64,000 bases of DNA, from positions 10,410,183 through 10,474,182 of the forward strand of contig OY987238.1 in the NCBI GenBank assembly GCA_963920705.1. Reading direction: 5' to 3'. Below are positions 1-64,000 of the stretch, piece by piece. How positions within the stretch are numbered: the first letter of the stretch is position 1; every line of letters begins with the position of its first letter. This DNA is from Odiellus spinosus. Its lineage: Eukaryota > Arthropoda > Arachnida > Opiliones > Phalangiidae. The translations under genes and the position numbers were made by a program. Under the pieces are notes generated by a model that saw only the letters and a list, made by a program, of their open reading frames with translations, searched no databases and was not told the origin of the DNA.

Positions 1-3
1 TGC

Positions 4-180
4 ACATTGTGTATCAGCTAGTCCACATCAGCCATTCTGCCAAATTATCAGTAAGAAAAGAAAATCATTGGACTGTTTGTCTATTTCAAGAAGACTTTGC
101 AATGTTCTACTTTTTCCATACGAAGCCTAATATTTTGTATAAATCCGCCTCAGTTTCGTCATATTTTGCAAACTTCTAAC
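4..180 (+). repeat. D65 dispersed repeat, two partial copies
   Basis: Two forward copies of the ~65-bp repeat whose core reads TAACATTATGTATCAATCCG. The first (about 4-46) has CATTGTGTATCAGC, then a CATCAGCC stretch. The second (about 104-180) keeps a TACTTTTTCCATACGAAG leader, TATTTTGTATAAATCCGCC and a TATTTTGCAAAC tail. There are no terminal inverted repeats or target duplications, and no coding content. Confidence 0.6.
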
Positions 181-370
181 CATATTTTTCCATGCAGTTA
201 TTGACCGGACAAGGCTTTTTTATTTTTCGTTTCGCTTGTAACTTCCGTTTCTTGTTGCTTCTTTATCAGTTTCTCTATATGACGTACGTACTCGTCCCCT
301 TTGTTAGTTGCGCGAATGATGAGAGTTCAAAGGTCACGAGCCTTTCAGATTTCTTTTCGCTTCGTATTAG

Positions 371-661
371 CAAGAAGGATCAGATAAGGAGAGGAAAAGT
401 AGGGCTGCGTTGAGTTAGAGAGAGAAAAGCCAACCTCCCACTCGGGTGGAAAGGGGGATAGAAAATTCTCGAGGTAAACTGTTGTCACGTGGTCACTAGC
501 GTCGTTGGCTACAACGAAGCTGATAAAGGATCCGTTTTACCCACGTGACAACATTTTACCACGAAACATCTCTACTCCCGTTCTCCCAGAGTGGGAGTTT
601 AGGCCGACGCAGTAGGAACTGCGCCGTCCCCACTTTTCCTCTCCTTATCTGATCCTTCTTG
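371..661. mobile_element. CAAG-ended MITE, copy 1 (7-bp TSD)
   Basis: A 291-bp non-autonomous element. Its ends are inverted repeats of about 30 bp, beginning CAAGAAGGATCAG and closing CTGATCCTTCTTG. Both sides carry the 7-bp duplication GTATTAG (364-370 and 662-668), so the boundaries are exact. The interior includes a CACGTGGTCAC / CCACGTGAC pair and an inverted CCACTCGGGTGG / CCCAGAGTGGG motif. It encodes no protein and would have been moved by a transposase supplied elsewhere. A second copy lies at 39513-39793. Confidence 0.9.
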
Positions 662-668
662 GTATTAG

Positions 669-1269
669 CTTGCGGGTTGAGAAATGAACAGCGAAGGCCC
701 AAGTCTTGTTATTTTGTCGTACTTAGTTATTGTCAGGGGAATTTCTTGTCATACATTTGCTATATCAGGTAGACTTATTTTGAAATTTACACATTATACA
801 GTGTTATTAGAGATGCGGAGAAAATGGATAAGAAATTCATTTGAATTAAGTATGAATTAAGTTATGAAATTTATCTATCAAAATTGAAACAGCAATAGTT
901 ATTTTAAAACAAAAATTAAACCCATTTCAAAAAACAAGTTGATAGCCCTTTGAGATCTGAATTTCAGCTTTGCTAAATATCACCAACTCTATTATCTAAA
1001 ATTTTGTGAATCCTAATTGTTTCTCATTGTTTAAATTCCTCGAATTTGATGGCTTTATTTCCATACTTTATAGCATATAGGCAACATATTACTATTTATT
1101 ATCTTACAATTTCTAAACGTTTGTTATATTGCGTATTAAGCGATGAAAATTGATCTAGTTCAATATACAATTTGTCTTCATCATGCCTTATAATATTTAA
1201 TTGCAGATCTAAGGGTAAATTATTAATCAAAAACGATTTAACTCCAAAAAACGATTATTCAAGAACACT
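669..1269. other. A+T-rich spacer, nothing recognised
   Basis: A+T-rich sequence without a convincing open frame, inverted repeat or tandem repeat. Confidence 0.5.
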
Positions 1270-1542
1270 TGTTTTAAATTTTAGCCCCATTCAATTTCTA
1301 AAGTTTAGTAAAAATTCTATAAATGTTTGACGCCCAAGATGCTGGACATCGAACATCAACCTATTATTTTAATTAAATGTTAGGACATTACAGGACTATT
1401 AAAGGCTGAAATAATATGATTGGTCCGAATTTATATTTAATTTACTGAAATTTTAACAAACTTTAGAAATTAATTTAAACACCAAAAACGTATCTAAAAT
1501 TCTGAAATAAATTCAAAACGTGTTCCATTTTTAGCTCTCCCT
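1270..1542 (-). mobile_element. TTAA-A MITE, left end degraded
   Basis: The right terminus is clear: TGTTCCATTTTTAGCTCTCCCT, read as TGTTCCATTTTTAGC then TCTCCCT, followed by TTAA (1543-1546). Inside are CACCAAAAACG, TTTAGAAATTAATTTAAAC and GGCTGAAATAATATGATTGG, all shared with the fuller copy at 51629-51945. The left arm is recognisable from AATTTCTAAAGTTTAG at about 1297, but its terminus is eroded. No coding potential. Confidence 0.7.
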
Positions 1543-1546
1543 TTAA

Positions 1547-3548
1547 ATTTAAAGCTAGATCGTAAATTTGAATTATAGCATAAGCATCTCGTGGGAAATT
1601 CATTTTAAAATAGTTATTAAAATATAAAATTTATTTCTTGCAACCACAGCAGTGGCATATCTTATTCTTGTGTAGAAACTAGAAAGGCATATTCGTTATT
1701 TCTATTTGTACTTTATAGTATTAGTTATGGCCTTTTTGCAAATTAACATCAATTGAAGGGGTGATAGATAGATTTGCGCTGAAGATTGAGGATAGTCATT
1801 ACTGGACTGGCACCAGGGGGATTCCTAGCTTTCGCCAATGAAATGTTATTGATTTTGAAAAGGGTGCGCGGTGGGCAGACAAACCTATAGATGGATGCCA
1901 TCCGTATCTTTAGCTTTATATATACTCATCCAATGAGATATTTCAGTTACTAATCAGGATGTTTGCGCCAATCTTCCTCGTTCTCGTTTACTTTATACAT
2001 ACCCCATCTATATTCGAAAATGATTTAGAGTTTTCATCGAATACCAACGCCGAAAGCATCCTTCTATTTCTGACAAATTAGGACAGGCGATAAAATGGTG
2101 AGATTAGTTTTGAAACGAGATGAAAACGCCACGTGATGTTTTGACTTTGTACAGCAATCATAGCGTTAAAGCACGCGGGAAGGAGTTGAAACTCTCTCCC
2201 TCAAAAATCACCCGATATTAATTGCGCTTTTCTATACCCTTTATTGGCTTTCTCGGTCAAAGGGAAGCCGCAAGATTGACGCGAGACACGGAAAACCCAC
2301 AAATTTATTGGTGAAGTAGGTTATTGCAAACGTCTATCACTTTATTGCTTAAAAGTAAACAACGCCCCATAGCTTAATACTATTAGCAAAACGTACTAGC
2401 CCAACACTTAAAACTAGCCAAAAAGTCATCACCCCTGTCTGGCCCGAGTGATTTGGACTCTTCCTCGATATTTTGAGTCGGGAGAGAGGGACGGAATTTA
2501 GGCGGGCCGCGCTTGGCTATGATGTCTCCCCCCCCCCCCCCCCCTCAACTCCGGAATTTCTCCAAAGAGTGGCATTTCAGATTTCACTATTTACACCGAC
2601 TGTGGCCGCTAGAGTGTTTCGAATCACAATCTTACGGTACCTTTAACCGGACCTTTGCTGATAGTATTAAGCTACGAGGCTATGTTTACTTTTATAGAAT
2701 AAAGTGATGGGCTTTTGGTTATAGGGAGAAGTTAGGTAATTAAAAAAAAAATTGGGTTACAAGGAAATAATGATAAAAATAATACTAATATTTATTTTGC
2801 AACCGAAAAGGCGAAGTTTAATTGTTATCATCGGAACAAAATATAAATTACTTATTCCATATCTTTTAATTTAGTTTGAAAATTGGGCTAATTAATTCCA
2901 TACGTTAGGATATTTTGTTTAAAACAATTAGTATCTACGTACAAATTATATTAATTGTATTAACGAATGCAAGAAAAATAGATAAATGCTATTTAATAAA
3001 ACAAAACACAAATTACTTATTCCAGAACCTTTTATCTAATTTGAAAATTGGGCTAATTACTTCCATAAGTTAATTTATTTTGATTAAATCAATTATCATT
3101 ATTCACGCACAGATTATTTGCGTATTATTTGACCTTCCCTTTAATAATTAGGTATCGCAATTAATATAGTTGTAAATCGCGCATCGCTGATAGGGTCGAT
3201 CAAAATTTTAACGGTATATTTTATGAACTTGTTTAAACGACTTCCGGTTTTACTAGCTAGCTGTTGGTTCAATATTTGAGATAATATTTTACCAAATATA
3301 TAGAAGGTATAACTTATCATCAGATATATGTTGATTAATTTACCTTATCCCGTTTTAACTAAGATTAAATTGGTTTAAATCGTATAAAAATAAAGATTTA
3401 ATAAGATTAAATTAGTTAAATCATAATTTAAATATGAAATATCATTGAAAGCCAAGAAATAGGGCCCAAAAAAATATACGACGAAGTGTAGATGAAAATG
3501 TTCATCACTTTGTTAAAGAGAGACCATATTATTTGATGTTTACAATAT
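1547..3548. other. A+T-rich spacer with a 17-C homopolymer
   Basis: No gene is recognised. The stretch is A+T-rich except for a G+C-richer patch at about 2440-2620 holding an uninterrupted run of 17 cytosines (2528-2544). Around 2820-3110 the phrases TTAATTAGTTTGAAAATTGGGCTAATT-like and TTCCATA..TTAATTTATTTTG-like recur once, about 180 bp apart, so a short diverged direct duplication is present. Confidence 0.5.
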
Positions 3549-3600
3549 CATAGCGCCTGTAAAAGTGTTCCAACTGTTTCGCTTCGCTGTTGAGGATGAA
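3549..3600. repeat. CATAGCGCCTGTAAAAGTG dispersed repeat
   Basis: The sequence ATAGCGCCTGTAAAAGTGTT followed by CCAACTGTTTCGC recurs inverted at about 22600-22640, and in part at about 12700-12735. All three are short and diverged, so this is an old interspersed repeat of unknown origin. Confidence 0.45.
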
Positions 3601-3664
3601 GCCGACATTTAGGAAATTTTGCTATATTTTTTTAAACCCGAATGAGTCGATCCATTGGTGTGTT

Positions 3665-3806
3665 CCGATTTCGCCCAAATATTTCGCCCAAAATTATCTA
3701 TTCCCATTTCGCCCAATTGTTAGGTTAGGTAGGGTTAGGTTAGATTATTTGAGATTGGGCGAAATGGGAATTGGGTCAAATGTTTTGGGCGAAATGGGGG
3801 TAAACC
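3665..3806. repeat. Foldback with a TTAGG-like loop
   Basis: An imperfect inverted repeat. The left arm contains TTTCGCCCAAA twice and CCCATTTCGCCCAAT. The right arm carries the complements ATTGGGCGAAATGGG and TTTTGGGCGAAATGGGG. The roughly 35-bp loop is a telomere-like run of TTAGG and TAGGG units (about 3719-3745). A single-stranded hairpin of the whole unit is plausible. No coding sequence. Confidence 0.7.
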
Positions 3807-4500
3807 GATCCATTAAATGCTAGGTCACGTAACTATTAATAGTGTTTAGTTAATAATAATTGGACGAGAATTATAGCTAGATCCTCATTGGATAAATAAA
3901 ATTATTGCATTTCCGTTCAAAATCTCTTACAACTAATAATCGAAATCGGATAACCTTTTCTGCTCTTCATTCATTAATTTTTCAGATATAATTTAAATGG
4001 ATAGGGTTTATCTGAAGATAAATATTTGAAGCTTTATCTTTAAACAAGTTACTGGCTCGTAAACTGTTGAATTTTAAACAGATTTTCTTTTAAGAAAAAT
4101 GATTCCCTCCACCTTAAATTTGTTCTCTCTTAAAACTAAAATTTACCTTGATTAAATTTAGATGAAATTATAGATCCTTCAGTTTAATTTGGTCAAAACA
4201 AGTACATGTACACCAGCGGGATCGAGGAATCCGTTTCCCCAAGTTCCTTAATTTCTCGAAAACTAATTTCAATAATTCACACCGCGCCCAATTTAATTTT
4301 ACGCTTATTTGCGCGAAGCTTTCGAGCGAAATCGTTGAATATTTTCCTTCTATACTTCTCTAATACCTTGTAGCCTTTCAATATAAGTTAAAACTGGTGC
4401 TCATTAATACTTAACGTTAAGCCCCATAATTGATAAAAATAGATTTGCAAACTGTTCGCGATTATGACATATCGATCTTGTACTAGTGTTCGTGGGGGAT
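3807..4500. other. A+T-rich spacer with a TA-1 remnant
   Basis: No gene seen. At about 4000-4090 the phrases TTTATCTGAAGATAAATATT and GAAGCTTTATCTTTAAACAA resemble the interior of the GAGCTCGGAATT-ended elements (compare 19480-19560), so an old diverged copy is likely. Confidence 0.4.
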
Positions 4501-4507
4501 ATATTCT

Positions 4508-4580
4508 TACTACTTTCATCTCTACGAGGTTTGACATTATGTATTAATACGCCATCAGCTTTTCCATTTCGATAATTGTA
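4508..4580 (+). repeat. D65 dispersed repeat copy
   Basis: Forward copy: TACTACTTTCATCTCTACG, then GAGGTTTGACATTATGTATT, then AATACGCCATCAGC. It shares leader, core and tail order with the other D65 copies. No flanking duplication. Confidence 0.65.
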
Positions 4581-4988
4581 CTTGAATATTAGTATTTAAT
4601 TCTTTAATGAATGGCGTGATTTCTAAAAGCCGTTAAATCAATTTTTCGGATCAAATTTTTCTCTTATACAACCGAAAATATATTTTTAATTCGAACTCGT
4701 TTAAGGCGTAGCCACATTTAAATCTTAATTAGTGGATAATTTAGATGACCTAATTGCATCATTTGCGGAAAAGTTGTGGTAAATCGTTTCTCTTTGGAGT
4801 TTCGCCTAGCTTGCGACAATGCTATGTTAACGTGAAGTAGATGATGAAGTTTATTGTTAATTAACTATAATTAATTTTAAAGGGGTTGATTAGTAATAAT
4901 TTGCTTAATTATTATATTATATTACTTTTTATTATTATATTACTTTTAAACGAAATAGCAATCTGTTTAATTGAAAAATCGAATAATT

Positions 4989-5828
4989 TAATAGAATCAT
5001 CTATCCATTTAGTAGAATACTCGATCCCTTTTAATAGAATACTCCATCCCTTTTAATAGAATACTCGATCCCTTTTAATAGAATACTCGATCCCTTTTAA
5101 TATAATACTCGATCCCTTTTAATAGAATACTCGATCCCTTTTAATATAATACTCGATCCCTTTTAATAGAATACTCGATCCCTTTTAATAGAATACTCGA
5201 TCCCTTTTAATAGAATACTCGATCCCTTTTAATAGAATACTCGATCCCTTTTAATAGAATACTCGATCCCTTTTAATAGAATACTCGATCCCTTTTAATA
5301 GAATACTCGATCCCTTTTAATAGAATACTCGATCCCTTTTAATAGAATACTCGATCCCTTTTAATAGAATACTCGATCCCTTTTAATAGAATACTCGATC
5401 CTTTTTAATAGAATACTCGATCCTTTTTAATAGAATACTCGATCCTTTTTAATAGAATACTCGATCCTTTTTAATAGAATACTCGATCCTTTTTAATAGA
5501 ATACTCGATCCTTTTTAATAGAATACTCGATCCTTTTTAATAGAATACTCGATCCTTTTTAATAGAATACTCGATCCTTTTTAATAGAATACTCGATCCT
5601 TTTTAATAGAATACTCGATCCTTTTTAATAGAATACTCGATCCTTTTTAATAGAATACTCGATCCTTTTTAATAGAATACTCGATCCTTTTTAATAGAAT
5701 ACTCGATCCTTTTTAATAGAATACTCGATCCTTTTTAATAGAATACTCGATCCTTTTTAATAGAATACTCGATCCTTTTTAATAGAATACTCGATCCTTT
5801 TTAATAGAATACTTGATCCTTTTTAATA
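4989..5828. repeat. 22-bp minisatellite, about 38 units
   Basis: A tandem array of a 22-bp unit, AATAGAATACTCGATCCCTTTT, nearly identical throughout. Up to about 5395 most units end CCCTTTT; from there to the end they end CCTTTTT, so the array falls into two homogenised blocks. The left edge is degenerate (ATCATCTATCC, GTAGAATACTCG), and two TATAATACTCG variants lie 44 bp apart near 5100 and 5145. There is no open frame of interest and no sign of CRISPR spacers. Confidence 0.97.
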
Positions 5829-7020
5829 TTATTATAAAAAATAATCTACTTAAACGTTTAGTTTTCGAAAAAAAAATAGAAACAGAATTTTTTACTGTTA
5901 ATAAAATGGAACTTGCACTTCGCTAAAAATTCACATTACTATTGCCTCGCCAATAAGAGCGTGTAATAAGGATTAAGTGAACGCTAATCCGTGGCTAACA
6001 AAGAAACTACTCGGAGTTCGAAGTAGAAAAACCGAAATCCCTGGGGAGAGACCCCCGAATCACCGCCAGAAAATGTAAAAGGATGCATCCTTGGCTTAAA
6101 GATTTCCCCCTTCCTAAACTCAGAGGGTTATCAGGCAGTGATTTTTTTTTTTTTTATTCAATCCTAAGTATATACTTTTTATACCGGTACTCTCTTGTAT
6201 TCGTTTCAAGAGCTTATGGTTCTAGCATGATAGAAAGATCCTTAAAAAACTACGTAAGAATTAAGCCAGAAAAACAAGTAAAAGTATTTGTGTATTTTGT
6301 TTTTAGATTATTTGAAAATATCTGAATAATTTCATGAAATTAGTATGAGGTTTAACATATATTAATATATAGCTAGTTAAAGCGATGCAGTCAATATTTA
6401 TTTCGAAGATTTAAAGATTATATTTCAGTTTTTTTATGATTTTAAAAAAATTATTCGAAATTTTACACATCTGGGTTAACCCCTTTTTCCAAACTAAAGT
6501 ACCAATATTTTTCTTCAGAACTCAAATACCATATATTAATTCCAACAATAGTAATTTTATTTTTTTGCCCTGTTGGAATTAAATTCCTATGAATTAAATC
6601 GACCGTGGAGGTATAATTTAGTGTCCCACACCATTTTAAGACAGTATAAGTATAGACATTTGAATTTTGGTTGTAATAAAAACCTGTTTTATGTAAATTT
6701 GGCTGAAATTTCACGATAATTCGGAATTTAGTTCGACTATTCCTTCCATTCTTTTTCTTTTCTCTCCAATAAATTCCACCTCCTTTCTGAATCATTTAAT
6801 TGTTTTTTCTTCTTCTTCTCGTTCTTTACTTACACTTCCTTTTCTCTCAAACATTTCTCTTTATTTCTGTTCATTTATCTTCTTTGATTTAAGATACGCA
6901 ATTAAAGCTAAATGGGTCCAATTTAGTTAAATTCCAGCCTATACCAAAGTTTTCTTCATCCCTAATGTCACTTAAAATGGTCTAACCAGCCCCAAATATA
7001 TCGCATATTCTAAATGTAAC
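5829..7020. other. A+T-rich spacer with a perfect 12-bp inverted repeat
   Basis: Nothing recognised as a gene. A 110-codon open frame on the minus strand (6463-6795) is rich in Asn, Lys, Ile and Tyr, as chance frames in A+T-rich DNA are. Within it lies the inverted pair TTAATTCCAACA / TGTTGGAATTAA (about 6537-6583) with a short T-rich loop. Confidence 0.5.
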
Positions 7021-7336
7021 CAGAAGCCGATGAAACCTTCCTTTGAAGTCTACTACTCTAATGTTCGATATAGCGCTCGTCTCTGTATGGGTGAAATTCA
7101 CAATTTTCATACTCCCCTGTCTAAGGAAAATTCTAAATTCTCTCTCTCCACAAACGACGACGTTTTTTTGACGAACTCCAAGGCTGCTAGAGATATTCGC
7201 TCGACGAACTCCCGCTCCGAAAATATCTACCGTTAGGAGGCGTACGAAATCGCGCTTTTTGAAACTAACCCATACAGAGAGGGGTAGACAAGACCCGGGA
7301 GTAATAGACTTCAAAGGAGGGTTTCATCGGCTTCTG
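7021..7336. mobile_element. CAGAAGCC-ended MITE, copy 1 (7-bp TSD)
   Basis: A 316-bp element with inverted ends CAGAAGCCGATGAAAC / CATCGGCTTCTG, extended inward by CTTTGAAGTCTACTACTC and its complement. It is flanked by the 7-bp duplication ATGTAAC (7014-7020 and 7337-7343). A second inner inverted pair is CTCTGTATGGGTGAA / ACCCATACAGAG. Open frames on both strands follow from the symmetry and are not genes. Sister copies are at 24655 and 37577. Confidence 0.92.
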
Positions 7337-7343
7337 ATGTAAC

Positions 7344-8579
7344 CTAATTCGATCGTTCTAAAAGACCCACATTAAAGGGAATGTATAATTAGATGTGAAG
7401 ATATTATAAATTTATTCCTTTGAAATAGACCATATACAAAATTCGATTTAAAATAGACCCTATATAAAGTTCGATTTGATATAAACCCCCGACAAAATGA
7501 TTCTGAGTTTTCGATTGCACCCTTGTTTTATCAAATTTCCTGCTCTCTGTTATGTTATGAGCTTGAAATACCTTTTTATTTAGCTGTTTATCATCATCAA
7601 ATATAAATTTATTCAACCACGTTCCAAGTAAATTGAATAAATTAAAAAGTCCCGTTTTCCTACAATTCTCTATACTTGTATTCAATATATATCGATTTAT
7701 CCCGTATCGGCTGATAGTGAAACCAAAGGTATAGGATGTTTAAACGCTAATAATTCCCACTGTGACAAGTGATATATTATCCCTAACTAAACGCGTATCC
7801 TTATCGGGTTATTCGGCTATTCGAGAGACTACGCCTATAAACGGATAGAGATATTAATTACTTGACCCGAATTGTTGTCACCTACCGCTCTGAATTAAGC
7901 CTAAACTTACGTAACTTGATATCATAAGTTAGGCAATTATACTAATATAAGATGTAATCCTGTATTAGAACTCTGACACATTTAAATATGTTTTGCGTCG
8001 ATTCATACATTAGGAGTGTACTCTGTTAAATTTATAGCCCTCGGAGTTCAAATAACATTTAAAGGGAAACTTGAAGCTAAAGCTCCAGCCTCCAAATTTC
8101 CATTTAAATTATTTTATTCAATAACCCTTGCTTTCACACACAGAAAAACCCTGGTGTTAAAATTTCCTTATGTGTGCTTCTTCTAACGTAAATCTTATCG
8201 TAAAAAAATTTCATTCCTTATTTTCAAATAACGTTTTGATTCAAAAGCTAGGAACCATAAAAAAAGCTGCAATAATAATACGTAAGAGAATTTGATATGA
8301 AATTGTAATCTAATTTTCAGAAATATGTTTTTAAGTTTAAACGTAAGTCAAATATTCCCACGGTAACCTTTTCCTACGTAAGCTTTTACATATAAGTTTA
8401 ATTTTAATACAATCTTCAGAGTTTCTCTTAGACCAATTATTATTCCCTCACAAGAGTCCATACATGTCCAAATAAAAGTCGAGAGATAGAGGAACCAAGT
8501 TTTCACTCACTAAAATTCGAATATTTATGCATTCATAATTTGGGGGTAAGGATAAATCATAGACTAAGAAAGAGTTTTA
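7344..8579. other. A+T-rich spacer with a TTAA-A end fragment
   Basis: No gene recognised. At 8063-8098 the left end of a TTAA-A element survives: TTAA, then AGGGAAACTTGAAGCTAAAG. The 93-codon minus frame at 7404-7685 has a chance-like composition. Confidence 0.5.
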
Positions 8580-8712
8580 CCCTGGACACGCGACGTGCTC
8601 CCTACGTCACGATTCTGTGTGTGCCCCATCTCTACTGCTAATGCGCCTGCGCAGCAACGATAATTGGCTTGATGACCGCTAGAGGCGCCAGCGAACTGCT
8701 GACCAAGAACCC
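8580..8712. promoter_or_regulatory. CpG-rich patch with NRF1-, CRE- and CTCF-like words
   Basis: A locally G+C- and CpG-rich stretch in A+T-rich surroundings. It holds a CRE-like TACGTCAC (about 8601-8608), a near-palindromic TGCGCCTGCGCA (8642-8653) one base from the NRF1 consensus, and CCGCTAGAGGCGCC (about 8679-8692), which resembles the CTCF core. The motif matches are visible in the sequence. Their use as a promoter or insulator is inference, and no gene starting here is recognised. Confidence 0.25.
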
Positions 8713-9001
8713 TAACTATTTAAAATAAATTTATTATATGAATCAAAAACCTCTCTTCTTGGTCTATATTTTCTTTAGCTAAATCGCAATTTCCGAAAAC
8801 ATTTTTGATTTAGATTTTTCCCATTTTTACTCGGCGTCCGAAAACGGATATAAAATGGGTTGTAAAGTACGGGGAAAATGTATTAAATTAGACTTTAGCA
8901 TATACACATATATATACCCATATTTTTATGCGTGTTTTTTTGAAATTGAACTTTTTCTAAAGAGAAAAACCGACGTGAAAGAAATACTTTATTTACGAGA
9001 G

Positions 9002-9026
9002 GTTTCGAGCCAAGGCCCTTCTTCAG
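9002..9026 (-). other. CTGAAGA...CGAAAC motif, hammerhead-like core
   Basis: The minus strand reads CTGAAGA, a GGGCC-TT-GGCTC hairpin stem, then GAAAC. This is the order of a hammerhead ribozyme core (CUGANGA, stem II, GAAA), with one extra A after CTGAAGA. A two-base stem III and GTA follow, but bases that would form stem I do not pair, so an active ribozyme is unlikely. Similar motifs occur near the ends of Penelope-like retroelements (from memory), so a retroelement remnant is possible. Confidence 0.25.
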
Positions 9027-9035
9027 TCGATCGAC

Positions 9036-9172
9036 ATACCCTTTTTCAGAAGAGGCGTAACTAGCTGGTTTAATCAGATTTAACCGAGGTTTAATCGCAA
9101 TTAAATGAGGTTTATTGAACTGAGAATGAGAATTCTATGTAAACCTCGGTTAAATCTGATTAAAACACGTCC
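9036..9172. mobile_element. GGTTTAATCAGATTTAACC palindromic element, copy 1
   Basis: A short foldback. The left end reads ACCCTTTTTCAGAAGAGGCG, then TAACTAGCTGGTTTAATCAG and ATTTAACCGAGGTTTAATC. The right arm carries AAACCTCGGTTAAATCTGAT. The right terminus has decayed, so boundaries are approximate. Related copies lie at 16388-16538 and 43311-43432. Confidence 0.7.
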
Positions 9173-10299
9173 AAGAGAATATTAGTGTTACTTTAATTTT
9201 AAAGTATAATTTCTAATTTTTAATAATTGAATTGAAATCACTTGATTTTCTTCTTCACCCTCCCTTAAAATTTATGCAAATTTCTATATTGTTCAAATCA
9301 ATCACGAAAATATTTCTTAAAACAATAAATAATATGATATTCGTGGATTGGAAAATAAGGGGCCTTTTTTCTATTTGGGGATGTTACCCTCTTGTGACAA
9401 AACTTCACTTAAGTGACACAAATATTAAATCAACGCTATATTGTTTTTTATCGATACAATAGTATAGTTTAAGAAGAAATGCTATTGACTATTTCTTTTC
9501 CCATGCGTTTTAGAATTGTGTATCAATCCGCGTTAACCTCTTCCTATTATGTCAAATTCCTTACCTATTTGTGACATCTTTGGTTCGTCATCCCTATGTT
9601 TTGAGTTAAACATTTCATACCCCTTATTTTTCATATAATCAGAGCAATACGAATTATCAGTGTGTACAAAGCTAGTCCAATCGTTCATCTATTTGATTTA
9701 TTTTCATAGCAATAAAGGGTAACCTATCTTTAAACGTACTGAGAATTCTAACTTACCCTGTCTTGTCGCGACACTGTTTTATTTTTGTCGCACACATAAA
9801 TATTACGACGTATACGTCTACATGTTTTCATCTTGTGATGGCGCCAACTTCTTGGAAATGTTTTAGAAAGTGTATTCATCACGGAGAAAGCTTAGCTCGC
9901 GATCAGGTATAATAAAGAATTATATATATTGTTATTTAAATTGCTTTGTTAACGCTGCAAACTCCGATTGGATAGGATAGAGACGAGAAAATGGGTTATA
10001 TCAGTTTCTCCCCTGAAAAGAATGACAGGTGTCAAATCCATTTTATATAATATCTGATAGGGTTTTTGCGATTTGATTTTGAATACCGAATCATAATGTA
10101 TTGTCAGCTCTAATACCGTTATCGGTTTTTTTTCGGAGCGAACGACAAAGCGAAATTAAGATTTTTTTAAACTAGTAAATAAAACAACAGCTAGATAGGG
10201 TCATGTGATCATGATCTGTTTTATTATATAAAATAGTACACTTTTCCACCATGGGTAGGCAACAACAAGTGTTTTTATCTGTTCTTTATCTTTAAATTT
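9173..10299. other. A+T-rich spacer with a D65 copy
   Basis: No gene seen. A forward D65 copy lies at about 9490-9560 (TTTTCCCATGCGTTTTAG, TTGTGTATCAATCCGCG, TATTATGTCAAATTCC). Confidence 0.5.
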
Positions 10300-10530
10300 G
10301 CTAATATTAAACTATAAATAAATTTAAAACTTACATGTAAAATAGGCTTAGCTGAATTCATGGATATCCTGAATTTCAGCGACGAAGAGAATGTTATTGT
10401 CTCTTTGCTCATTGGTCGATGACCCTTATGTGACGTGAATCCAGCTAAGCCTAATTCCTGGCTTAGATTAAAATTGATTTCTAGTTAAGTATTTGATTGC
10501 AAATGGTGGATTAGGCCTATTTTAATTGAC
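10300..10530. mobile_element. TTAA-B foldback element, termini lost
   Basis: Middle portion of the TTAA-B family. The left arm reads AATATTAAACTATAAATAAA and AATAGGCTTAGCTGAATTC; the inverted right arm has GAATCCAGCTAAGCCTA, GATTTCTAG and GGTGGATTAGGCCTATTTT. The core (CTCATTGGTCGATGACC) differs from that of the other copies. Both AGGGAGAATG ends are missing. Confidence 0.75.
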
Positions 10531-10736
10531 TTTTTAGTTTTTAATATTATGAAAAACGAAATATATAATGTATAGGCTTCGTTAAAAACGACGATAGCTA
10601 CACTTTAAAGGCCCAAAAAAATATGATTTCCTGCTAAAAATATCCTTCATCGTCGATATATTTCGGCGCTAATTTTTAAGCGCAAAGATATACTGGAAAT
10701 ACACCCAAGGGGAGGGTAAAAATAAAAATGTGTTTT

Positions 10737-10985
10737 TCACGTTATCGTTCGAAAGAAATTGCTCATCGGAGCGTTTTTCCAACAACGGTTGTATAGCGTC
10801 GCTATATCTTTGAAACTCAATTCATCCACCAAACTAAGGCGAATAGAGAAATATATCAAAGGGAAATGTAATCCGACACTGTAGTACATCTCTTGATAAG
10901 CTTTTAATAGCATTCGGCACATAAACCTGTTTAAGAGATCATAGTTTTGGTTCTCCGTCAATCTGGGTTCGGTGACCCAAGGCAT
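10737..10985 (-). CDS. Possible small protein, 82 aa, unrecognised
   Basis: An intact ATG-to-TGA frame of 82 residues with no recognised family. In favour: a balanced composition with three Cys, two Trp and mixed charges (MPWVTEPRLTENQNYDLLNR at the N-terminus, a Phe/Tyr/Leu-rich stretch at about 37-50, KDIATLYNRCWKN near 59-71), and a higher G+C content than the flanks. An in-frame TGA five codons upstream makes this ATG the first possible start in a single exon, with GAGAAA before it. Against: frames this long occur by chance here, no poly(A) signal is evident just downstream, and no splice partners were found. It could also be a fragment of an old transposon gene. Function unknown. Confidence 0.3.
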   Translation of the reverse strand: MPWVTEPRLTENQNYDLLNRFMCRMLLKAYQEMYYSVGLHFPLIYFSIRLSLVDELSFKDIATLYNRCWKNAPMSNFFRTIT

Positions 10986-12962
10986 TTTCTCGATTTTTCA
11001 ACGTTTAATACAGCACCCTTCTCAGTCGATAAAAATTTTGACTCTCGCTTTTTCTGATTAAAAAAGACGAGAACATTTGTTCTGACCCCTGGGGCTTTGT
11101 CTTCGGGTCAATGAGTGACCCTACTGTCAACTGATTTCTAATAATAGAATCTTTTTATCATTTTATTTTTTATTTTTGTCCTCTACTGTCTTTATGGATG
11201 AACACTTCCTCTAGAAAAAAATGGCCCAAAAGTATATTTTTCATCAAATCTCATGCACTCCTTTTTAGGTACTTCTCTCGCTACCAGAGAAGTGTAGGTT
11301 TTTCCATTTTTTTTTATTTGGCTTTAAATTTGGGTCATGAACTCAATTACATTTCATCTAACTTCCACTTTTCTGATTCCAAATATAAGCTTATTTTATT
11401 GGCTAGCATTATAGGTTAAATTCAATATTATATTATCATTTATAATTATAAAATTTTGGACCAGTGAGAGAAGCGAGTACACCTGCTCTTTTTACGCCGA
11501 AGCGAGATTTTTATTTTTATTTATTTCAGCCTAAAAATTTAGTGTAGGTTTTATAAACAAAGTATTTTAAAAAATAACTAAAAAAAAAATTCCCTTTAAA
11601 TATTATAAAATATGAAATATTTTTGAAAACATCACTCTTTTCAAAGATATCTATGCTGTATAAACTTTTCCAAATTGTCAATTACAGTTACGACATTAAC
11701 TAATTTAGATAAATTACAATTTAATTTTAATTCTACTAAATTAATGACAATCACTATATATCGTATGAATAAAATTTTCAGGATTTAATTTTTTTAATAT
11801 CGTCAGCCCATTAAGCTACAATATTAAGGCATCGAATATACCAGCTTTTCGTCATTACTGAAACTCGCTTTATCTTGAATTATCTATGTGAACAATTTTC
11901 CAATTTTAATTGACTGTTCTACTCGTATGAATTCTATCTTGATTTGACATTACATGCAAACTTTGTTATCTCCATTATTACAACTTCGCTAGCGCTGTCA
12001 AAAGCAAATGAATTGACGATATAGAACCGCGGGTCCAACCTATCAGTATTGTAGTTGACTTCAAAAACGTCCAGGGTAATTATCAACCCCTATTATAAAG
12101 CAGTCAAGGCCCCCCTGGAAGCTTCCGAACCCCTTAATGGAGTCTAAAAATGACTTTGAGGCTTTTACAATCGAATTTGGGGGGTTCCTATACCTAACCC
12201 AACCCTCTCACTAGTTTTCTCTCTCTAGCTAGCTCGCTTACTTTTGATCCTCTGAAATTCTCGCGCGTCGGCTAAATGATTTAACTTACGGTATACGACT
12301 CTTTCTCCAAAAACTGCTTTTTAGGGGAAAAGTTTAAGCTGTTGCGGTTTTATGGAAAGGTGAAATTGTAAATTAAAGTGTTACTGACTTGATTTTATAG
12401 GCCTATGTCTGTTATAGTTAATTCCATCTGGAGCTGGCACCAGATGGAAATTTTCGCCAATTTTCTTTATGAAAACGTATCATGGGATAATTGCAAATAT
12501 AGCTTTATGCTTGCTGCCAACTTCAAGTGAAATTCACGAATAGTGAATTTCCTTAAGGGTACCACTTTGTAGTCCACATGCAAATTTAAAATTATTTACA
12601 ATTGTTTAGCATATTTAGCCAATGCTTCATCTTGAACTCCAGTGTGCGACAGTAAAACATTTGTACAGGGGAAAAATCCTAATGCTAATTACCATAGCCC
12701 CTGTAAATGTGTTTTTCCCGTTGTGTTTGTTTTAAAATTTATTTCTTCTTACGAATAATTCCATTTATTTGATAAAGTAATAAGAAGTTTGGAATTTTAA
12801 ACAAATTAGTTTAATTGAACAAGCTTAGGTTTGCAGCGAATTTCCTTTGCCAAAATGTATTTGGACAAAGTGTGCAGATTTGTGTTGTCTTGATAATTTG
12901 ATAATTTTCTTAAGGTTTGATTACATAAAGAATCAATCAAAACCAATTTGTAATATTCTTAA
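10986..12962. other. A+T-rich spacer with small palindromes
   Basis: No gene recognised. Small palindromes are present, for example GGGTCAATGAGTGACCC at about 11116-11132 and CCATCTGG...CCAGATGG at 12424-12447. A diverged copy of the CATAGCCCCTGTAAATGTG repeat lies at about 12692-12735, facing an inverted ACATTTGTACAGGGG at about 12658. Confidence 0.5.
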
Positions 12963-13312
12963 AGGGAGAATGCAATCTAACTGTTAGTGATTTTTTTATC
13001 GATTCCTTATTGTTTAAATAGGCTTAATCCACTAGTAAAAAAATTACAAACAAATATTAAACTAGAAATAAATTTAAAACTTAACCGTAAAATAGGCTTA
13101 GCGGGATTCATGGAGATCCGGAATTGCGTCGCGCATAAGGTCTAGCGACCGATCGAACGCGATTGTAACTCTCGTCGAGATCTCGCGTGAACGACGGGCC
13201 TTTGCTTATTGGTCGCTAGACCTTACACGGAGTCAATTCAGGATCTCAATGAATCCCGCTAAGCCTATTGGTGGATTAGGCCTATTTAAACGATAAGGAA
13301 TCGTTAAAAAAT
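12963..13312. mobile_element. TTAA-B foldback element, right end truncated
   Basis: The left terminus is intact: TTAA (12959-12962), then AGGGAGAATGCAATC, TTTTTATCGATTCCTTATTG and TAGGCTTAGCGGGATTCATG. The right arm mirrors it (TGAATCCCGCTAAGCCTATT, GGATTAGGCCTATTTAAACG), but the terminal CATTCTCCCT is gone. The core is unusually CpG-rich and has its own inverted pair, AAGGTCTAGCGACC / GGTCGCTAGACCTT. Confidence 0.85.
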
Positions 13313-14220
13313 CTGTAGTAGGCCTCAAAATATTCATTAATTGAAAATGAGCCAATTTTAAATATAGAAAACATTCAAACTTTCATTTTAGAAGCTTTTC
13401 ATAAATAATTTTAATTTTATTAAAATTCGAAGTACCTAGGCATAACGGAGGCCTTTATATTTTATTGAAAGTTTAAGCCAATAAAAATAAATTTTGTATA
13501 TTAACTTTAATCTCGTGGTATACTTTCGCGCTAAAATATATATGTCCACGGCTCATAAATTCCGTTCCTTGGCCACCAACATTCTTAATTATTTAAAATT
13601 TTAAAGAGAATTTTTCTGAAACCCGCACGTATACTCGCGGTATTTTCTTTCGTGGGAAGTTTTTGACTTTTGTCTTGAAAAGATGGTGACTACTTTTTCC
13701 TATGAAGTTTTACGTTATGTGTCAATTCGCCATAAGTATTGCCCATTTTGTAAACTATATACTTAGAACTAAAGTAATATAAATCTCTTAAGATGGGAAT
13801 TAATTAAAAATTAAAATTAAAACATATCCCTAAGGAGAGTTCTCGGAATTTCAACTATGTCAATTAAAATTTTATGACTGGTGTATTTTTAAATTTTTAA
13901 GTTTTGCATATTGCTTAAAAAATGGGGTTGCTCTACTCGGAAAGTGCTTGAAAATCGAACTTTTTTTTTTCCAAACATTATTAAAAAAAAAAATACATTT
14001 GAGGTAGATATATCTAGCTTCACTCGACTCGGGCCCTGTCAAATTCAAATTTCCACGTTAAAATCCCATAGATTAAGACCTTTTTGTGCTGCTGAGTTTC
14101 TAACCTAACCCAATCTAACCAACCCAAACACTCTATATTGGAACTTCAGATATAAATTTGAAAATTCCAAATATATTTTTCTCATTATTTTATATTTTTT
14201 CTAAAGTCCGCAGTCTTAAA
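13313..14220. other. A+T-rich spacer with a D65 copy
   Basis: No gene seen. A forward D65 copy spans about 13687-13756 (GACTACTTTTTCCTATGAAG, TTTTACGTTATGTGTCAATT, CATTTTGTAAAC). A run of CTAACC-type words lies near 14100-14125. Confidence 0.5.
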
Positions 14221-14264
14221 GGAAGAATGCAACCTAAGAAAAAATGTTATAGGCCTAATCCAAC

Positions 14265-14303
<39 letters not shown>

Positions 14304-14637
14304 ACAAAACAAATATTAAACTAGAAATAAATTTAAAACTTACCATCAAAATAGGCTTAGCTGGATTCATGGAGATATCCTGAAGGACTAACGACCAATG
14401 ACATTGATCTGTTTCTTATATCGGGAATGCAGGATCTCCATGATCAATGTCATTGGTAGCTAGTCCTTTTAGCTAGTTCAGGATATCTCCATGAATCCAG
14501 CTAAACCAATTTTGATGGCAAGTTTTAAATTTATTTCTAGTTTAATATTTGTTAGTTATTTTTTTTCTGTTGGATTAGGACTATTTAAACGATAAGAAAT
14601 CGATAAAAATCACTTGTTGTTAAGTTGCATTCTCCCT
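14221..14637. mobile_element. TTAA-B foldback element, complete copy
   Basis: A 417-bp element with both ends and TTAA on each side (14217-14220 and 14638-14641), consistent with TTAA-specific insertion as in piggyBac-type transposons. The ends read AGGAAGAATGCAACC and GTTGCATTCTCCCT. The arms run inward through AAATAGGCTTAGCTGGATTC, and the core has an inverted pair around CAATGACATTG / CAATGTCATTGG. The left arm contains a run of about 30 adenines (14271-14300) where other copies have only 7-9. It encodes no protein. Confidence 0.93.
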
Positions 14638-16387
14638 TTAATTAGTCCATAACCATGAAAATTAAGGGGGGTGGATTTTCTCATAGGTTCATTCCCCTTC
14701 TGTAAATGATGTCCCTCTTATGTTTCTGCATTACAAAGTCTATTTCATTTCACACAACCTTTTTAAATCCACTATTTTAGTTTGAAAAACGAATAAAAAT
14801 GAAATATTTGTGTAAACTTGTAATGTACAGAATGTTTTATATAATACTATTGTTCGTTTGAAGCTTGCAAAGTAACTTAAGCTGTAGCGTAGTTATACAA
14901 CATGTTAAATTTCATAGGAAATAAAGTAGTTATAACTATCTACGAACATCTGAATGTTATTACACTTCAAGTATTCTATTCTATTTTTAAATCCGATAGT
15001 TTTTCACAATACAAGCAAGCACGCATCAGGCAAAAGCTTTAAGAAGAGGTTTTTTTTACTTATAGCAAGCGATTTTGTACAATTTACGAATACATCAGAG
15101 CGCGAAACTTAAATCGAAGGAATGTTTATTTTTTTATTTTTCCTTGAACTCGAATAGAACGTTTTATTTCCATGTAGTTTGTCAAAACTACTTTATTTCT
15201 CTATTAGGTCTAACATTACGTATAAATCCGCTTCAACTTTAACTAGTATTCAAACAATACTCGCGTACAAAGTTTTATAATCCATCCATTTTATTTGAGA
15301 CACTGAAGTGAAAGGCAAGGATAAATGAACGCGTGAAATAAAGTCATTATATCGTTGTCTTTTTCTCTCCCCTTTTAAAATCTATTGCTTCTAAAATGGT
15401 GGACGATATATTCGAAGTTTCAAAGCTTTTTCTTTATCTCTACAATGCACAATGCTACTAGAGCTATAACACTAAAGGCCTACGAAAGAAAGGTCGAAAT
15501 TTGATAGTGCGTGTTGAACTTCACACAAGATGAAAGAACTATAGCGCTGTTTACCAGAATACTAGAACTTGTCATGTTTTTCGTTTATGGCGCAGACCAA
15601 TCTTTTTTTAGAACATACCCCTGTCGTTATCTATAAGAGCGCTTTTAGTCTCCAATTTTAAGTTACATGAAAAATTATAGATCAAGCAATGGAATCGACA
15701 TAATACAAGTTATTGAATGATTATCACAATATTTTGTGTTAATATAGGGCTTTAAAAGCTCTTTCTATTTTAATTGAGAAGTATTTAGAGAATAGACTCA
15801 TTAGAGGGAATATAATTCTAGGTTTGAATGTAGCGCGTTGAAAATAAATCGGGGTGGAATGACGACACACATCATCCCCCTTCTCACCCTAACTGGGTTA
15901 CAGTCGGTTTTATTCGTCGATGTATTCCTCTCTTGAATAATTCAATTGCTGGCTGCAGTAACTCTTTGTACTGATAAGTATTGCGTCAGATAACTCTCCA
16001 TACTGTTTTTTATTTACTAAAATTAGTTTTTGGCTATACTTATGTTCGAAATTTTAAATTATACTACCAGTAATGCTAAGGTGGAGTGATACATTATGTT
16101 AAAATGTATTTAGAAAAATTTAGTACATCCGAACGATTCGTATATCGCTTTGTACGTGTTGAAAATTCAAACTGTATATAAATAAGATCTGAAAACATCT
16201 TCTATATATACAAGAATCTTTTCATTCTAGCAATTTAAAGGGAAACTATAGCGATAAAAAAAGAACATTTCTTCGAATTCTAGAAAAATAAAATATTTCA
16301 AATTTGAAACACTAAACCTTTAACTTTTAGGTTTCCATTTCATTTAATTTCCACGAAAATATATTTCCCAATTTTCTTATCCTAATT
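14638..16387. other. A+T-rich spacer with three D65 copies
   Basis: No gene recognised. D65 copies: inverted at about 14888-14945 (TTATACAACATGTTAAATTT), forward at 15186-15270 (ACTACTTTATTTCTC, TAACATTACGTATAAATCCG, ATACTCGCGTA tail), and an inverted half copy at 16078-16110. At 16155-16180 GTACGTGTTGAAAATTCAAA matches a phrase at about 38193-38215. Confidence 0.5.
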
Positions 16388-16538
16388 CCCTCTTCAGACG
16401 ACTCGTAATTAGCCGTGGTTTAATCAGGTTTAATCGAGGTTTGCATAACCTTCTCAGTTCAATATACCCAAGGTTAATTGTGATTAAACCTCGGTTAAAT
16501 CTGATTAAACCGGCTAGTTACGTCTCGTCTGAAAAGGG
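16388..16538. mobile_element. GGTTTAATCAGATTTAACC palindromic element, best copy
   Basis: About 151 bp, almost a full inverted repeat. The left end is CCCTCTTCAGACGA with GTGGTTTAATCAGGTTTAAT; the right end is ATTAAACCGGCTAGTTACG with TCGTCTGAAAAGGG. The central loop is short (about 16445-16470). No target duplication beyond a possible TA is certain. Sisters at 9036 and 43311. Confidence 0.85.
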
Positions 16539-18479
16539 TAATACGAATATTTCGGATAATATTCTAGAATAAGAACGCAGTTTTGAATAAAATTGCGTTC
16601 GAATAATCCTTATTTGATCTTGAATAAAAAAGAGTCTATTTTAAAGCAAGTACGGATAATATTTAATTATAATTTAATAGATCTAAACTTTGAGCACTTT
16701 CTAACAGCAAAATCGTATTCAATAATATAGTTTGAAAAATAAATTCAAAAGCTGTTCCACTTTTAGCTCCAACTTTCCTTTATTTTATTTTTTTTTTTTT
16801 CATGCTGTTTTTGATTTCCGAAGTTTTATTTTATCTTCTATTTTCCCTTTAAGTTCCAAGAAGAAAACTAGAAATTTTTGGCCTCGAAACTACATGCTGG
16901 GAAAAAGGATATCATCCTATAGGCGATAAGTTATAGTACACGATTTTTTTTCTTTTTTACTTTTATATCGGAATCGTAAACATGCCAAAACTGGCCAAAC
17001 CTCGTCGACCATAAAGAACATACATATAGCCATATCGGATAGGGCTTCGCCGATAATTTTTCGCCCTATAGCCCACTGCTATCCTAAATATGAGCGTGCT
17101 TTGGTACTCGTGCTAGGTTTTAGTGAAGTGTGAAGGTCGCCAGCTTTACTAAAAGCCTTCTTAGTTTGATATTACCCAAACCCCATGATACTAGTAACCA
17201 TTACTAATATAAACAAGATAGGTAATTATGAATACAGGGGTCGTTTACTAGGGTTTTGTCAGGAGCTTCGACTACATCGATATACTTCGATGCTATTAGC
17301 GATCAAAAGATATGTCAAAACTGTGTGGCGAACGTCACAACTTCGTTAACATATCACCTTTTCCCTATGATAACTTTTAGGGTTATTTTTATTTATTACT
17401 TTCTACTTAAATATATTTTTAATTTTTCTCATCCGAGCGTTTAATTTGTGTAATTTTCTAAGATAAAGCCATGGTTTTGATTTAAAACGGATGATAATTT
17501 ATATATTTTATCTTCATATACATCAAATGAAAAGTAAGAGCCTACAGATGATTCTCGCGCTTTTTGTCACGCGATAAGGTCGCTTTCGGGCTGTCTTTTT
17601 CGTAAAAGTACTTGATCCGTGAAGTCTTAGCTTACGTATGAAAATTATCGTTAATTACGTACCAGAAATAAACTACGTCATATAACGGAAAAAAATTGCG
17701 GAAAATATTTGGGAAAATAGGAGAATTTTTATATCATTTTATAGTTTAGCTCTCAAAAAATGGTGGAAAACCTTTAAAATCGTGTAGTTTTCCTTACCAC
17801 CTTATAGCATCGACTAGAATCTTACGTAAACCGCTAGAAAGTATTTCTTTTCAAATACCTTTTCCCATAACTTTGTCTAAATAACCTTCGCCCCGTTTGA
17901 AAGCCAGGAAATGGAAAGAACGAGCGAAAAACCTTTTTTATTTCCTTTCGTATTCCTGGGATTTTTTTCCCCCGAAAACCTCAAGGGTCTTATATCTAAG
18001 GTTTTTGCTCAAATCAAGATTTTTCTTATTCTGATATAAATGAAATATGAATTTTATTCGAGAAAAGGAACGGTCGGCTATTAAAATACAACTATAGCAA
18101 CACTCGGGAAACGAATTTGTCTTTTTCAGAAGCGAAAGCTAAAACGATTTGTAAAAAAAATCTCTCCCGTTGAAATTCTCGGATCGCGAAGACGGGTTTT
18201 TTGAACGTTTTAAAGTCTTGTTCATATATAAATACCGAAATTTTGAACTGTTTTGAAATTTATAATCGAAGTTCGTATATTTTTAATAGTTGGATTAAGC
18301 CCCGTTTTTAATCAACGTTTTCAAGCTTTTTCTTTCGCTTTTCCAAGAGATATCCAAAGAGATATCTCACTTTGAAGCCTGTTAACGTGGGTTAAACAAT
18401 TGATTTAATAAGCTTCTTCTTTGATTTGACGCAAAAGCTTGATTTTTAATCAAAAAAAGGTTGATTGAATTATATTCTG
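16539..18479. other. A+T-rich spacer with repeat fragments
   Basis: No gene recognised. At about 16735-16785, AAATTCAAAAGCTGTTCCAC plus TTTTAGCTCC is the right end of a TTAA-A element. At 17536-17665 lies a copy of another dispersed repeat (GCCTACAGATGATTCTCGC, GATAAGGTCGCTTTCG, GTCTTTTTCGTAAAAGTACT), which recurs at 30268-30340 and, inverted, at 53770-53880. Confidence 0.5.
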
Positions 18480-18940
18480 ATTTTATCCGTTAACTTAAAA
18501 ATATAATTTTCTTTCGATGATAATTTCAATTAATACTTGTATCCGCTTTTATCCGAAAATGGCCTTATCCTAAGGTAATTTCAAGTAATATTTATATCCG
18601 CTTTTATCCGAAAATGGCCTTATCCTAGAATATTTTCCAAATTATACGCACTCATAATATTATTTAAAATCTATTTTCGTGAAAAATAATAAATAAAAAT
18701 TAAACCTTAAAGTTTGATTTTATTTATTATTTATATTTTAACACGAATTATAAGAAATATAAATTTACTAATTTTCCATGTTATGTTTGAATACAATTAG
18801 TATCTTGTTTATAGATAAAAATCTAAACTTTTATTCGCATAAAACGCTATACCTTATATTATCTAAATAAATAATTTCCAAACAAAAATTAATCCGAAAA
18901 TATCTAAAAAATAATGAGTACCAGATTCCAAGCACTTCTT
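18480..18940. mobile_element. TA-1 element remnant with an internal duplication
   Basis: Diverged interior of a GAGCTCGGAATT-family element: TTTTATCCGAAAATGGCC, ATCTATTTTCGTGAAAAATA and ATTAATCCGAAAATATC follow the same order as in 19362-19906 read inverted. A block of about 60 bp (GCTTTTATCCGAAAATGGCC with its flanks) occurs twice in a row at about 18525-18630. Termini are not identifiable. Confidence 0.6.
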
Positions 18941-19361
18941 AAAGTTCTAAACATATTGCAAACTAGTCGCAAAACAGGAAAAAAAAAAAAAAAAAACTGC
19001 AGTGTGAACATAAGCGGGAGTTTTTTTTTAGTTTTTGATAAATGATTCTTTCAATTTTAAACAAATTTTGGAAACATTTTTTTTGAAAGGTTTTCGTAAT
19101 TGTTTCGTTGTAGGAAAAAAATCGAGAAAGATATTCAAGATTATATTTCAGAAAATCGTAAAACTGTCCCAATAAACATTTAAAAAAATATTCCAACTAA
19201 AGTTAAATTATCTTTTCAATTCAACTATCAATAAACTTAATTTATTTTATAAATTATGATTTAAAAATGGCTGCAGTCAGCTTATGCGTCGATATTCTAC
19301 GCAATGAAGTAAAAATTTATATACTATAAAAAGTTTTAATAAATCAATTACGAATTATTTA

Positions 19362-19906
19362 GAGCTCGGAATTGGATATCCCTTATCTTCTGTTATTCGT
19401 ATATTTTCAGATATTTTATTTTCGGATAAATTGTTTCTACCTAAAAAATGAAATTTATATATTCGTATAATTGTTAAATGTATCAGTTTACCCGAAGATA
19501 AGCATTTGGCGCTTTATCTACGAACAAATTACTCGTATTCAAACGTATAACGATGGATAAGAAAATTCGCATTTCCTGAATTAGTCTAAAATAAGAAAAA
19601 TATTTCAAATTGACATTTAATTTGAAGAATATAAATAAAACAACGGAACTATGATTTTAAATCATCTTTTTATTCATTATTTTTCACGAAAATAAATTTT
19701 GAATTTTTTTATCCGAACGTATAACGCGGATAATATTCTAAAATAAGGCCATTTTTAGATAAAAACGAATATGGATTACGTTTTTTACTTTATCTTCGAA
19801 TAAGTTAACTCGAATAAAAATAGTATATTTTTAATCAAACAGATAATATAAATCAGAATTTAGTAGATTTTTTCTAATTAATAAAAAATATTCCAATTCC
19901 GAGCTG
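19362..19906. mobile_element. TA-1 MITE (GAGCTCGGAATT ends), copy 1
   Basis: A 545-bp non-autonomous element flanked by TA on both sides. The ends read GAGCTCGGAATTGGATAT and CAATTCCGAGCTG. The arms are long imperfect inverted repeats: ATTTTCGGATAAATTG, GATAAGCATTTGGCGCTTTA and AAAATGGCC/GGCCATTTTT motifs recur in mirrored order. A TA target fits Tc1/mariner-type mobilisation (inference). It has no transposase frame. Confidence 0.88.
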
Positions 19907-21271
19907 TAGAATTATTAAATAGTCACGACTTTGGCTACCATATACAGTTTTTAAAACTGTTCTTCAAGAACCAAAATAATATTTTCGGGACTCTTTTTAG
20001 TTTCAAAAAGTAATTAATTTATATATAGGCATAATAATTAAAATTAAACTTACTTATTTGAATAATTTCGGGCAAGGCTTCTACCGAAGTCCAAGTTAAA
20101 AACACGAGTATCTCAATTAAATTCGATAAACGAGCCATAAGTATCGGCGTGTATTTGTCAAAAACACATTGATGACGCGAAACAATCATTGCGACACAGA
20201 AATAACAACCTCATTTCTCCGTCGATTTTTATATTTAATTAATTTATTAATTATAAATATTATATTAATTATTAATAACAATTAACATCATTTCAATCCA
20301 CGTATAAGCGTCACTTTATTATTGAAAAAGCTATTAAAAATTCATTCATTTTTATCAATTAACTTTTTTTAAATATTATTATTGATTAATTGTATAATTA
20401 GTTAGTTAATTAATAAAATTCGATACACGACTATTAATTGTAGTTAAGAGAAACCGTATACAGGATAGCTATCCCCGGCCCGATTGAAGTTTATAATTTT
20501 CACGGAGCATTAGTAAAGAGACTATAGAGAAGACCAAGCGAAACTAAAAGACGTTCTCTCGGAGTTTTGGTGGGAAATCGGACTTCTTCGCTATACCCCC
20601 GTCTACTACACGTGCTAGAGTTGAATAGCGAGTGAAGCGCGTGCGCCGTACTAGTCTTATTGATCAGGAAAGTTGCGGGGATAGCTTTATGTTCAACCCC
20701 CATGATCCCCCTGATTTTTTTTTTGTTTCATCCTTCTTTTTCTCCAAGACTTCTTAACCGCCCCTTCATTTTCTCTAAGTTTTCTTGGGACGCCGTTATA
20801 TATACGTTTTAAAGTGACAGTCACAAACATTTTACAATCATAAGATGTTATATGACTATTTAGTCCTATCAATTTTATTCAAATGAACGCTTAAAAAGTG
20901 TCCAATAATTGTTTTAAAATTATCAAATTAGTCTTTTAAAGATGCATGCTAACTCCAAAAACAAATGAAACTCTCTTTAAAGGGATCTTTAATACCAGTT
21001 TTATGTCTGTCAGTATTGATTTTAAAGCATCTGCGAATTATCTTTGGTAACGAAGGGATGAATAGGAAGGACTAAAGTAGTATATTGATAGTTGGATAAA
21101 CATCGAAGAAGGATGATTAAATCCAGAGAATGGGCCAAAACTGTTTAAAAATAATTAAAACTTGTATGGAAGGAAAGTTTTTGGAAGTCTTCTAATTAAG
21201 ATCTCTTTCTCTGAGCCTTAAACTTAAAGAGACCACGACATGGAATTGAAATGACGCTTGAACAAATTTAG
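19907..21271. other. Spacer with a possible small foldback
   Basis: Mostly A+T-rich. A G+C-richer patch at about 20464-20705 is bounded by AGCTATCCCCG and CGGGGATAGCT, a possible 11-bp inverted pair about 200 bp apart that could mark another foldback element. The minus-strand frame inside it (20500-20703) is not recognisable. Confidence 0.4.
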
Positions 21272-21556
21272 CTACGGTCACATTAGCATTTCTTAATCGG
21301 TTTGAAACTGTTAAATCAAATCGTTATTCAAATCGCCAGGAATCGATTTAAGCCTCACGTGTTCACGCATTATCTTTATAAATCGATTTATTGTAGCTTC
21401 ATCTATCTTCTGTTGAAACCGAATCGGTATGAAACTGGTTCCCGAAGCAGTTTCGTGAAATCAAATTAAATAGATTGGAGAAAAGATGGTTTCACGTTCA
21501 CACGACTCCAGGGGCACGTTCAAATCGATTCCAAGGCCTAGTATGAACGCGGCTAT
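21272..21556 (-). mobile_element. TA-2 MITE (GCGTTCATACTAGG ends), inverted copy
   Basis: About 285 bp, inverted relative to the copies at 36209 and 55347. The left end reads CTACGGTCACATTAGC; the right end reads CCAAGGCCTAGTATGAACGC then GGCTATA. The interior shares GAAACCGAATCGGTATGAAA, CTGGTTCCCGAAGCAGTTTC and AATCGATTTATTGTAGCTTC with its sisters. A TA target is likely but not certain. Confidence 0.82.
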
Positions 21557-24500
21557 ATTATCAGTCCAAATATATTAAATACAACTTGCTATCAGAGTCT
21601 AGTATCCCTTAATTAAAGAACAATAATATATTAACCGATTTTTTTGAGTCACCCACACTTAACGTTAACTTAACGTCAACGCCTATACTATACTTTCTTG
21701 GTGCAGGTTCTTTTTTTTTTTTTTTTAGTTTGGTCAAATGCTCTCTTCCTTAGGTATTTTTTCTCTATATTTTTCCTATAATGGTTTCAGTTTTTCACCC
21801 AAAAATGTTAAGGAGGAGGATCGAATTTTTACTGTCTTGGACAGAAGACGCGTATATGGGAAAATTGGGGGCCAAACTCATTTTTTTTTTTAGAAGGGTG
21901 GGGGTGTGTGAATTGTGTAAAAGAGTTACGATGGGAAAAAAATCTGACTACCGGTGTGTCATTATCACATTTTTAAGAATCTGTAAATTTTTTTGAAAGT
22001 TCCAAAAAGATATTATGTAAAGATGGTTATAAATTTTAGAATAGTTGAATTGGAATATCATTTATAAATTGTTTAATATTAATAGACTTCACCCAAAGGG
22101 TGTTTTATTATATATCCCTGTGACGGTGCAATAAATAATTTTTTCTCCTTACTGTTTCAAAACAGGTCACGTATTTGGGGTAAATTGCAATATCTTAACT
22201 TTTATTAATTATCAAAAAATTTAATGATACTTAAGAGTAACACTTTTCGTAGTAATTACTAATTAGTTTCGTGAATTTAGGCGGTCTGGTTAAATATAAA
22301 CGAGTAGTTTCATAGCGAGCCAATAAATTTAAATTTAAGGCTCTAAAATAATGTGCAAACAAAACTCTCCAAAATTTGCATATAACTTCGCCTGAGAATT
22401 TCTAAAACTCCCCTAGTATTTTTCGAGGGAAGTTTATGAGAACTGCTTTTATTCTCTATGGGATTTAACTTAAGAGTAACAATCCGCCTTAACTTCTATT
22501 ACCTTGAAAGTATTTTTAAGTTAAAAATATAGTCTTAGTGGCAGTTTTGGAAATTTGTATGAGAGCCCCTGGAGACGAGCTTTGCGTTGCACATCGACGC
22601 GAAGTGGTTGGAACACTTTTAAAGGGGCTATGACCTATTCTTTGGGGGATTAAACTGCCAACTCATTCAGCTGGAAAATAGTATAGATGTGTTGGATCAA
22701 AAGGAAAAGAGTAACTGTAGTTTACTTCAAGATGCCGTTGACCAAAAGGCGAATTTAAAGACCATATGCTTGCAATCTAAACTTTAAATGGTTGTTGGAA
22801 AGCATAGACTTTCAACCGAAACTTGTGCCGTTCTTACACTCCCGCTATTAGGGGCCACTATATTTGGGATCAATGAAAAGTGAAATGATGAAGGGTATCA
22901 TGATAGTAAGAATTTTGAAAGAGAAACTCCGCATTTAATCTACCATAAATTCAAATACAAATCGTTTAAAACTCTAACCAAGTTATCGTATAAATGCATC
23001 CCATTGTATAATAATGGAGATTTTAAAAATATTTTGGAATTTTCGGTATCACTGTGAGCATTTTATTGCTTATGACTTGCGCGTGGACTTTAAGACAGTG
23101 TACATCTTTTTATTTATATATCAAAGAAATTCAATGATAAAATAGGCTGGAAATCGTTGTAATGTAGCACCAATTTCACTTAATAGGAACTAGGGGAACA
23201 GTTATCCCTTAGAAAGACGATCATCTACACGTGCCGAAAAGCCCATTACGTTTCGAAATCACGCTATGTTCTCGGAATAGGTTTTAGTTTTCAGCAAGAT
23301 CAAAACTCACAGCCTCATCTTTATCTATATCAATCTGTTTCTGAGAGTTGGTAGTAAGTCGCTGCAAAATTCCTTTTCGCGTAACCGTCGGTGACGGTGA
23401 GTGCTTCTAGATAAGTTCAAACTTTGAACATTTCGCTCCCAAAATATAAGTAACGTTATATATATTGTATGAAAACTTGGAGACTAGTGACGGTCCCTTA
23501 GGGGCCTTCAAAATGTCCCACTTGTGAAATCCCCTTAAGGTCTATTTCTCTATTTATATATATAACAAGATATAAACGCTTAAGCCTATTTTTAGTTGAT
23601 CTATTTAAAGGGTTAGTCAAAAGGTATTATTCATATTTTTAAATATATTTTTTTTGGATTAATACACGCTTTTGCTACTCTAATGAGCGCATGCTCGTTT
23701 AAAGTGCCGATCTACATTGGTGAAACCTAGGACGTAAATTTGTACCTTTTGATAATTTTTTGGGACTAGTTTTTGAATTTCGAGGAACTATAGCTATTTT
23801 TATTTTATATTCGGATAAGTTTCCTGGAAGATAAAATAGGAAAATTAATCCTAAACAAACAAATAATTTATTAAAATTCTGTTGATCTTGTTCAATTAAT
23901 AAATATTATTCCAAAGTTCTCCAAACAAGCATTTTGATATAATAACAAAAATTAATGAAATTAAAATTTTAATAATTAAAATATGTATGGCGAAAGAATA
24001 TGTTTTCTGTATATTTAGATTTTATTACAAGTTAGTCTAGATTTTATTACAAGTTAATATAGATCTTATTACAAATTAGTTTAGTATATTTTTCCATAAA
24101 CGACCGAAATAAAATCGAGCAACTAAATCTTTCAATTACCTCTCAAAGTCAGCCGAGTGGACTTTTAGATAAGGGAGATTTATCGACTATCCTATAACCT
24201 AGCCACGCCGAAAACAAGAAAAAGATACTTGGCACTTTGTACAAACAATTTGGCTTAGCTTTTCGTTCAGTTTCGCTTTATTATAACATCTATATAGAAA
24301 ACAGTTTGATTAAAAGAAATTTCTAGGTCATGGTGGTTTTTATTTTTTTCATAAGCAAACTTAAACCAACCAAAATCATTCGTCTCGAGTGGAAATATAT
24401 TAATTTTATAGTCATTATACAAATATTTGTGAGGGATACTTCTAAACAACTTTTGAATATATTTTCAGTAAAAGCATCTCAATTTATGAATATATGAATT

Positions 24501-24647
24501 TTTTATCATTTATTAGTGATATTTTAGTCCTTATTTGAATATCTTATGTTTAGTTAGATTTGAATTTCAGTGAAATTAATAAAATATATCCAAATCAGAT
24601 AACCATGCATTTAATTAAAAATATATATATTTTCGGATTGATTGTTG
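21557..24647. other. A+T-rich spacer with two weak repeats
   Basis: No gene recognised in about 3.1 kb. A forward D65 copy spans about 22443-22510 (TTTTATTCTCTATGGGATTT, AACAATCCGCCTTAAC). At about 22600-22640 an inverted copy of the CATAGC...GTAAAAGTGTTCCAAC repeat is seen (GTTGGAACACTTTTAAAGG). At 24005-24090 TTTTATTACAAGTTA recurs three times at about 30-bp spacing. Confidence 0.5.
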
Positions 24648-24654
24648 GTAATAC

Positions 24655-24967
24655 CAGAAGCCGATGAAACCCTCCTTTGAAGTCTACTACTCTAATGTTC
24701 CATATGGCGCTCCTCTCTGTATGGGTAAAATTCACAATTTTACGAGATTGGAGGGGTCCTACTTCATACCCCCTGTCTACGGAAAACTGGAAATTCTCTC
24801 TCTCCACAAACGAAGACGTTTTTTTGACGAACTCCAAGGTTGCTAGAGATATTCGCTCGACGAACTCCCGCTTCGAAAATATCTACCGTTTGAAACTAAT
24901 CCATACAGAGAGGGGTAGACAAGACCCGGGAGTAATAGACTTCAAAGGAGGGTTTCATCGGTTTCTG
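24655..24967. mobile_element. CAGAAGCC-ended MITE, copy 2 (7-bp TSD)
   Basis: A 313-bp copy with the 7-bp duplication GTAATAC on both sides (24648-24654 and 24968-24974). It lacks about 20 bp present in copy 3 around the GGAGGCGTACG segment. Terminal and inner inverted repeats are as in copy 1. Overlapping open frames on both strands (longest 131 codons, running out of the element) are by-products of the inverted structure. Confidence 0.93.
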
Positions 24968-24974
24968 GTAATAC

Positions 24975-25225
24975 TGCTATTATATTCTGATAATGGATAT
25001 TGTTTATCCGAAGATAAAAATTTGAAGATTTATCAATTAACAAGTTTTTCATCGTATTTAAACGTAATTTGAGATAAGAAAACTCACATAATTTACAATG
25101 CAATAGTAAAATAATTCAAATTCATGTCCTGTTCGTAGAAATTAAATAAAACTTCGATTTTATTTTAAATTTTCTTATCCGAACGTTTAAAACGGATAGG
25201 ATTAAGCCATTTTTGGAATGTTATT
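24975..25225. mobile_element. TA-1 element remnant next to a MITE
   Basis: Phrases such as GTTTATCCGAAGATAAAAAT, TTATCCGAACGTTTAAAACG and AAGCCATTTTTGG match the interior of the TA-1 family in order. The CAGAAGCC element at 24655 sits immediately beside it and may have inserted into this older copy. Confidence 0.5.
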
Positions 25226-25933
25226 TTTTATTATAACTAACTCCAAGCACTAGAATAAGTTTTGGGTGTACATATTTAAGTGGGGTTCATATTTGATGAA
25301 GTATAAATTTTTTATTTTTTATTTAATTCGAACAAGACTAGTTGTTATAATCCCAGAATACCTTAAGTTATCTTGAGTGGCTTGTAAACCCTAGTGGGAA
25401 AATATTCCGACGACCACCGAGTGTACCCTAGTGGCATGCTTGTCCCTTAACGTTTATCGTCACATCGTCCAGAACTATACTATAGAAGAATGAAGACAAA
25501 AATAAAGCAAATAAAACCGGATCAAGCGGAAACCCAGAGAGTCATAGAAAGAGAGAGAGAGAGAGAGAGAAAAAGCGCGCCAAAGGATGAGGTTAAAGCT
25601 TAGTGAGAAAGAGCGGCCTCGACACCGTTTCTATATAAGTATGAGAAGGGGCGAATTAATGGTTTCGTTCACACTTGTTATATCAAGGAAATGATAGAGA
25701 ATTATACAAGGAAAGCTTTACTTGGCTCCATATATACTAGCCATAACTCAAGGAACCTGTTGTGCTTTGATTCACGACTCTTTTTATGCTGCATGCCGAA
25801 ATACCTGAATGTTGGAGTCTACCTCATTTATAGGCTTGAAGTGAATAGTTCCTTGATTAAAATGCTTCCTATTGAATATCTTAAAATAACATTCTCATAT
25901 AAAATATTATTTTTTATTTAATAATATTTTGTA
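25226..25933. other. Spacer with a GA microsatellite
   Basis: Contains a GA dinucleotide run at about 25549-25571. No gene recognised. The 76-codon frame 25691-25921 is Leu/Tyr/Ile-rich and unconvincing. Confidence 0.5.
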
Positions 25934-26280
25934 TAGCCAATCGGATGCTTTAATAGCCGATCGGGCGCTTTAATAGCCGATCGGGCGCTTTAATAGCCGA
26001 TCGGGCGCTTTAATAGTCGATCGGGCGCTTTAATAGTCGATCGGGCGCTTTAATAGTCGATCGGGCGCTTTAATAGCCGATCGGGCGCTTTAATAGCCGA
26101 TCGGGCGCTTTAATAGCCGATCGGGCGCTTTAATAGCCGATCGGGCGCTTTAATAGCCGATCGGGCGCTTTAATAGCCGATCGGGCGCTTTAATAGCCGA
26201 TCGGGCGCTTTAATAGCCGATCGGGCGCTTTAATAGCCGATCGGGCGCTTTAATAGCCGATCGGGCGCTTTAATAGCCGG
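25934..26280. repeat. 20-bp CpG-rich minisatellite, about 17 units
   Basis: A perfect-register tandem array of a 20-bp unit, TAGCCGATCGGGCGCTTTAA, containing three CpG sites per unit and the palindrome CGATCG. The first unit is diverged (CCAATCGGATGC), and three neighbouring units (about 26014-26060) carry TAGTCGATC. It is otherwise nearly invariant, in sharp contrast to the A+T-rich flanks. There are no unique spacers, so it is not a CRISPR array. Confidence 0.97.
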
Positions 26281-28339
26281 GCATGTATTATTAATGTAAT
26301 TATTCAACCAAGTGTATTTAATTTATCAATCAATTGGTTAAGGCTTTACGAAGTCGAAGTGTCCCATTATTCCTGATCTGATTCATCGTATAAATTCAAC
26401 TTTCAAATAATGAAAGATTGAGAAAATAAACATTTTGTTCATGAAATGAATTTAGAAACGCGATTTGAATATATTTAATAATGTGAACGTAACTTCTATC
26501 CAGCTCTATATCGTATCTCGAACTATACACTCTCGCTCTCTTTCTCTCGTTCACTTTATTCCCTCTGTTGAATCTTTTATTGTCGATTCGATCTAGCGGA
26601 TGTATTTAATGAGGCAAACTCAATTCCCAAGTAGCACCGCAGTCATGATCCCCTATACCGATATAGTTTAACGGAAGTTGACGCGTTTGTCGCGAACAAC
26701 TTAGTTTTCCGATATGACTGTATTGGGTTGCAGAAAAAAATTGTTTTTTGCACATCGATAAAAATTCCAGATTTTCCCAGAAAAAAATTCAAATTGTCTA
26801 CCTAGCTTTAAGGCATTTTTTCGCAAAAGTTGATAATTTTAATTGAATTATCTCCAGCAACTGACTCTCGCACATTCTACGCCATTAAAGAGAGTATGAA
26901 GAGAAAAATTAATTGGTTTTCGATAAGTCTTGTTCGCGTATTGAAACATTCACACATTGGTATTCAATTAAAAGGAGAAAATCCGACTAATCAAAATACT
27001 CCTCACTTTGGCTTTATATTCAAATATACAAAGGGTGTGCGTCAACTCGTGTCGCGGGGATTTTTACTAAGCATAAGGTGGGTTGTTTTTTGATTAGTCG
27101 GAAATTTGCTTTCCTGAATGTTTTACTACGCAAGCATGTCTTATTTTTAGAAGCGGAATCGATAAAAATTATATATTTTTGATATTTTAATTATGAAGTT
27201 TCTTAAAAAATGGTCACAACATCACTTTATCAATTGTATACGCTACTAAAATTTCACAGAACTAGTATAATTAAATTTAGGTGCTTAAAGTCAACTGGTC
27301 GTAACTTGAATTGAAAATTTCCACTTTAGATCGACTAAACCTCCAAAAAAAAAAAGAAAACCACTTTAAAATAAATAATAACCTCTTTTCTGTCATATTT
27401 TCCCCATTATTTCTCAGTAATGAGTTCAGGTATTAAGTTTTCATTCATTTTTGCTTGGAGGAATAAGGCTACTAGATGCCAACTTGTAGTTTTCACTTAG
27501 ATAACAGATCAGTACTTGTTCGAAAGTCCTCAATATTTCCCATTCCTTCAGGCTTTAAAAATAAAAATTTCGTATCTTTTATAATAAATTTATTATCCAT
27601 TGTAGTTTAAATAATTAAATTATTTTAATTAATTGCACGATACTTCGTGGTTTAGCTGGAATTTGGATACATTTTATCATCTATTGATTTCTAACCACCA
27701 CATTAATTTGGTTAGCTAATTAGTCATGATAAATGTTTATGATTTAAACCTCAAAAGCTTTTGGAGATTTTTTTCGAGCACAAACACACGTGTTAGCTAA
27801 GTTGAAAATGAGCATGTTTTTTGAGCTTTAAGCCATGGTGAATCAGTCAGAATCAATCTCATTAATTAAATAATTTAAATATATAAAACCATTTTTGCCT
27901 TGGAATTTAACTCCAAGATTTTTTTATCATTTACTGCTCAATCTGAAAAAGGCTGGAGCAGTTAATGGAGTCCTTTACGAAGCACATTTTACGCCATCAT
28001 GTCTGACAGATGCGCATAGGTAGTTCTACTTTCGGTACCGCCAAAATAGATCAAACCCTGAAGCAATAGGGAACCCTTACTCTACTTCCTCCCAGATTTT
28101 CTAGAATAGAGACTCCTTTGTTTCGTTTCGATCTACTTCAAATTTATCTCTAAATTATTTTAGACAAGTAAAAGTAATTAAGGTCGAGCCTTTGTGAAAA
28201 TTCAAGCCCATTTATTAAGGGATCAAGAAGACGTCCAACTTGTTATTTGTCTATTAGTCTAGCGTTTAAAATATTTATAATAACTTTATTGAAACTCAAC
28301 AAACGTTTCTTGTTAATTAACAAAATATGCGATTAACCA
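26281..28339. other. A+T-rich spacer with a small inverted repeat
   Basis: No gene recognised. The inverted pair AATCCGACTAATCAAAA (about 26979-26995) / TTTTTGATTAGTCGGAAA (about 27088-27106) brackets about 90 bp and may be a small foldback. It lies inside an 87-codon frame (26830-27093) that I do not accept as a gene. Confidence 0.5.
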
Positions 28340-28590
28340 AGGACTATTAACTACAGGACATCTGCCTTAATAGATAGTGAGGAATAGCAACACCTGGCGT
28401 TCACAAGCTCACTCTAACGGCAAACAGTGGCAAAAGTAGTAACTAACAAAACCTCTTGCGTGGCTGACGCGCACCTGACTTTTTTAGTTCTTACTTTAGC
28501 CTTTGTTTGCCGTTAGAGGACGCTTATGAAAGCCAAGTTTTGTTATTCATCTTTATCTATTAAGGTAAGTGTCCAGTACTTAATATCCTA
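28340..28590. mobile_element. Foldback element with TGCCTTAATAGATA arms
   Basis: Long imperfect inverted arms: the left one runs GGACATCTGCCTTAATAGAT, ACACCTGGCGTTCACAAGC and CTCTAACGGCAAACA; the right one mirrors it with TGTTTGCCGTTAGAGGACGC, GAAAGCCAAG and TATCTATTAAGGTAAGTGTC. The central loop is about 90 bp. The element probably lies between TA dinucleotides, but no longer duplication is clear. It occurs once in this window. Confidence 0.8.
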
Positions 28591-28681
28591 ATCAGAAATA
28601 TGTATATATTAATTAGTGTACCGTGTGAACTTTATTGAGGTTGAAAATATATTACATTTTGATTTGCACCCTCCCTTTAAG

Positions 28682-28722
28682 TGACGTCATGTTTTACGCG
28701 TTGTTGGTGTTTAGATGGCGGC
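28682..28722 (+). promoter_or_regulatory. CRE plus YY1-like pair
   Basis: A full palindromic CRE, TGACGTCA (28682-28689), is followed 24 bases later by AGATGGCGGC (28713-28722), a YY1-like word often found just downstream of animal transcription starts. Downstream, a 43-codon Arg/Ser-rich frame begins with ATG at 28800 and ends at 28931. I cannot tell whether it is translated. The motifs are seen in the sequence; promoter activity is inference. Confidence 0.3.
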
Positions 28723-28940
28723 TGTCTCAAAGTATCTCTACTTAATTGGAAACTAATCAAACGCGCTTTCTCGAAGGATATTCTCCTCGATCATTTGAAA
28801 TGAAAAGGTCACCCTCGAGAATTCCTCTGAGAAGATACCGTTTAATTGGATCCGAGATAAGCCGCCGAGCGCCTTATGGAGTAAATCCTTCAAGACGCGT
28901 TTTCATATCTTATCAAACACTATTAATTTAGAGTGTCTGT

Positions 28941-29230
28941 GTAACTTTTCCCAGAATGTGCTAGAAGGCTCCAGAAAAGTCTGGAGAGGTCTAGAATATT
29001 CTGGAAAGTGCTTGAAAGGTTTAGAAAGGTCTGAAATCAAAAATTATTGATTTCCGTACAAGCGTACTTCTGTAACTTTTCCTAGAATGTTTTCGAAGGC
29101 TCTAGAAAAGTCTGGAGAGGTTTAGAAAATTCTGGAAAGTGCTTGAAAGCTCTAGAAAGTTCTGGAAAATCCTGAAACAGTCTAGAAAAATCTGGAAAAT
29201 TCTGGAAAGTTCTGAAATATTCTAGATCTA
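28941..29230. repeat. 10-bp phased repeat in two larger blocks
   Basis: A degenerate decamer, CTGGAAAGTT/CTAGAAAGGT, repeated in strict 10-bp register over two blocks (about 28951-29037 and 29081-29230). The blocks share an introductory GTAACTTTTCC and are offset by 131 bp, so a larger unit has been duplicated. The GAA/TTC spacing superficially recalls heat-shock elements, but the alternating inverted pattern is not kept. Confidence 0.9.
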
Positions 29231-31016
29231 ATTTTGCTAGTTATAAATAAAAGAAATGACAATGAAATAGTTCAAAAATTATAATTTAAATTTGCTTAAA
29301 TTACTTGAGAAAGAGGCCTTAATGCGCATGGGCACTTTCATCCTTCCAGTAAAGTTTTCAAGACGCGTTTCCAAACAGTATTACAAGTAATACATCTATA
29401 TACGTAGTTGAGTTTATTTGAAAATTATTTAAATTTATGAGAATTCCACTTAAGTAATTTTACTTTTTTATAATTTTTGTAATCAATGACCAGACAGTTA
29501 CCCTCCCCAACCCAAGGACTAAATCGAATTGCGCATGGGGGTTTACAACCTTGTACCAAAAATATACATGAATAGTTTTTTCTTATCCTCCCTGGTTTCA
29601 CGTGGAAACTCGACTTAAACTTTGCCCTCCACGAATGGCGCTGGAATTAAAATGTTGCTTTGCCAATTAGACATTATTTTTCATTATTTTTTTTTAATAA
29701 AAGGACCATGTTTGAGTTTGTACAGAGCGACGCAATCACATTTTCTTGCCTATAAGAACGCCTAAAGCAAGGGAACGTACTTTAATGAGAATCTTCTTTA
29801 TATTTTATTTCAAAATTCTTGAGATTTAATACTTCGCTTTTCTTAATTGCATTTGAATGTTTTTTTTTTCGTCAGTTCATTTGGTTGAATGTGATAAATT
29901 TAAAGATATAGAGTTACTTTTTCGAGTTGTATGATTAATACCGTGTCTCTTTCTCCATATCATTCAGTATATTGCTTCAAAAGCAGTGAATATTAGAACA
30001 TGATATTAAAAAACCATCAGCTCTTTTGAAAATCATTTCATAAAGTCAAAATCAATTGATTATTAATTTAAGTATTTAAGTGAAGCTGCCACGTATTTTT
30101 TCATGAACTCCAATTATAAATTGAGTAGCATTTTCGGAAAGATTGTTAAAAAACGATTAAAAAAAATATACAGTAAAAATATATATTTTATAGTCGCCAT
30201 TTTCGAAAATTTTAAAAATTCCTCGTAATACTGCGTCATCATTGTGGTTTATTATTATTGGATAATGTAAAGCCTACAGTTGATTCTCGCTCAAGCTGGT
30301 GATAAGGTCGGTTTTGCGCGGTCTTTTTCGCAATTTTAAATTTGAATGATGAAAAAATGGGAATGAAATAAAATTATCTCTATGGAGGAGTTAACAGATT
30401 AAAGTCAATATGGTGGGGATAAAATTTTCAGGTAAATAACCCTTTACGTTCGATTATGTAGTTATTTTTGGGATGGAGCTTGTACACGCAGTCCCTCGTG
30501 GCCTCCAGTCCCTGGGGCAATGTTTTTTTCTTTTTTTTTTCATTCCTTGGGCGCCACTCTGCATCAGAAACTCGTAAAACACGTGTTGTGAAAGATTAGG
30601 CGCTAATCGACAAGAATATCGATCACTAACACATCTTTATATACATAGATATCTACCCATTCGTATCCACGCGCTCGCAATATGTTCAAGAGAGAGCTGA
30701 CAATATGTACAAAACCTGTGGCGCATTGACACATTATGTTAAACTTCGTAGGGAAAAAAATACTTGTTGCAAATTCCTCTCGAATATTAGAGTAGTAGGC
30801 CTATATAAAAAATATCGATTCCTACATACCAATATTTCTTTTTTTGCCTTCTATATCGAAAGTAACTAAATATAAAGTCATGGAATGCATGGATTCTTTA
30901 GGTTTGGTCTATATTTGAAGGAGAGGATGAAGGGAATTTTTTTTATTGATGTTTGTGTAGTTAAAACATTCAGGAAGTGATTCTGATTTTTACCAATAAA
31001 CGGTAACTTTAGATTA
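29231..31016. other. A+T-rich spacer with two dispersed repeats
   Basis: No gene recognised. TTTTCAAGACGCGTTTCC (about 29345) echoes CCTTCAAGACGCGTTTTC (about 28888). At 30268-30340 is the GCCTACAGTTGATTCTCGC repeat copy. An inverted D65 copy lies at about 30700-30772 (GCGCATTGACACATTATG, TTAAACTTCGTAGGG). Confidence 0.5.
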
Positions 31017-31526
31017 GAGCTCGGAATTCGTATTAATTGGATAAAATCTACTAAATTCTGACGTATATTATCTGTTTGATAAAAAATAGACTATTTTTCA
31101 ATCGAGTTAACTTATTCGAAGATAAAGTAAAAAACATAATCCTTATCCTTTTTTAACCGAAAATGGCCTTAGAATATTATCCGCGTTATACGTTCGGATA
31201 TAAAAATTCCAAATTTATTTTCGTGAAAAATAACGAATAAAAAGATGATTTAAAATCTTAGTTACGTTGTTTTATTTATATGCTTCAAATTTAAATATTT
31301 TTCTTATATTTTACACTAATTCTGGAAATTTGAATTTTCTTATCCGTCGTTATACGTTTCAATACTAGTAATTTGTTCGTAGATAAAGCGCCAAACGCTT
31401 ATCTTCGGGTAAACAATTATACGAATATACAAATTTCATTTTTTAGTTACAAAACAATTTATCCGAAAATAAAATATCTGAAAATATACGAATAACAGAA
31501 GATTATGTATATCCGATTTTGAGCTC
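31017..31526. mobile_element. TA-1 MITE, copy 2
   Basis: A 510-bp element between TA dinucleotides (31015-31016 and 31527-31528). Ends GAGCTCGGAATTCGTATT and GATTTTGAGCTC. In interior order it is inverted relative to the copy at 19362 (AAATGGCC, GAAAAATAACGAATAAAA, GATAAAGCGCCAAACGC). No protein is encoded. Confidence 0.88.
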
Positions 31527-32280
31527 TAAAGGCCTATCGAGTTGTGGTTATTCTTAGGAACAGAACCATCTTGTTGTCAAAATATATAGGGACTATTTTT
31601 AAATTGGTTAGAAGTGCACTTTACTGTATATTATTTCGTGTTATGATACTTTTCTTTGACTTTCTTCTATAATAAGTTGTCTTTGGTCAAGATTGCGTTT
31701 TTACGTTTGCAATATTTTTTCTGTAATGTTTGTCCAGATAACTGGGAAAGAAATTCATTTTTTCAACTCTTTTACGATTGGGAAAGATACAACTCATTCG
31801 ATTCTTAAGCGGAGTGTTACATAATGTTAAATTCCATAAAAGAAAAAGTAATAAGCCCCACCTTTCAAAATATATAACTCCCATTCTTACGTGATTTAAA
31901 CTTATACGACAAAATAAAATAGAGTTTATTCGACTTGGAGGAGATATAAAGGAGAAATATTGACGAAAGGAAAAAAAATATGGAAAGGTGGTTCCAATCT
32001 TAGATCAATACATAGGAATTTTATACTTTACTTTCAAGATATGTCTCATGAACTTTGGCAAAATTTGGAGAAGAATCCGAAGCGAGAGTTATACACAAGG
32101 TTAAATCATAAAATCATATAGGGACAAAATGCCCTTGAACTGGAGTATATTTTATTTGAAATTTATTTATAAAACTATTTCGTTGTTTGTTAAGTTTAGA
32201 ACTAAACAGAGCAGGATTAACTTCTCTTTACTTACATAAATAAATATCCATCATTTTTAACTAGAACAGGGTTCGAACAC
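31527..32280. other. Spacer with a D65 copy
   Basis: No gene recognised. An inverted D65 copy spans about 31806-31855 (AGCGGAGTGTTACATAATG, TTAAATTCCATAAAAG). Confidence 0.5.
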
Positions 32281-32445
32281 GACCTGGAATTTAGAAATAT
32301 ACCCAAAAGGTCAGGGAAAGTCAGGGAATTTGAAAATTGCCCCAAAAGGTCAGGGAACGTCTGGGAATTTAGAAATTGGCCCAAATGGTCAGGAGAAAGT
32401 CAGGGAATTTTAAAATGAGCCCAGATGATCAGAGAATTTAAATAT
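32281..32445. repeat. 39-40 bp minisatellite, about 4 units
   Basis: Diverged tandem units, each with CCCAAAAGGTCAGGGAAAG, TCAGGGAATTT and GAAAATTG. CCCAAA starts recur at 32302, 32341, 32380 and 32420. It resembles the 40-bp array at 62391-62775 in word order (CAGGGA, then GTC-GGGAATTT, then AAGGTCA). Confidence 0.85.
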
Positions 32446-33688
32446 TTTAGTACATTTCAAGGAATTGATTATGATTGGTTGACCAATCGTAAAATAATTA
32501 TTATAAACTTATTTGCATTAGAGATTCATTTTTTTCTTTTAAATCCTGAGTAAACTATCCTGACCTTGATTGATAAACTATGTCAAATAATAATTGTGAA
32601 TTACCAATAGCTCGCTCGTAAGAATAAATTCACGAAACTAGATTAAAAATTGGTCTTGGAAATTATTCCAATTAGTTATGGATTTATACAAGCAAGCGTT
32701 GCTTGTACTTTCGTTAGAGAATTTAATTTACTTATGACAGTAACGGTACGGTATAGGCAATAATATCAGGAAATATGCTACCATGCTTGTGTAATCAAAT
32801 TCAACCTTCCGGGTAAATGTATATTAAGAAACTAAATCCTAAATATATTGATGAAAAATAGATTCGCGGATGTAAACGCGATGAAAACTGAAACTGATTC
32901 TAATTACTTATAGTTCCAATATTTTGGCAAAAATCCAGGATCTTCTTCTTTAAAAAAAAACTAGATTTAGCCCATCTTTTTTATCTTTGAGGGACTAGTA
33001 TTCTATCTTCTTCTACCGCGTGCGCGGTGTCTGTCCCTATCCTTGGCTCTGGCGTCGACTTATTACGTTTTTTCATCTTTTTTCCCAATAACTGCGATCG
33101 CTTATCAGCCATCCTTCGATCTGTGGACAGCGAGAGAGTTTTTTTTTCGAACATCTTATACTTTCGTTCAAGAATAGTTTACATAAAGTTTTTATCTTAG
33201 GCGGATTGATACGCAATATTAAACCTCATAAGGATCAAAAGAAGTCTTTGATAATTCATCCTGGAACTTAGGATAGCATCTTCATCCTTTTCGCTCTCAT
33301 TTTGAGATCTATCTTTCTCATTCTTTCTACGTATTTCGAAAACAAGATACGCGAGTCAATATACTACTTAAATCTTAGAATAGTAGAAGGTTATATTTAG
33401 ATGGTGCCTTTGTTTTTAGTTATTTCCATTAAGCGATGATTTTGTATGAAATTTGTTGTCAAATCAACAATTAAAGAAACTAATTGAGGGAACAAACAAA
33501 CATAGTCCTTCACACCAAGCCTTAACTTTCTACACTAAAGCTTTATTCTGATTCTCTTATGTTTAAATAAAACACTCTTCCAAGTCAAATCATATATAGA
33601 ACTGAATTGAACCAAAATCTACTAGATTATTAGATACATTCTATAAAATGAAATATCATAAAAATATAGGATAGTATTTAATATATGT
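32446..33688. other. A+T-rich spacer with a D65 copy
   Basis: No gene recognised. An inverted D65 copy spans about 33195-33250 (AGGCGGATTGATACGCAATA, TTAAACCTCATAAGG). Confidence 0.5.
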
Positions 33689-33695
33689 ATATAAC

Positions 33696-34113
33696 CAGAG
33701 GTATATAATAACCCCCTTCGGGGGGAAGTATGAAAGGTAGGCAAAATCGACGAACAACAAGTGCCCGGCGTAAATCGCGGCGGATCGACACACCGCTTTA
33801 CTCCCAAAAAATAGTTACACCATTTTGAACCTCACTAAATATTACCTACGCACACTTCCGGAACTGGCGAGCTGAAGTCAACCTTCGACTCCATTTTAAC
33901 AGACAGCCTGACCCCTGAGACAGGAAGTTCTAAACACAAATCGAGCCGTCTTGATTATACAAAGACCATTTACTAGAGTAGCGACATTGAGAAGTCCAGC
34001 GCGAGCTAGTGGCCTAGATAGTCAGCAGCGGGCTCTTGTTGTTCGTAATTTTTAGCATTGGTAGTATAGGGGCTTTCATACTTCCCTCCGAAGGGGGTTA
34101 TTATATACCTCTG
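33696..34113. mobile_element. CAGAGG-ended MITE, copy 1 (7-bp TSD)
   Basis: A 418-bp element with inverted ends of about 40 bp: CAGAGGTATATAATAAC, then CCCCTTCGGGGGGAAGTATG, mirrored at the right. Flanked by ATATAAC (33689-33695 and 34114-34120). CCCCCTTCGGGGG can itself form a hairpin within each end. The terminal CAGAGG fits the loose hAT consensus, but the 7-bp duplication is one short of the usual hAT 8 bp. Nearly identical to the copy at 34784, implying recent activity. Confidence 0.95.
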
Positions 34114-34120
34114 ATATAAC

Positions 34121-34776
34121 TATGCGCGCATGCGTATGGCACGTGTCAATAATGTTAACTCTATCCCTCATAGAAGCTTTTCTTTATTTTTTATCTAAAC
34201 CAACCTGTATGTGTCAAGTACTTTTATATATTTGAGTAATAAGTCTGAAAACCTTAATTTTTTACGGCTTTAAAGAATAATGCGTAAGGATGTGTAGGTA
34301 GCGCTGGGGTTTTGGTTCGACTTGTCGCTACCCAGCTCTTTGCCCCCGTTCGTCTTCCATTTCTTTTGCCACCCTGTATAGCGGCAATTCAATTACGAGG
34401 GTCAATTCTCCAGAGATTGTTACCCACTCACTCTTTTCCCATATCTATTTCTTTTCTCGTCTGCAAACCGAACATCGCTATATATACGAACGAGATACAA
34501 CCAACTTTCGATAGGCCTACTAACGTATACTTTTCATGACGTATCGTTCCGCCTTTTATACGCAATAAACATATTTGTTTGCCAAAATGTCGACGAGCTG
34601 AACCACTGAAAAAATACAATCAATCTATGACGCGGAGTTAAAGGAATTCGATAGAGAACCTATTTCAAAAAATCTCTCAATTTGTGCTTTGGAGTTCGTG
34701 AAAAATCAGTCACAGCCCTCACTTTTAATTCGTTATTCAACATTTACTATGAAAATTAAACAACTATTAGATATAA
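34121..34776. other. Spacer between two sister MITEs, with a D65 copy
   Basis: No gene recognised. A diverged inverted D65 copy lies at about 34130-34190 (CGTGTCAATAATGTTAAC, CCTCATAGAAGC). Overlapping 63-75 codon frames on both strands (34312-34619) lack recognisable features. Confidence 0.45.
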
Positions 34777-34783
34777 ATACAAC

Positions 34784-35201
34784 CAGAGGTATATAATAAC
34801 CCCCTTCGGGGGGAAGTATGAAAGGTAGGCGAAATCGACGAACAACAAGTGCCCGGCGTAAATCGCGGCGGATCGACACACCGCTTTACTCCCAAAAAAT
34901 AGTTACTCCATTTTGAACCTCACTAAATTTTCCCTACGCACACTTCCGGAACTCGCGTGCTGAAGTCAACCTTCGACTCCATTTTAACAGACAGCCTGAC
35001 TCCTGAGACAGGAAGTTCTAAACACAAATCGAGCCGTCTTGTTTATACAAAGACCATTTACTAGAGTAGCGACATTGAGAAGTCCAGCGCGAGCTAGTTG
35101 CCTAGATAGTCAGCAGCGGGCTCTTGTTGTTCGTGATTTTTAGCATTGGTAGTATAGGGGCTTTCATACTTCCCCCCGAAGGGGGTTATTATATACCTCT
35201 G
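34784..35201. mobile_element. CAGAGG-ended MITE, copy 2 (7-bp TSD)
   Basis: Same length (418 bp) and orientation as copy 1, differing at only a few positions. Flanked by ATACAAC (34777-34783 and 35202-35208), which differs from copy 1's duplication at one base. The separate duplications show two independent insertions 670 bp apart rather than a segmental duplication. Confidence 0.95.
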
Positions 35202-35480
35202 ATACAACTTATATCATATATGGGATAACAATTTCAGTCTATTATTTTCACTTATATTTTAACCATACAAACATTTAATGTTTACACTTTAGATTATATC
35301 AAAAAGTCTTTGCGAACAAAGACCAAGAAGGACGTGTTATGATTTCGGTTGACTGAAGTAACAGAGTTTCTAATTTCAAAACAACTGATTTTATTCACTC
35401 GCAAATATTTTAGAAAAAAAACATAACAGACGATTTTCTCCCATTAAAATTAAATTTGGTTTAATTATTTTTCGAGGAAA

Positions 35481-35558
35481 ACCTCGGTTTACCTTAGTTA
35501 ACCTCAGTTATCCTCTGTTTATTTCCGTTTACCCCAGTTAACTCGAGTTAAACTGGAA
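35481..35558. repeat. 10-bp phased CTCRGTTAAC repeat
   Basis: About seven decamers in register: CTCGGTTTAC, CTTAGTTAAC, CTCAGTTATC, CTCTGTTTAT, TTCCGTTTAC, CCCAGTTAAC, TCGAGTTAAA. The words resemble the AACCTCGGTTAAAT arms of the palindromic elements at 9036, 16388 and 43311, so the array may have grown from such an arm. Confidence 0.75.
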
Positions 35559-36208
35559 CTGTAAAATATTGCGATTTCATTTTAATTCGTTTACTGTACA
35601 TACGTATATGAAAAGGATTATACATACTTTGAGATTGAATAAACACTTCAAAATTAACTCTTTATGCCTAGAAGTATTTACACAAGCTCGGATTTCAGTG
35701 AGATCTTACAAAAGATTGGCTAGCTAAACTTTTTTAAAAACCAAAGTTTCCCTCTTTTTGAAAACTAAACAACGAGAGAGGTACTTTGATGGCGTTAGGA
35801 AATCCATTTAGCCCTCCGAAAGTAGAAGGGAAACGCGCCCAATCCTTGACCACACGCGCATCAAACAGTTTTCGCTATATCCTTTAAGAGCCATTCCACG
35901 GAACGACGGCCGATATGTAGCGGAAAGATTTAAAGAAAGAACTTGAGTAGCTAGAGAGAGAGAGAGAGAGATGAGGAAGAGGGATGTTAAAAGGGAGAAA
36001 GGATGCAAAGCTCTCTCCTCATTCTTGGATTCTTTCTGTCTCTCTCACTCTTGAGTTCTCCCTTTCTCCCTATGGGATTCTTCCTAATTTTTAACTCGAT
36101 AAGACCCTTTGTTTGTTAATCTTCTTCTTAACGTCTTTAACGCGAACCTAAATTTACAACGTTCATTCGACGCCACTCTTAGCTTCGACAAATTCTAAAG
36201 GAAATGTA
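35559..36208. other. Spacer with a GA microsatellite
   Basis: Contains GA repeats at about 35952-35971. The minus-strand frame 35808-36008 looks like a signal peptide only because the GA run translates as Leu-Ser repeats. No gene accepted. Confidence 0.5.
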
Positions 36209-36432
36209 TAGCCGCGTTCGTACTAGGCCTTGGAATCGATTTAAACCGTTTCAAAACGTTTCGCTAGAATCGTTTGAACGGAAAACCGTCTTTTCTCAAA
36301 TCGATTTCTCGAAACTGCTTCGGGAACCAGTTTCGTACCGATTCGGTTTCAACAACCGATAGATGAAGTTACATCAAATCGATTCATGAAGATAATGCGT
36401 GAACACGTGACTCTTTAAACGATTCCTGGCGA
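36209..36432 (+). mobile_element. TA-2 MITE, right end truncated
   Basis: Begins after TA with GCCGCGTTCGTACTAGGCC, then TTGGAATCGATTTAAACC, GCTTCGGGAACCAGTTTCG and GATTCGGTTTCAACAACC. It stops near GATTCCTGGCGAGAG, where the sister at 55347 continues for about 60 bp to its end. Confidence 0.8.
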
Positions 36433-37569
36433 GAGTGTTTCGAACAAGCTCGATCTGGAGCTTATAAATATGTTAACTTCGGATAAATTATTCGTTACTA
36501 TAAAATCACAAATTATATCAAAAGAGAGATCAAATAGATAGGGTTAATTTCAAAATAAAATTGTTCCAACTGTACAATGAATTTTTGGTTTCAGATTGTT
36601 AGTTTTAAATCATATCAATTTTAGATCTTAATTTTATGAGACGTGCACTTTTACTGGTAAAAATGTTACATCGTACTTGTAATAAACACACCCCCACTAG
36701 CTCTTCAGTTCGGCAAACTTAAATGAAAAGCTTTAAGCCAAAGGAACTGCCTTTTAAGTAGCCCAGACAAGAATACCCTTTTTTTGTTCACCCTAGAGTC
36801 AAAATCTGATTAAAATTTCACTGGTATAGGAAACTGGGCTTCTTGTAAAGTATTTTAAACCAAAGAATTGTAACCAGAGTGATGTTAGTTTTCTACTTAA
36901 TGTTTAATAATATCATCTCTCTGTTAGTTCTTTAAAGATGTCTTAACTTTTCCGAGCTGGGACTCTAGTTCGCGTATCCCTCGGGTTAGGATTTGACTTT
37001 TTAAAAACTCCGCCTGTTCTTTAAAATTTTAAGCCAATAAGTCCATCGGGAATACTTTACTTAAATGTTAAAATGGGTAAGAAAGACTTGGAATACAATT
37101 TATTTTTACAAACTTCTTTTGGACGAGATTATATATTTTAAATAATATAAAGTTAAGAAAAGGATTTAAATATATATTTAGAAAAGTGCGCAATGTTCAG
37201 TATCTGATTAATGACCTTTGAAATCTCTGGGCAATTGCAAATTTTCTAAATATAAAATGCTTTTAAATGTATAAATATTTTTTTTTTGAGTAAATCATTA
37301 ACGTGATTTTAGAGCATTTACATTGTATCATCATACACTAATAATTTACGTTCGTACGTCCGTAACGTTTCCTTGAATGTACTTTTTTACTTATTTACTA
37401 CTTACGATATTTGTTATATGAAAAATTAAGTATTTTTATTCAAATTTCGCTTTCGAGTTGACATGACCCAAAATATCTCATTTTAGAACTATGGAGGTTA
37501 CATTGGATGTATTTAATGTTTATTAACATGAGTGGCTTTACTGTTCTAAGGCCATATAGTTCAGTACCA
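36433..37569. other. A+T-rich spacer, nothing recognised
   Basis: No convincing gene, inverted repeat or tandem repeat. Confidence 0.5.
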
Positions 37570-37576
37570 TTATTAT

Positions 37577-37913
37577 CAGAAGCCGATGAAACCCTCCTTT
37601 GAAGTCTACTACTCCAATGTTCCATATAGCGCTCCTCTCTGTATGGGTAAAATTCCCAATTTTACGAGTTAGAAGGGGTCCTACTTCATCCCCCCTGTCT
37701 ACGGAAAATTGGAAATTCTCTCTCTCCACAAACGACGACGTTTTTTGGACGAACTCCAAGGCTGCTAGAGATATTCGCTCGACGAACTCCCGCTCCGAAA
37801 ACATCTACCGTTAGGAGGCGTACGAATCGCGCCTTTTGAGAATAACCCATACAGAGAGGGGTAGACAAGACCCGGGAGTAATAGACTTCAAAGGAGGGTT
37901 TCATCGGCTTCTG
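37577..37913. mobile_element. CAGAAGCC-ended MITE, copy 3 (7-bp TSD)
   Basis: The longest copy (337 bp), flanked by TTATTAT (37570-37576 and 37914-37920). It keeps both the CTCTGTATGGGTAAA / AACCCATACAGAG inner pair and the GGAGGCGTACG segment. Several 60-90 codon frames on both strands result from symmetry and resemble those in the sister copies; none begins a recognisable protein. Confidence 0.94.
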
Positions 37914-38004
37914 TTATTATGTAAGCAAACTTTTCTGGTTTAATTAGAATATCACTCCGGATATTTGTCTTACCCCACACATATATGATCAAGTTTTTCG
38001 TTAA

Positions 38005-38100
38005 AGGGTAACTTGGAGCTAAAATTAGAACAGCTTTTGAATTTATTTTCGGAATCACCATGGGACCTTGGGTTTAAACTTTCATTTGTATTAATCTGTA
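38005..38100 (+). mobile_element. TTAA-A element, left end fragment
   Basis: TTAA (38001-38004), then AGGGTAACTTGGAGCTAAAA, TTAGAACAGCTTTTGAATTT and ATTTTCGGAATCACCATG, as in the copy at 51629. The rest of the element is missing. Confidence 0.75.
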
Positions 38101-38659
38101 GACATTAGCTGGCTTTCATCATGTATATCTGTAGGGTCCCAGATCTTATTCTAGGTTGGTTTCTTAAGAAATCAGATAGTAGCTTGGGTGTGTACGTGTT
38201 GAAAATTGAAACTGATTTTGTAGATCGTAATTCGCGAAGTCTTTTACTGCATGAGCTAGAAAAGAAATCACCTGTCTAGCTTGTTTTGCTTATAGGGTTT
38301 TCCCAGCTTGTAATTGGTCCTTGTTTTGGTTCGAGGTCGACAAGTCTTTGGGGAAATTGAACGAAAAGCGATTAGATTCTCGGCCACCACTGAGAAGCCG
38401 CCAACCTAATCAGGGTTTTAAAAGGGATTAATGCGATTTAACCACGAATACTCGGTTAGATTCCCATCTTGTGCCTTTAGATTTCTGTATTCTTGGGGCT
38501 AGATTACAAGACTGGCTTTTCTTTTTGCTTTAACTTTCTTAGGAACATTCGCCGACTGTTTTGGGCATATGGCATGTTTTGAATTAGGGTTTTATACAAT
38601 TAAGTCTCCTATATAATCTCCAGGATTTTATACCGTGTATTACTTTTGGTTTTCTCGTT
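38101..38659. other. Spacer, one short dispersed phrase
   Basis: GTACGTGTTGAAAATTGAAA with CTGATTTTG at about 38193-38220 matches 16155 and, loosely, 57915. No gene. Confidence 0.45.
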
Positions 38660-39010
38660 CATTTTGACCTCGATTTCTTGGGCCTCAATTCCTTTAGCAT
38701 CTTGTCCTTTTTGGGGCTCCAATCTCTTTATGATCTTCTCCATTTTTGGGCCAAAAACACTTGACCATCTTGTCCGTTTAGCTTAACTTCTTGGCAATCT
38801 TGTAAATTTTGGGCCCCGACTATTTTTAACCATATATTGTCCATTTTTTGCCCCGACTTTGATCAACTCGTCCATTTTGGGCCCTAACTTCTCGACAATC
38901 TTGTCCATTTTGGAGCCTAACTGACAAAACTGTCATCCTATTTGGAAAAACACTGGTCGATTTGGTGCCCCAACCTTTGTCCATCATGGGCCCCATAGTT
39001 TTGTCCCGTT
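38660..39010. repeat. Diverged minisatellite of about 33 bp
   Basis: About nine degenerate units of the form CTTGTCCATTTTGGGCCC plus CAACTTCTTGACCAT, spaced 30-38 bp (for example at 38701, 38736, 38769, 38799, 38837, 38868, 38900). Divergence between units marks it as old. Confidence 0.8.
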
Positions 39011-39412
39011 TCGACTACCCTTCTCTACCTTAAAAATCATAATTACAATATTTTAAATGGGAGGATGTGTAATGCGGAGCAATATAGCTTCATTTTTTTC
39101 TAAACAGGCAAAATTTTTCGACTTTTAGCTATCTTTTGTACCTAAATTGGAATATAAAATATTTTTCCATCAACAAGGGAATAGTGCAATATTACTCTTT
39201 TAACGCCAGTCGCCGTCGAGTTTGGTGATAACATCAAAATTTTCTACCGCAAAACTTTTATTTACGGCCGTTGTTTAAAAGGGGGCGTGGAAAGTTTTAA
39301 AATTTAAATATAATTTATTGTTATTGGACATTTTTAAAATTACGAATATATTTAAAAATATTTAATTTTTGCTTCTCACAATTAAAGCTGGAAGTAACTT
39401 ATTAAGATTCGA
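39011..39412. other. A+T-rich spacer, nothing recognised
   Basis: No gene or repeat seen. Confidence 0.5.
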
Positions 39413-39416
39413 TTAA

Positions 39417-40052
39417 AGGGAGAATGCAACTCAACAACAAGTGATTTTTTTATCGATTCTTTATCGTTTAAATAGGCCTAATCCAACAGTAAAAAAAAAT
39501 ACAAACAAATATCAAGGAGGATCAGAGAAGGAGAGGAAATGTGGGGCTGCGTTGAGTTAGAGAGAGAAGAGCCAACCTCCCACTCGGGTGGAAAGGGGGG
39601 ATAGGAAATTCTCGAGGTAAACTGTTGTCACGTGGTCGCTAGCTAGCGCGTCTCATAAAGGATTCGTTTTACCCACGCAACAACATTTTACCACGAAACG
39701 TCTCTACCCCCGTTCTCCCAGAGTGGGAGTTTAGGCCGACGCAGTAGGAACCGCGCTGTCCACACATTTCCTCTCCTTCTCTGATCCTCCTTGCAAATAT
39801 TAAACTAAATTTAAAACTTACCATCAAAATAGGCTTAGCTGGATTCAAGGAGATATCCTGAACCATAAGAGCCATCGATCAATGTCATTGGTCGCTTGTT
39901 CTTATAAGGGGAGTTTAGGTGATCTCCATGAATTCAGCTAAGCCTATTTTCTAGTTTAATATTCGTTTGTAATTTATTTACTGTTGGACTAGGCCTATTT
40001 AAACGATAATGAATCGATAAAAAAATGACTTTTTTTAGGTTTCATTCTCCCT
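39417..40052. mobile_element. TTAA-B foldback element with a nested insertion
   Basis: Both termini are intact (AGGGAGAATGCAACTC and TTTCATTCTCCCT), flanked by TTAA (39413-39416 and 40053-40056). The left arm is split by the CAAG-ended element at 39513-39793. Without it the element would be about 348 bp. Arms carry AAATAGGCTTAGCTGGATTC and TTCAGCTAAGCCTATTTTC; the core has CAATGTCATTGGTCGC. The nesting shows TTAA-B inserted first. Confidence 0.93.
39513..39793. mobile_element. CAAG-ended MITE, copy 2, nested (7-bp TSD)
   Basis: A 281-bp copy of the family at 371-661, with ends CAAGGAGGATCAG and CTGATCCTCCTTG. The 7-bp duplication CAAATAT (39506-39512 and 39794-39800) consists of host TTAA-B sequence, which proves the boundaries. 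Relative to copy 1 it has lost about 10 bp in the middle (CGTCGTTGGC region). Confidence 0.95.
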
Positions 40053-40056
40053 TTAA

Positions 40057-40969
40057 AATATAATATCCGCGATACCGAAGCCTCTCCCTTTCGTTAACGA
40101 TGAGTTTCTCTAGGCCTAATAAAATCTTTTTATTTTGCATATACGCTCGCACACAATCGAGAAGTTTTCTACATTTTGTTATAGTTAAACACATTTTCGA
40201 AGCTTTTATATTAAGTATTATGTTTTGGGATTTATCAAGGAGACGAAAAAGTTTTATTAACTTATAAATTAATAAATTATGTTAATTATTTAACGTATCA
40301 GTGGAAAGATATGCTTAACAATAGACAATTCATGAGAATGAGAAAACCTTTGAATCGGAAACTTTAAATATCTAGATAAAAATAGTAAGTCAAGACGTCA
40401 AAAAACCTAGAAAGACGATTATTCAAAAACTTCGATGCATCTTTGCTATTCTTTTTTGACTAGTCTTCTTTTATCAAAGGAAAGGTGGTACGAAACTCAT
40501 TCTTTTATACAATATTTGTTTCATTGGGATTTGAGCGTCAGTTTATAACTAGAACTACTTTGCCTATTAGGTTTATATCATTGCATATTAATCCTCCCCA
40601 ACCTTATTTATATTGCAAACATATTTTGAACTAAATATAGTTAACCTACTAATTATAAGATTACTATTTTATTTTAATTGTCGTTTTAACTTCCCTTTAT
40701 AACCACGAAATATAAACAAAATTTTAAAAAAAGGCTTTAAAAATCAGGCGGTATGGCCACGTAACCCCACGAGACAACCTCTGCCTTATCGCGAAAAGAT
40801 AAAAAGCAAATTTCAAGGGAACCCTTATTCAAAAATGATCTATAATAAAATGAACGGAGTTTTACATGAAACGAAAATACCATTTTAAATAAAGTCTTTA
40901 TGGAAAGAAATCTGCATATGAAGTTATTTCCCCTTGAAAAACTTCATCCTTATTATGGAGTAAAAATAT
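40057..40969. other. A+T-rich spacer with a D65 copy
   Basis: A forward D65 copy lies at about 40553-40625 (ACTACTTTGCCTATTAGG, CATTGCATATTAATCC, ATATTGCAAACATA). No gene recognised. Confidence 0.5.
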
Positions 40970-41600
40970 AGGGAGAGCCAGACGTAAAATCATGGAGTGG
41001 GGATAATAAAAAGAGAGCTAGACGTAAAATCATGGATTAGAGATGATAAAGAGAGAGCCAGAGCTAAAATCATGGAGTAGGAATAATAAAGGGACAGCCA
41101 GAGGTAAAATCATGGAGTAGAGATAATAAAGGGACAGTCAGAAGTAAAATCATGGAGTATAACTAGAGGTAAAATCATGGAGTAGGGGATAATAAAGAGA
41201 GAACCAGAGGTAAAATCATGGAATAGGAATAATAAAGGGAGAGCCAGAGGTAAAATCATGGAGTAGGAATAATAAAGGGACAGCCAGAGGTAAAATCATG
41301 GAGTAGGGATAATAAAGGGAGAGCCAGACGTAAAATCATGGACTAGGAATAATTAAGGGAGAGCCAAAGGTAAAATCATGGAGTAGGAATAATTAAGGGA
41401 GAGCCAGAGGTAAAATCATGGAGTAGGAATAATTAAGGGAGAGCCAGAGGTAAAATCATGGAGTAGGGATAATAAAGGGAGAGCCAGACGTAAAATCGTG
41501 TAGTAGGGACTGTAGGGGTAATAAAGGGAGAATCGGACGTAAAATCATGGAGTGGAGATAATAAAGAGAGAACCAGACGTAAAATTACGGAATACAACTT
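40970..41600. repeat. 40-bp minisatellite, about 15 units
   Basis: Unit of 40 bp: GAGCCAGAGGTAAAATCATG followed by GAGTAGGAATAATAAAGGGA. Register is exact between about 41211 and 41500, with indels near 41150 and 41505. Variants (CAGACG/CAGAGG, GGAT/GAAT, AATT/AATA) are distributed irregularly. The minus-strand frame 41433-41654 is repeat-encoded and not accepted. Confidence 0.96.
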
Positions 41601-42249
41601 CGGCCTTGGAAACAAGTAGTCATATCGTGTATTTACTTTTACCCGATGGACCATCTTGTTAACCCTGTGTTTTGAACGTATATAATTTTATTCAAATATT
41701 ATTCTGTCATTATATTTTTCTACTCTCTCGTTCAATAAGAGTTTACTCGAACTACTTTTACTCCCTTTTTAGTTATAAGATTTTGTAAATACACCCAAAG
41801 TTTGCAACAAAAAATATTCAAGGCAAAATATTTCTGGTTTTTATATTTCTAAAATATTTGTACATCCCAAAAATTTAGAAAACTAAAACATTTCGAATAT
41901 ATATAAACAAAGAAAGTTTTGAGTTAAAAGTCGTAAACTTTTTATACTTTATAAGACTTTCTTCCAAACTGCTGTTAGAAAAGGATTCCAAAATTATTTA
42001 TTCTATATATGAGGTTTACCTCTCATTGTTGTGATTGCAGTTCAAGAAAGGTCATGGCCCTAAATCTCGTACGATTTTTAAAATAGTTTGAAAAATAAAC
42101 TTATTTTAATTCTTCATGAAGTAGCTAAGTTATTTTTTTGTTCAGTATATATGTGATAAAATCTTAAAGAAACCTTGGAACATAATTTTAACATATATAA
42201 CATCTGTTTTGTTAGTCATTAAGTTCTCGCTTAGACATAACATCTTTAA
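41601..42249. other. A+T-rich spacer, nothing recognised
   Basis: No gene, inverted repeat or tandem repeat identified. Confidence 0.5.
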
Positions 42250-42675
42250 AGGGAAAATATGAATAAATATTGAAACCCCAAGTTCGATTTGTTTTGGAAT
42301 AAAATGTATTCAAGAATAACAATAATTTGCCAGGTTTTTGGTGTTTAAATTAATTTCTGAAGTTTGGTTAAGTTTGAATGTTAAGTATAAAATCGGCCTG
42401 TTAATCAGATGAACCCAATTGCTCCCGTCTTCAACTTTACTGATTTCCCAATATGTTCTGACGGCGTCGCTCGCGGCAATCGCCAAAGCTTTCACGCTCC
42501 TGACGTAATAATTAATATAATTGGCCATAATTTACCTTAGGCTGAGATTAAAAGCTAACCCAACTTCTGAATTCAAATTAACCACTAAAATAACGCCTAA
42601 AAAATGGGAAATATTATTTTAATATTTATTCTGAAAATAAATTGAAAAGCTGTTCCATTTTTAACTCGCAATTTA
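42250..42675. mobile_element. TTAA-A-like element with an unusual interior
   Basis: Left end after TTAA (42246-42249): AGGGAAAATATG. Then come TTTTTGGTGTTTAAATTAAT and TTCTGAAGTTTGG. Towards the right, ATAAATTGAAAAGCTGTTCC precedes ATTTTTAACTCG, a decayed TTAA-A end. The middle (about 42390-42530) differs from other copies, is G+C-richer and holds a 72-codon minus frame with Met at 42528. Whether that is captured host sequence or chance cannot be decided here. Confidence 0.6.
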
Positions 42676-43310
42676 TCTTAATTTGCGTATAGGAAGGAAG
42701 CTTATAAAATTTGCTAGTTAATTCGGAGCTTCATTCAGTTTTATTAGACATTTGACATTTTAGGAATATATGGCATCATTAAAGTAATGGTAAAGTAAAG
42801 TCTGGCTATTTTATCCATTAAATTTCTTCTTACAAGGTAATTATATTAAGAGTTCTACTTTTCTATATCTTTTCCTTTGGTTAATATTAAAATCTAGTCA
42901 AATTATCCTCTTTCAATTATTATTTATTTTCCCCTCAGTTTTCCGGAATCCCCTCCCCGTTCGATATAGCCGATATGAAAAGCTCTTAATTTATAATTAA
43001 AGGTGTGTTAACACACGAATGAAATTTATGGTTAGCCCCATAAATGAGTCCCTGATAAAATCTAAATTTTCTTGTAATTTTTTTAAAAAATATTGCTAAA
43101 ATATTTCTTATCAATCAATTTAAAATTTATATTTTTGTTCAGCCTACAGAGGCAACACAGACAAATAAAAATAATTGGTAATTAATGAACTAAACGATTA
43201 ATTTATCAGTTAAGTGAAAATTAAGCGAAATTAGATTAAAATATAGAACTTTTAAGGAAGCTAATTTTCATCGAAGAAAATTTAGTTATTTTAATGTTAT
43301 TACGCGTATT
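42676..43310. other. A+T-rich spacer, nothing recognised
   Basis: No gene or repeat identified. Confidence 0.5.
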
Positions 43311-43432
43311 GTAATACCCTTTTCAGACGAGGCGTAACTATCCATTTTAATCAAATTTAACCGAGGTTTAATCATAATTAACCTATGTTTATTGAACCCC
43401 GGTTAAATATGATTAAACCACGGCTGAAGAAG
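43311..43432. mobile_element. GGTTTAATCAGATTTAACC palindromic element, copy 3
   Basis: The left end TAATACCCTTTTCAGACGAG is the best preserved of the family, followed by GCGTAACTATCC and AAATTTAACCGAGGTTTAAT. The right arm is GGTTAAATATGATTAAACCA. Its outer terminus decays after CGGCTGAAGAAGC. Confidence 0.75.
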
Positions 43433-43514
43433 CTATAACACAGTCAAACTTTTATAAAAACTTGCTGCCTTGATTTAGTATCCCTTTGTTTTCATCTCTC
43501 AAAGAGAATTGGTA

Positions 43515-43840
43515 ACGACTATTTTATTTCATATTAGGTTAAACATTATATTTAAATTCCTTTACAATAGGTTATTTTAATTTTTCTCCAACTTTCATTG
43601 AACAGACGTTAATTTGAATATTGGTTAGCCCCCACGATTGAAATTCGAGCTAAAGGCGTTCCTCCCATGAAAATCTCTAGTTCTAGAAGATTTCCTCCCA
43701 CGCACCCGGACCGTATAGTTCAGTTCCGCCTGTTTTAATTCAAAGCTAGTTGAGGAATAATAAATTTTTCTTATAAACTTTAACATTATGTATAAGTCCG
43801 CGTCAGTATTTCCTATTTTGCCAATTATTATTGAATCGAA
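43515..43840 (+). repeat. Two D65 copies
   Basis: Forward copies at about 43519-43580 (TTATTTCATATTAGGTTAAA, CATTATATTTAAATTCC) and about 43762-43830 (TTTTTCTTATAAACTTTAAC, ATTATGTATAAGTCCGCGTC, CTATTTTGCCAATT). They share leader, core and tail, and lie about 240 bp apart. Confidence 0.6.
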
Positions 43841-45012
43841 ACGTATATTTAGTTACATTGATGTGGGCCCGGCGTCTGACCTGATTAAAATTTTATGTTT
43901 TAGCTCTCCCAGATGCTTTATTAGGAATGTGTCAGAAGCATTTGAAGGCCTTTGCATCGCTCTAATTAACGAGAACTTTATCGCGAGGTACCGCCCAACC
44001 GCCGAGTGAATATTGGTCCAACCCCAAATAAGCCCCGTTGGTAACCCAATGTTTCCCCTAAGGTTTTCTTTCACTCCTTTAACCTTATAAAGGTTACTAA
44101 TATAAACTAACTATCCGGTTTCTACTCGCCAGAGAATTGAGAGATTTTTCTGTATATATCCTTCAATCTTATATGGGACCAAAGAAACCGTTAGATTAAG
44201 AATTCGGTCTTAATTTAATTACTAATTTCACGAGAAAAAATGTTTCTTATTTAATTTTTTATCCTGAAGCTCTGATTATTTGAATATAAAGTTCTGAGGT
44301 GCAAAATATGATGAAGTGTTTTAAAACTTAATTTTAGGTTAAAAATTACAAAAGTAGTAAGATTCAGATTGGGTTTTCGGCGCTGAAAAATTTAAATTAT
44401 CTTATAACTAACAACAATTTTAATTCTCTAAGATTACATGACTATTTTGGGTATATTTAACACCAGATTACCCCTCGTCAGCAAGGGTGTGATATTTGCT
44501 GACCTCCTAAACCGACCTCTACAGTTTTAATGAGCAGACGTTGTAAGCAAAATAGTTTATTTTTGCAAAACTAAGCTGAACTTTATTCGATAAATATGCA
44601 GATTTTTAAAAATAGCGTTGATTTAGAAAATTAAACTCAAGATATGCAAGGTATCCGAGGTTTCCCTTACTGCAAACTAAAACTGTTTCAGTATATGTAT
44701 TCATTTCCTTTCGTTATGAGCCTCTGAAACGCTTAAGCTTATTAGAAAAATCATTTTCCGCTAGGGTAAACCTGCTAATTTAATTTTCTCTGGTCCCCTT
44801 TCTATAGGGGAGGTTTTGCTTTTCTCATTAGCGATACGGAATGTAATTCTATATACTATTTTAGAAATTCAACCTCATTCTAAATAGAGCGCTCTTTATT
44901 TTATATTCACGTCTTTTCCCTAAAAGGGATTATTGTCGTGATTTTTGAAGAGTGCCTAAATGCTCTTTGATTACACGTACTTGGGTTTAATTAATGATTG
45001 AGTGAATCTAAA
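43841..45012. other. Spacer with opposing short frames
   Basis: Around 43853-44074 both strands are open for 73 codons (a minus frame starting with Met at 44074 and an overlapping plus frame). Neither has recognisable motifs, so no gene is called. Confidence 0.45.
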
Positions 45013-45120
45013 GCCGCTTTCACACTAGCAAGTTTAAACCCATTTTTAATCGTTTTAGAATGGTTAAATTGTAAAGTTTTGGGGTCATGTGTCAAAAAAA
45101 AAAGCGATTTGAACATTCCA
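45013..45120. mobile_element. TA-2-like remnant abutting TTAA-B
   Basis: GCCGCTTTCACACTAGC, then AGTTTAAACCC and AATGGTTAAATT. Similar to TA-2 ends and to a second remnant at about 49970-50025 (GCGTTCACACTGAG, GGAATGGTTAAATT). Old and diverged. Confidence 0.4.
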
Positions 45121-45463
45121 AATCGATTCCTTTTCCAACGGTAAAAAGAAATTAAAAACAAATATTAAACTAGAAATAAATTTAAGACTTACCCGGAAAA
45201 TAGGCTTAGCTGGATTCATGGAGATCACATGAACTCCCATATAACGACCAATGGGGAATGCAGGATATCCATGATCAATGCCTTTAGTTGTTAGTCCTTA
45301 TACGGGGTGATCAGAATATCACCATGAACCCGCTCTAAGCCTATTTTGATGGTATGTTTTGAATATATTTCTAGTCTAATATTTGTTTTTATATTTTATC
45401 ACTAGTTGATTAGGCCTACTTAATCGATAAAAAAATCATTTGCTGTTAGGTTGCATTCTCCCT
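45121..45463. mobile_element. TTAA-B foldback element, left end deleted
   Basis: The right end is intact: GGTTGCATTCTCCCT followed by TTAA (45464-45467). The left arm starts inside the family sequence at ATCGATTCCTT and lacks about 20 bp before CCAACGGT. The arms (AAATAGGCTTAGCTGGATTC; CTCTAAGCCTATTTTGATGG) and core (TGATCAATGCC, GTTAGTCCTTATACGGGG) match copies at 14221 and 56091. Confidence 0.85.
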
Positions 45464-45467
45464 TTAA

Positions 45468-46870
45468 CCAGAATTAGGTTGAATTTTAATCTCAAGTTAA
45501 ACAGATTAGAATCAGATTATTATTATAGTGACATCGTCATATCTCGTGATTATTTTATCATAGTTAATAGCGAATTCAAAATCAATGGTCTTTTCTCATC
45601 ATCTTTGGGATGCAGATATGTAAACTCAAGTGCTGCATTCTAAACAAGAATAAATTCTTATTCCTATTAACATTGATTTTCTGACAATAAAATGTTTTAA
45701 TAATTTATTAAGAACGAAGAAGGCTTTAAAAGAATCGATATAATCAAGGCTAGCGTATGTTTTAGATCATTAAATCGTATCATTTTGTTACCGCAATTAT
45801 TTCAAAAGAAATAATGACAACAAAAAGAAAATGCAGAATTTAAATGATTACGACTTTCTTAACCGAGAATTTTCGGGAGAATAAATTTCTGAGTAATGAA
45901 AGAAACGTATTAGTATTATCGCGCTAAGGACCGAGCAAAATATATGTGTCATTATCAGTGTGTGAGTTTTCTTCGTGTAATGCAAAGCCAGTTTTCCATC
46001 TAAGTCGCAGATAAATGGGATCTTATACTTTGAATATACTGAAGTTTCAAACTGGTTTTGATTTTTTAATTTTCTTCAAGAACTGTTTGCATTGTAACGA
46101 AACCTGGCGCGGATTTATACGCAATATAAAAACTAATATGGTATTGTATCACAGTCCTGTGATAGTGATGACTGCAAAAGAGAGAGATGCCATTGAATAA
46201 CCAGAATATTCTCATCTTCCATTGAATGTGGATGATGACGATGGAAAGACATTATAAATTAAGCATCCCTGGAAAGTTGCTGAGTAAAATAGCTGTATCT
46301 TAATCATTTCCTTTATTCATCGCAATAAAGTACAAGTCTTACGTGACATTTGACGATTCATGCAGGTTATTATAGTTTGATATATATTATAATATTAAAT
46401 TGTAATCAAATTGGATTATTATTTAATTAACTAAGGGTGTACATTTAATCTAATTTGAGTAACCTAACCCTCAATAATTACTAAATTTTGTAAATTAGTT
46501 TAACTACTTTTAAATATTTTATTTATGCTGAAATCTTATGAATTCTTTCATGAATTTTCTTGAGTTTGTCTCTTTTTACTTCTATCATGCGTAATTCATG
46601 GAAATCTTTCTAGATTTGAATACGAATATAATATACCACTATTTTTTGCACATGTACGTTTCATTCCGTCCATTTTATTAGAAGTAGTGGAGAGGAAGGC
46701 GTGGGAAAAGATTCTAGAGGTATATCAAGTACTTATGAAGTCCTACTATTTGATTGGGTCGCATTCCTACTTGTTTTAGAAAACTTAAGCTGTTCAAATT
46801 TATATAAGGGAGTTTTTAATCACTAGTCAGTTTTACAATAAAATAAAATTATAGAAGAACTATAAATATA
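45468..46870. other. A+T-rich spacer with a D65 copy
   Basis: An inverted D65 half copy lies at about 46100-46150 (GGCGCGGATTTATACGC, AATATAAAAACTAATATGG). No gene recognised. Confidence 0.5.
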
Positions 46871-46876
46871 GCGAAA

Positions 46877-46949
46877 ACGTCTCTCCCGTTACCGTGGCAA
46901 CCTGACGTAGTAACATCTACGTCGGGTTACCATGGTAACGGAAGAGACG
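46877..46949. promoter_or_regulatory. Hairpin with two X-boxes and CRE half-sites
   Basis: An inverted repeat with arms of about 32 bp and an 8-bp loop. Each arm contains an RFX-type X-box matching GTNRCC-N2-RGYAAC: GTTACCGTGGCAAC (46888-46901) and GTTACCATGGTAAC (46926-46939). Just inside each lies a CRE-type half-site, TGACGTAG and CTACGTCG. CGTCTC/GAGACG flanks both sides. The motifs are seen; binding is inference. It could equally be a tiny foldback element, and no gene start is evident nearby. Confidence 0.5.
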
Positions 46950-47349
46950 CGTCTGCAAAATCGCTGAATGATACCGCCACCTATCGAGAAAAAATTACAA
47001 TCCTATTCAAGCTTAAGTCCCCTCCTGCTTCAAGAGGGCACACTGGTTTTTATAAAATATAGGAGGCATACATTCGCGGGTTACGCTAAGTTGTTCTTGG
47101 TTATATAACGTCACTATACCCTTAATACTTTTATTATACCTTCAATTCTATTACATCTAATCCAATGGATGAATCGTCAGTTTCCCTAGATTTCTCAAGA
47201 GTAGTCTTTCAGTATTCTATTTTGTAAAGTGAGAGCTCTGTTAAGTATAAAAAATTGGATTCTTTTGAATGTAATAAAATGGAGGTATATTCTCCATCAT
47301 TAATTTTTCATAAAAGCTCTGAACTGGGATTTGCACTAAGCTGTATACG

Positions 47350-47622
47350 ATGAGAGGGGGGAAGGGGGACTATACTAAAAAAGTATACACGAACGTTAGC
47401 TTCAATACAAAAGAAAATCCTCCCCTTTTTGCTTATAAAAGCCGTTATCTCTTTCTACTCGGCACTCTCGCGCGTGATTTCATGCGGAAAACCTTAAGGG
47501 TCTTACGCCTCGTTGTTACCACTAACTCTGTAGCCTGTCCACTGAAACATTCTGAATACATTTTAACGTTCAAGGTTGCAAATTTGGAATCTAAACTTCA
47601 AGGAAACGTGAAATATTTTTAG
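47350..47622 (+). CDS. Possible small protein, 90 aa, unrecognised
   Basis: An ATG-to-TAG frame of 90 residues, not similar to anything I recognise. It starts MRGGKGDYTKK and has a Leu-rich basic middle (LFLLGTLARDFMRKTLRVLR, about 35-54) followed by a polar C-terminus ending NVKYF. Codon use is mixed and the local G+C content is slightly above the flanks. There is no signal peptide, membrane segment or catalytic motif. At this base composition a frame of 90 codons can arise by chance, so this is only a candidate. No splice sites or poly(A) signal were tied to it. Confidence 0.2.
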   Translation: MRGGKGDYTKKVYTNVSFNTKENPPLFAYKSRYLFLLGTLARDFMRKTLRVLRLVVTTNSVACPLKHSEYILTFKVANLESKLQGNVKYF

Positions 47623-48711
47623 TTCATTTTATTAAAGGAAGAAACTCGCGGAGAAAATGGAAAACAGTTATTGTGGGAGATAGATTTCGGCTTCAAGGGA
47701 TAACAAATGACCACATTCCCTTTTTCACTTGCTTCCCATTTTCTCCTATAATTTCACGGTAATTCCTATAATTTACTTAAAATATAAAGCTAAGGGTAAA
47801 TTTGTCAATAATTAATGTAAGCTGTATAAGATTTTAACTAATCATAAGCTAAAATGTTTTCCATTTTTGCTTCAAAAATATAATTTCGGGTTTGAATTTC
47901 TGTTCAAATATTTAACTCTTTGGTACTAGGAGAAGATTCTGGTTGTTTACTTTGGGGCCTTAAATCAAGAAGAGTAGATTTTGGGGACTTCTTAGTTTCG
48001 TAGAAGTAATTACTGAAAGTAGAAACCAAATACCCTAAAATTTTATACCAGGAAGCACTTCCCTAAATTATTTAATGAATGAATGGACCAGTCTGCCGAG
48101 GGTTCATATTTTGCGGCCCTCTAGGAATTTCTTGTCATTATTACGCAGTTCCAAAAGAGATAGTATGTTGATACAGACATCCGTAGAACCAATTTTCAAA
48201 TGAACAGTCTTTCTCTGTAGTTAGTCAAAAAGGTTAACCCTTTCATAACTACTCCCCAAATAAATTGGATTTTTTTTTTTTTAATTGGATGAGATACGTC
48301 TGACCCTTCAGTAACAAGAAGGCTAAACCAGTAGTATTCGTTGGAAAGTTAAGAGATTATTTGTCGAAACGCGCGATGATTAGGTAAAATCAACATGGGA
48401 TGATAGGAACATTAGGAAAAAGATTGCAGACAACAAACTAAAACAAGCACTACACAATAACCAACCCATAACCTTTCAAAACACCATATTTTCTAGTTAA
48501 CCCTAAACCGATCTGAATCCGTTTATTGCCCCTTCTTTCTGTCCGTCTATTTCGTCGCCTCTGCGTCCCTCAATTGTATTGTCTCGTGGTAATCGTCGTA
48601 GAAAGAGTCCCTTGATTGCGTTGCCCGAATTTTGGAAACGACCCAACGCACTACCAAAGTAAAGGCTAACTTATCAAGGAAACCTTCCATATATAATCCT
48701 CATTCTCTAGT
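47623..48711. other. A+T-rich spacer, nothing recognised
   Basis: No gene or repeat identified. Confidence 0.5.
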
Positions 48712-48727
48712 AATCAGTTTTCAAAGC

Positions 48728-48802
48728 TACTTTAATCCGTATTCGGTTTATAATTGTGTATCAATCCGCCCCAACTTTCGCGATACTTTGTAAATGTTTC
48801 GA
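48728..48802 (+). repeat. D65 dispersed repeat copy
   Basis: A forward copy with one of the best cores: CTACTTTAATCCGTATTCGG, then TTGTGTATCAATCCGCCCC, AACTTTCGCGATACTTTGTA and AATG. No flanking duplication. Confidence 0.7.
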
Positions 48803-49425
48803 GGATCACAGTATATATAATCAGTTCTATCTCGAGTTGGCAGAACCTGCTAAGCTAGGATACACCTTATTTGAATTTGTTGACTAAGAGATGAAGTGAG
48901 ATCCTACAGTATTGCGCATGGTACCAGTTCAAGGTGGGATTAACTATATGCCTTTATCGAGAGTTCGTCTCTCTAGATTAAATTGTGCAAAGACAATTTA
49001 TTGTTATACAATTTGGATCCTTTTGTTTTTTTGTCTTTCTTTTGTTTTTTTGTTTTTTTTCTTCTGCGAACAAGAGATTTTTTTTTATATTTGAGGGCTG
49101 TTTTTCACCAAGATAGTTTTATTTTTAAAAAATAAAAAAATAAAGAAACGGTCTATTCGATGTTTTTAAGGGCGTTCGACCAATTCTTTTAAAGTCTGTC
49201 TGCGGGCCTTTTCAGGCCCGAAATGGTGATAAGGGTGATTTAATTTCACGGGTGCTTAAACTGAAGATGCGCTAGTATCCGATATCAAAATCCTCTTCGC
49301 CCTATTATTGTTCCAAGTGCGGGTTACCCGATTATCCAAGGAATTTGAGCTTAATTATGGCACTAATTGAGAGATGTACATGTGCATATGTTCAAGAAAA
49401 TTTGGAAAAGCTAAGGCATATCGAT
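48803..49425. other. Spacer, nothing recognised
   Basis: Mixed T-rich stretches (about 49018-49090) and a G+C-richer patch near 49200. No gene or repeat accepted. Confidence 0.5.
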
Positions 49426-49427
49426 TA

Positions 49428-49944
49428 GACCTCGGAATTGGATATCCATTATCTTCTGATGTTTTATTTTCGGGTAAATTGTTTCTAACTAAAAAATGAA
49501 ATTTGTTTATTCGTATAGTTGTTAAATGTATAAGATTTACCCAACAATAAGCATTTGGCGCTTTATTTACGAAGAAATTACTCGTATTCAAACGTATAAT
49601 GATGGATAAGAATATTCACATTTCCAGAATTAGTCTAAAATATAAGAAAAATATTTCTAATTGACTTTTAATTTGAAGAATATAAATAATACAATGATTT
49701 TAAATCATCTTTTTATTCATTATTTTTCAGGGAAATAAATTTTGAATTTTTTATATCCTAACGTATAACGCGGATAATATTCAAAGATAAGGCCATTTTT
49801 GGATAAAAACGGATATGGATTATGTTTTTTACTTTATCTTCGAATAAGTTAACTCGAATGAAAAATAGTCTAATTTTAATCAAATATATATAAGAATTTA
49901 GTAGATTTTATCCAATTAATAAGTATTATACGAATTCCGAACTC
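49428..49944. mobile_element. TA-1 MITE, copy 3
   Basis: A 517-bp element between TA dinucleotides (49426-49427 and 49945-49946). Ends GACCTCGGAATTGGATAT and ACGAATTCCGAACTC. Same orientation as 19362. Diverged at several sites and without coding capacity. Confidence 0.87.
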
Positions 49945-49946
49945 TA

Positions 49947-50208
49947 ATTGAGAATGTGGCCCGAAAAACAAAGCGGCGTTCACACTGAGACTTAAAAACC
50001 TTTTCGGAATGGTTAAATTTAAAATTTCTCGATCAAATATTGAGATTACTTTTTCAACGAGCAAAAACTTGCGCCTCTTAGTAATTTCTTGGTGCCACAC
50101 TTTATCAATAATCTAGATTTATTTATAGAATTTCAATTTGTAACCGACACTTTAAAAGATTCCAGAACCAAATTTAGATTTCTTATTTTTTTTTCCCTTC
50201 GTATATCC

Positions 50209-50239
<31 letters not shown>

Positions 50240-50605
50240 ATCTTTTTATTACGTTAAGTACTAGTTTAATTGTAGTCTATAAAATGCCGACATATATCCT
50301 TTATTCTTCTTCTTCTTCTAAATAGGTTGGGAAAAGCTCTTGGGTAATATTCATTCCACTCGATAAAAAAAAGTTTTCTATTATGTCCCCTAGTAAAGAA
50401 AAATTTAATGATGGTTTAGATTCATTAAACAATATTAATTACGGATATTAAATTTCAAGGCGAAAATGTGCATTAATTTGAAATATGTTAGCATTTATTT
50501 AAATACGGGTTAAGATTATATAGTAATAAGGCATTTTTTAACAATGTATGAAATTTAATCGAGAAATTATGAAGTTGAAAAATATTTTATTAACTAGATT
50601 TTGAT
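49947..50605. other. Short spacer between two TA-1 copies
   Basis: Contains the TA-2-like remnant at about 49970-50025 and a run of about 27 adenines at 50210-50236. No gene. Confidence 0.5.
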
Positions 50606-50607
50606 TA

Positions 50608-51072
50608 GAGCTCGGAATTCGTATAATTTTTATTAATTGGATAAAATGTACTAAATTCTGATGTATATTATCTGTTTGATGAAAAATAGACTATTATTAA
50701 AAACCATAATCCATATCCGTTTTTATCCAAAAATGGCCTTATCTTAGAACATTATCCGGATAAAAAATTAAAAATTTATTTTCGTGAAAAATAATGAATA
50801 AAAAGATGATTTTAAAATCATAGTTTCGGTGTTTTATTTATATTCTTCAGATTAAAAGTCAATTTGAAATACTTTTCTTATATTTAGACTGATTCAGGGA
50901 ATAATTTATTCGTAGATAAAGTGCCAAACGCTTATCTTCCGAGGGTAAACCTTTTACATTTAACAATTATATGCAAATTTAATTTTTTAGTTACAAAACA
51001 ATTTATCCGAAAATAAAATATCTGAAATTATACGAATAACAGAAGATAATGGATCGATCCGATTCTGAGGTC
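50608..51072. mobile_element. TA-1 MITE, copy 4
   Basis: A 465-bp element between TA dinucleotides (50606-50607 and 51073-51074), orientation as in 31017 and opposite to the neighbour at 49428. Ends GAGCTCGGAATTCGTATA and CCGATTCTGAGGTC. It has internal deletions relative to the 510-545 bp copies. Confidence 0.87.
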
Positions 51073-51254
51073 TACTTTTCTCTAATAAGTTATGAACTTT
51101 TGCTGTAAATTAACACAAAACATTTGATAAGTTTTGACTCCATCTTCATTAAAAGTTTTAAATTTTTTAGAGATGCAATTAATTTGATACTTTTAGCCAT
51201 TTCAATTAAGCCAGAATTCGAAAAGGGAGTTCATTATCTTCTAAATTAAATCAG

Positions 51255-51345
51255 TTTTGAGAAAATAGTTTCCTAAACTATCCCTTTGAGGTTTTAACAT
51301 TAATGTATCAATACACCCTAGCTTTTACTATAATGAAGACTTAAT
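51255..51345 (+). repeat. D65 dispersed repeat copy
   Basis: A forward copy: AATAGTTTCCTAAACTATCC, TTTGAGGTTTTAACATTAAT, GTATCAATACACCCTAGC. Confidence 0.55.
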
Positions 51346-51628
51346 TTATTGTGGATTTAAAAGGGTAATTCATCAACATTAATTAAAATCTCGTTTGGTT
51401 CTTTTTGTAAACCGCGAATTTTATGCACTTGGGCTAATGAAATCTCCATTTATCTCTTGTTAACCTCAAAAAGGAAGAAGATCGAGCCTTATATACACTG
51501 CGAAAAAGTTTGCTTCTTTTTAACAATTTCGTGCGTTGATATTCGAGCCAGGGTATCTGTCTTTGACATCTGTCAAAATGCAGAACCCTATTCTAGCTCT
51601 GAAATTATACAGTCTACTCGCAACTTAA

Positions 51629-51945
51629 AGGGAAACTTGAAGCTAAAAATTTAAGTTTTGATTTTATTTTCGGAATCACCATGCCAAAAAACGTATTCGA
51701 GAATTTTATGAGAATTTTTAGACACGTTTTTGGTGTTTAAATTAATTTCTAAAGTTTGGCAAAATTATAAAGTTCGGACCAATCATATTATTTCAGCCTT
51801 CAACAAGGCTTTTAATGAACTAACATTAAAAGAATGGGCCGGCATTTGATGCCTAAGACTTTGTTGGTGGTCAAACTAATGTTAGTGTTAGTACATTACA
51901 AGCGCTGTTGAAGGCTGAAATAATTTGATTGGTCCGAAATTATGC
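51629..51945 (+). mobile_element. TTAA-A MITE, fullest copy
   Basis: Left end after TTAA (51625-51628): AGGGAAACTTGAAGCTAAAA. Then TTATTTTCGGAATCACCATG, ACGTTTTTGGTGTTTAAATT and AATTTCTAAAGTTTGG. An inner inverted pair, GGACCAATCATATTATTTCA with GCCTTCAAC / GTTGAAGGC with TGAAATAATTTGATTGGTCC, brackets a core of about 110 bp. The distal right arm and TTAA are eroded. Confidence 0.8.
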
Positions 51946-53176
51946 TTACTTTTATTTCAAATGTAACCTGTTTGTCGTTGTTATTTAATCCCAATTTACG
52001 AATTTCAATCGGATTATAATACAGCCAATGGATACCATTACTTTCGGTTAGAATTTAATTTAAAAATGATTGAATTTTTCTCCTTCAAACCTTTAATACC
52101 TTTATAATTCATTTTTTTTTACATTAATCATATTCTCCTACATTCGTTAAAACCTAAGGTTCATTCGCACTATAAAATTTTATTTGTTAATTAAATTTTA
52201 ATTACTATTTAGTTAGTTTTAATTAAATGATCCCAATCAATAAATCAAAGATCGAAATGGATTAGGAAAGGTTGGGGTAGTATTTGAACATAGTTCATTT
52301 CTTTCCATCATTTGAAACTCAATCCCTTTACCCCATCATTTCGATCGCTTTCAAGAAATTTATTGACCTCTACTGTGTACATCTCGCGCTCTGCTGACCT
52401 GTTTGTCAAAGGTCAAATACAGGAAGCGAAATATACAAAACAGCGAATAATTAAAAATAACATGGTTTAATTTTTAAATTAAAACTTTTTTGAAATAGAA
52501 TTGTTGACTGCTTACATTAATAACAAAAGTTTGTCAATGATCTATGGGTTCAAAAGTTCAATCATGTGATGTTGTGAACAGGGCTTTAGTTTCAAAAGTA
52601 TAGCTGACTCCTTGCAAGCAAGGGTTTAAAACGTAATAGGTACCTCACTACTAACTTTAACCGCTCTGAAGTGTGACTTTGATATAGTTAATACTTGGGC
52701 TAGCTGTAGCTTTTCGTTTCTCAACTTTTTCACTCGCTTCGTTGGTTTTTTTTTTGGGTCCAAATCATCTTGAATTTGCACCAAATACGAACCTACTCTT
52801 TAATTTTTATGAATGAAATTTTTAAAGATAAAAAGGTCTAATATCATTTTCTACCTTTTGATATCTCAAACTGATTCTCTTAATAGTAATGTTCAGGAAC
52901 AGTTTTTATAACTACTTTTATTTCTTATGAGTTGTTACATTGTGTATCAATACACCTTAACTTTTCATAAATTACAACACTACTCGCGTAAAAACGTACC
53001 GCTAAAAAGCGATCCCGAAACTTGAAGTTACTTTGACACGTAAGGATTAGAAAAAGGGTATAGAGTTGGAAAAAAAATCACTCCTGAGACGTTTTTAAGA
53101 TCTTTAATTTACTTTCTAGCTCGGAAAAAAAAAAAAAAATTTAAGTGCGGGAAGCTTTCGAAGTAGGTTTTTTTAC

Positions 53177-53211
<35 letters not shown>

Positions 53212-53357
53212 CGCTTAAAATAGCTCTAATGTAATTATAAAAAAAAAAACCTAAGCTACTTTTTCATTTTATTTACAAGTAAAATATGCTACATATTGGC
53301 AGAATTACGAAAATTTAAACACATTTTTTTCGAATGCTTATTTTTATTTGTATCATA
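51946..53357. other. A+T-rich spacer with D65 copy and a long T run
   Basis: A forward D65 copy spans about 52911-52990 (ACTACTTTTATTTCTTATGA, ACATTGTGTATCAATACACC, ACACTACTCGCGTA). A homopolymer of about 33 T lies at 53179-53211. No gene recognised. Confidence 0.5.
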
Positions 53358-53364
53358 CTATTAA

Positions 53365-53681
53365 CAGAAATAGATGAACCGAAATTATCAACGAGCTATT
53401 CCTCTAACGCCACAGGCAAGTTCTCCGTTTCCCCTCTCTTAGACGACAGTTGTAGCCCCCTCCCCCGCGGAATTTCGCCTAGCCGAGAAACGTTGAATGC
53501 GCCACCTGGCTTGGTTTGCAGCCGTCGCTACGTGGGGCGATCAGTTTCCCAAGATCCTCCTCGGTATTTCATTGAGCCCGAGGAAGCCCATTCCCCCAGT
53601 GCTTACCCTCCCCATTCACTCCAAATAAAATGCATTTCCCAATCTAAGCTCTCGTTGATAATTTCGGTTCATCTATTTCTG
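53365..53681. mobile_element. CAGAAATAG-ended MITE with a G+C-rich core (7-bp TSD)
   Basis: A 317-bp element bounded by inverted ends of about 31 bp starting CAGAAATAGATGAACCG and by the 7-bp duplication CTATTAA (53358-53364 and 53682-53688). The core is markedly G+C-rich (CCCCCTCCCCCGCGG near 53457). A 122-codon frame that spans the element starts and stops in flanking sequence or ends, has no ATG-anchored domain, and is best read as an accident of the G+C-rich insert. It occurs once in this window. Confidence 0.93.
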
Positions 53682-53769
53682 CTATTAAAACGCCATAATT
53701 AAAATTTTAAATCTCTGCGTTAAGCCGTTCCTAAGAAACTTCAAAATTAAATGACGTAGTTTATACTGA

Positions 53770-53880
53770 AACTTAATTAACTGTAATTTTCATACGAAAA
53801 GTAGGACTTTCTGGATTAAGTACTTTTACGAAAAAGACCACGCGAAAGCAAATTTATATCACGTGGTAGAACGAAGGAGG
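53770..53880 (-). repeat. GCCTACAG/GTCTTTTTCG dispersed repeat, inverted copy
   Basis: AAGTACTTTTACGAAAAAGA, CCACGCGAAAGC and ACGTGGTAGAACG are the complement of the 17536-17665 copy. AATTTTCATACGAAAAG extends the match on the other side. A third copy is at 30268. Confidence 0.65.
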
Positions 53881-53919
53881 TTATTTGTAATTTTTTTGTG
53901 TATCTTAGGATATTCAAGA

Positions 53920-54088
53920 GATTTTCAGATTTTAAAGCTATTTTGGGAGCGATTTTTAGATTTTAAAGCTATTTTGGGAGTGATTTTGAGGTTTTAAAGC
54001 TATTTGGCGAGTGATTTGAGATTTTAAAGCTATATAGGGAGTGATTTTGAGATTTTAAAGCTGTTTTAGGAGTGGTTTTGAGATTTCA
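53920..54088. repeat. 31-bp minisatellite, about 5.5 units
   Basis: Unit of 31 bp: GATTTTGAGATTTTAAAGCT plus ATTTTGGGAGT, with minor substitutions and one 30-bp unit. A D65 half copy (AATGTTAAATTCCATTAG) follows immediately at 54089-54120. Confidence 0.94.
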
Positions 54089-54120
54089 ATGTTAAATTCC
54101 ATTAGAGAAGATACTAGTAT

Positions 54121-54747
54121 TTGACAATATCTCATAAACGGAAGTGTTACGTTGTAACTGATGTAAAATTCATTGAAATGTTACATATGTCACTGGCTTT
54201 TAAAATCCCATTTATGCTTAAAACTCAATTCCAAATATTTATACATATCCTAGATACCAAAAAGCTCTTTCCGAGAAAATTTCCGTCAACTTTGTTTTTG
54301 AGCTTTAAAAACGCCAAGAAAGCTAACGCGGGCTCTAAGTTGTCAGTGGCAGAATACCGACGGCTTAAAGAAATAAATATCCCTTTTGTTACGTCATATC
54401 ATTGGGTATGCTCGCGAAAAAAAAAAAATTCTAAAGGAATAAGACAAAAAAATCTAGATCGCGAGAAAAAGGGACCGGAAATCGGATCAGAAGTTTTGTC
54501 TCTTTTTTTATTTCAAAGTAAGGCCTTATATACTAAAACATAAATCATTTTTATATATGGTTGCCCATGTCCAAAAAGAAATACAGGTCGGTGCAAATAT
54601 GTATTTTTATTTTTTGGTATACCGCGTGTACGTGAGTTGTAAAGGTCTGATGGATCGAATTTCATTTTTAATTGGTACGAAACACTTTCATTGTGCTGGA
54701 CACGAAGGAATACCAAGATCTTGGTTGTCTGCGAAATATACTCTTCT
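54121..54747. other. Longest open stretch, no ATG start; not called as a gene
   Basis: A 140-codon plus-strand frame ends at 54543, but the open stretch begins with TTG and its first internal ATG comes about 20 codons later. The C-terminal part is Lys-rich (SRKKKNSKGIRQKNLDREKK), which reflects a poly-A stretch. Frames of this size are expected once or so in 64 kb of this composition. Confidence 0.4.
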
Positions 54748-54751
54748 TTAA

Positions 54752-55196
54752 CTATATAAGTGATTTTTTTGTCGATTCCTTATCGTTTAAATATTCTTAA
54801 TCCAACAGTAAAAAAATTACAAACAAATATTAAACTAGAAATAAAAAACTTCCCTCCAAAAAGGATTCATGGAGATTACCTGAACTCCCTATATAAGGAA
54901 TACCGACCATTGATATTGCTTGATGGCTCTTATTGGTTTAGCTGGATTCGTGGAGATCCTGAATTTCTTGGCATTGATGAGTCAGCGACCCGTAAGCGAG
55001 ATCTCCGTAACATTCGATTGGTTGCTGACGCTTCAATGCGTTGAAATTCAGGATCTCCATGAATCCAGCTAAACCAATTTTTCTGGTAAGTTTTAAATTT
55101 ATTTCTAGTTAAATATTTGTTTGTAAACCTTTTTACTGACAAGAGGATTAGGCCTAAACGATAATGAATCGATATAAAATCAATTTGATTCTCCCT
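54752..55196. mobile_element. TTAA-B element, composite with two arm sets
   Basis: Right end GATTCTCCCT then TTAA (55197-55200). The left end is reduced, with TTAA (54748-54751) before AGTGATTTTTTTGTCGATTC. Inside, one left arm (AAGGATTCATGGAGATTACC) is followed by a second (GGTTTAGCTGGATTCGTGGA at about 54935) before the single right arm (TCCATGAATCCAGCTAAACC). The second set forms a tight hairpin around GCATTGATGAGTCAGCGACC, so a partial duplication or insertion of one element in another is likely. Confidence 0.85.
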
Positions 55197-55200
55197 TTAA

Positions 55201-55346
55201 AAATTTTTGGGTAAGTAAAAATATTTCACTGTCGGACAAAGAAAATAGCGCGGTCGACATAAAATGGATTCCTTTCGCATCTGCTTGGCTAGCTCGAAAT
55301 ATCAACAAAAGCGACCGTTTCGAAATTCAGGCGTCAATTCCGTATA
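55201..55346. other. Short spacer
   Basis: Nothing recognised. Confidence 0.5.
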
Positions 55347-55624
55347 GCTGCGTTCATACTAGGCCTTGGAATCGATTTAAACCGCTTCAAAACGTTTCTC
55401 AGGAGTCGTGTGAACGGGAAACCGTCTTTTCTCAAATCGATTTCATTCGATTTCTCGAAACTGCTTCGGGAACCAGTTTCTTACCGATTCGGTTTCAATA
55501 ATCGATAGATGAAGCTACAATAAATCGATTTATATTTATAATACGCTTAAAACGATTCCTGGCGATTTGAATTTCGGTTTGATTTTACAGTTTCAAATCG
55601 ATTAAGAAATGCTAGTGTGACCGT
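55347..55624 (+). mobile_element. TA-2 MITE, fullest forward copy
   Basis: Begins after TATA with GCTGCGTTCATACTAGGCC and ends near AAATGCTAGTGTGACCGT. Inverted ends are roughly 15 bp and imperfect. The interior has CTTCGGGAACCAGTTTC, AATCGATAGATGAAGCTAC and ATTTGAATTTCGG, as in 21272-21556 read inverted. Confidence 0.82.
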
Positions 55625-56090
55625 ATCTTATATAACGTGAAATTCTATTCGCGAGTGCTGGATGCGACATGCCCGAGAGAATAAATATGAGAAAAGTATA
55701 CGATGTGTTGACTAAAACCCTTTTTGGGCTTCTCCGTAACCTTTCGCCTACTCTACGGGGTTTCCAGGGCTCGAGCTTAACTCGGATAAACTCTTGATCC
55801 TTAAGCGATCCTTCTATACGTCTAAATATATAACGTATATTCCGTCTTCGGCTTTACCACGTTCGGTGTGCGGTCTTCTCTCGGAAATCCTAGAGGAAAT
55901 GGTGGCTAAATATATACGGTCACGCGTCTCCGAATGTCTTATGTTATAGTCTAAGAGGGATAAGAGATACCCAGCGTAAACTTTTCCACGCACCATAGCG
56001 AAAATATTTAAAGCTTTTGCGAGATAATACCTTTCAATGTTCTTAATCTGATAATAAGAATAATAAAGGCTTGATTAGCTCATTTTCTAA
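55625..56090. other. Spacer, nothing recognised
   Basis: No gene accepted. A 60-codon minus frame (55814-55996) has no features. Confidence 0.5.
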
Positions 56091-56433
56091 AAACAAGTCA
56101 TTTTTATCGACTCCATATCGTTTAAATATGCATAATCCAACAGTAAAAAAAACTTAAAAACAAATATTAAACTAGAAATAAATTTAACCATCAAAATAGG
56201 CTTAGCTGGATTCGTGGAGATATCCTGAACTCCACGTATAATGACTAGCGATTGATGGAAGATCTCCATGATCAATGTCATTGGTTGCTAGTCCTTATAC
56301 GGGGATATCTCCATGAATCCAGCTAAGCCTATTTTGATGGTAAGTTTTAAATTTTTTTGTAATTTTCTTTTACTGTTGTTGGATTAAGACTATTTAAATG
56401 ATAATGAATCGTATGTTAGGTTACATACTCCCT
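56091..56433. mobile_element. TTAA-B foldback element, left terminus lost
   Basis: Right end GGTTACATACTCCCT then TTAA (56434-56437). The left arm begins at CAAGTCATTTTTATCGAC without the AGGGAGAATG end. Arms AAATAGGCTTAGCTGGATTC / GAATCCAGCTAAGCCTATTT are almost perfect complements. The core has ATGATCAATGTCATTGGTTG, closest to the copy at 14221. Confidence 0.87.
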
Positions 56434-56607
56434 TTAAAGATAGCTAAACGTTACTTTCCCAATGAAAGTGTTTTAGTATCAATTCAAATAACAACTTTTA
56501 ATTAAACTTATTAATTTGAATACATTACCTCTGATGGTACAACTTTATTTAGCCTATTGGCTTGAGAATCAGTCGATATCCAATGAATATTTTGGTCTAA
56601 TGTTAGT

Positions 56608-56802
56608 TCATTTGCCTGAACCATCTTGTTGGTTATATTTCGTCGGCTTTCGTGGACATCGTCTATTTATAGTGTTGAGATGCCAGTGAGAGGGGGTAGA
56701 AAACTTTTGCATTTGACAAGATGACGCGGTCTGGTCTTCTAACCTCCCTTTGATAGATGATGCGCTAGTGACCAAGCGGCCCGTGCCAAGACACCCCGCC
56801 AT
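56608..56802 (-). CDS. Possible short protein, 64 aa, TISU-like start
   Basis: An ATG-to-TGA frame in a locally G+C-rich patch (about 56600-56850). The ATG lies in AAAAATGGCGGGG, close to the TISU element (SAASATGGCGGC) used by animal mRNAs with very short leaders. The predicted 64-residue product (MAGCLGTGRLVTSASSIKGR at the N-terminus; Arg/Lys-rich from about 47) matches no family I know and has no signal or membrane segment. A TATA-like CTATAAATAG on the same strand lies inside the frame (about 56665-56675), which argues that the coding call may be wrong and the patch regulatory. Treat as a weak candidate. Confidence 0.2.
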   Translation of the reverse strand: MAGCLGTGRLVTSASSIKGRLEDQTASSCQMQKFSTPSHWHLNTINRRCPRKPTKYNQQDGSGK

Positions 56803-56849
56803 TTTTGTCCCGTTGTCCCCTTCTGTCGGGGTCCCAACATAGCTCGTCG

Positions 56850-58978
56850 CTTCCTGCAGGTGAAGTCAATAAATACGAGGCCCTAGACTATATGAGGGCT
56901 TGCTAAGGGTCCTTCTTGACAGAAGTTCATAAGACTAACTTATCTAGAAGTGTTGTACTTCAGTACTTTTGTGATGCCTTGTTTTTCCTTGACTTAATTC
57001 TGATATTCGATTTGGTCGAAGTAGCGCGTATAACAACCGCTATATAAATTAAATCTAACTTGTTTTGCTCTACAATATAAAAAGATAAGTGTAGAATCTT
57101 CACCCTTTAAGTTGTTTCCTTGGGTTCATTTTATTTTTGGGTTAAAAAAAAATTAGAGAGATCAAGTTGCAAATTAAACCTTTTCGTAAGATAGAATTTT
57201 TCCCCAATGATTCATTTCCTGACAGCCCTTATCTAAATTTAATGTCCCTTGTTTTCTAATGTACAAATACTTCATCGAATTTTCATTTATACCACTTGAT
57301 TTCTTGTCTTAAAATTTTGTAATCTTTCGGTGGTTTAAATATGTTTTGAGATACCGTTATTCTCTTGACCTTTAGCCACACAATTTTTTTATTCTCAAAT
57401 ACAGACCTATTCTAAAATATAACGTTTTATTTCGCCAATTTGTTTTACTACATTATACTTCTATGAAAAATAGTAACGAACTTCTGAATACACTACTACT
57501 TCGAGCCAAGTCTATCATTTATAAATTGTCTACATTGATTTACGGTTTTTTCCCCAGACGCAAGTGTGGAGACTAGAATCTTACGTTCCCTAAGAAACAA
57601 TTTGTCAAAAGCTTTTCTAATTGCATTTTTTTTTTTTTTTTTTTTTGTCTTATTGGGGCTTTTGGGTATACTTTGCACTGTATTTCTAGACATCATTGGT
57701 GGCTAAAATCTATTACGTCTAGTCTGTATTTAGTAGGTCTAGTAGAAATAATTGGTGAAATCATTTATTAATCCATGGGGAAATATGCTTTGTAGGTTTA
57801 GACGCAATAAAAATTGCTTTTTCGTCAAGTCAATCTTCAACTAAGTCAAAGATAATCTCACTTCCACCTTTAGGAAAGCTAATGATTGCGGTAAAAGAAA
57901 TAGCTACTTATCTTTGTACATTGAAAATTCAATTCAAACTGATTATGGAGCGTCAAATTAATGGATATTGTATGGAAATATAGGCAATTTTTGAACTACA
58001 ACAGCTGTACTCTTTCACATTATAGAAACGTACCAATTTTTCTATTCCATTTGTTGTCTAAGTAATTTTTTCAAGGGAGAGCGTAAATGGAAATTAATTT
58101 ATTTTTAATCCGACTTATCCGATTTGTCCGACTTGTCCGACTTGTCCCATGACTAAAGTAACATTAGAAATTAATTTAAGCACCAAAATAACCTTAGAAT
58201 TTAATTTAAACTTGAAAATCACTTTAGAAAATAAATTACTTTAAACAAATTTCATTAAATAATTTAGAAATTAAACTTTTAAATTAAATTTCCGGCTTCT
58301 GTATATTCTCTTTAATAATTCTCAGTGAAATCTAAGATATATATTTGACTATTACTATGTACGGTTACTTTAGGGGTCCGAATATCTATAAAATATTAGA
58401 CTTCGATTCTCTGAGGTTTGGAAGCTCGAAATTGTTATCCGTTTTCTCGCAGACTTCCGATTCGACGTCCTTTTACCGTATATTAGATTATTAATGATGA
58501 TCTCATTCAAATTCTTTCCGTCGTACAAATAGTGTTTTCTTCCGTATCTTCGATAGACATATATAAAGCTCTTGGGCTGTTTACTTATACGCCTAAATAG
58601 AGAATTACCCCACCAAGTAGAAGTCCAATTACTCTGGACTTTTCCTTCCTTCTCGATTATTTTTATATAAAAGTCGTGGAAGTGGCGACGTTTAAGGTCG
58701 AGGAGGATTTAAAGAGAAAATGAATTAAAAATGATTTAGGCTTTCTTTTTAAACTAATTGTTTTTCATTTCACACAAAATTTATTGAATAACTTATAATA
58801 TTACAGTATTAAAATAATTAACGAGACTGCTACTTCATGCATGGTTGACAAAAACAGTTTATAAAATAGACGTTTTCGGAGAGCTATCGAACCTACTAGT
58901 CCATTATCAATACATTTATAAACTAACAATTTAAAAACTTGCCTTAGAGAAGCTCTTGAACTATATACAAAAGATATC
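56850..58978. other. A+T-rich spacer with a TTAA-A fragment
   Basis: At about 58145-58260 ATTAGAAATTAATTTAAGCA, CCAAAATAACC and repeated TTTAGAA..TAATTTAAAC-like words match the arm of TTAA-A elements. GACTTGTCCGACTTGTCC (about 58120-58146) is a minimal tandem. A T run lies at 57629-57647. No gene recognised. Confidence 0.5.
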
Positions 58979-59176
58979 CTACGTCACACATTCATAGTTT
59001 TCGTTATCTCTTTCTATAATCTTCCAAGATATTAAATCCACTCTTTCCATAGGTTTACCTCGCCTGGGTCGTAGATGTACAGTCCTTCCTTTGTCCCACT
59101 GAATTGAATGTCCATCCATATAGAATTCCACATGGGTTTTTAAATCCCATTGGCCATATTGGTAGTCGTCACACAT
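58979..59176 (-). CDS. Probable small protein, 65 aa, unrecognised
   Basis: The most protein-like frame in the window. It runs ATG to TAG, 65 residues, starting MCDDYQYGQWDLKTHVEFYM and continuing with HSIQWDKGRTVHLRPRRGK (about 23-41) and a charged C-terminus (KIIERDNENYECVT). Trp at 10, 27 and 51, even charge distribution and little Lys/Asn/Ile bias separate it from chance frames nearby. In-frame TAA two codons upstream fixes the start if it is a single exon. An AATAAA on the same strand (58780-58785) about 190 bases past the stop could end the transcript. No family, signal peptide or membrane segment is recognised. It may be a lone gene or a captured fragment. Confidence 0.4.
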   Translation of the reverse strand: MCDDYQYGQWDLKTHVEFYMDGHSIQWDKGRTVHLRPRRGKPMERVDLISWKIIERDNENYECVT

Positions 59177-62100
59177 TATTTATTTATTGATGAGTGTTGA
59201 TAGCGTCCTTTTTGATTCCCACATATATTTTTTCTTTATTGTGGTTGCTGGAGAGAGAGGATCGTCTGCTTATTTGATGTCTCTTTCCATATTGAAGAGC
59301 CTTTTGAACGAACACTCCACTTTTCAAACTAGATAACGCGGGAAAAATAATTCTTTAAATTAAGTTAAAATAGTTATAATTTCAATATCCCTTTAAAATA
59401 AAATTAAAGCAAAGTAAAAGTAAAAGGGTCGAAGCCTCTGCAGTTCCCTTAAAACGCTTGTAAAGCGAAAGCGAAGAATGGGGATTGCTTAAGCGCTGTC
59501 ACCACGCGCGGCACTGGGGAAATCAATCTCACGAATAAAACAAATGAAAAGAAGTTCTCTATTCACGCTATACTACTAGGGAATTACCGCTCTAGGCCAG
59601 AAACCTTTCTATATAGTTCCTCCTTTCCTGTTCTTAGTTTTTAGCTTAAGTCTTTCTTTAGTTTTCCCCAATTTCACGCTCCTTTTCAAGAATTTCCCTT
59701 TTGCTAGCGCTTCATTGGAATGCTTCGAAACAAACGCTTTGACCTTTGGTTTTACATTCAGAAACAGCCCGATATTTCGTAACGAACAGATTGTCCGTTT
59801 AATAGTTTAGAAACAATATATACATACTCTTGAAACACGTGGGAAATATGGTAATGTCGTCCTTACGATAATTTTCCTTCCGGCTTTTATCTTTATTATC
59901 TCTAAGTCATTAGATGAACTTAATTAAAATTGTATTCCATTTTCAACTCGTATTTGTTCTTTAAGAAAAATGGCGGTAAAATGAGACGAAGCTTGGTACT
60001 TTTTGAAATCTCAGGGTGATTTGGACTTCCTGGTTCATTTCGTTAAAGATATGAAATTATCTTGAATATCCTATAGTGTTGGGCTTCTTTTCCAATACCT
60101 ATGCTTATGTATTTGCTGTTAATTTTCTCTAACTAATTAGTTCATGGTTTATACTTTAATTTTTTGGGGAACTGTGTTAGCTGGATTTAAAAGGAGCATG
60201 CTATAAATTTCATGTAGTGGTTTAAATTTTGAAGTTTGAGTCTCATTTTTAAAATGATTTTATCATTTACAATATTTTCATATGTTTTTATGGCTTTGTA
60301 TTTTCAGTTTTTTTGGGGTTCTTAAGTCTCGGGGGCAGAAAACCTCTCTTCAGGTGTTATAGGCTTATACTTAATGGCTTTTTCCTTAAGACAATAATAC
60401 ATTTATTGTTTTTTTATCGCTTATACGAAAGTAAACGTTATTTCTCTAATGATATGGTTGTAGAAGAAGAGTTGAAGTGGGTATCAGTAACCTGGGATAT
60501 TGGAAAATGACGATGGTACATTACATTTTATTTCTCTAAGGTTTTCTTTATTTTTTACGCTTACCTGGGCTTTTAAAGACAGATTCGCTGAAAAATAAAT
60601 TTATTTCTGGTTCTTTCATTTAAAGCGAGGTTTTCACCGTTTTTTCGAAAGCCTATAAATTGCTATAGTTTTAAACAGCCTCACTTTAGGGTTGGTTTTC
60701 CTTTTTATGCTTTTACGCACAGGTTTGCTTCACCATAAAATATTTTCTCTTCTGTTCCTTTCCTTTAAGATAGCGGTGCACACGTCACCTTGGTATCCCA
60801 CTCTAGCTAGCTGTTGCGGTAGTTGATACTAGCCATTCGACAAGAAGATTTTTTTCTCAATAGTACGTACGACTTGTCCCCTTTACACTTATGTCTACAA
60901 AGTCTCGGTTATAGTGAAATTGGAGCAAACAAGATCGGTAAACCATAGCAGACTTTCGTTATAGTTAACCATTAGTATTAAATTTAGATACTAGGTTTAA
61001 CTTTACCATTGTATATGGAAAGGAAAATATTATAATCGATCTAATTTAATTTTATCAAAATTTAAAAGTGGGCTACATTATCGGCTGTTGAGAAAGTTGA
61101 TAATGTTTTTTGGCAGATTTGTGTAAACCTAATCGAGTAGTAATTGGTTAGTTACAGAGGAAACTACAACCAAAAATAGAACAGCTTTTGAGTTTATTGT
61201 CCGCATCTGCACTCACAAAATTACGAATAACCTAATATTTCCACCATTAGATTAATTTAAACATCAATAAAGTGTCTAATAACTTTGTTTTGGGATAGGA
61301 TAGGTCTCCACTTTTAATAGATCTAGATTCAGGTCAGATTTTAATATAACAAGTAGCCTTTAAATCCCTTGCCTATATTGGCATTAAACCAAAAAATAAA
61401 AATGAGAAAACTGGTCCGAAAATGTATATGTTATACCTAAGTACATATGAGAGCGGTATAGGCACTAGAAAGTCCCGTTACGCCATGGGCTCTTTTTCTG
61501 CAGATTTTTTTTTTTTTTTCTGCTGAATCTTTCCCTGGTTCATCCTATCCTTTACGGCTCATTCTGGAGGGTATAGGAAAATGGTACGATGGTTAGACGT
61601 AATAGTCATAGCGTGGTTTAAAGGTCATTTTCTTCCAATTCTTTGGGTAAGAAAAACCTTGGAAAATAACCCTTTGTATCGATTTGCGATTGGGTCAGCC
61701 AACGTCGATGTCTTATCTATCGCTTTCTATCCGATATGGGATCTAAGGACTAGATTTTTTCCCTACTGGGTCCAAAGCACCTATACCGGGTTCTAAAGAC
61801 CAGATATGTAACCCAAAATTCAATTTACGATCTTGGGGTTCCAAATATGTTTTTATTTATTATAATTGTATTAATAATTTTAAAACAAATATCAAAGATA
61901 AATTTAACTCGTAACATTTTCAAATACTTTAATTAAAAAAGGCACAGCTTAAAACTTTTAGCTTGCGCTTGAACTTTAAGGCTTTTGAAACCCTTAAGGA
62001 AAAGTGTGTATCGTAAAAACGTGGATGCGAGAAAATACGTTAAGAAGAAGAGTATTTGAAAAAGTCTCGTTTCCCTGGGAGATTCTTGAGAAGAATTCCA

Positions 62101-62370
62101 ATGAGAAGTTAGCGGACCCTAGCTGTTTATTATTATCTCTCCAATAAACTGCATACGGCGAAAACGCTCTTTATCCTCGTTCCCTACACGACGATTTAGA
62201 TTTAAGATTGAAACTAAAGTGATATTGTCAATGCATGACTTGTACGAAGCTTAGAACTTATGTACTGGTGAAAACTATTTGTATATCAGTAATTATAAAT
62301 TTTATAACGAAAGAATGTATTTTAAATTCCTTATATCTATACTGAATAGAACTATTTCGTTATGATTAAA
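59177..62370. other. A+T-rich spacer with a TTAA-A fragment
   Basis: At about 61155-61285 AAAATAGAACAGCTTTTGAG, TTTATTGTCCGCATC and TTAGATTAATTTAAACATC match a TTAA-A left arm, with the end reduced to GAGGAAACTAC. Around 61735-61815 CTAAGGACTAGA / CTAAAGACCAGA and GGGTCC/GGGTTC repeat at about 50-60 bp. No gene recognised; the 65-codon frame at 60313 lacks an ATG start. Confidence 0.45.
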
Positions 62371-62390
62371 TATGAGAACAATGGAAAGAT

Positions 62391-62775
62391 CGGGGATAAG
62401 TTGAGGATTTCCAAAATGGGGTCAAGAGTTCAGGGATAAGTCGGAGATGTTCAGAATAAGGTCAATAAATCAGGGATAAGTCAGGAATTTCCAAAAGAAG
62501 GTCAAGAGATCAGGGATAAGTAAGGAATTTTTAAAATAAGCTCAAAATTTCAGGGATAAGTCTGGGATTTTTAAAATAAGGTCAAAAGTTCAGGGATAAA
62601 TCGGGAATTTTCAAATAAAGGCTAAGAAATCAGGGATAAGTCGGAAATTTCCAAAAAAAGGTCAAGAGATCAAGGATAAGTAAGGAATTTTTAAAATAAG
62701 CTCAAAATTCCAGAGATATGTCGGGAATTTCCAAATAAATACTAAAAAATCGAGGATAAGTCGATATTTTACAAA
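62391..62775. repeat. 40-bp minisatellite with a 160-bp higher order
   Basis: Ten units in exact 40-bp register, each starting CAGGGATAAG (62391, 62431, 62471, 62511, 62551, 62591, 62631, 62671, 62711, 62751), followed by TCGGGAATTTCCAAAATAAG and GTCAAGAGAT variants. Units 3-4 and 7-8 are much closer to each other than to their neighbours, indicating a four-unit (160-bp) duplication. The array ends in a poly-A stretch. Confidence 0.96.
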
Positions 62776-64000
62776 AAAAAAAAAAAAAGAAAAGATTGGG
62801 GTTTCCGAATCGGGAAAGTTGTCAAATATATAGGTCTGGAATATCGAAATTCGTCAATTGTTTAACAATCTTTCCGAAAACGTTTCTCAATTTTTATTCG
62901 ATTTGGATGAGAAATCGTTGTCAGCATCACTTTAAATTCTATAAAATGCTTGTCTTCTTTAAAACTTTATTTTTTAAATCCGGTCGGTGATGTTCAATCA
63001 TAATTCATCTTACAAGTTAGAGGCGGACTAAGTAAAAAGTTGGGAGTAAAATAAGCGGAAACTGCCTTGTTTCGGATAAATAGAAAAAGCTACCCTTTTC
63101 CGGCGTATAACCAACTCACGCTCGAATAAGAAGTTTTTTGCCCCGAGGAAACGGCGAAACTCGCTCTGTCATATTCCTTGAAAATTTCTATAGTTTACTC
63201 TGACAAGCGTAAATACGCCCGATACGACGTTCTGCACATATAGTTTTCTTCATAAACATTGACAGCCCATTTCGTTTAGTTTTTATTTTCTTTTCATTTC
63301 TTTAATTTTATTTTATTCGCGTTCTTATACAAAGAAGTGTGACCTTAAGCTTATGATTCACATTCTCTGTAAGTTAAAAATATTGTTAATTACCCCCTCC
63401 ACCATAAAAATGAGAAATAAAAAGGTACAACCTCTATATAAAATACTACAAGTAAGTCATGCTCCAAGTTTACAACAAGGCATATTATGATTGGTATGTG
63501 GTTCTGAAAGTTTTGTCGTCAGAGCTTTCGCCCGAGGTGAGAGGAAAAAAATTCAAAAACTCTATACGGTCGAGATACGGAATTCGAAATTTCTATCTCT
63601 AGCGGTTGATATTGGAAATAAGTAGGCGGTGCTAATATTGTGCCGAACTTTCTAGACGTTTACGGGGGTGAAAATGTGTCGACGGAAAACAACTCTCCCA
63701 TCTCTTTCGCGAAACGAAGGAGAGTGTCTCGTCCGGCCGTCGCGATTTCGAGTCTGATTTACTCTAGAAAGAATATAATGGGCCTGGCCGTCTTTCTGTA
63801 CAAATTTCGGAATACTTATGGCGAAACCATGGACTGATAAAATCCGATTCACTTCATTGTCACCCGCAGTATGTTGAATTATAAACTTGAAGGATGATTT
63901 ACTTGTGAAAAAACATAGAGAAAAGCGGTAGCTTACCGGAAACTTTCATATACTTCGCTAAACGCAGTCTAAATTGATCTAACTATACAGCAAGAATTAA
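62776..64000. other. Spacer to the end of the window
   Basis: No gene recognised. A G+C-richer patch at about 63640-63850 is open on both strands for about 65 codons (the minus frame starts with Met at 63852), without recognisable motifs. It could be an exon, but nothing visible supports this. Confidence 0.45.

What the first reader, a model, noticed from the sequence alone, without database searches (positions are those of the whole stretch)
371..53688. Eight MITE insertions in four families, all with 7-bp target duplications sharing NTANWAN
Four families with different ends (CAAG, CAGAAGCC, CAGAGG, CAGAAATAG) all show perfect 7-bp duplications: GTATTAG, CAAATAT, ATGTAAC, GTAATAC, TTATTAT, ATATAAC, ATACAAC, CTATTAA. 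Seven of eight fit N-T-[AG]-N-[AT]-A-N, a near-palindrome centred on the duplication. Length and preference are shared although the interiors are unrelated, which suggests one transposase group mobilised all four. Seven bases is uncommon among cut-and-paste superfamilies (hAT and P usually give 8, PIF 3, Tc1 2).
Basis: partly seen in the sequence, partly recalled or inferred. Interest (0 to 1): 0.78.

Follow-up and report, generated by a model that had tools for sequence, protein, structure and literature searches.

The report
Young MITEs, probably P-type, 7-bp duplications
Eight short 'hitch-hiker' transposons in this stretch of a eukaryotic genome all leave the same 7-base scar at similar targets; the scar matches that of one branch of the P-element transposons, full-length members of which sit in the same genome, so the pattern is real and young but of a known kind.

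Summary
All eight elements have matching inverted ends and perfect 7-bp duplications (8 of 8). A scan assuming no end sequence gives no other credible class among duplications of 5 bp or more. Paralogues with a single CAAATAT prove insertion for the element at 39513. Top-ranked copies elsewhere in the 443-Mb genome have exact 7-bp duplications too: F1 (CAAG) 20 of 20, F3 (CAGAGG) 22 of 29, F4 (CAGAAATAG) 37 of 39 pairs. All four families prefer NTNNNAN; F2-F4 add A3/T5, and F3's consensus is GTANTAC. F4's best 40 copies print as 100% identical.

Seven bases is not unknown: Galileo, a P-superfamily transposon, duplicates 7 bp, consensus GTANTAC (PMC4168063). This genome holds 5,670-bp elements with an 856-aa THAP/P transposase and exact 7-bp duplications (4 of 4, plus 2 of 2 deleted derivatives); a relic lies in the window at 8558. 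I read the MITEs as P-superfamily derivatives. Their own autonomous partners were not found, and another P family here duplicates 8 bp (2 of 2), so a 7-bp hAT-like source is not excluded. New member of a known kind.

The parts
364..668 (.). F1 MITE, 291 bp (371-661), CAAGAAGGATCAGATAAGG ends, TSD GTATTAG
   Evidence: 1,854 first-look candidates in the genome, the 40 scored are 98-100% identical over full length, this copy included
7014..7343 (.). F2 MITE, 316 bp (7021-7336), CAGAAGCCGATGAAACC ends, TSD ATGTAAC
24648..24974 (.). F2 MITE, 313 bp (24655-24967), one mismatch between the ends, TSD GTAATAC
33689..34120 (.). F3 MITE, 418 bp (33696-34113), CAGAGGTATATAATAACC ends (TIR about 41 bp), TSD ATATAAC
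   Evidence: 203 first-look candidates, the 40 scored are 97-100% identical
34777..35208 (.). F3 MITE, 418 bp (34784-35201), TSD ATACAAC; flanks differ from those of the other F3 copy
37570..37920 (.). F2 MITE, 337 bp (37577-37913), TSD TTATTAT
39506..39800 (.). F1 MITE, 281 bp (39513-39793), TSD CAAATAT, inserted into an older AT-rich inverted-repeat element
   Evidence: empty-site paralogues with a single CAAATAT
53358..53688 (.). F4 MITE, 317 bp (53365-53681), CAGAAATAGATGAACCG ends (31-bp perfect TIR), TSD CTATTAA
   Evidence: 365 first-look candidates, the 40 scored print as 100% identical
39403..40056 (.). older AT-rich inverted-repeat element that received the F1 insertion; paralogues near 12951, 14293, 45134, 54758, 56087 supply the empty site
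8558..8725 (.). decayed relic of the 7-bp-duplicating P family: one end (8558-8609, 92% over 52 bp to L115) and an inner stretch (8634-8725, 86% over 93 bp to L096, inverted)

Best explanation
The eight elements are non-autonomous, transposase-less inverted-repeat elements (MITEs) that were cut out and pasted in trans by transposases of the P superfamily, of the branch that staggers its cut by 7 bp (as Galileo does). Such a transposase binds ends beginning CA, cuts the target 7 bp apart at a palindromic NTNNNAN site (at its best GTANTAC), and gap repair leaves the 7-bp duplication. Shown: ends, duplication length, an empty site, shared core preference, copy number and youth (F1, F3, F4), and P transposons in the same genome with the same duplication length and a similar preference. 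Inferred: that P-type enzymes moved F1-F4, and that several related enzymes rather than one were used.
For: Exact 7-bp duplications: window 8 of 8; F1 20 of 20 fetched, places 2-21 of the 40 listed; F3 22 of 29 elements in the 30 best loci, 4 of the other 7 differing at one base; F4 37 of 39 pairs, the other 2 differing at one base. Shared preference: T2/A6 0.67-1.00 in F1-F4 against 0.33-0.34 for random window 7-mers; 0 of 2,000 random sets reach the information content in any of the four; logo correlations among F1-F4 0.66-0.93; F3 consensus GTANTAC, which is the published Galileo consensus (PMC4168063). Genome: 386 first-look candidates for the P-transposase domain PF21787, 150 scored, all 150 over the cut-off. 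One of these families is 5,670 bp, terminal repeats identical over the 32-35 bp read, exact 7-bp and not 8-bp duplications at four sites (GTCTGTC, CTTAGAC, ATACATC, ATATTAT) and in 1,219- and 654-bp deleted derivatives (GTAATAG, CTTCATC). Its 856-aa frame has THAP, RNase-H and GTP-binding-insertion domains and matches the solved P transposase, E 5e-19. Its six duplications give G .50 T .75 A .42 N T .42 A .75 C .50 (2 of 2,000 random sets as strong). A relic of it is in the window.
Against: No full-length element with F1-F4 ends was found; the one longer F4-ended pair (909 bp, L095) has no recognisable coding in the frames tested. The ends of the 7-bp P family (CATAGACTAAG) do not match F1-F4 under the Repbase rule (positions 1-11, at most one mismatch; compared by eye). 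A second P family here makes 8 bp (GTTATAAC, AATGGAAC; 2 of 2), so P alone does not predict 7. The preference does not separate P from hAT, whose recalled 8-bp consensus nTnnnnAn is similar.
Confidence: 0.63

Rival explanations
1. The MITEs are moved by a hAT lineage that staggers by 7 bp (hAT7-like).
For: hAT transposases are abundant too (220 first-look candidates, 150 scored); hAT7 families with 7-bp duplications exist in rust fungi (PMC12730594, section 3.1.2 read); CAGAGG is a start recalled from hAT elements; the recalled hAT preference nTnnnnAn resembles the motif.
Against: Eight hAT 3' flanks of 600 bp (of 150 scored matches; two of the eight are one family) showed no end like F1-F4; where I could see an end by eye or by comparing two copies it was CAGTGGCGCC.., CAGTAGCGCC.. 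or CAGTGCCGG... The only F1 match there was a nested F1 MITE downstream of a 955-aa frame. hAT duplication length in this genome was not measured.
Confidence: 0.22
2. Another or undescribed superfamily (for example KDZ/Kyakuja, or a new one) moves them.
For: Kyakuja has CA..TG termini and 7-bp duplications (PMC12730594, passages); autonomous partners of F1-F4 remain unseen.
Against: The Kyakuja families described there have no TIRs, whereas F1-F4 have about 30-41 bp. The KDZ search gave 0 candidates, but its control rang nowhere, so it shows nothing.
Confidence: 0.13
3. Chance or alignment artefact in AT-rich DNA.
For: AT-rich palindromic repeats in the window do give spurious inverted repeats with short flanking matches.
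Against: Many near-identical copies with exact duplications at different sites, empty sites, and 0 hits for the reversed control of the F4 pattern against 245 + 258.
Confidence: 0.01

Closest known systems
Galileo (P superfamily, Drosophila)
   Same: 7-bp target duplications, palindromic GTANTAC preference, terminal repeats more numerous than transposase segments (PMC2775673, PMC4168063, PMC10990002; passages seen)
   Different: Galileo TIRs are long (up to 1.2 kb) and internally repetitive; F1-F4 have about 30-41 bp and total 281-418 bp. The host is not identified here. No tree against Galileo was made.
Canonical P element
   Same: THAP + RNase-H + GTP-binding-insertion transposase in the 7-bp family of this genome; CA...TG termini and about 31-bp TIR (P values recalled)
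   Different: Canonical P makes 8 bp (PMC4168063, passage); one P family here does so as well
hAT7 (rust fungi)
   Same: 7-bp duplications (PMC12730594)
   Different: Known there from coding elements in fungi; their ends were not compared here

Membership tests
MITE (non-autonomous TIR element) | short, TIR-bounded, target duplication | tested here: met
   281-418 bp, 8 of 8
MITE (non-autonomous TIR element) | high copy number, homogeneous length and sequence | tested here: met
   F1, F3, F4 (only the best 40 of each scored). F2: the DNA search found no candidate, its words being masked as common; a pattern for a variant of its ends, with some F4-like variants, has 2,113 matches
MITE (non-autonomous TIR element) | no transposase coding | tested here: met
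   no transposase family among the 150 longest of 193 stop-to-stop frames (55 aa or more) of the window
P superfamily (7-bp branch, Galileo-like) | 7-bp duplication | tested here: met
P superfamily (7-bp branch, Galileo-like) | palindromic GTANTAC target preference | tested here: inconclusive
   F3 consensus GTANTAC; F2 and F4 NTANTAN; F1 only NTNNNAN
P superfamily (7-bp branch, Galileo-like) | P-type transposase between the same ends | tested here: inconclusive
   found for the CATAGACTAAGAAC family; not found for F2-F4 ends in listings capped at about 100 places; F1 not tested in this way
P superfamily (7-bp branch, Galileo-like) | terminal match, positions 1-11, to a classified family with the same duplication length (Repbase rule, PMC4455052, passage) | tested here: not met
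   F1-F4 against CATAGACTAAG: more than one mismatch each (by eye). F4 against the F2/F4 intermediate: one mismatch
hAT | 8-bp duplication (5-7 in exceptional lineages) | tested here: not met
   7 bp in the copies examined; hAT7 remains possible
hAT | hAT transposase between the same ends | tested here: inconclusive
   8 hAT 3' flanks of 150 scored matches, none ending like F1-F4
KDZ (Kyakuja) | CA..TG ends without TIRs (as described in PMC12730594) | tested here: not met
   F1-F4 have TIRs of about 30-41 bp
KDZ (Kyakuja) | KDZ transposase in the genome | tested here: inconclusive
   0 candidates, control rang nowhere

The most novel reading that the evidence does not exclude
P-type transposases of this genome mobilise elements that are little more than two fused ends: near-perfect palindromes of about 20-46 bp. 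Two 31-bp palindromes made of the terminal repeat of the 5,670-bp P family stand in tandem inside that family, each flanked by a 7-bp repeat (CTTCTTA, TTCTTAC); a 37-bp CAAGGATCC palindrome has TTCCGAC on both sides; 58 places hold CAGAAGCC and its complement within 46 bp (reversed control 1). If some of these moved at that size, the ends must pair without a loop of DNA between them.
Probability: 0.1. Interest if true: 0.65.

Novelty: new member of a known kind. Interest (0 to 1): 0.42.

Why it matters
It also shows that duplication length and target motif can tie together MITE families whose interiors are unrelated, and that 7-bp and 8-bp P families coexist in one genome, so that what sets the stagger can be tested by comparing their transposases.

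Tried and rejected
Chance was rejected. Looking for the host through Pfam on 150 of 193 frames gave three weak hits (best E 0.002), taken as noise; Rfam and tRNA scans gave nothing. An F2 end pattern had no match in viral contigs. The 8-bp P family (CATAGATATATG ends) was rejected as the source. Ends were not found for six other P loci of 5.5 kb. Shuffle tests of end similarity were weak: F2-F3 0.0095, F2-F4 0.0125, F3-8-bp-P 0.015, F4-8-bp-P 0.0425, the other six pairs 0.19 or more (ten pairs, uncorrected). A pattern for F3 ends that differ after position 17 gave 104 ends, one pair among those listed (408-bp spacing class, C4:23563337), and by eye none within 5 kb of a listed P hit. A possible 3.2-kb F4 pair (C1:6697891/6701107) was rejected because its flanks differ. 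The KDZ search is uninformative. The family searches for P and hAT rang in 0 of 14 control genomes.

Rows dropped before counts: F4 pairs use 78 of the 100 listed rows; the 22 others had no listed partner with matching spacing, partly because the pattern excluded G at position -8. F3: two of 30 loci (L063, L065) gave no pair with exact end hexamers; L063 was later seen with GTAAAAT and one end mismatch. The copies examined are the top-ranked ones, not a random sample. F2 duplications beyond the window's three come from a scan that lists only exact flanking repeats of 6-12 bp and skipped L075-L095, so they are no unbiased test. In one search five ends had no listed partner and were not followed.
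Full report
Observation. They make up 2,691 bp, 4.2% of the window, and are richer in G+C (45-53%) than the window (33%). A scan that presupposed no end sequence returned these eight as the only credible class among flanking repeats of 5 bp or more; the other printed rows carry self-complementary flanks, which only lengthen an inverted repeat, or are the same rows one base out of register, apart from one AT-rich 7-bp row at 49705. Rows of 4 bp (48) were counted but not inspected, shorter ones not listed.

Insertion is shown, not only inferred. The F1 element at 39513 lies inside an older AT-rich inverted-repeat element. When its flanks are joined with one CAAATAT, the join aligns through the site with paralogues in the window. 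Of nine alignments shown, seven carry a single CAAATAT, one CGAATAT, and one is altered there; some are the two arms of one palindromic copy, so they are fewer than nine independent sites.

Genome-wide test. The window lies in a genome of 443,074,358 bases in 286 contigs, unnamed here and plainly a eukaryote (two ORFs of 130 aa or more in 64 kb; abundant P and hAT transposases). The 40 copies scored per family are 98-100% identical for F1 (of 1,854 first-look candidates), 97-100% for F3 (of 203), and print as 100% for F4 (of 365), the window's own copies included. F2 gave no candidate, since the search skips words that are very common. Exact 7-bp duplications: F1 20 of 20 fetched; F3 22 of 29 elements in 30 loci, two of them the window's own; of the other seven, four differ at one position, one reads as 6 bp one base out of register, two agree at 5 and 4 of 7 positions; F4 37 of 39 pairs, the two others differing at one position. 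These are top-ranked copies.

Target preference. Taken on both strands, T at position 2 (A at 6) has frequency 0.67 in F1 (n=23), 1.00 in F2 (n=8), 0.84 in F3 (n=22) and 0.78 in F4 (n=38), against 0.33-0.34 in random window 7-mers; no random set of 2,000 reached the information content of any of the four. A at 3 (T at 5) is raised in F2, F3 and F4 (0.56, 0.45, 0.59) but not in F1 (0.37). T at position 1 is rare (0.05-0.12). Logos correlate between families (0.66-0.93; random sets as close 0-4 of 500). F3's consensus is GTANTAC. F1 is the loosest (pyrimidine at 2 in 0.98). So the second would-be refutation, no shared logo, did not come true either, though F1 shares only the core. Caveats: F2 is small and not sampled without bias; the background is the window, not the whole genome.

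Families are partly related at their ends. L044 holds a 338-bp element whose interior looks like F2's (by eye) and whose ends are CAGAAGTAGATGAAACC. A pattern for this form and close variants has 1,087 + 1,026 ends, reversed control 0; 62 of the 66 rows printed with letters are CAGAAGTAGATGAAAC[CT]. It differs from F4's CAGAAATAGAT at one of 11 positions, which under the Repbase rule (PMC4455052, passage seen) puts them in one superfamily. Two more families with 7-bp duplications turned up in loci fetched for other reasons: CAAGAATCCATTC (316 bp, GTGATAT and ACTATAT) and CATGGATTAATC (128 bp, GCTATAT). That scan covered about 275 kb; 19 of its 34 seven-bp rows are F3 copies that were fetched on purpose, so it is no random sample.

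What moves them. Galileo, a P-superfamily element, makes 7-bp duplications: consensus GTAGTAC in D. buzzatii, GTATTAC in D. willistoni, GTANTAC over six genomes, with three 8-bp copies in D. willistoni (PMC2775673, PMC4168063, passages seen). hAT7 and Kyakuja make 7 bp in fungi (PMC12730594, passages and one section read). The genome has 386 first-look candidates for the P domain PF21787 (150 scored, all over cut-off) and 220 for the hAT dimerisation domain (150 scored).

A 7-bp P family is present. Four copies of an 856-aa P transposase locus (L015, L016, L017, L019; 99.9% identical over 3.4 kb; one with an in-frame TGA) lie in 5,670-bp elements whose two ends, CATAGACTAAGAACGGGTTTCACCC.., are identical over the 32-35 bp read. 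All four have perfect 7-bp and not 8-bp duplications at different sites, and so have two internally deleted derivatives of 1,219 and 654 bp. The pattern for this end had 24 places, reversed control 1. The frame carries THAP, RNase-H N-terminal and GTP-binding-insertion domains and matches the solved P transposase 6p5a over residues 386-782, E 5e-19. Its six duplications favour G-T-A-N-T-A-C (2 of 2,000 random sets as strong); its logo is close to F3 and F4 (0 of 500 random sets as close) and less so to F1 and F2 (10 of 500). A decayed piece of the family lies in the window at 8558-8725. A second P family (4.4 kb, CATAGATATATG ends) has 8-bp duplications in 2 of 2 copies; over the part compared the two enzymes are 22% identical. 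Thus 7-bp and 8-bp P families coexist.

What is not shown. No full-length element with F1-F4 ends was found. The longest F4-ended pair with matching flanks is 909 bp (GTAGAAT); it shares 146 and 160 bp with the MITE at its ends (88 and 92% identical) and has an AT-rich middle without a Pfam match in the three frames tested. Pattern listings show about 100 places each, so most of the genome was not inspected for long pairs, and F1 ends were not searched in this way. F1-F4 ends do not meet the Repbase rule against the 7-bp P family. In eight hAT 3' flanks no F1-F4 end was seen except a nested F1 MITE. I put P superfamily at 0.63, hAT at 0.22, other at 0.13. Whether one or several enzymes serve the four families is open; I think several related ones, since F1's ends and looser preference set it apart.

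Tiny palindromes. Inside the 5,670-bp P family, in all four copies, two 31-bp palindromes stand in tandem, each made of 17 bp of the family's terminal repeat and 13-14 bp of its inverse, flanked by CTTCTTA and TTCTTAC. A 37-bp CAAGGATCC palindrome with TTCCGAC on both sides lies in L014, and its counterpart in the related L018. The genome has 58 places with CAGAAGCC and its complement within 46 bp, against 1 for the reversed pattern. Of three distinct sites whose flanks I could read, one has flanks alike at 6 of 7 positions (CTAATAT/CTAATAC) and two have none. Internal deletion after insertion is the likely origin; movement at that size is the bolder reading.

Literature. Nine searches in an open-licence library brought up, in the listings and passages seen, no account of P-type MITEs with 7-bp duplications outside Drosophila. 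Most listed papers were not opened, so this is no proof that none exists.

Noticed in passing
window 8558-8725: Decayed relic of the 5,670-bp P family that makes 7-bp duplications; one end recognisable, the other not found.
   Followed up: yes
L015 3077-3146 (G000:C2:30622304-30622373): Two tandem 31-bp near-perfect palindromes made only of the P family's terminal repeat, each with a 7-bp flanking repeat, inside the P element and shared by all four copies.
   Followed up: partly
G000, 58 places: Short palindromes with CAGAAGCC ends (up to 46 bp), many different centres, some identical on different contigs.
   Followed up: partly
L098 (G000:C17:11526655-11527255): F1 MITE with TSD ACAAAAC (GTTTTGT on the + strand) inserted just downstream of a 955-aa frame with a hAT dimerisation domain.
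   Followed up: no
window 12951-13157, 14293-14641, 39403-40056, 45134-45467, 54758-55207, 56087-56437: Older AT-rich inverted-repeat family, about 64-93% alike over the aligned parts, several copies in the window; its own target duplication was not worked out.
   Followed up: no
window 19358-19908, 31008-31530, 49425-49948, 50599-51074: Four copies of another repeat of about 500-550 bp, 69-86% alike.
   Followed up: no
window 4987-5828 and 25933-26279: Two clean tandem arrays: a 22-bp unit about 38 times and a 20-bp unit about 17 times, both 98% matched.
   Followed up: no
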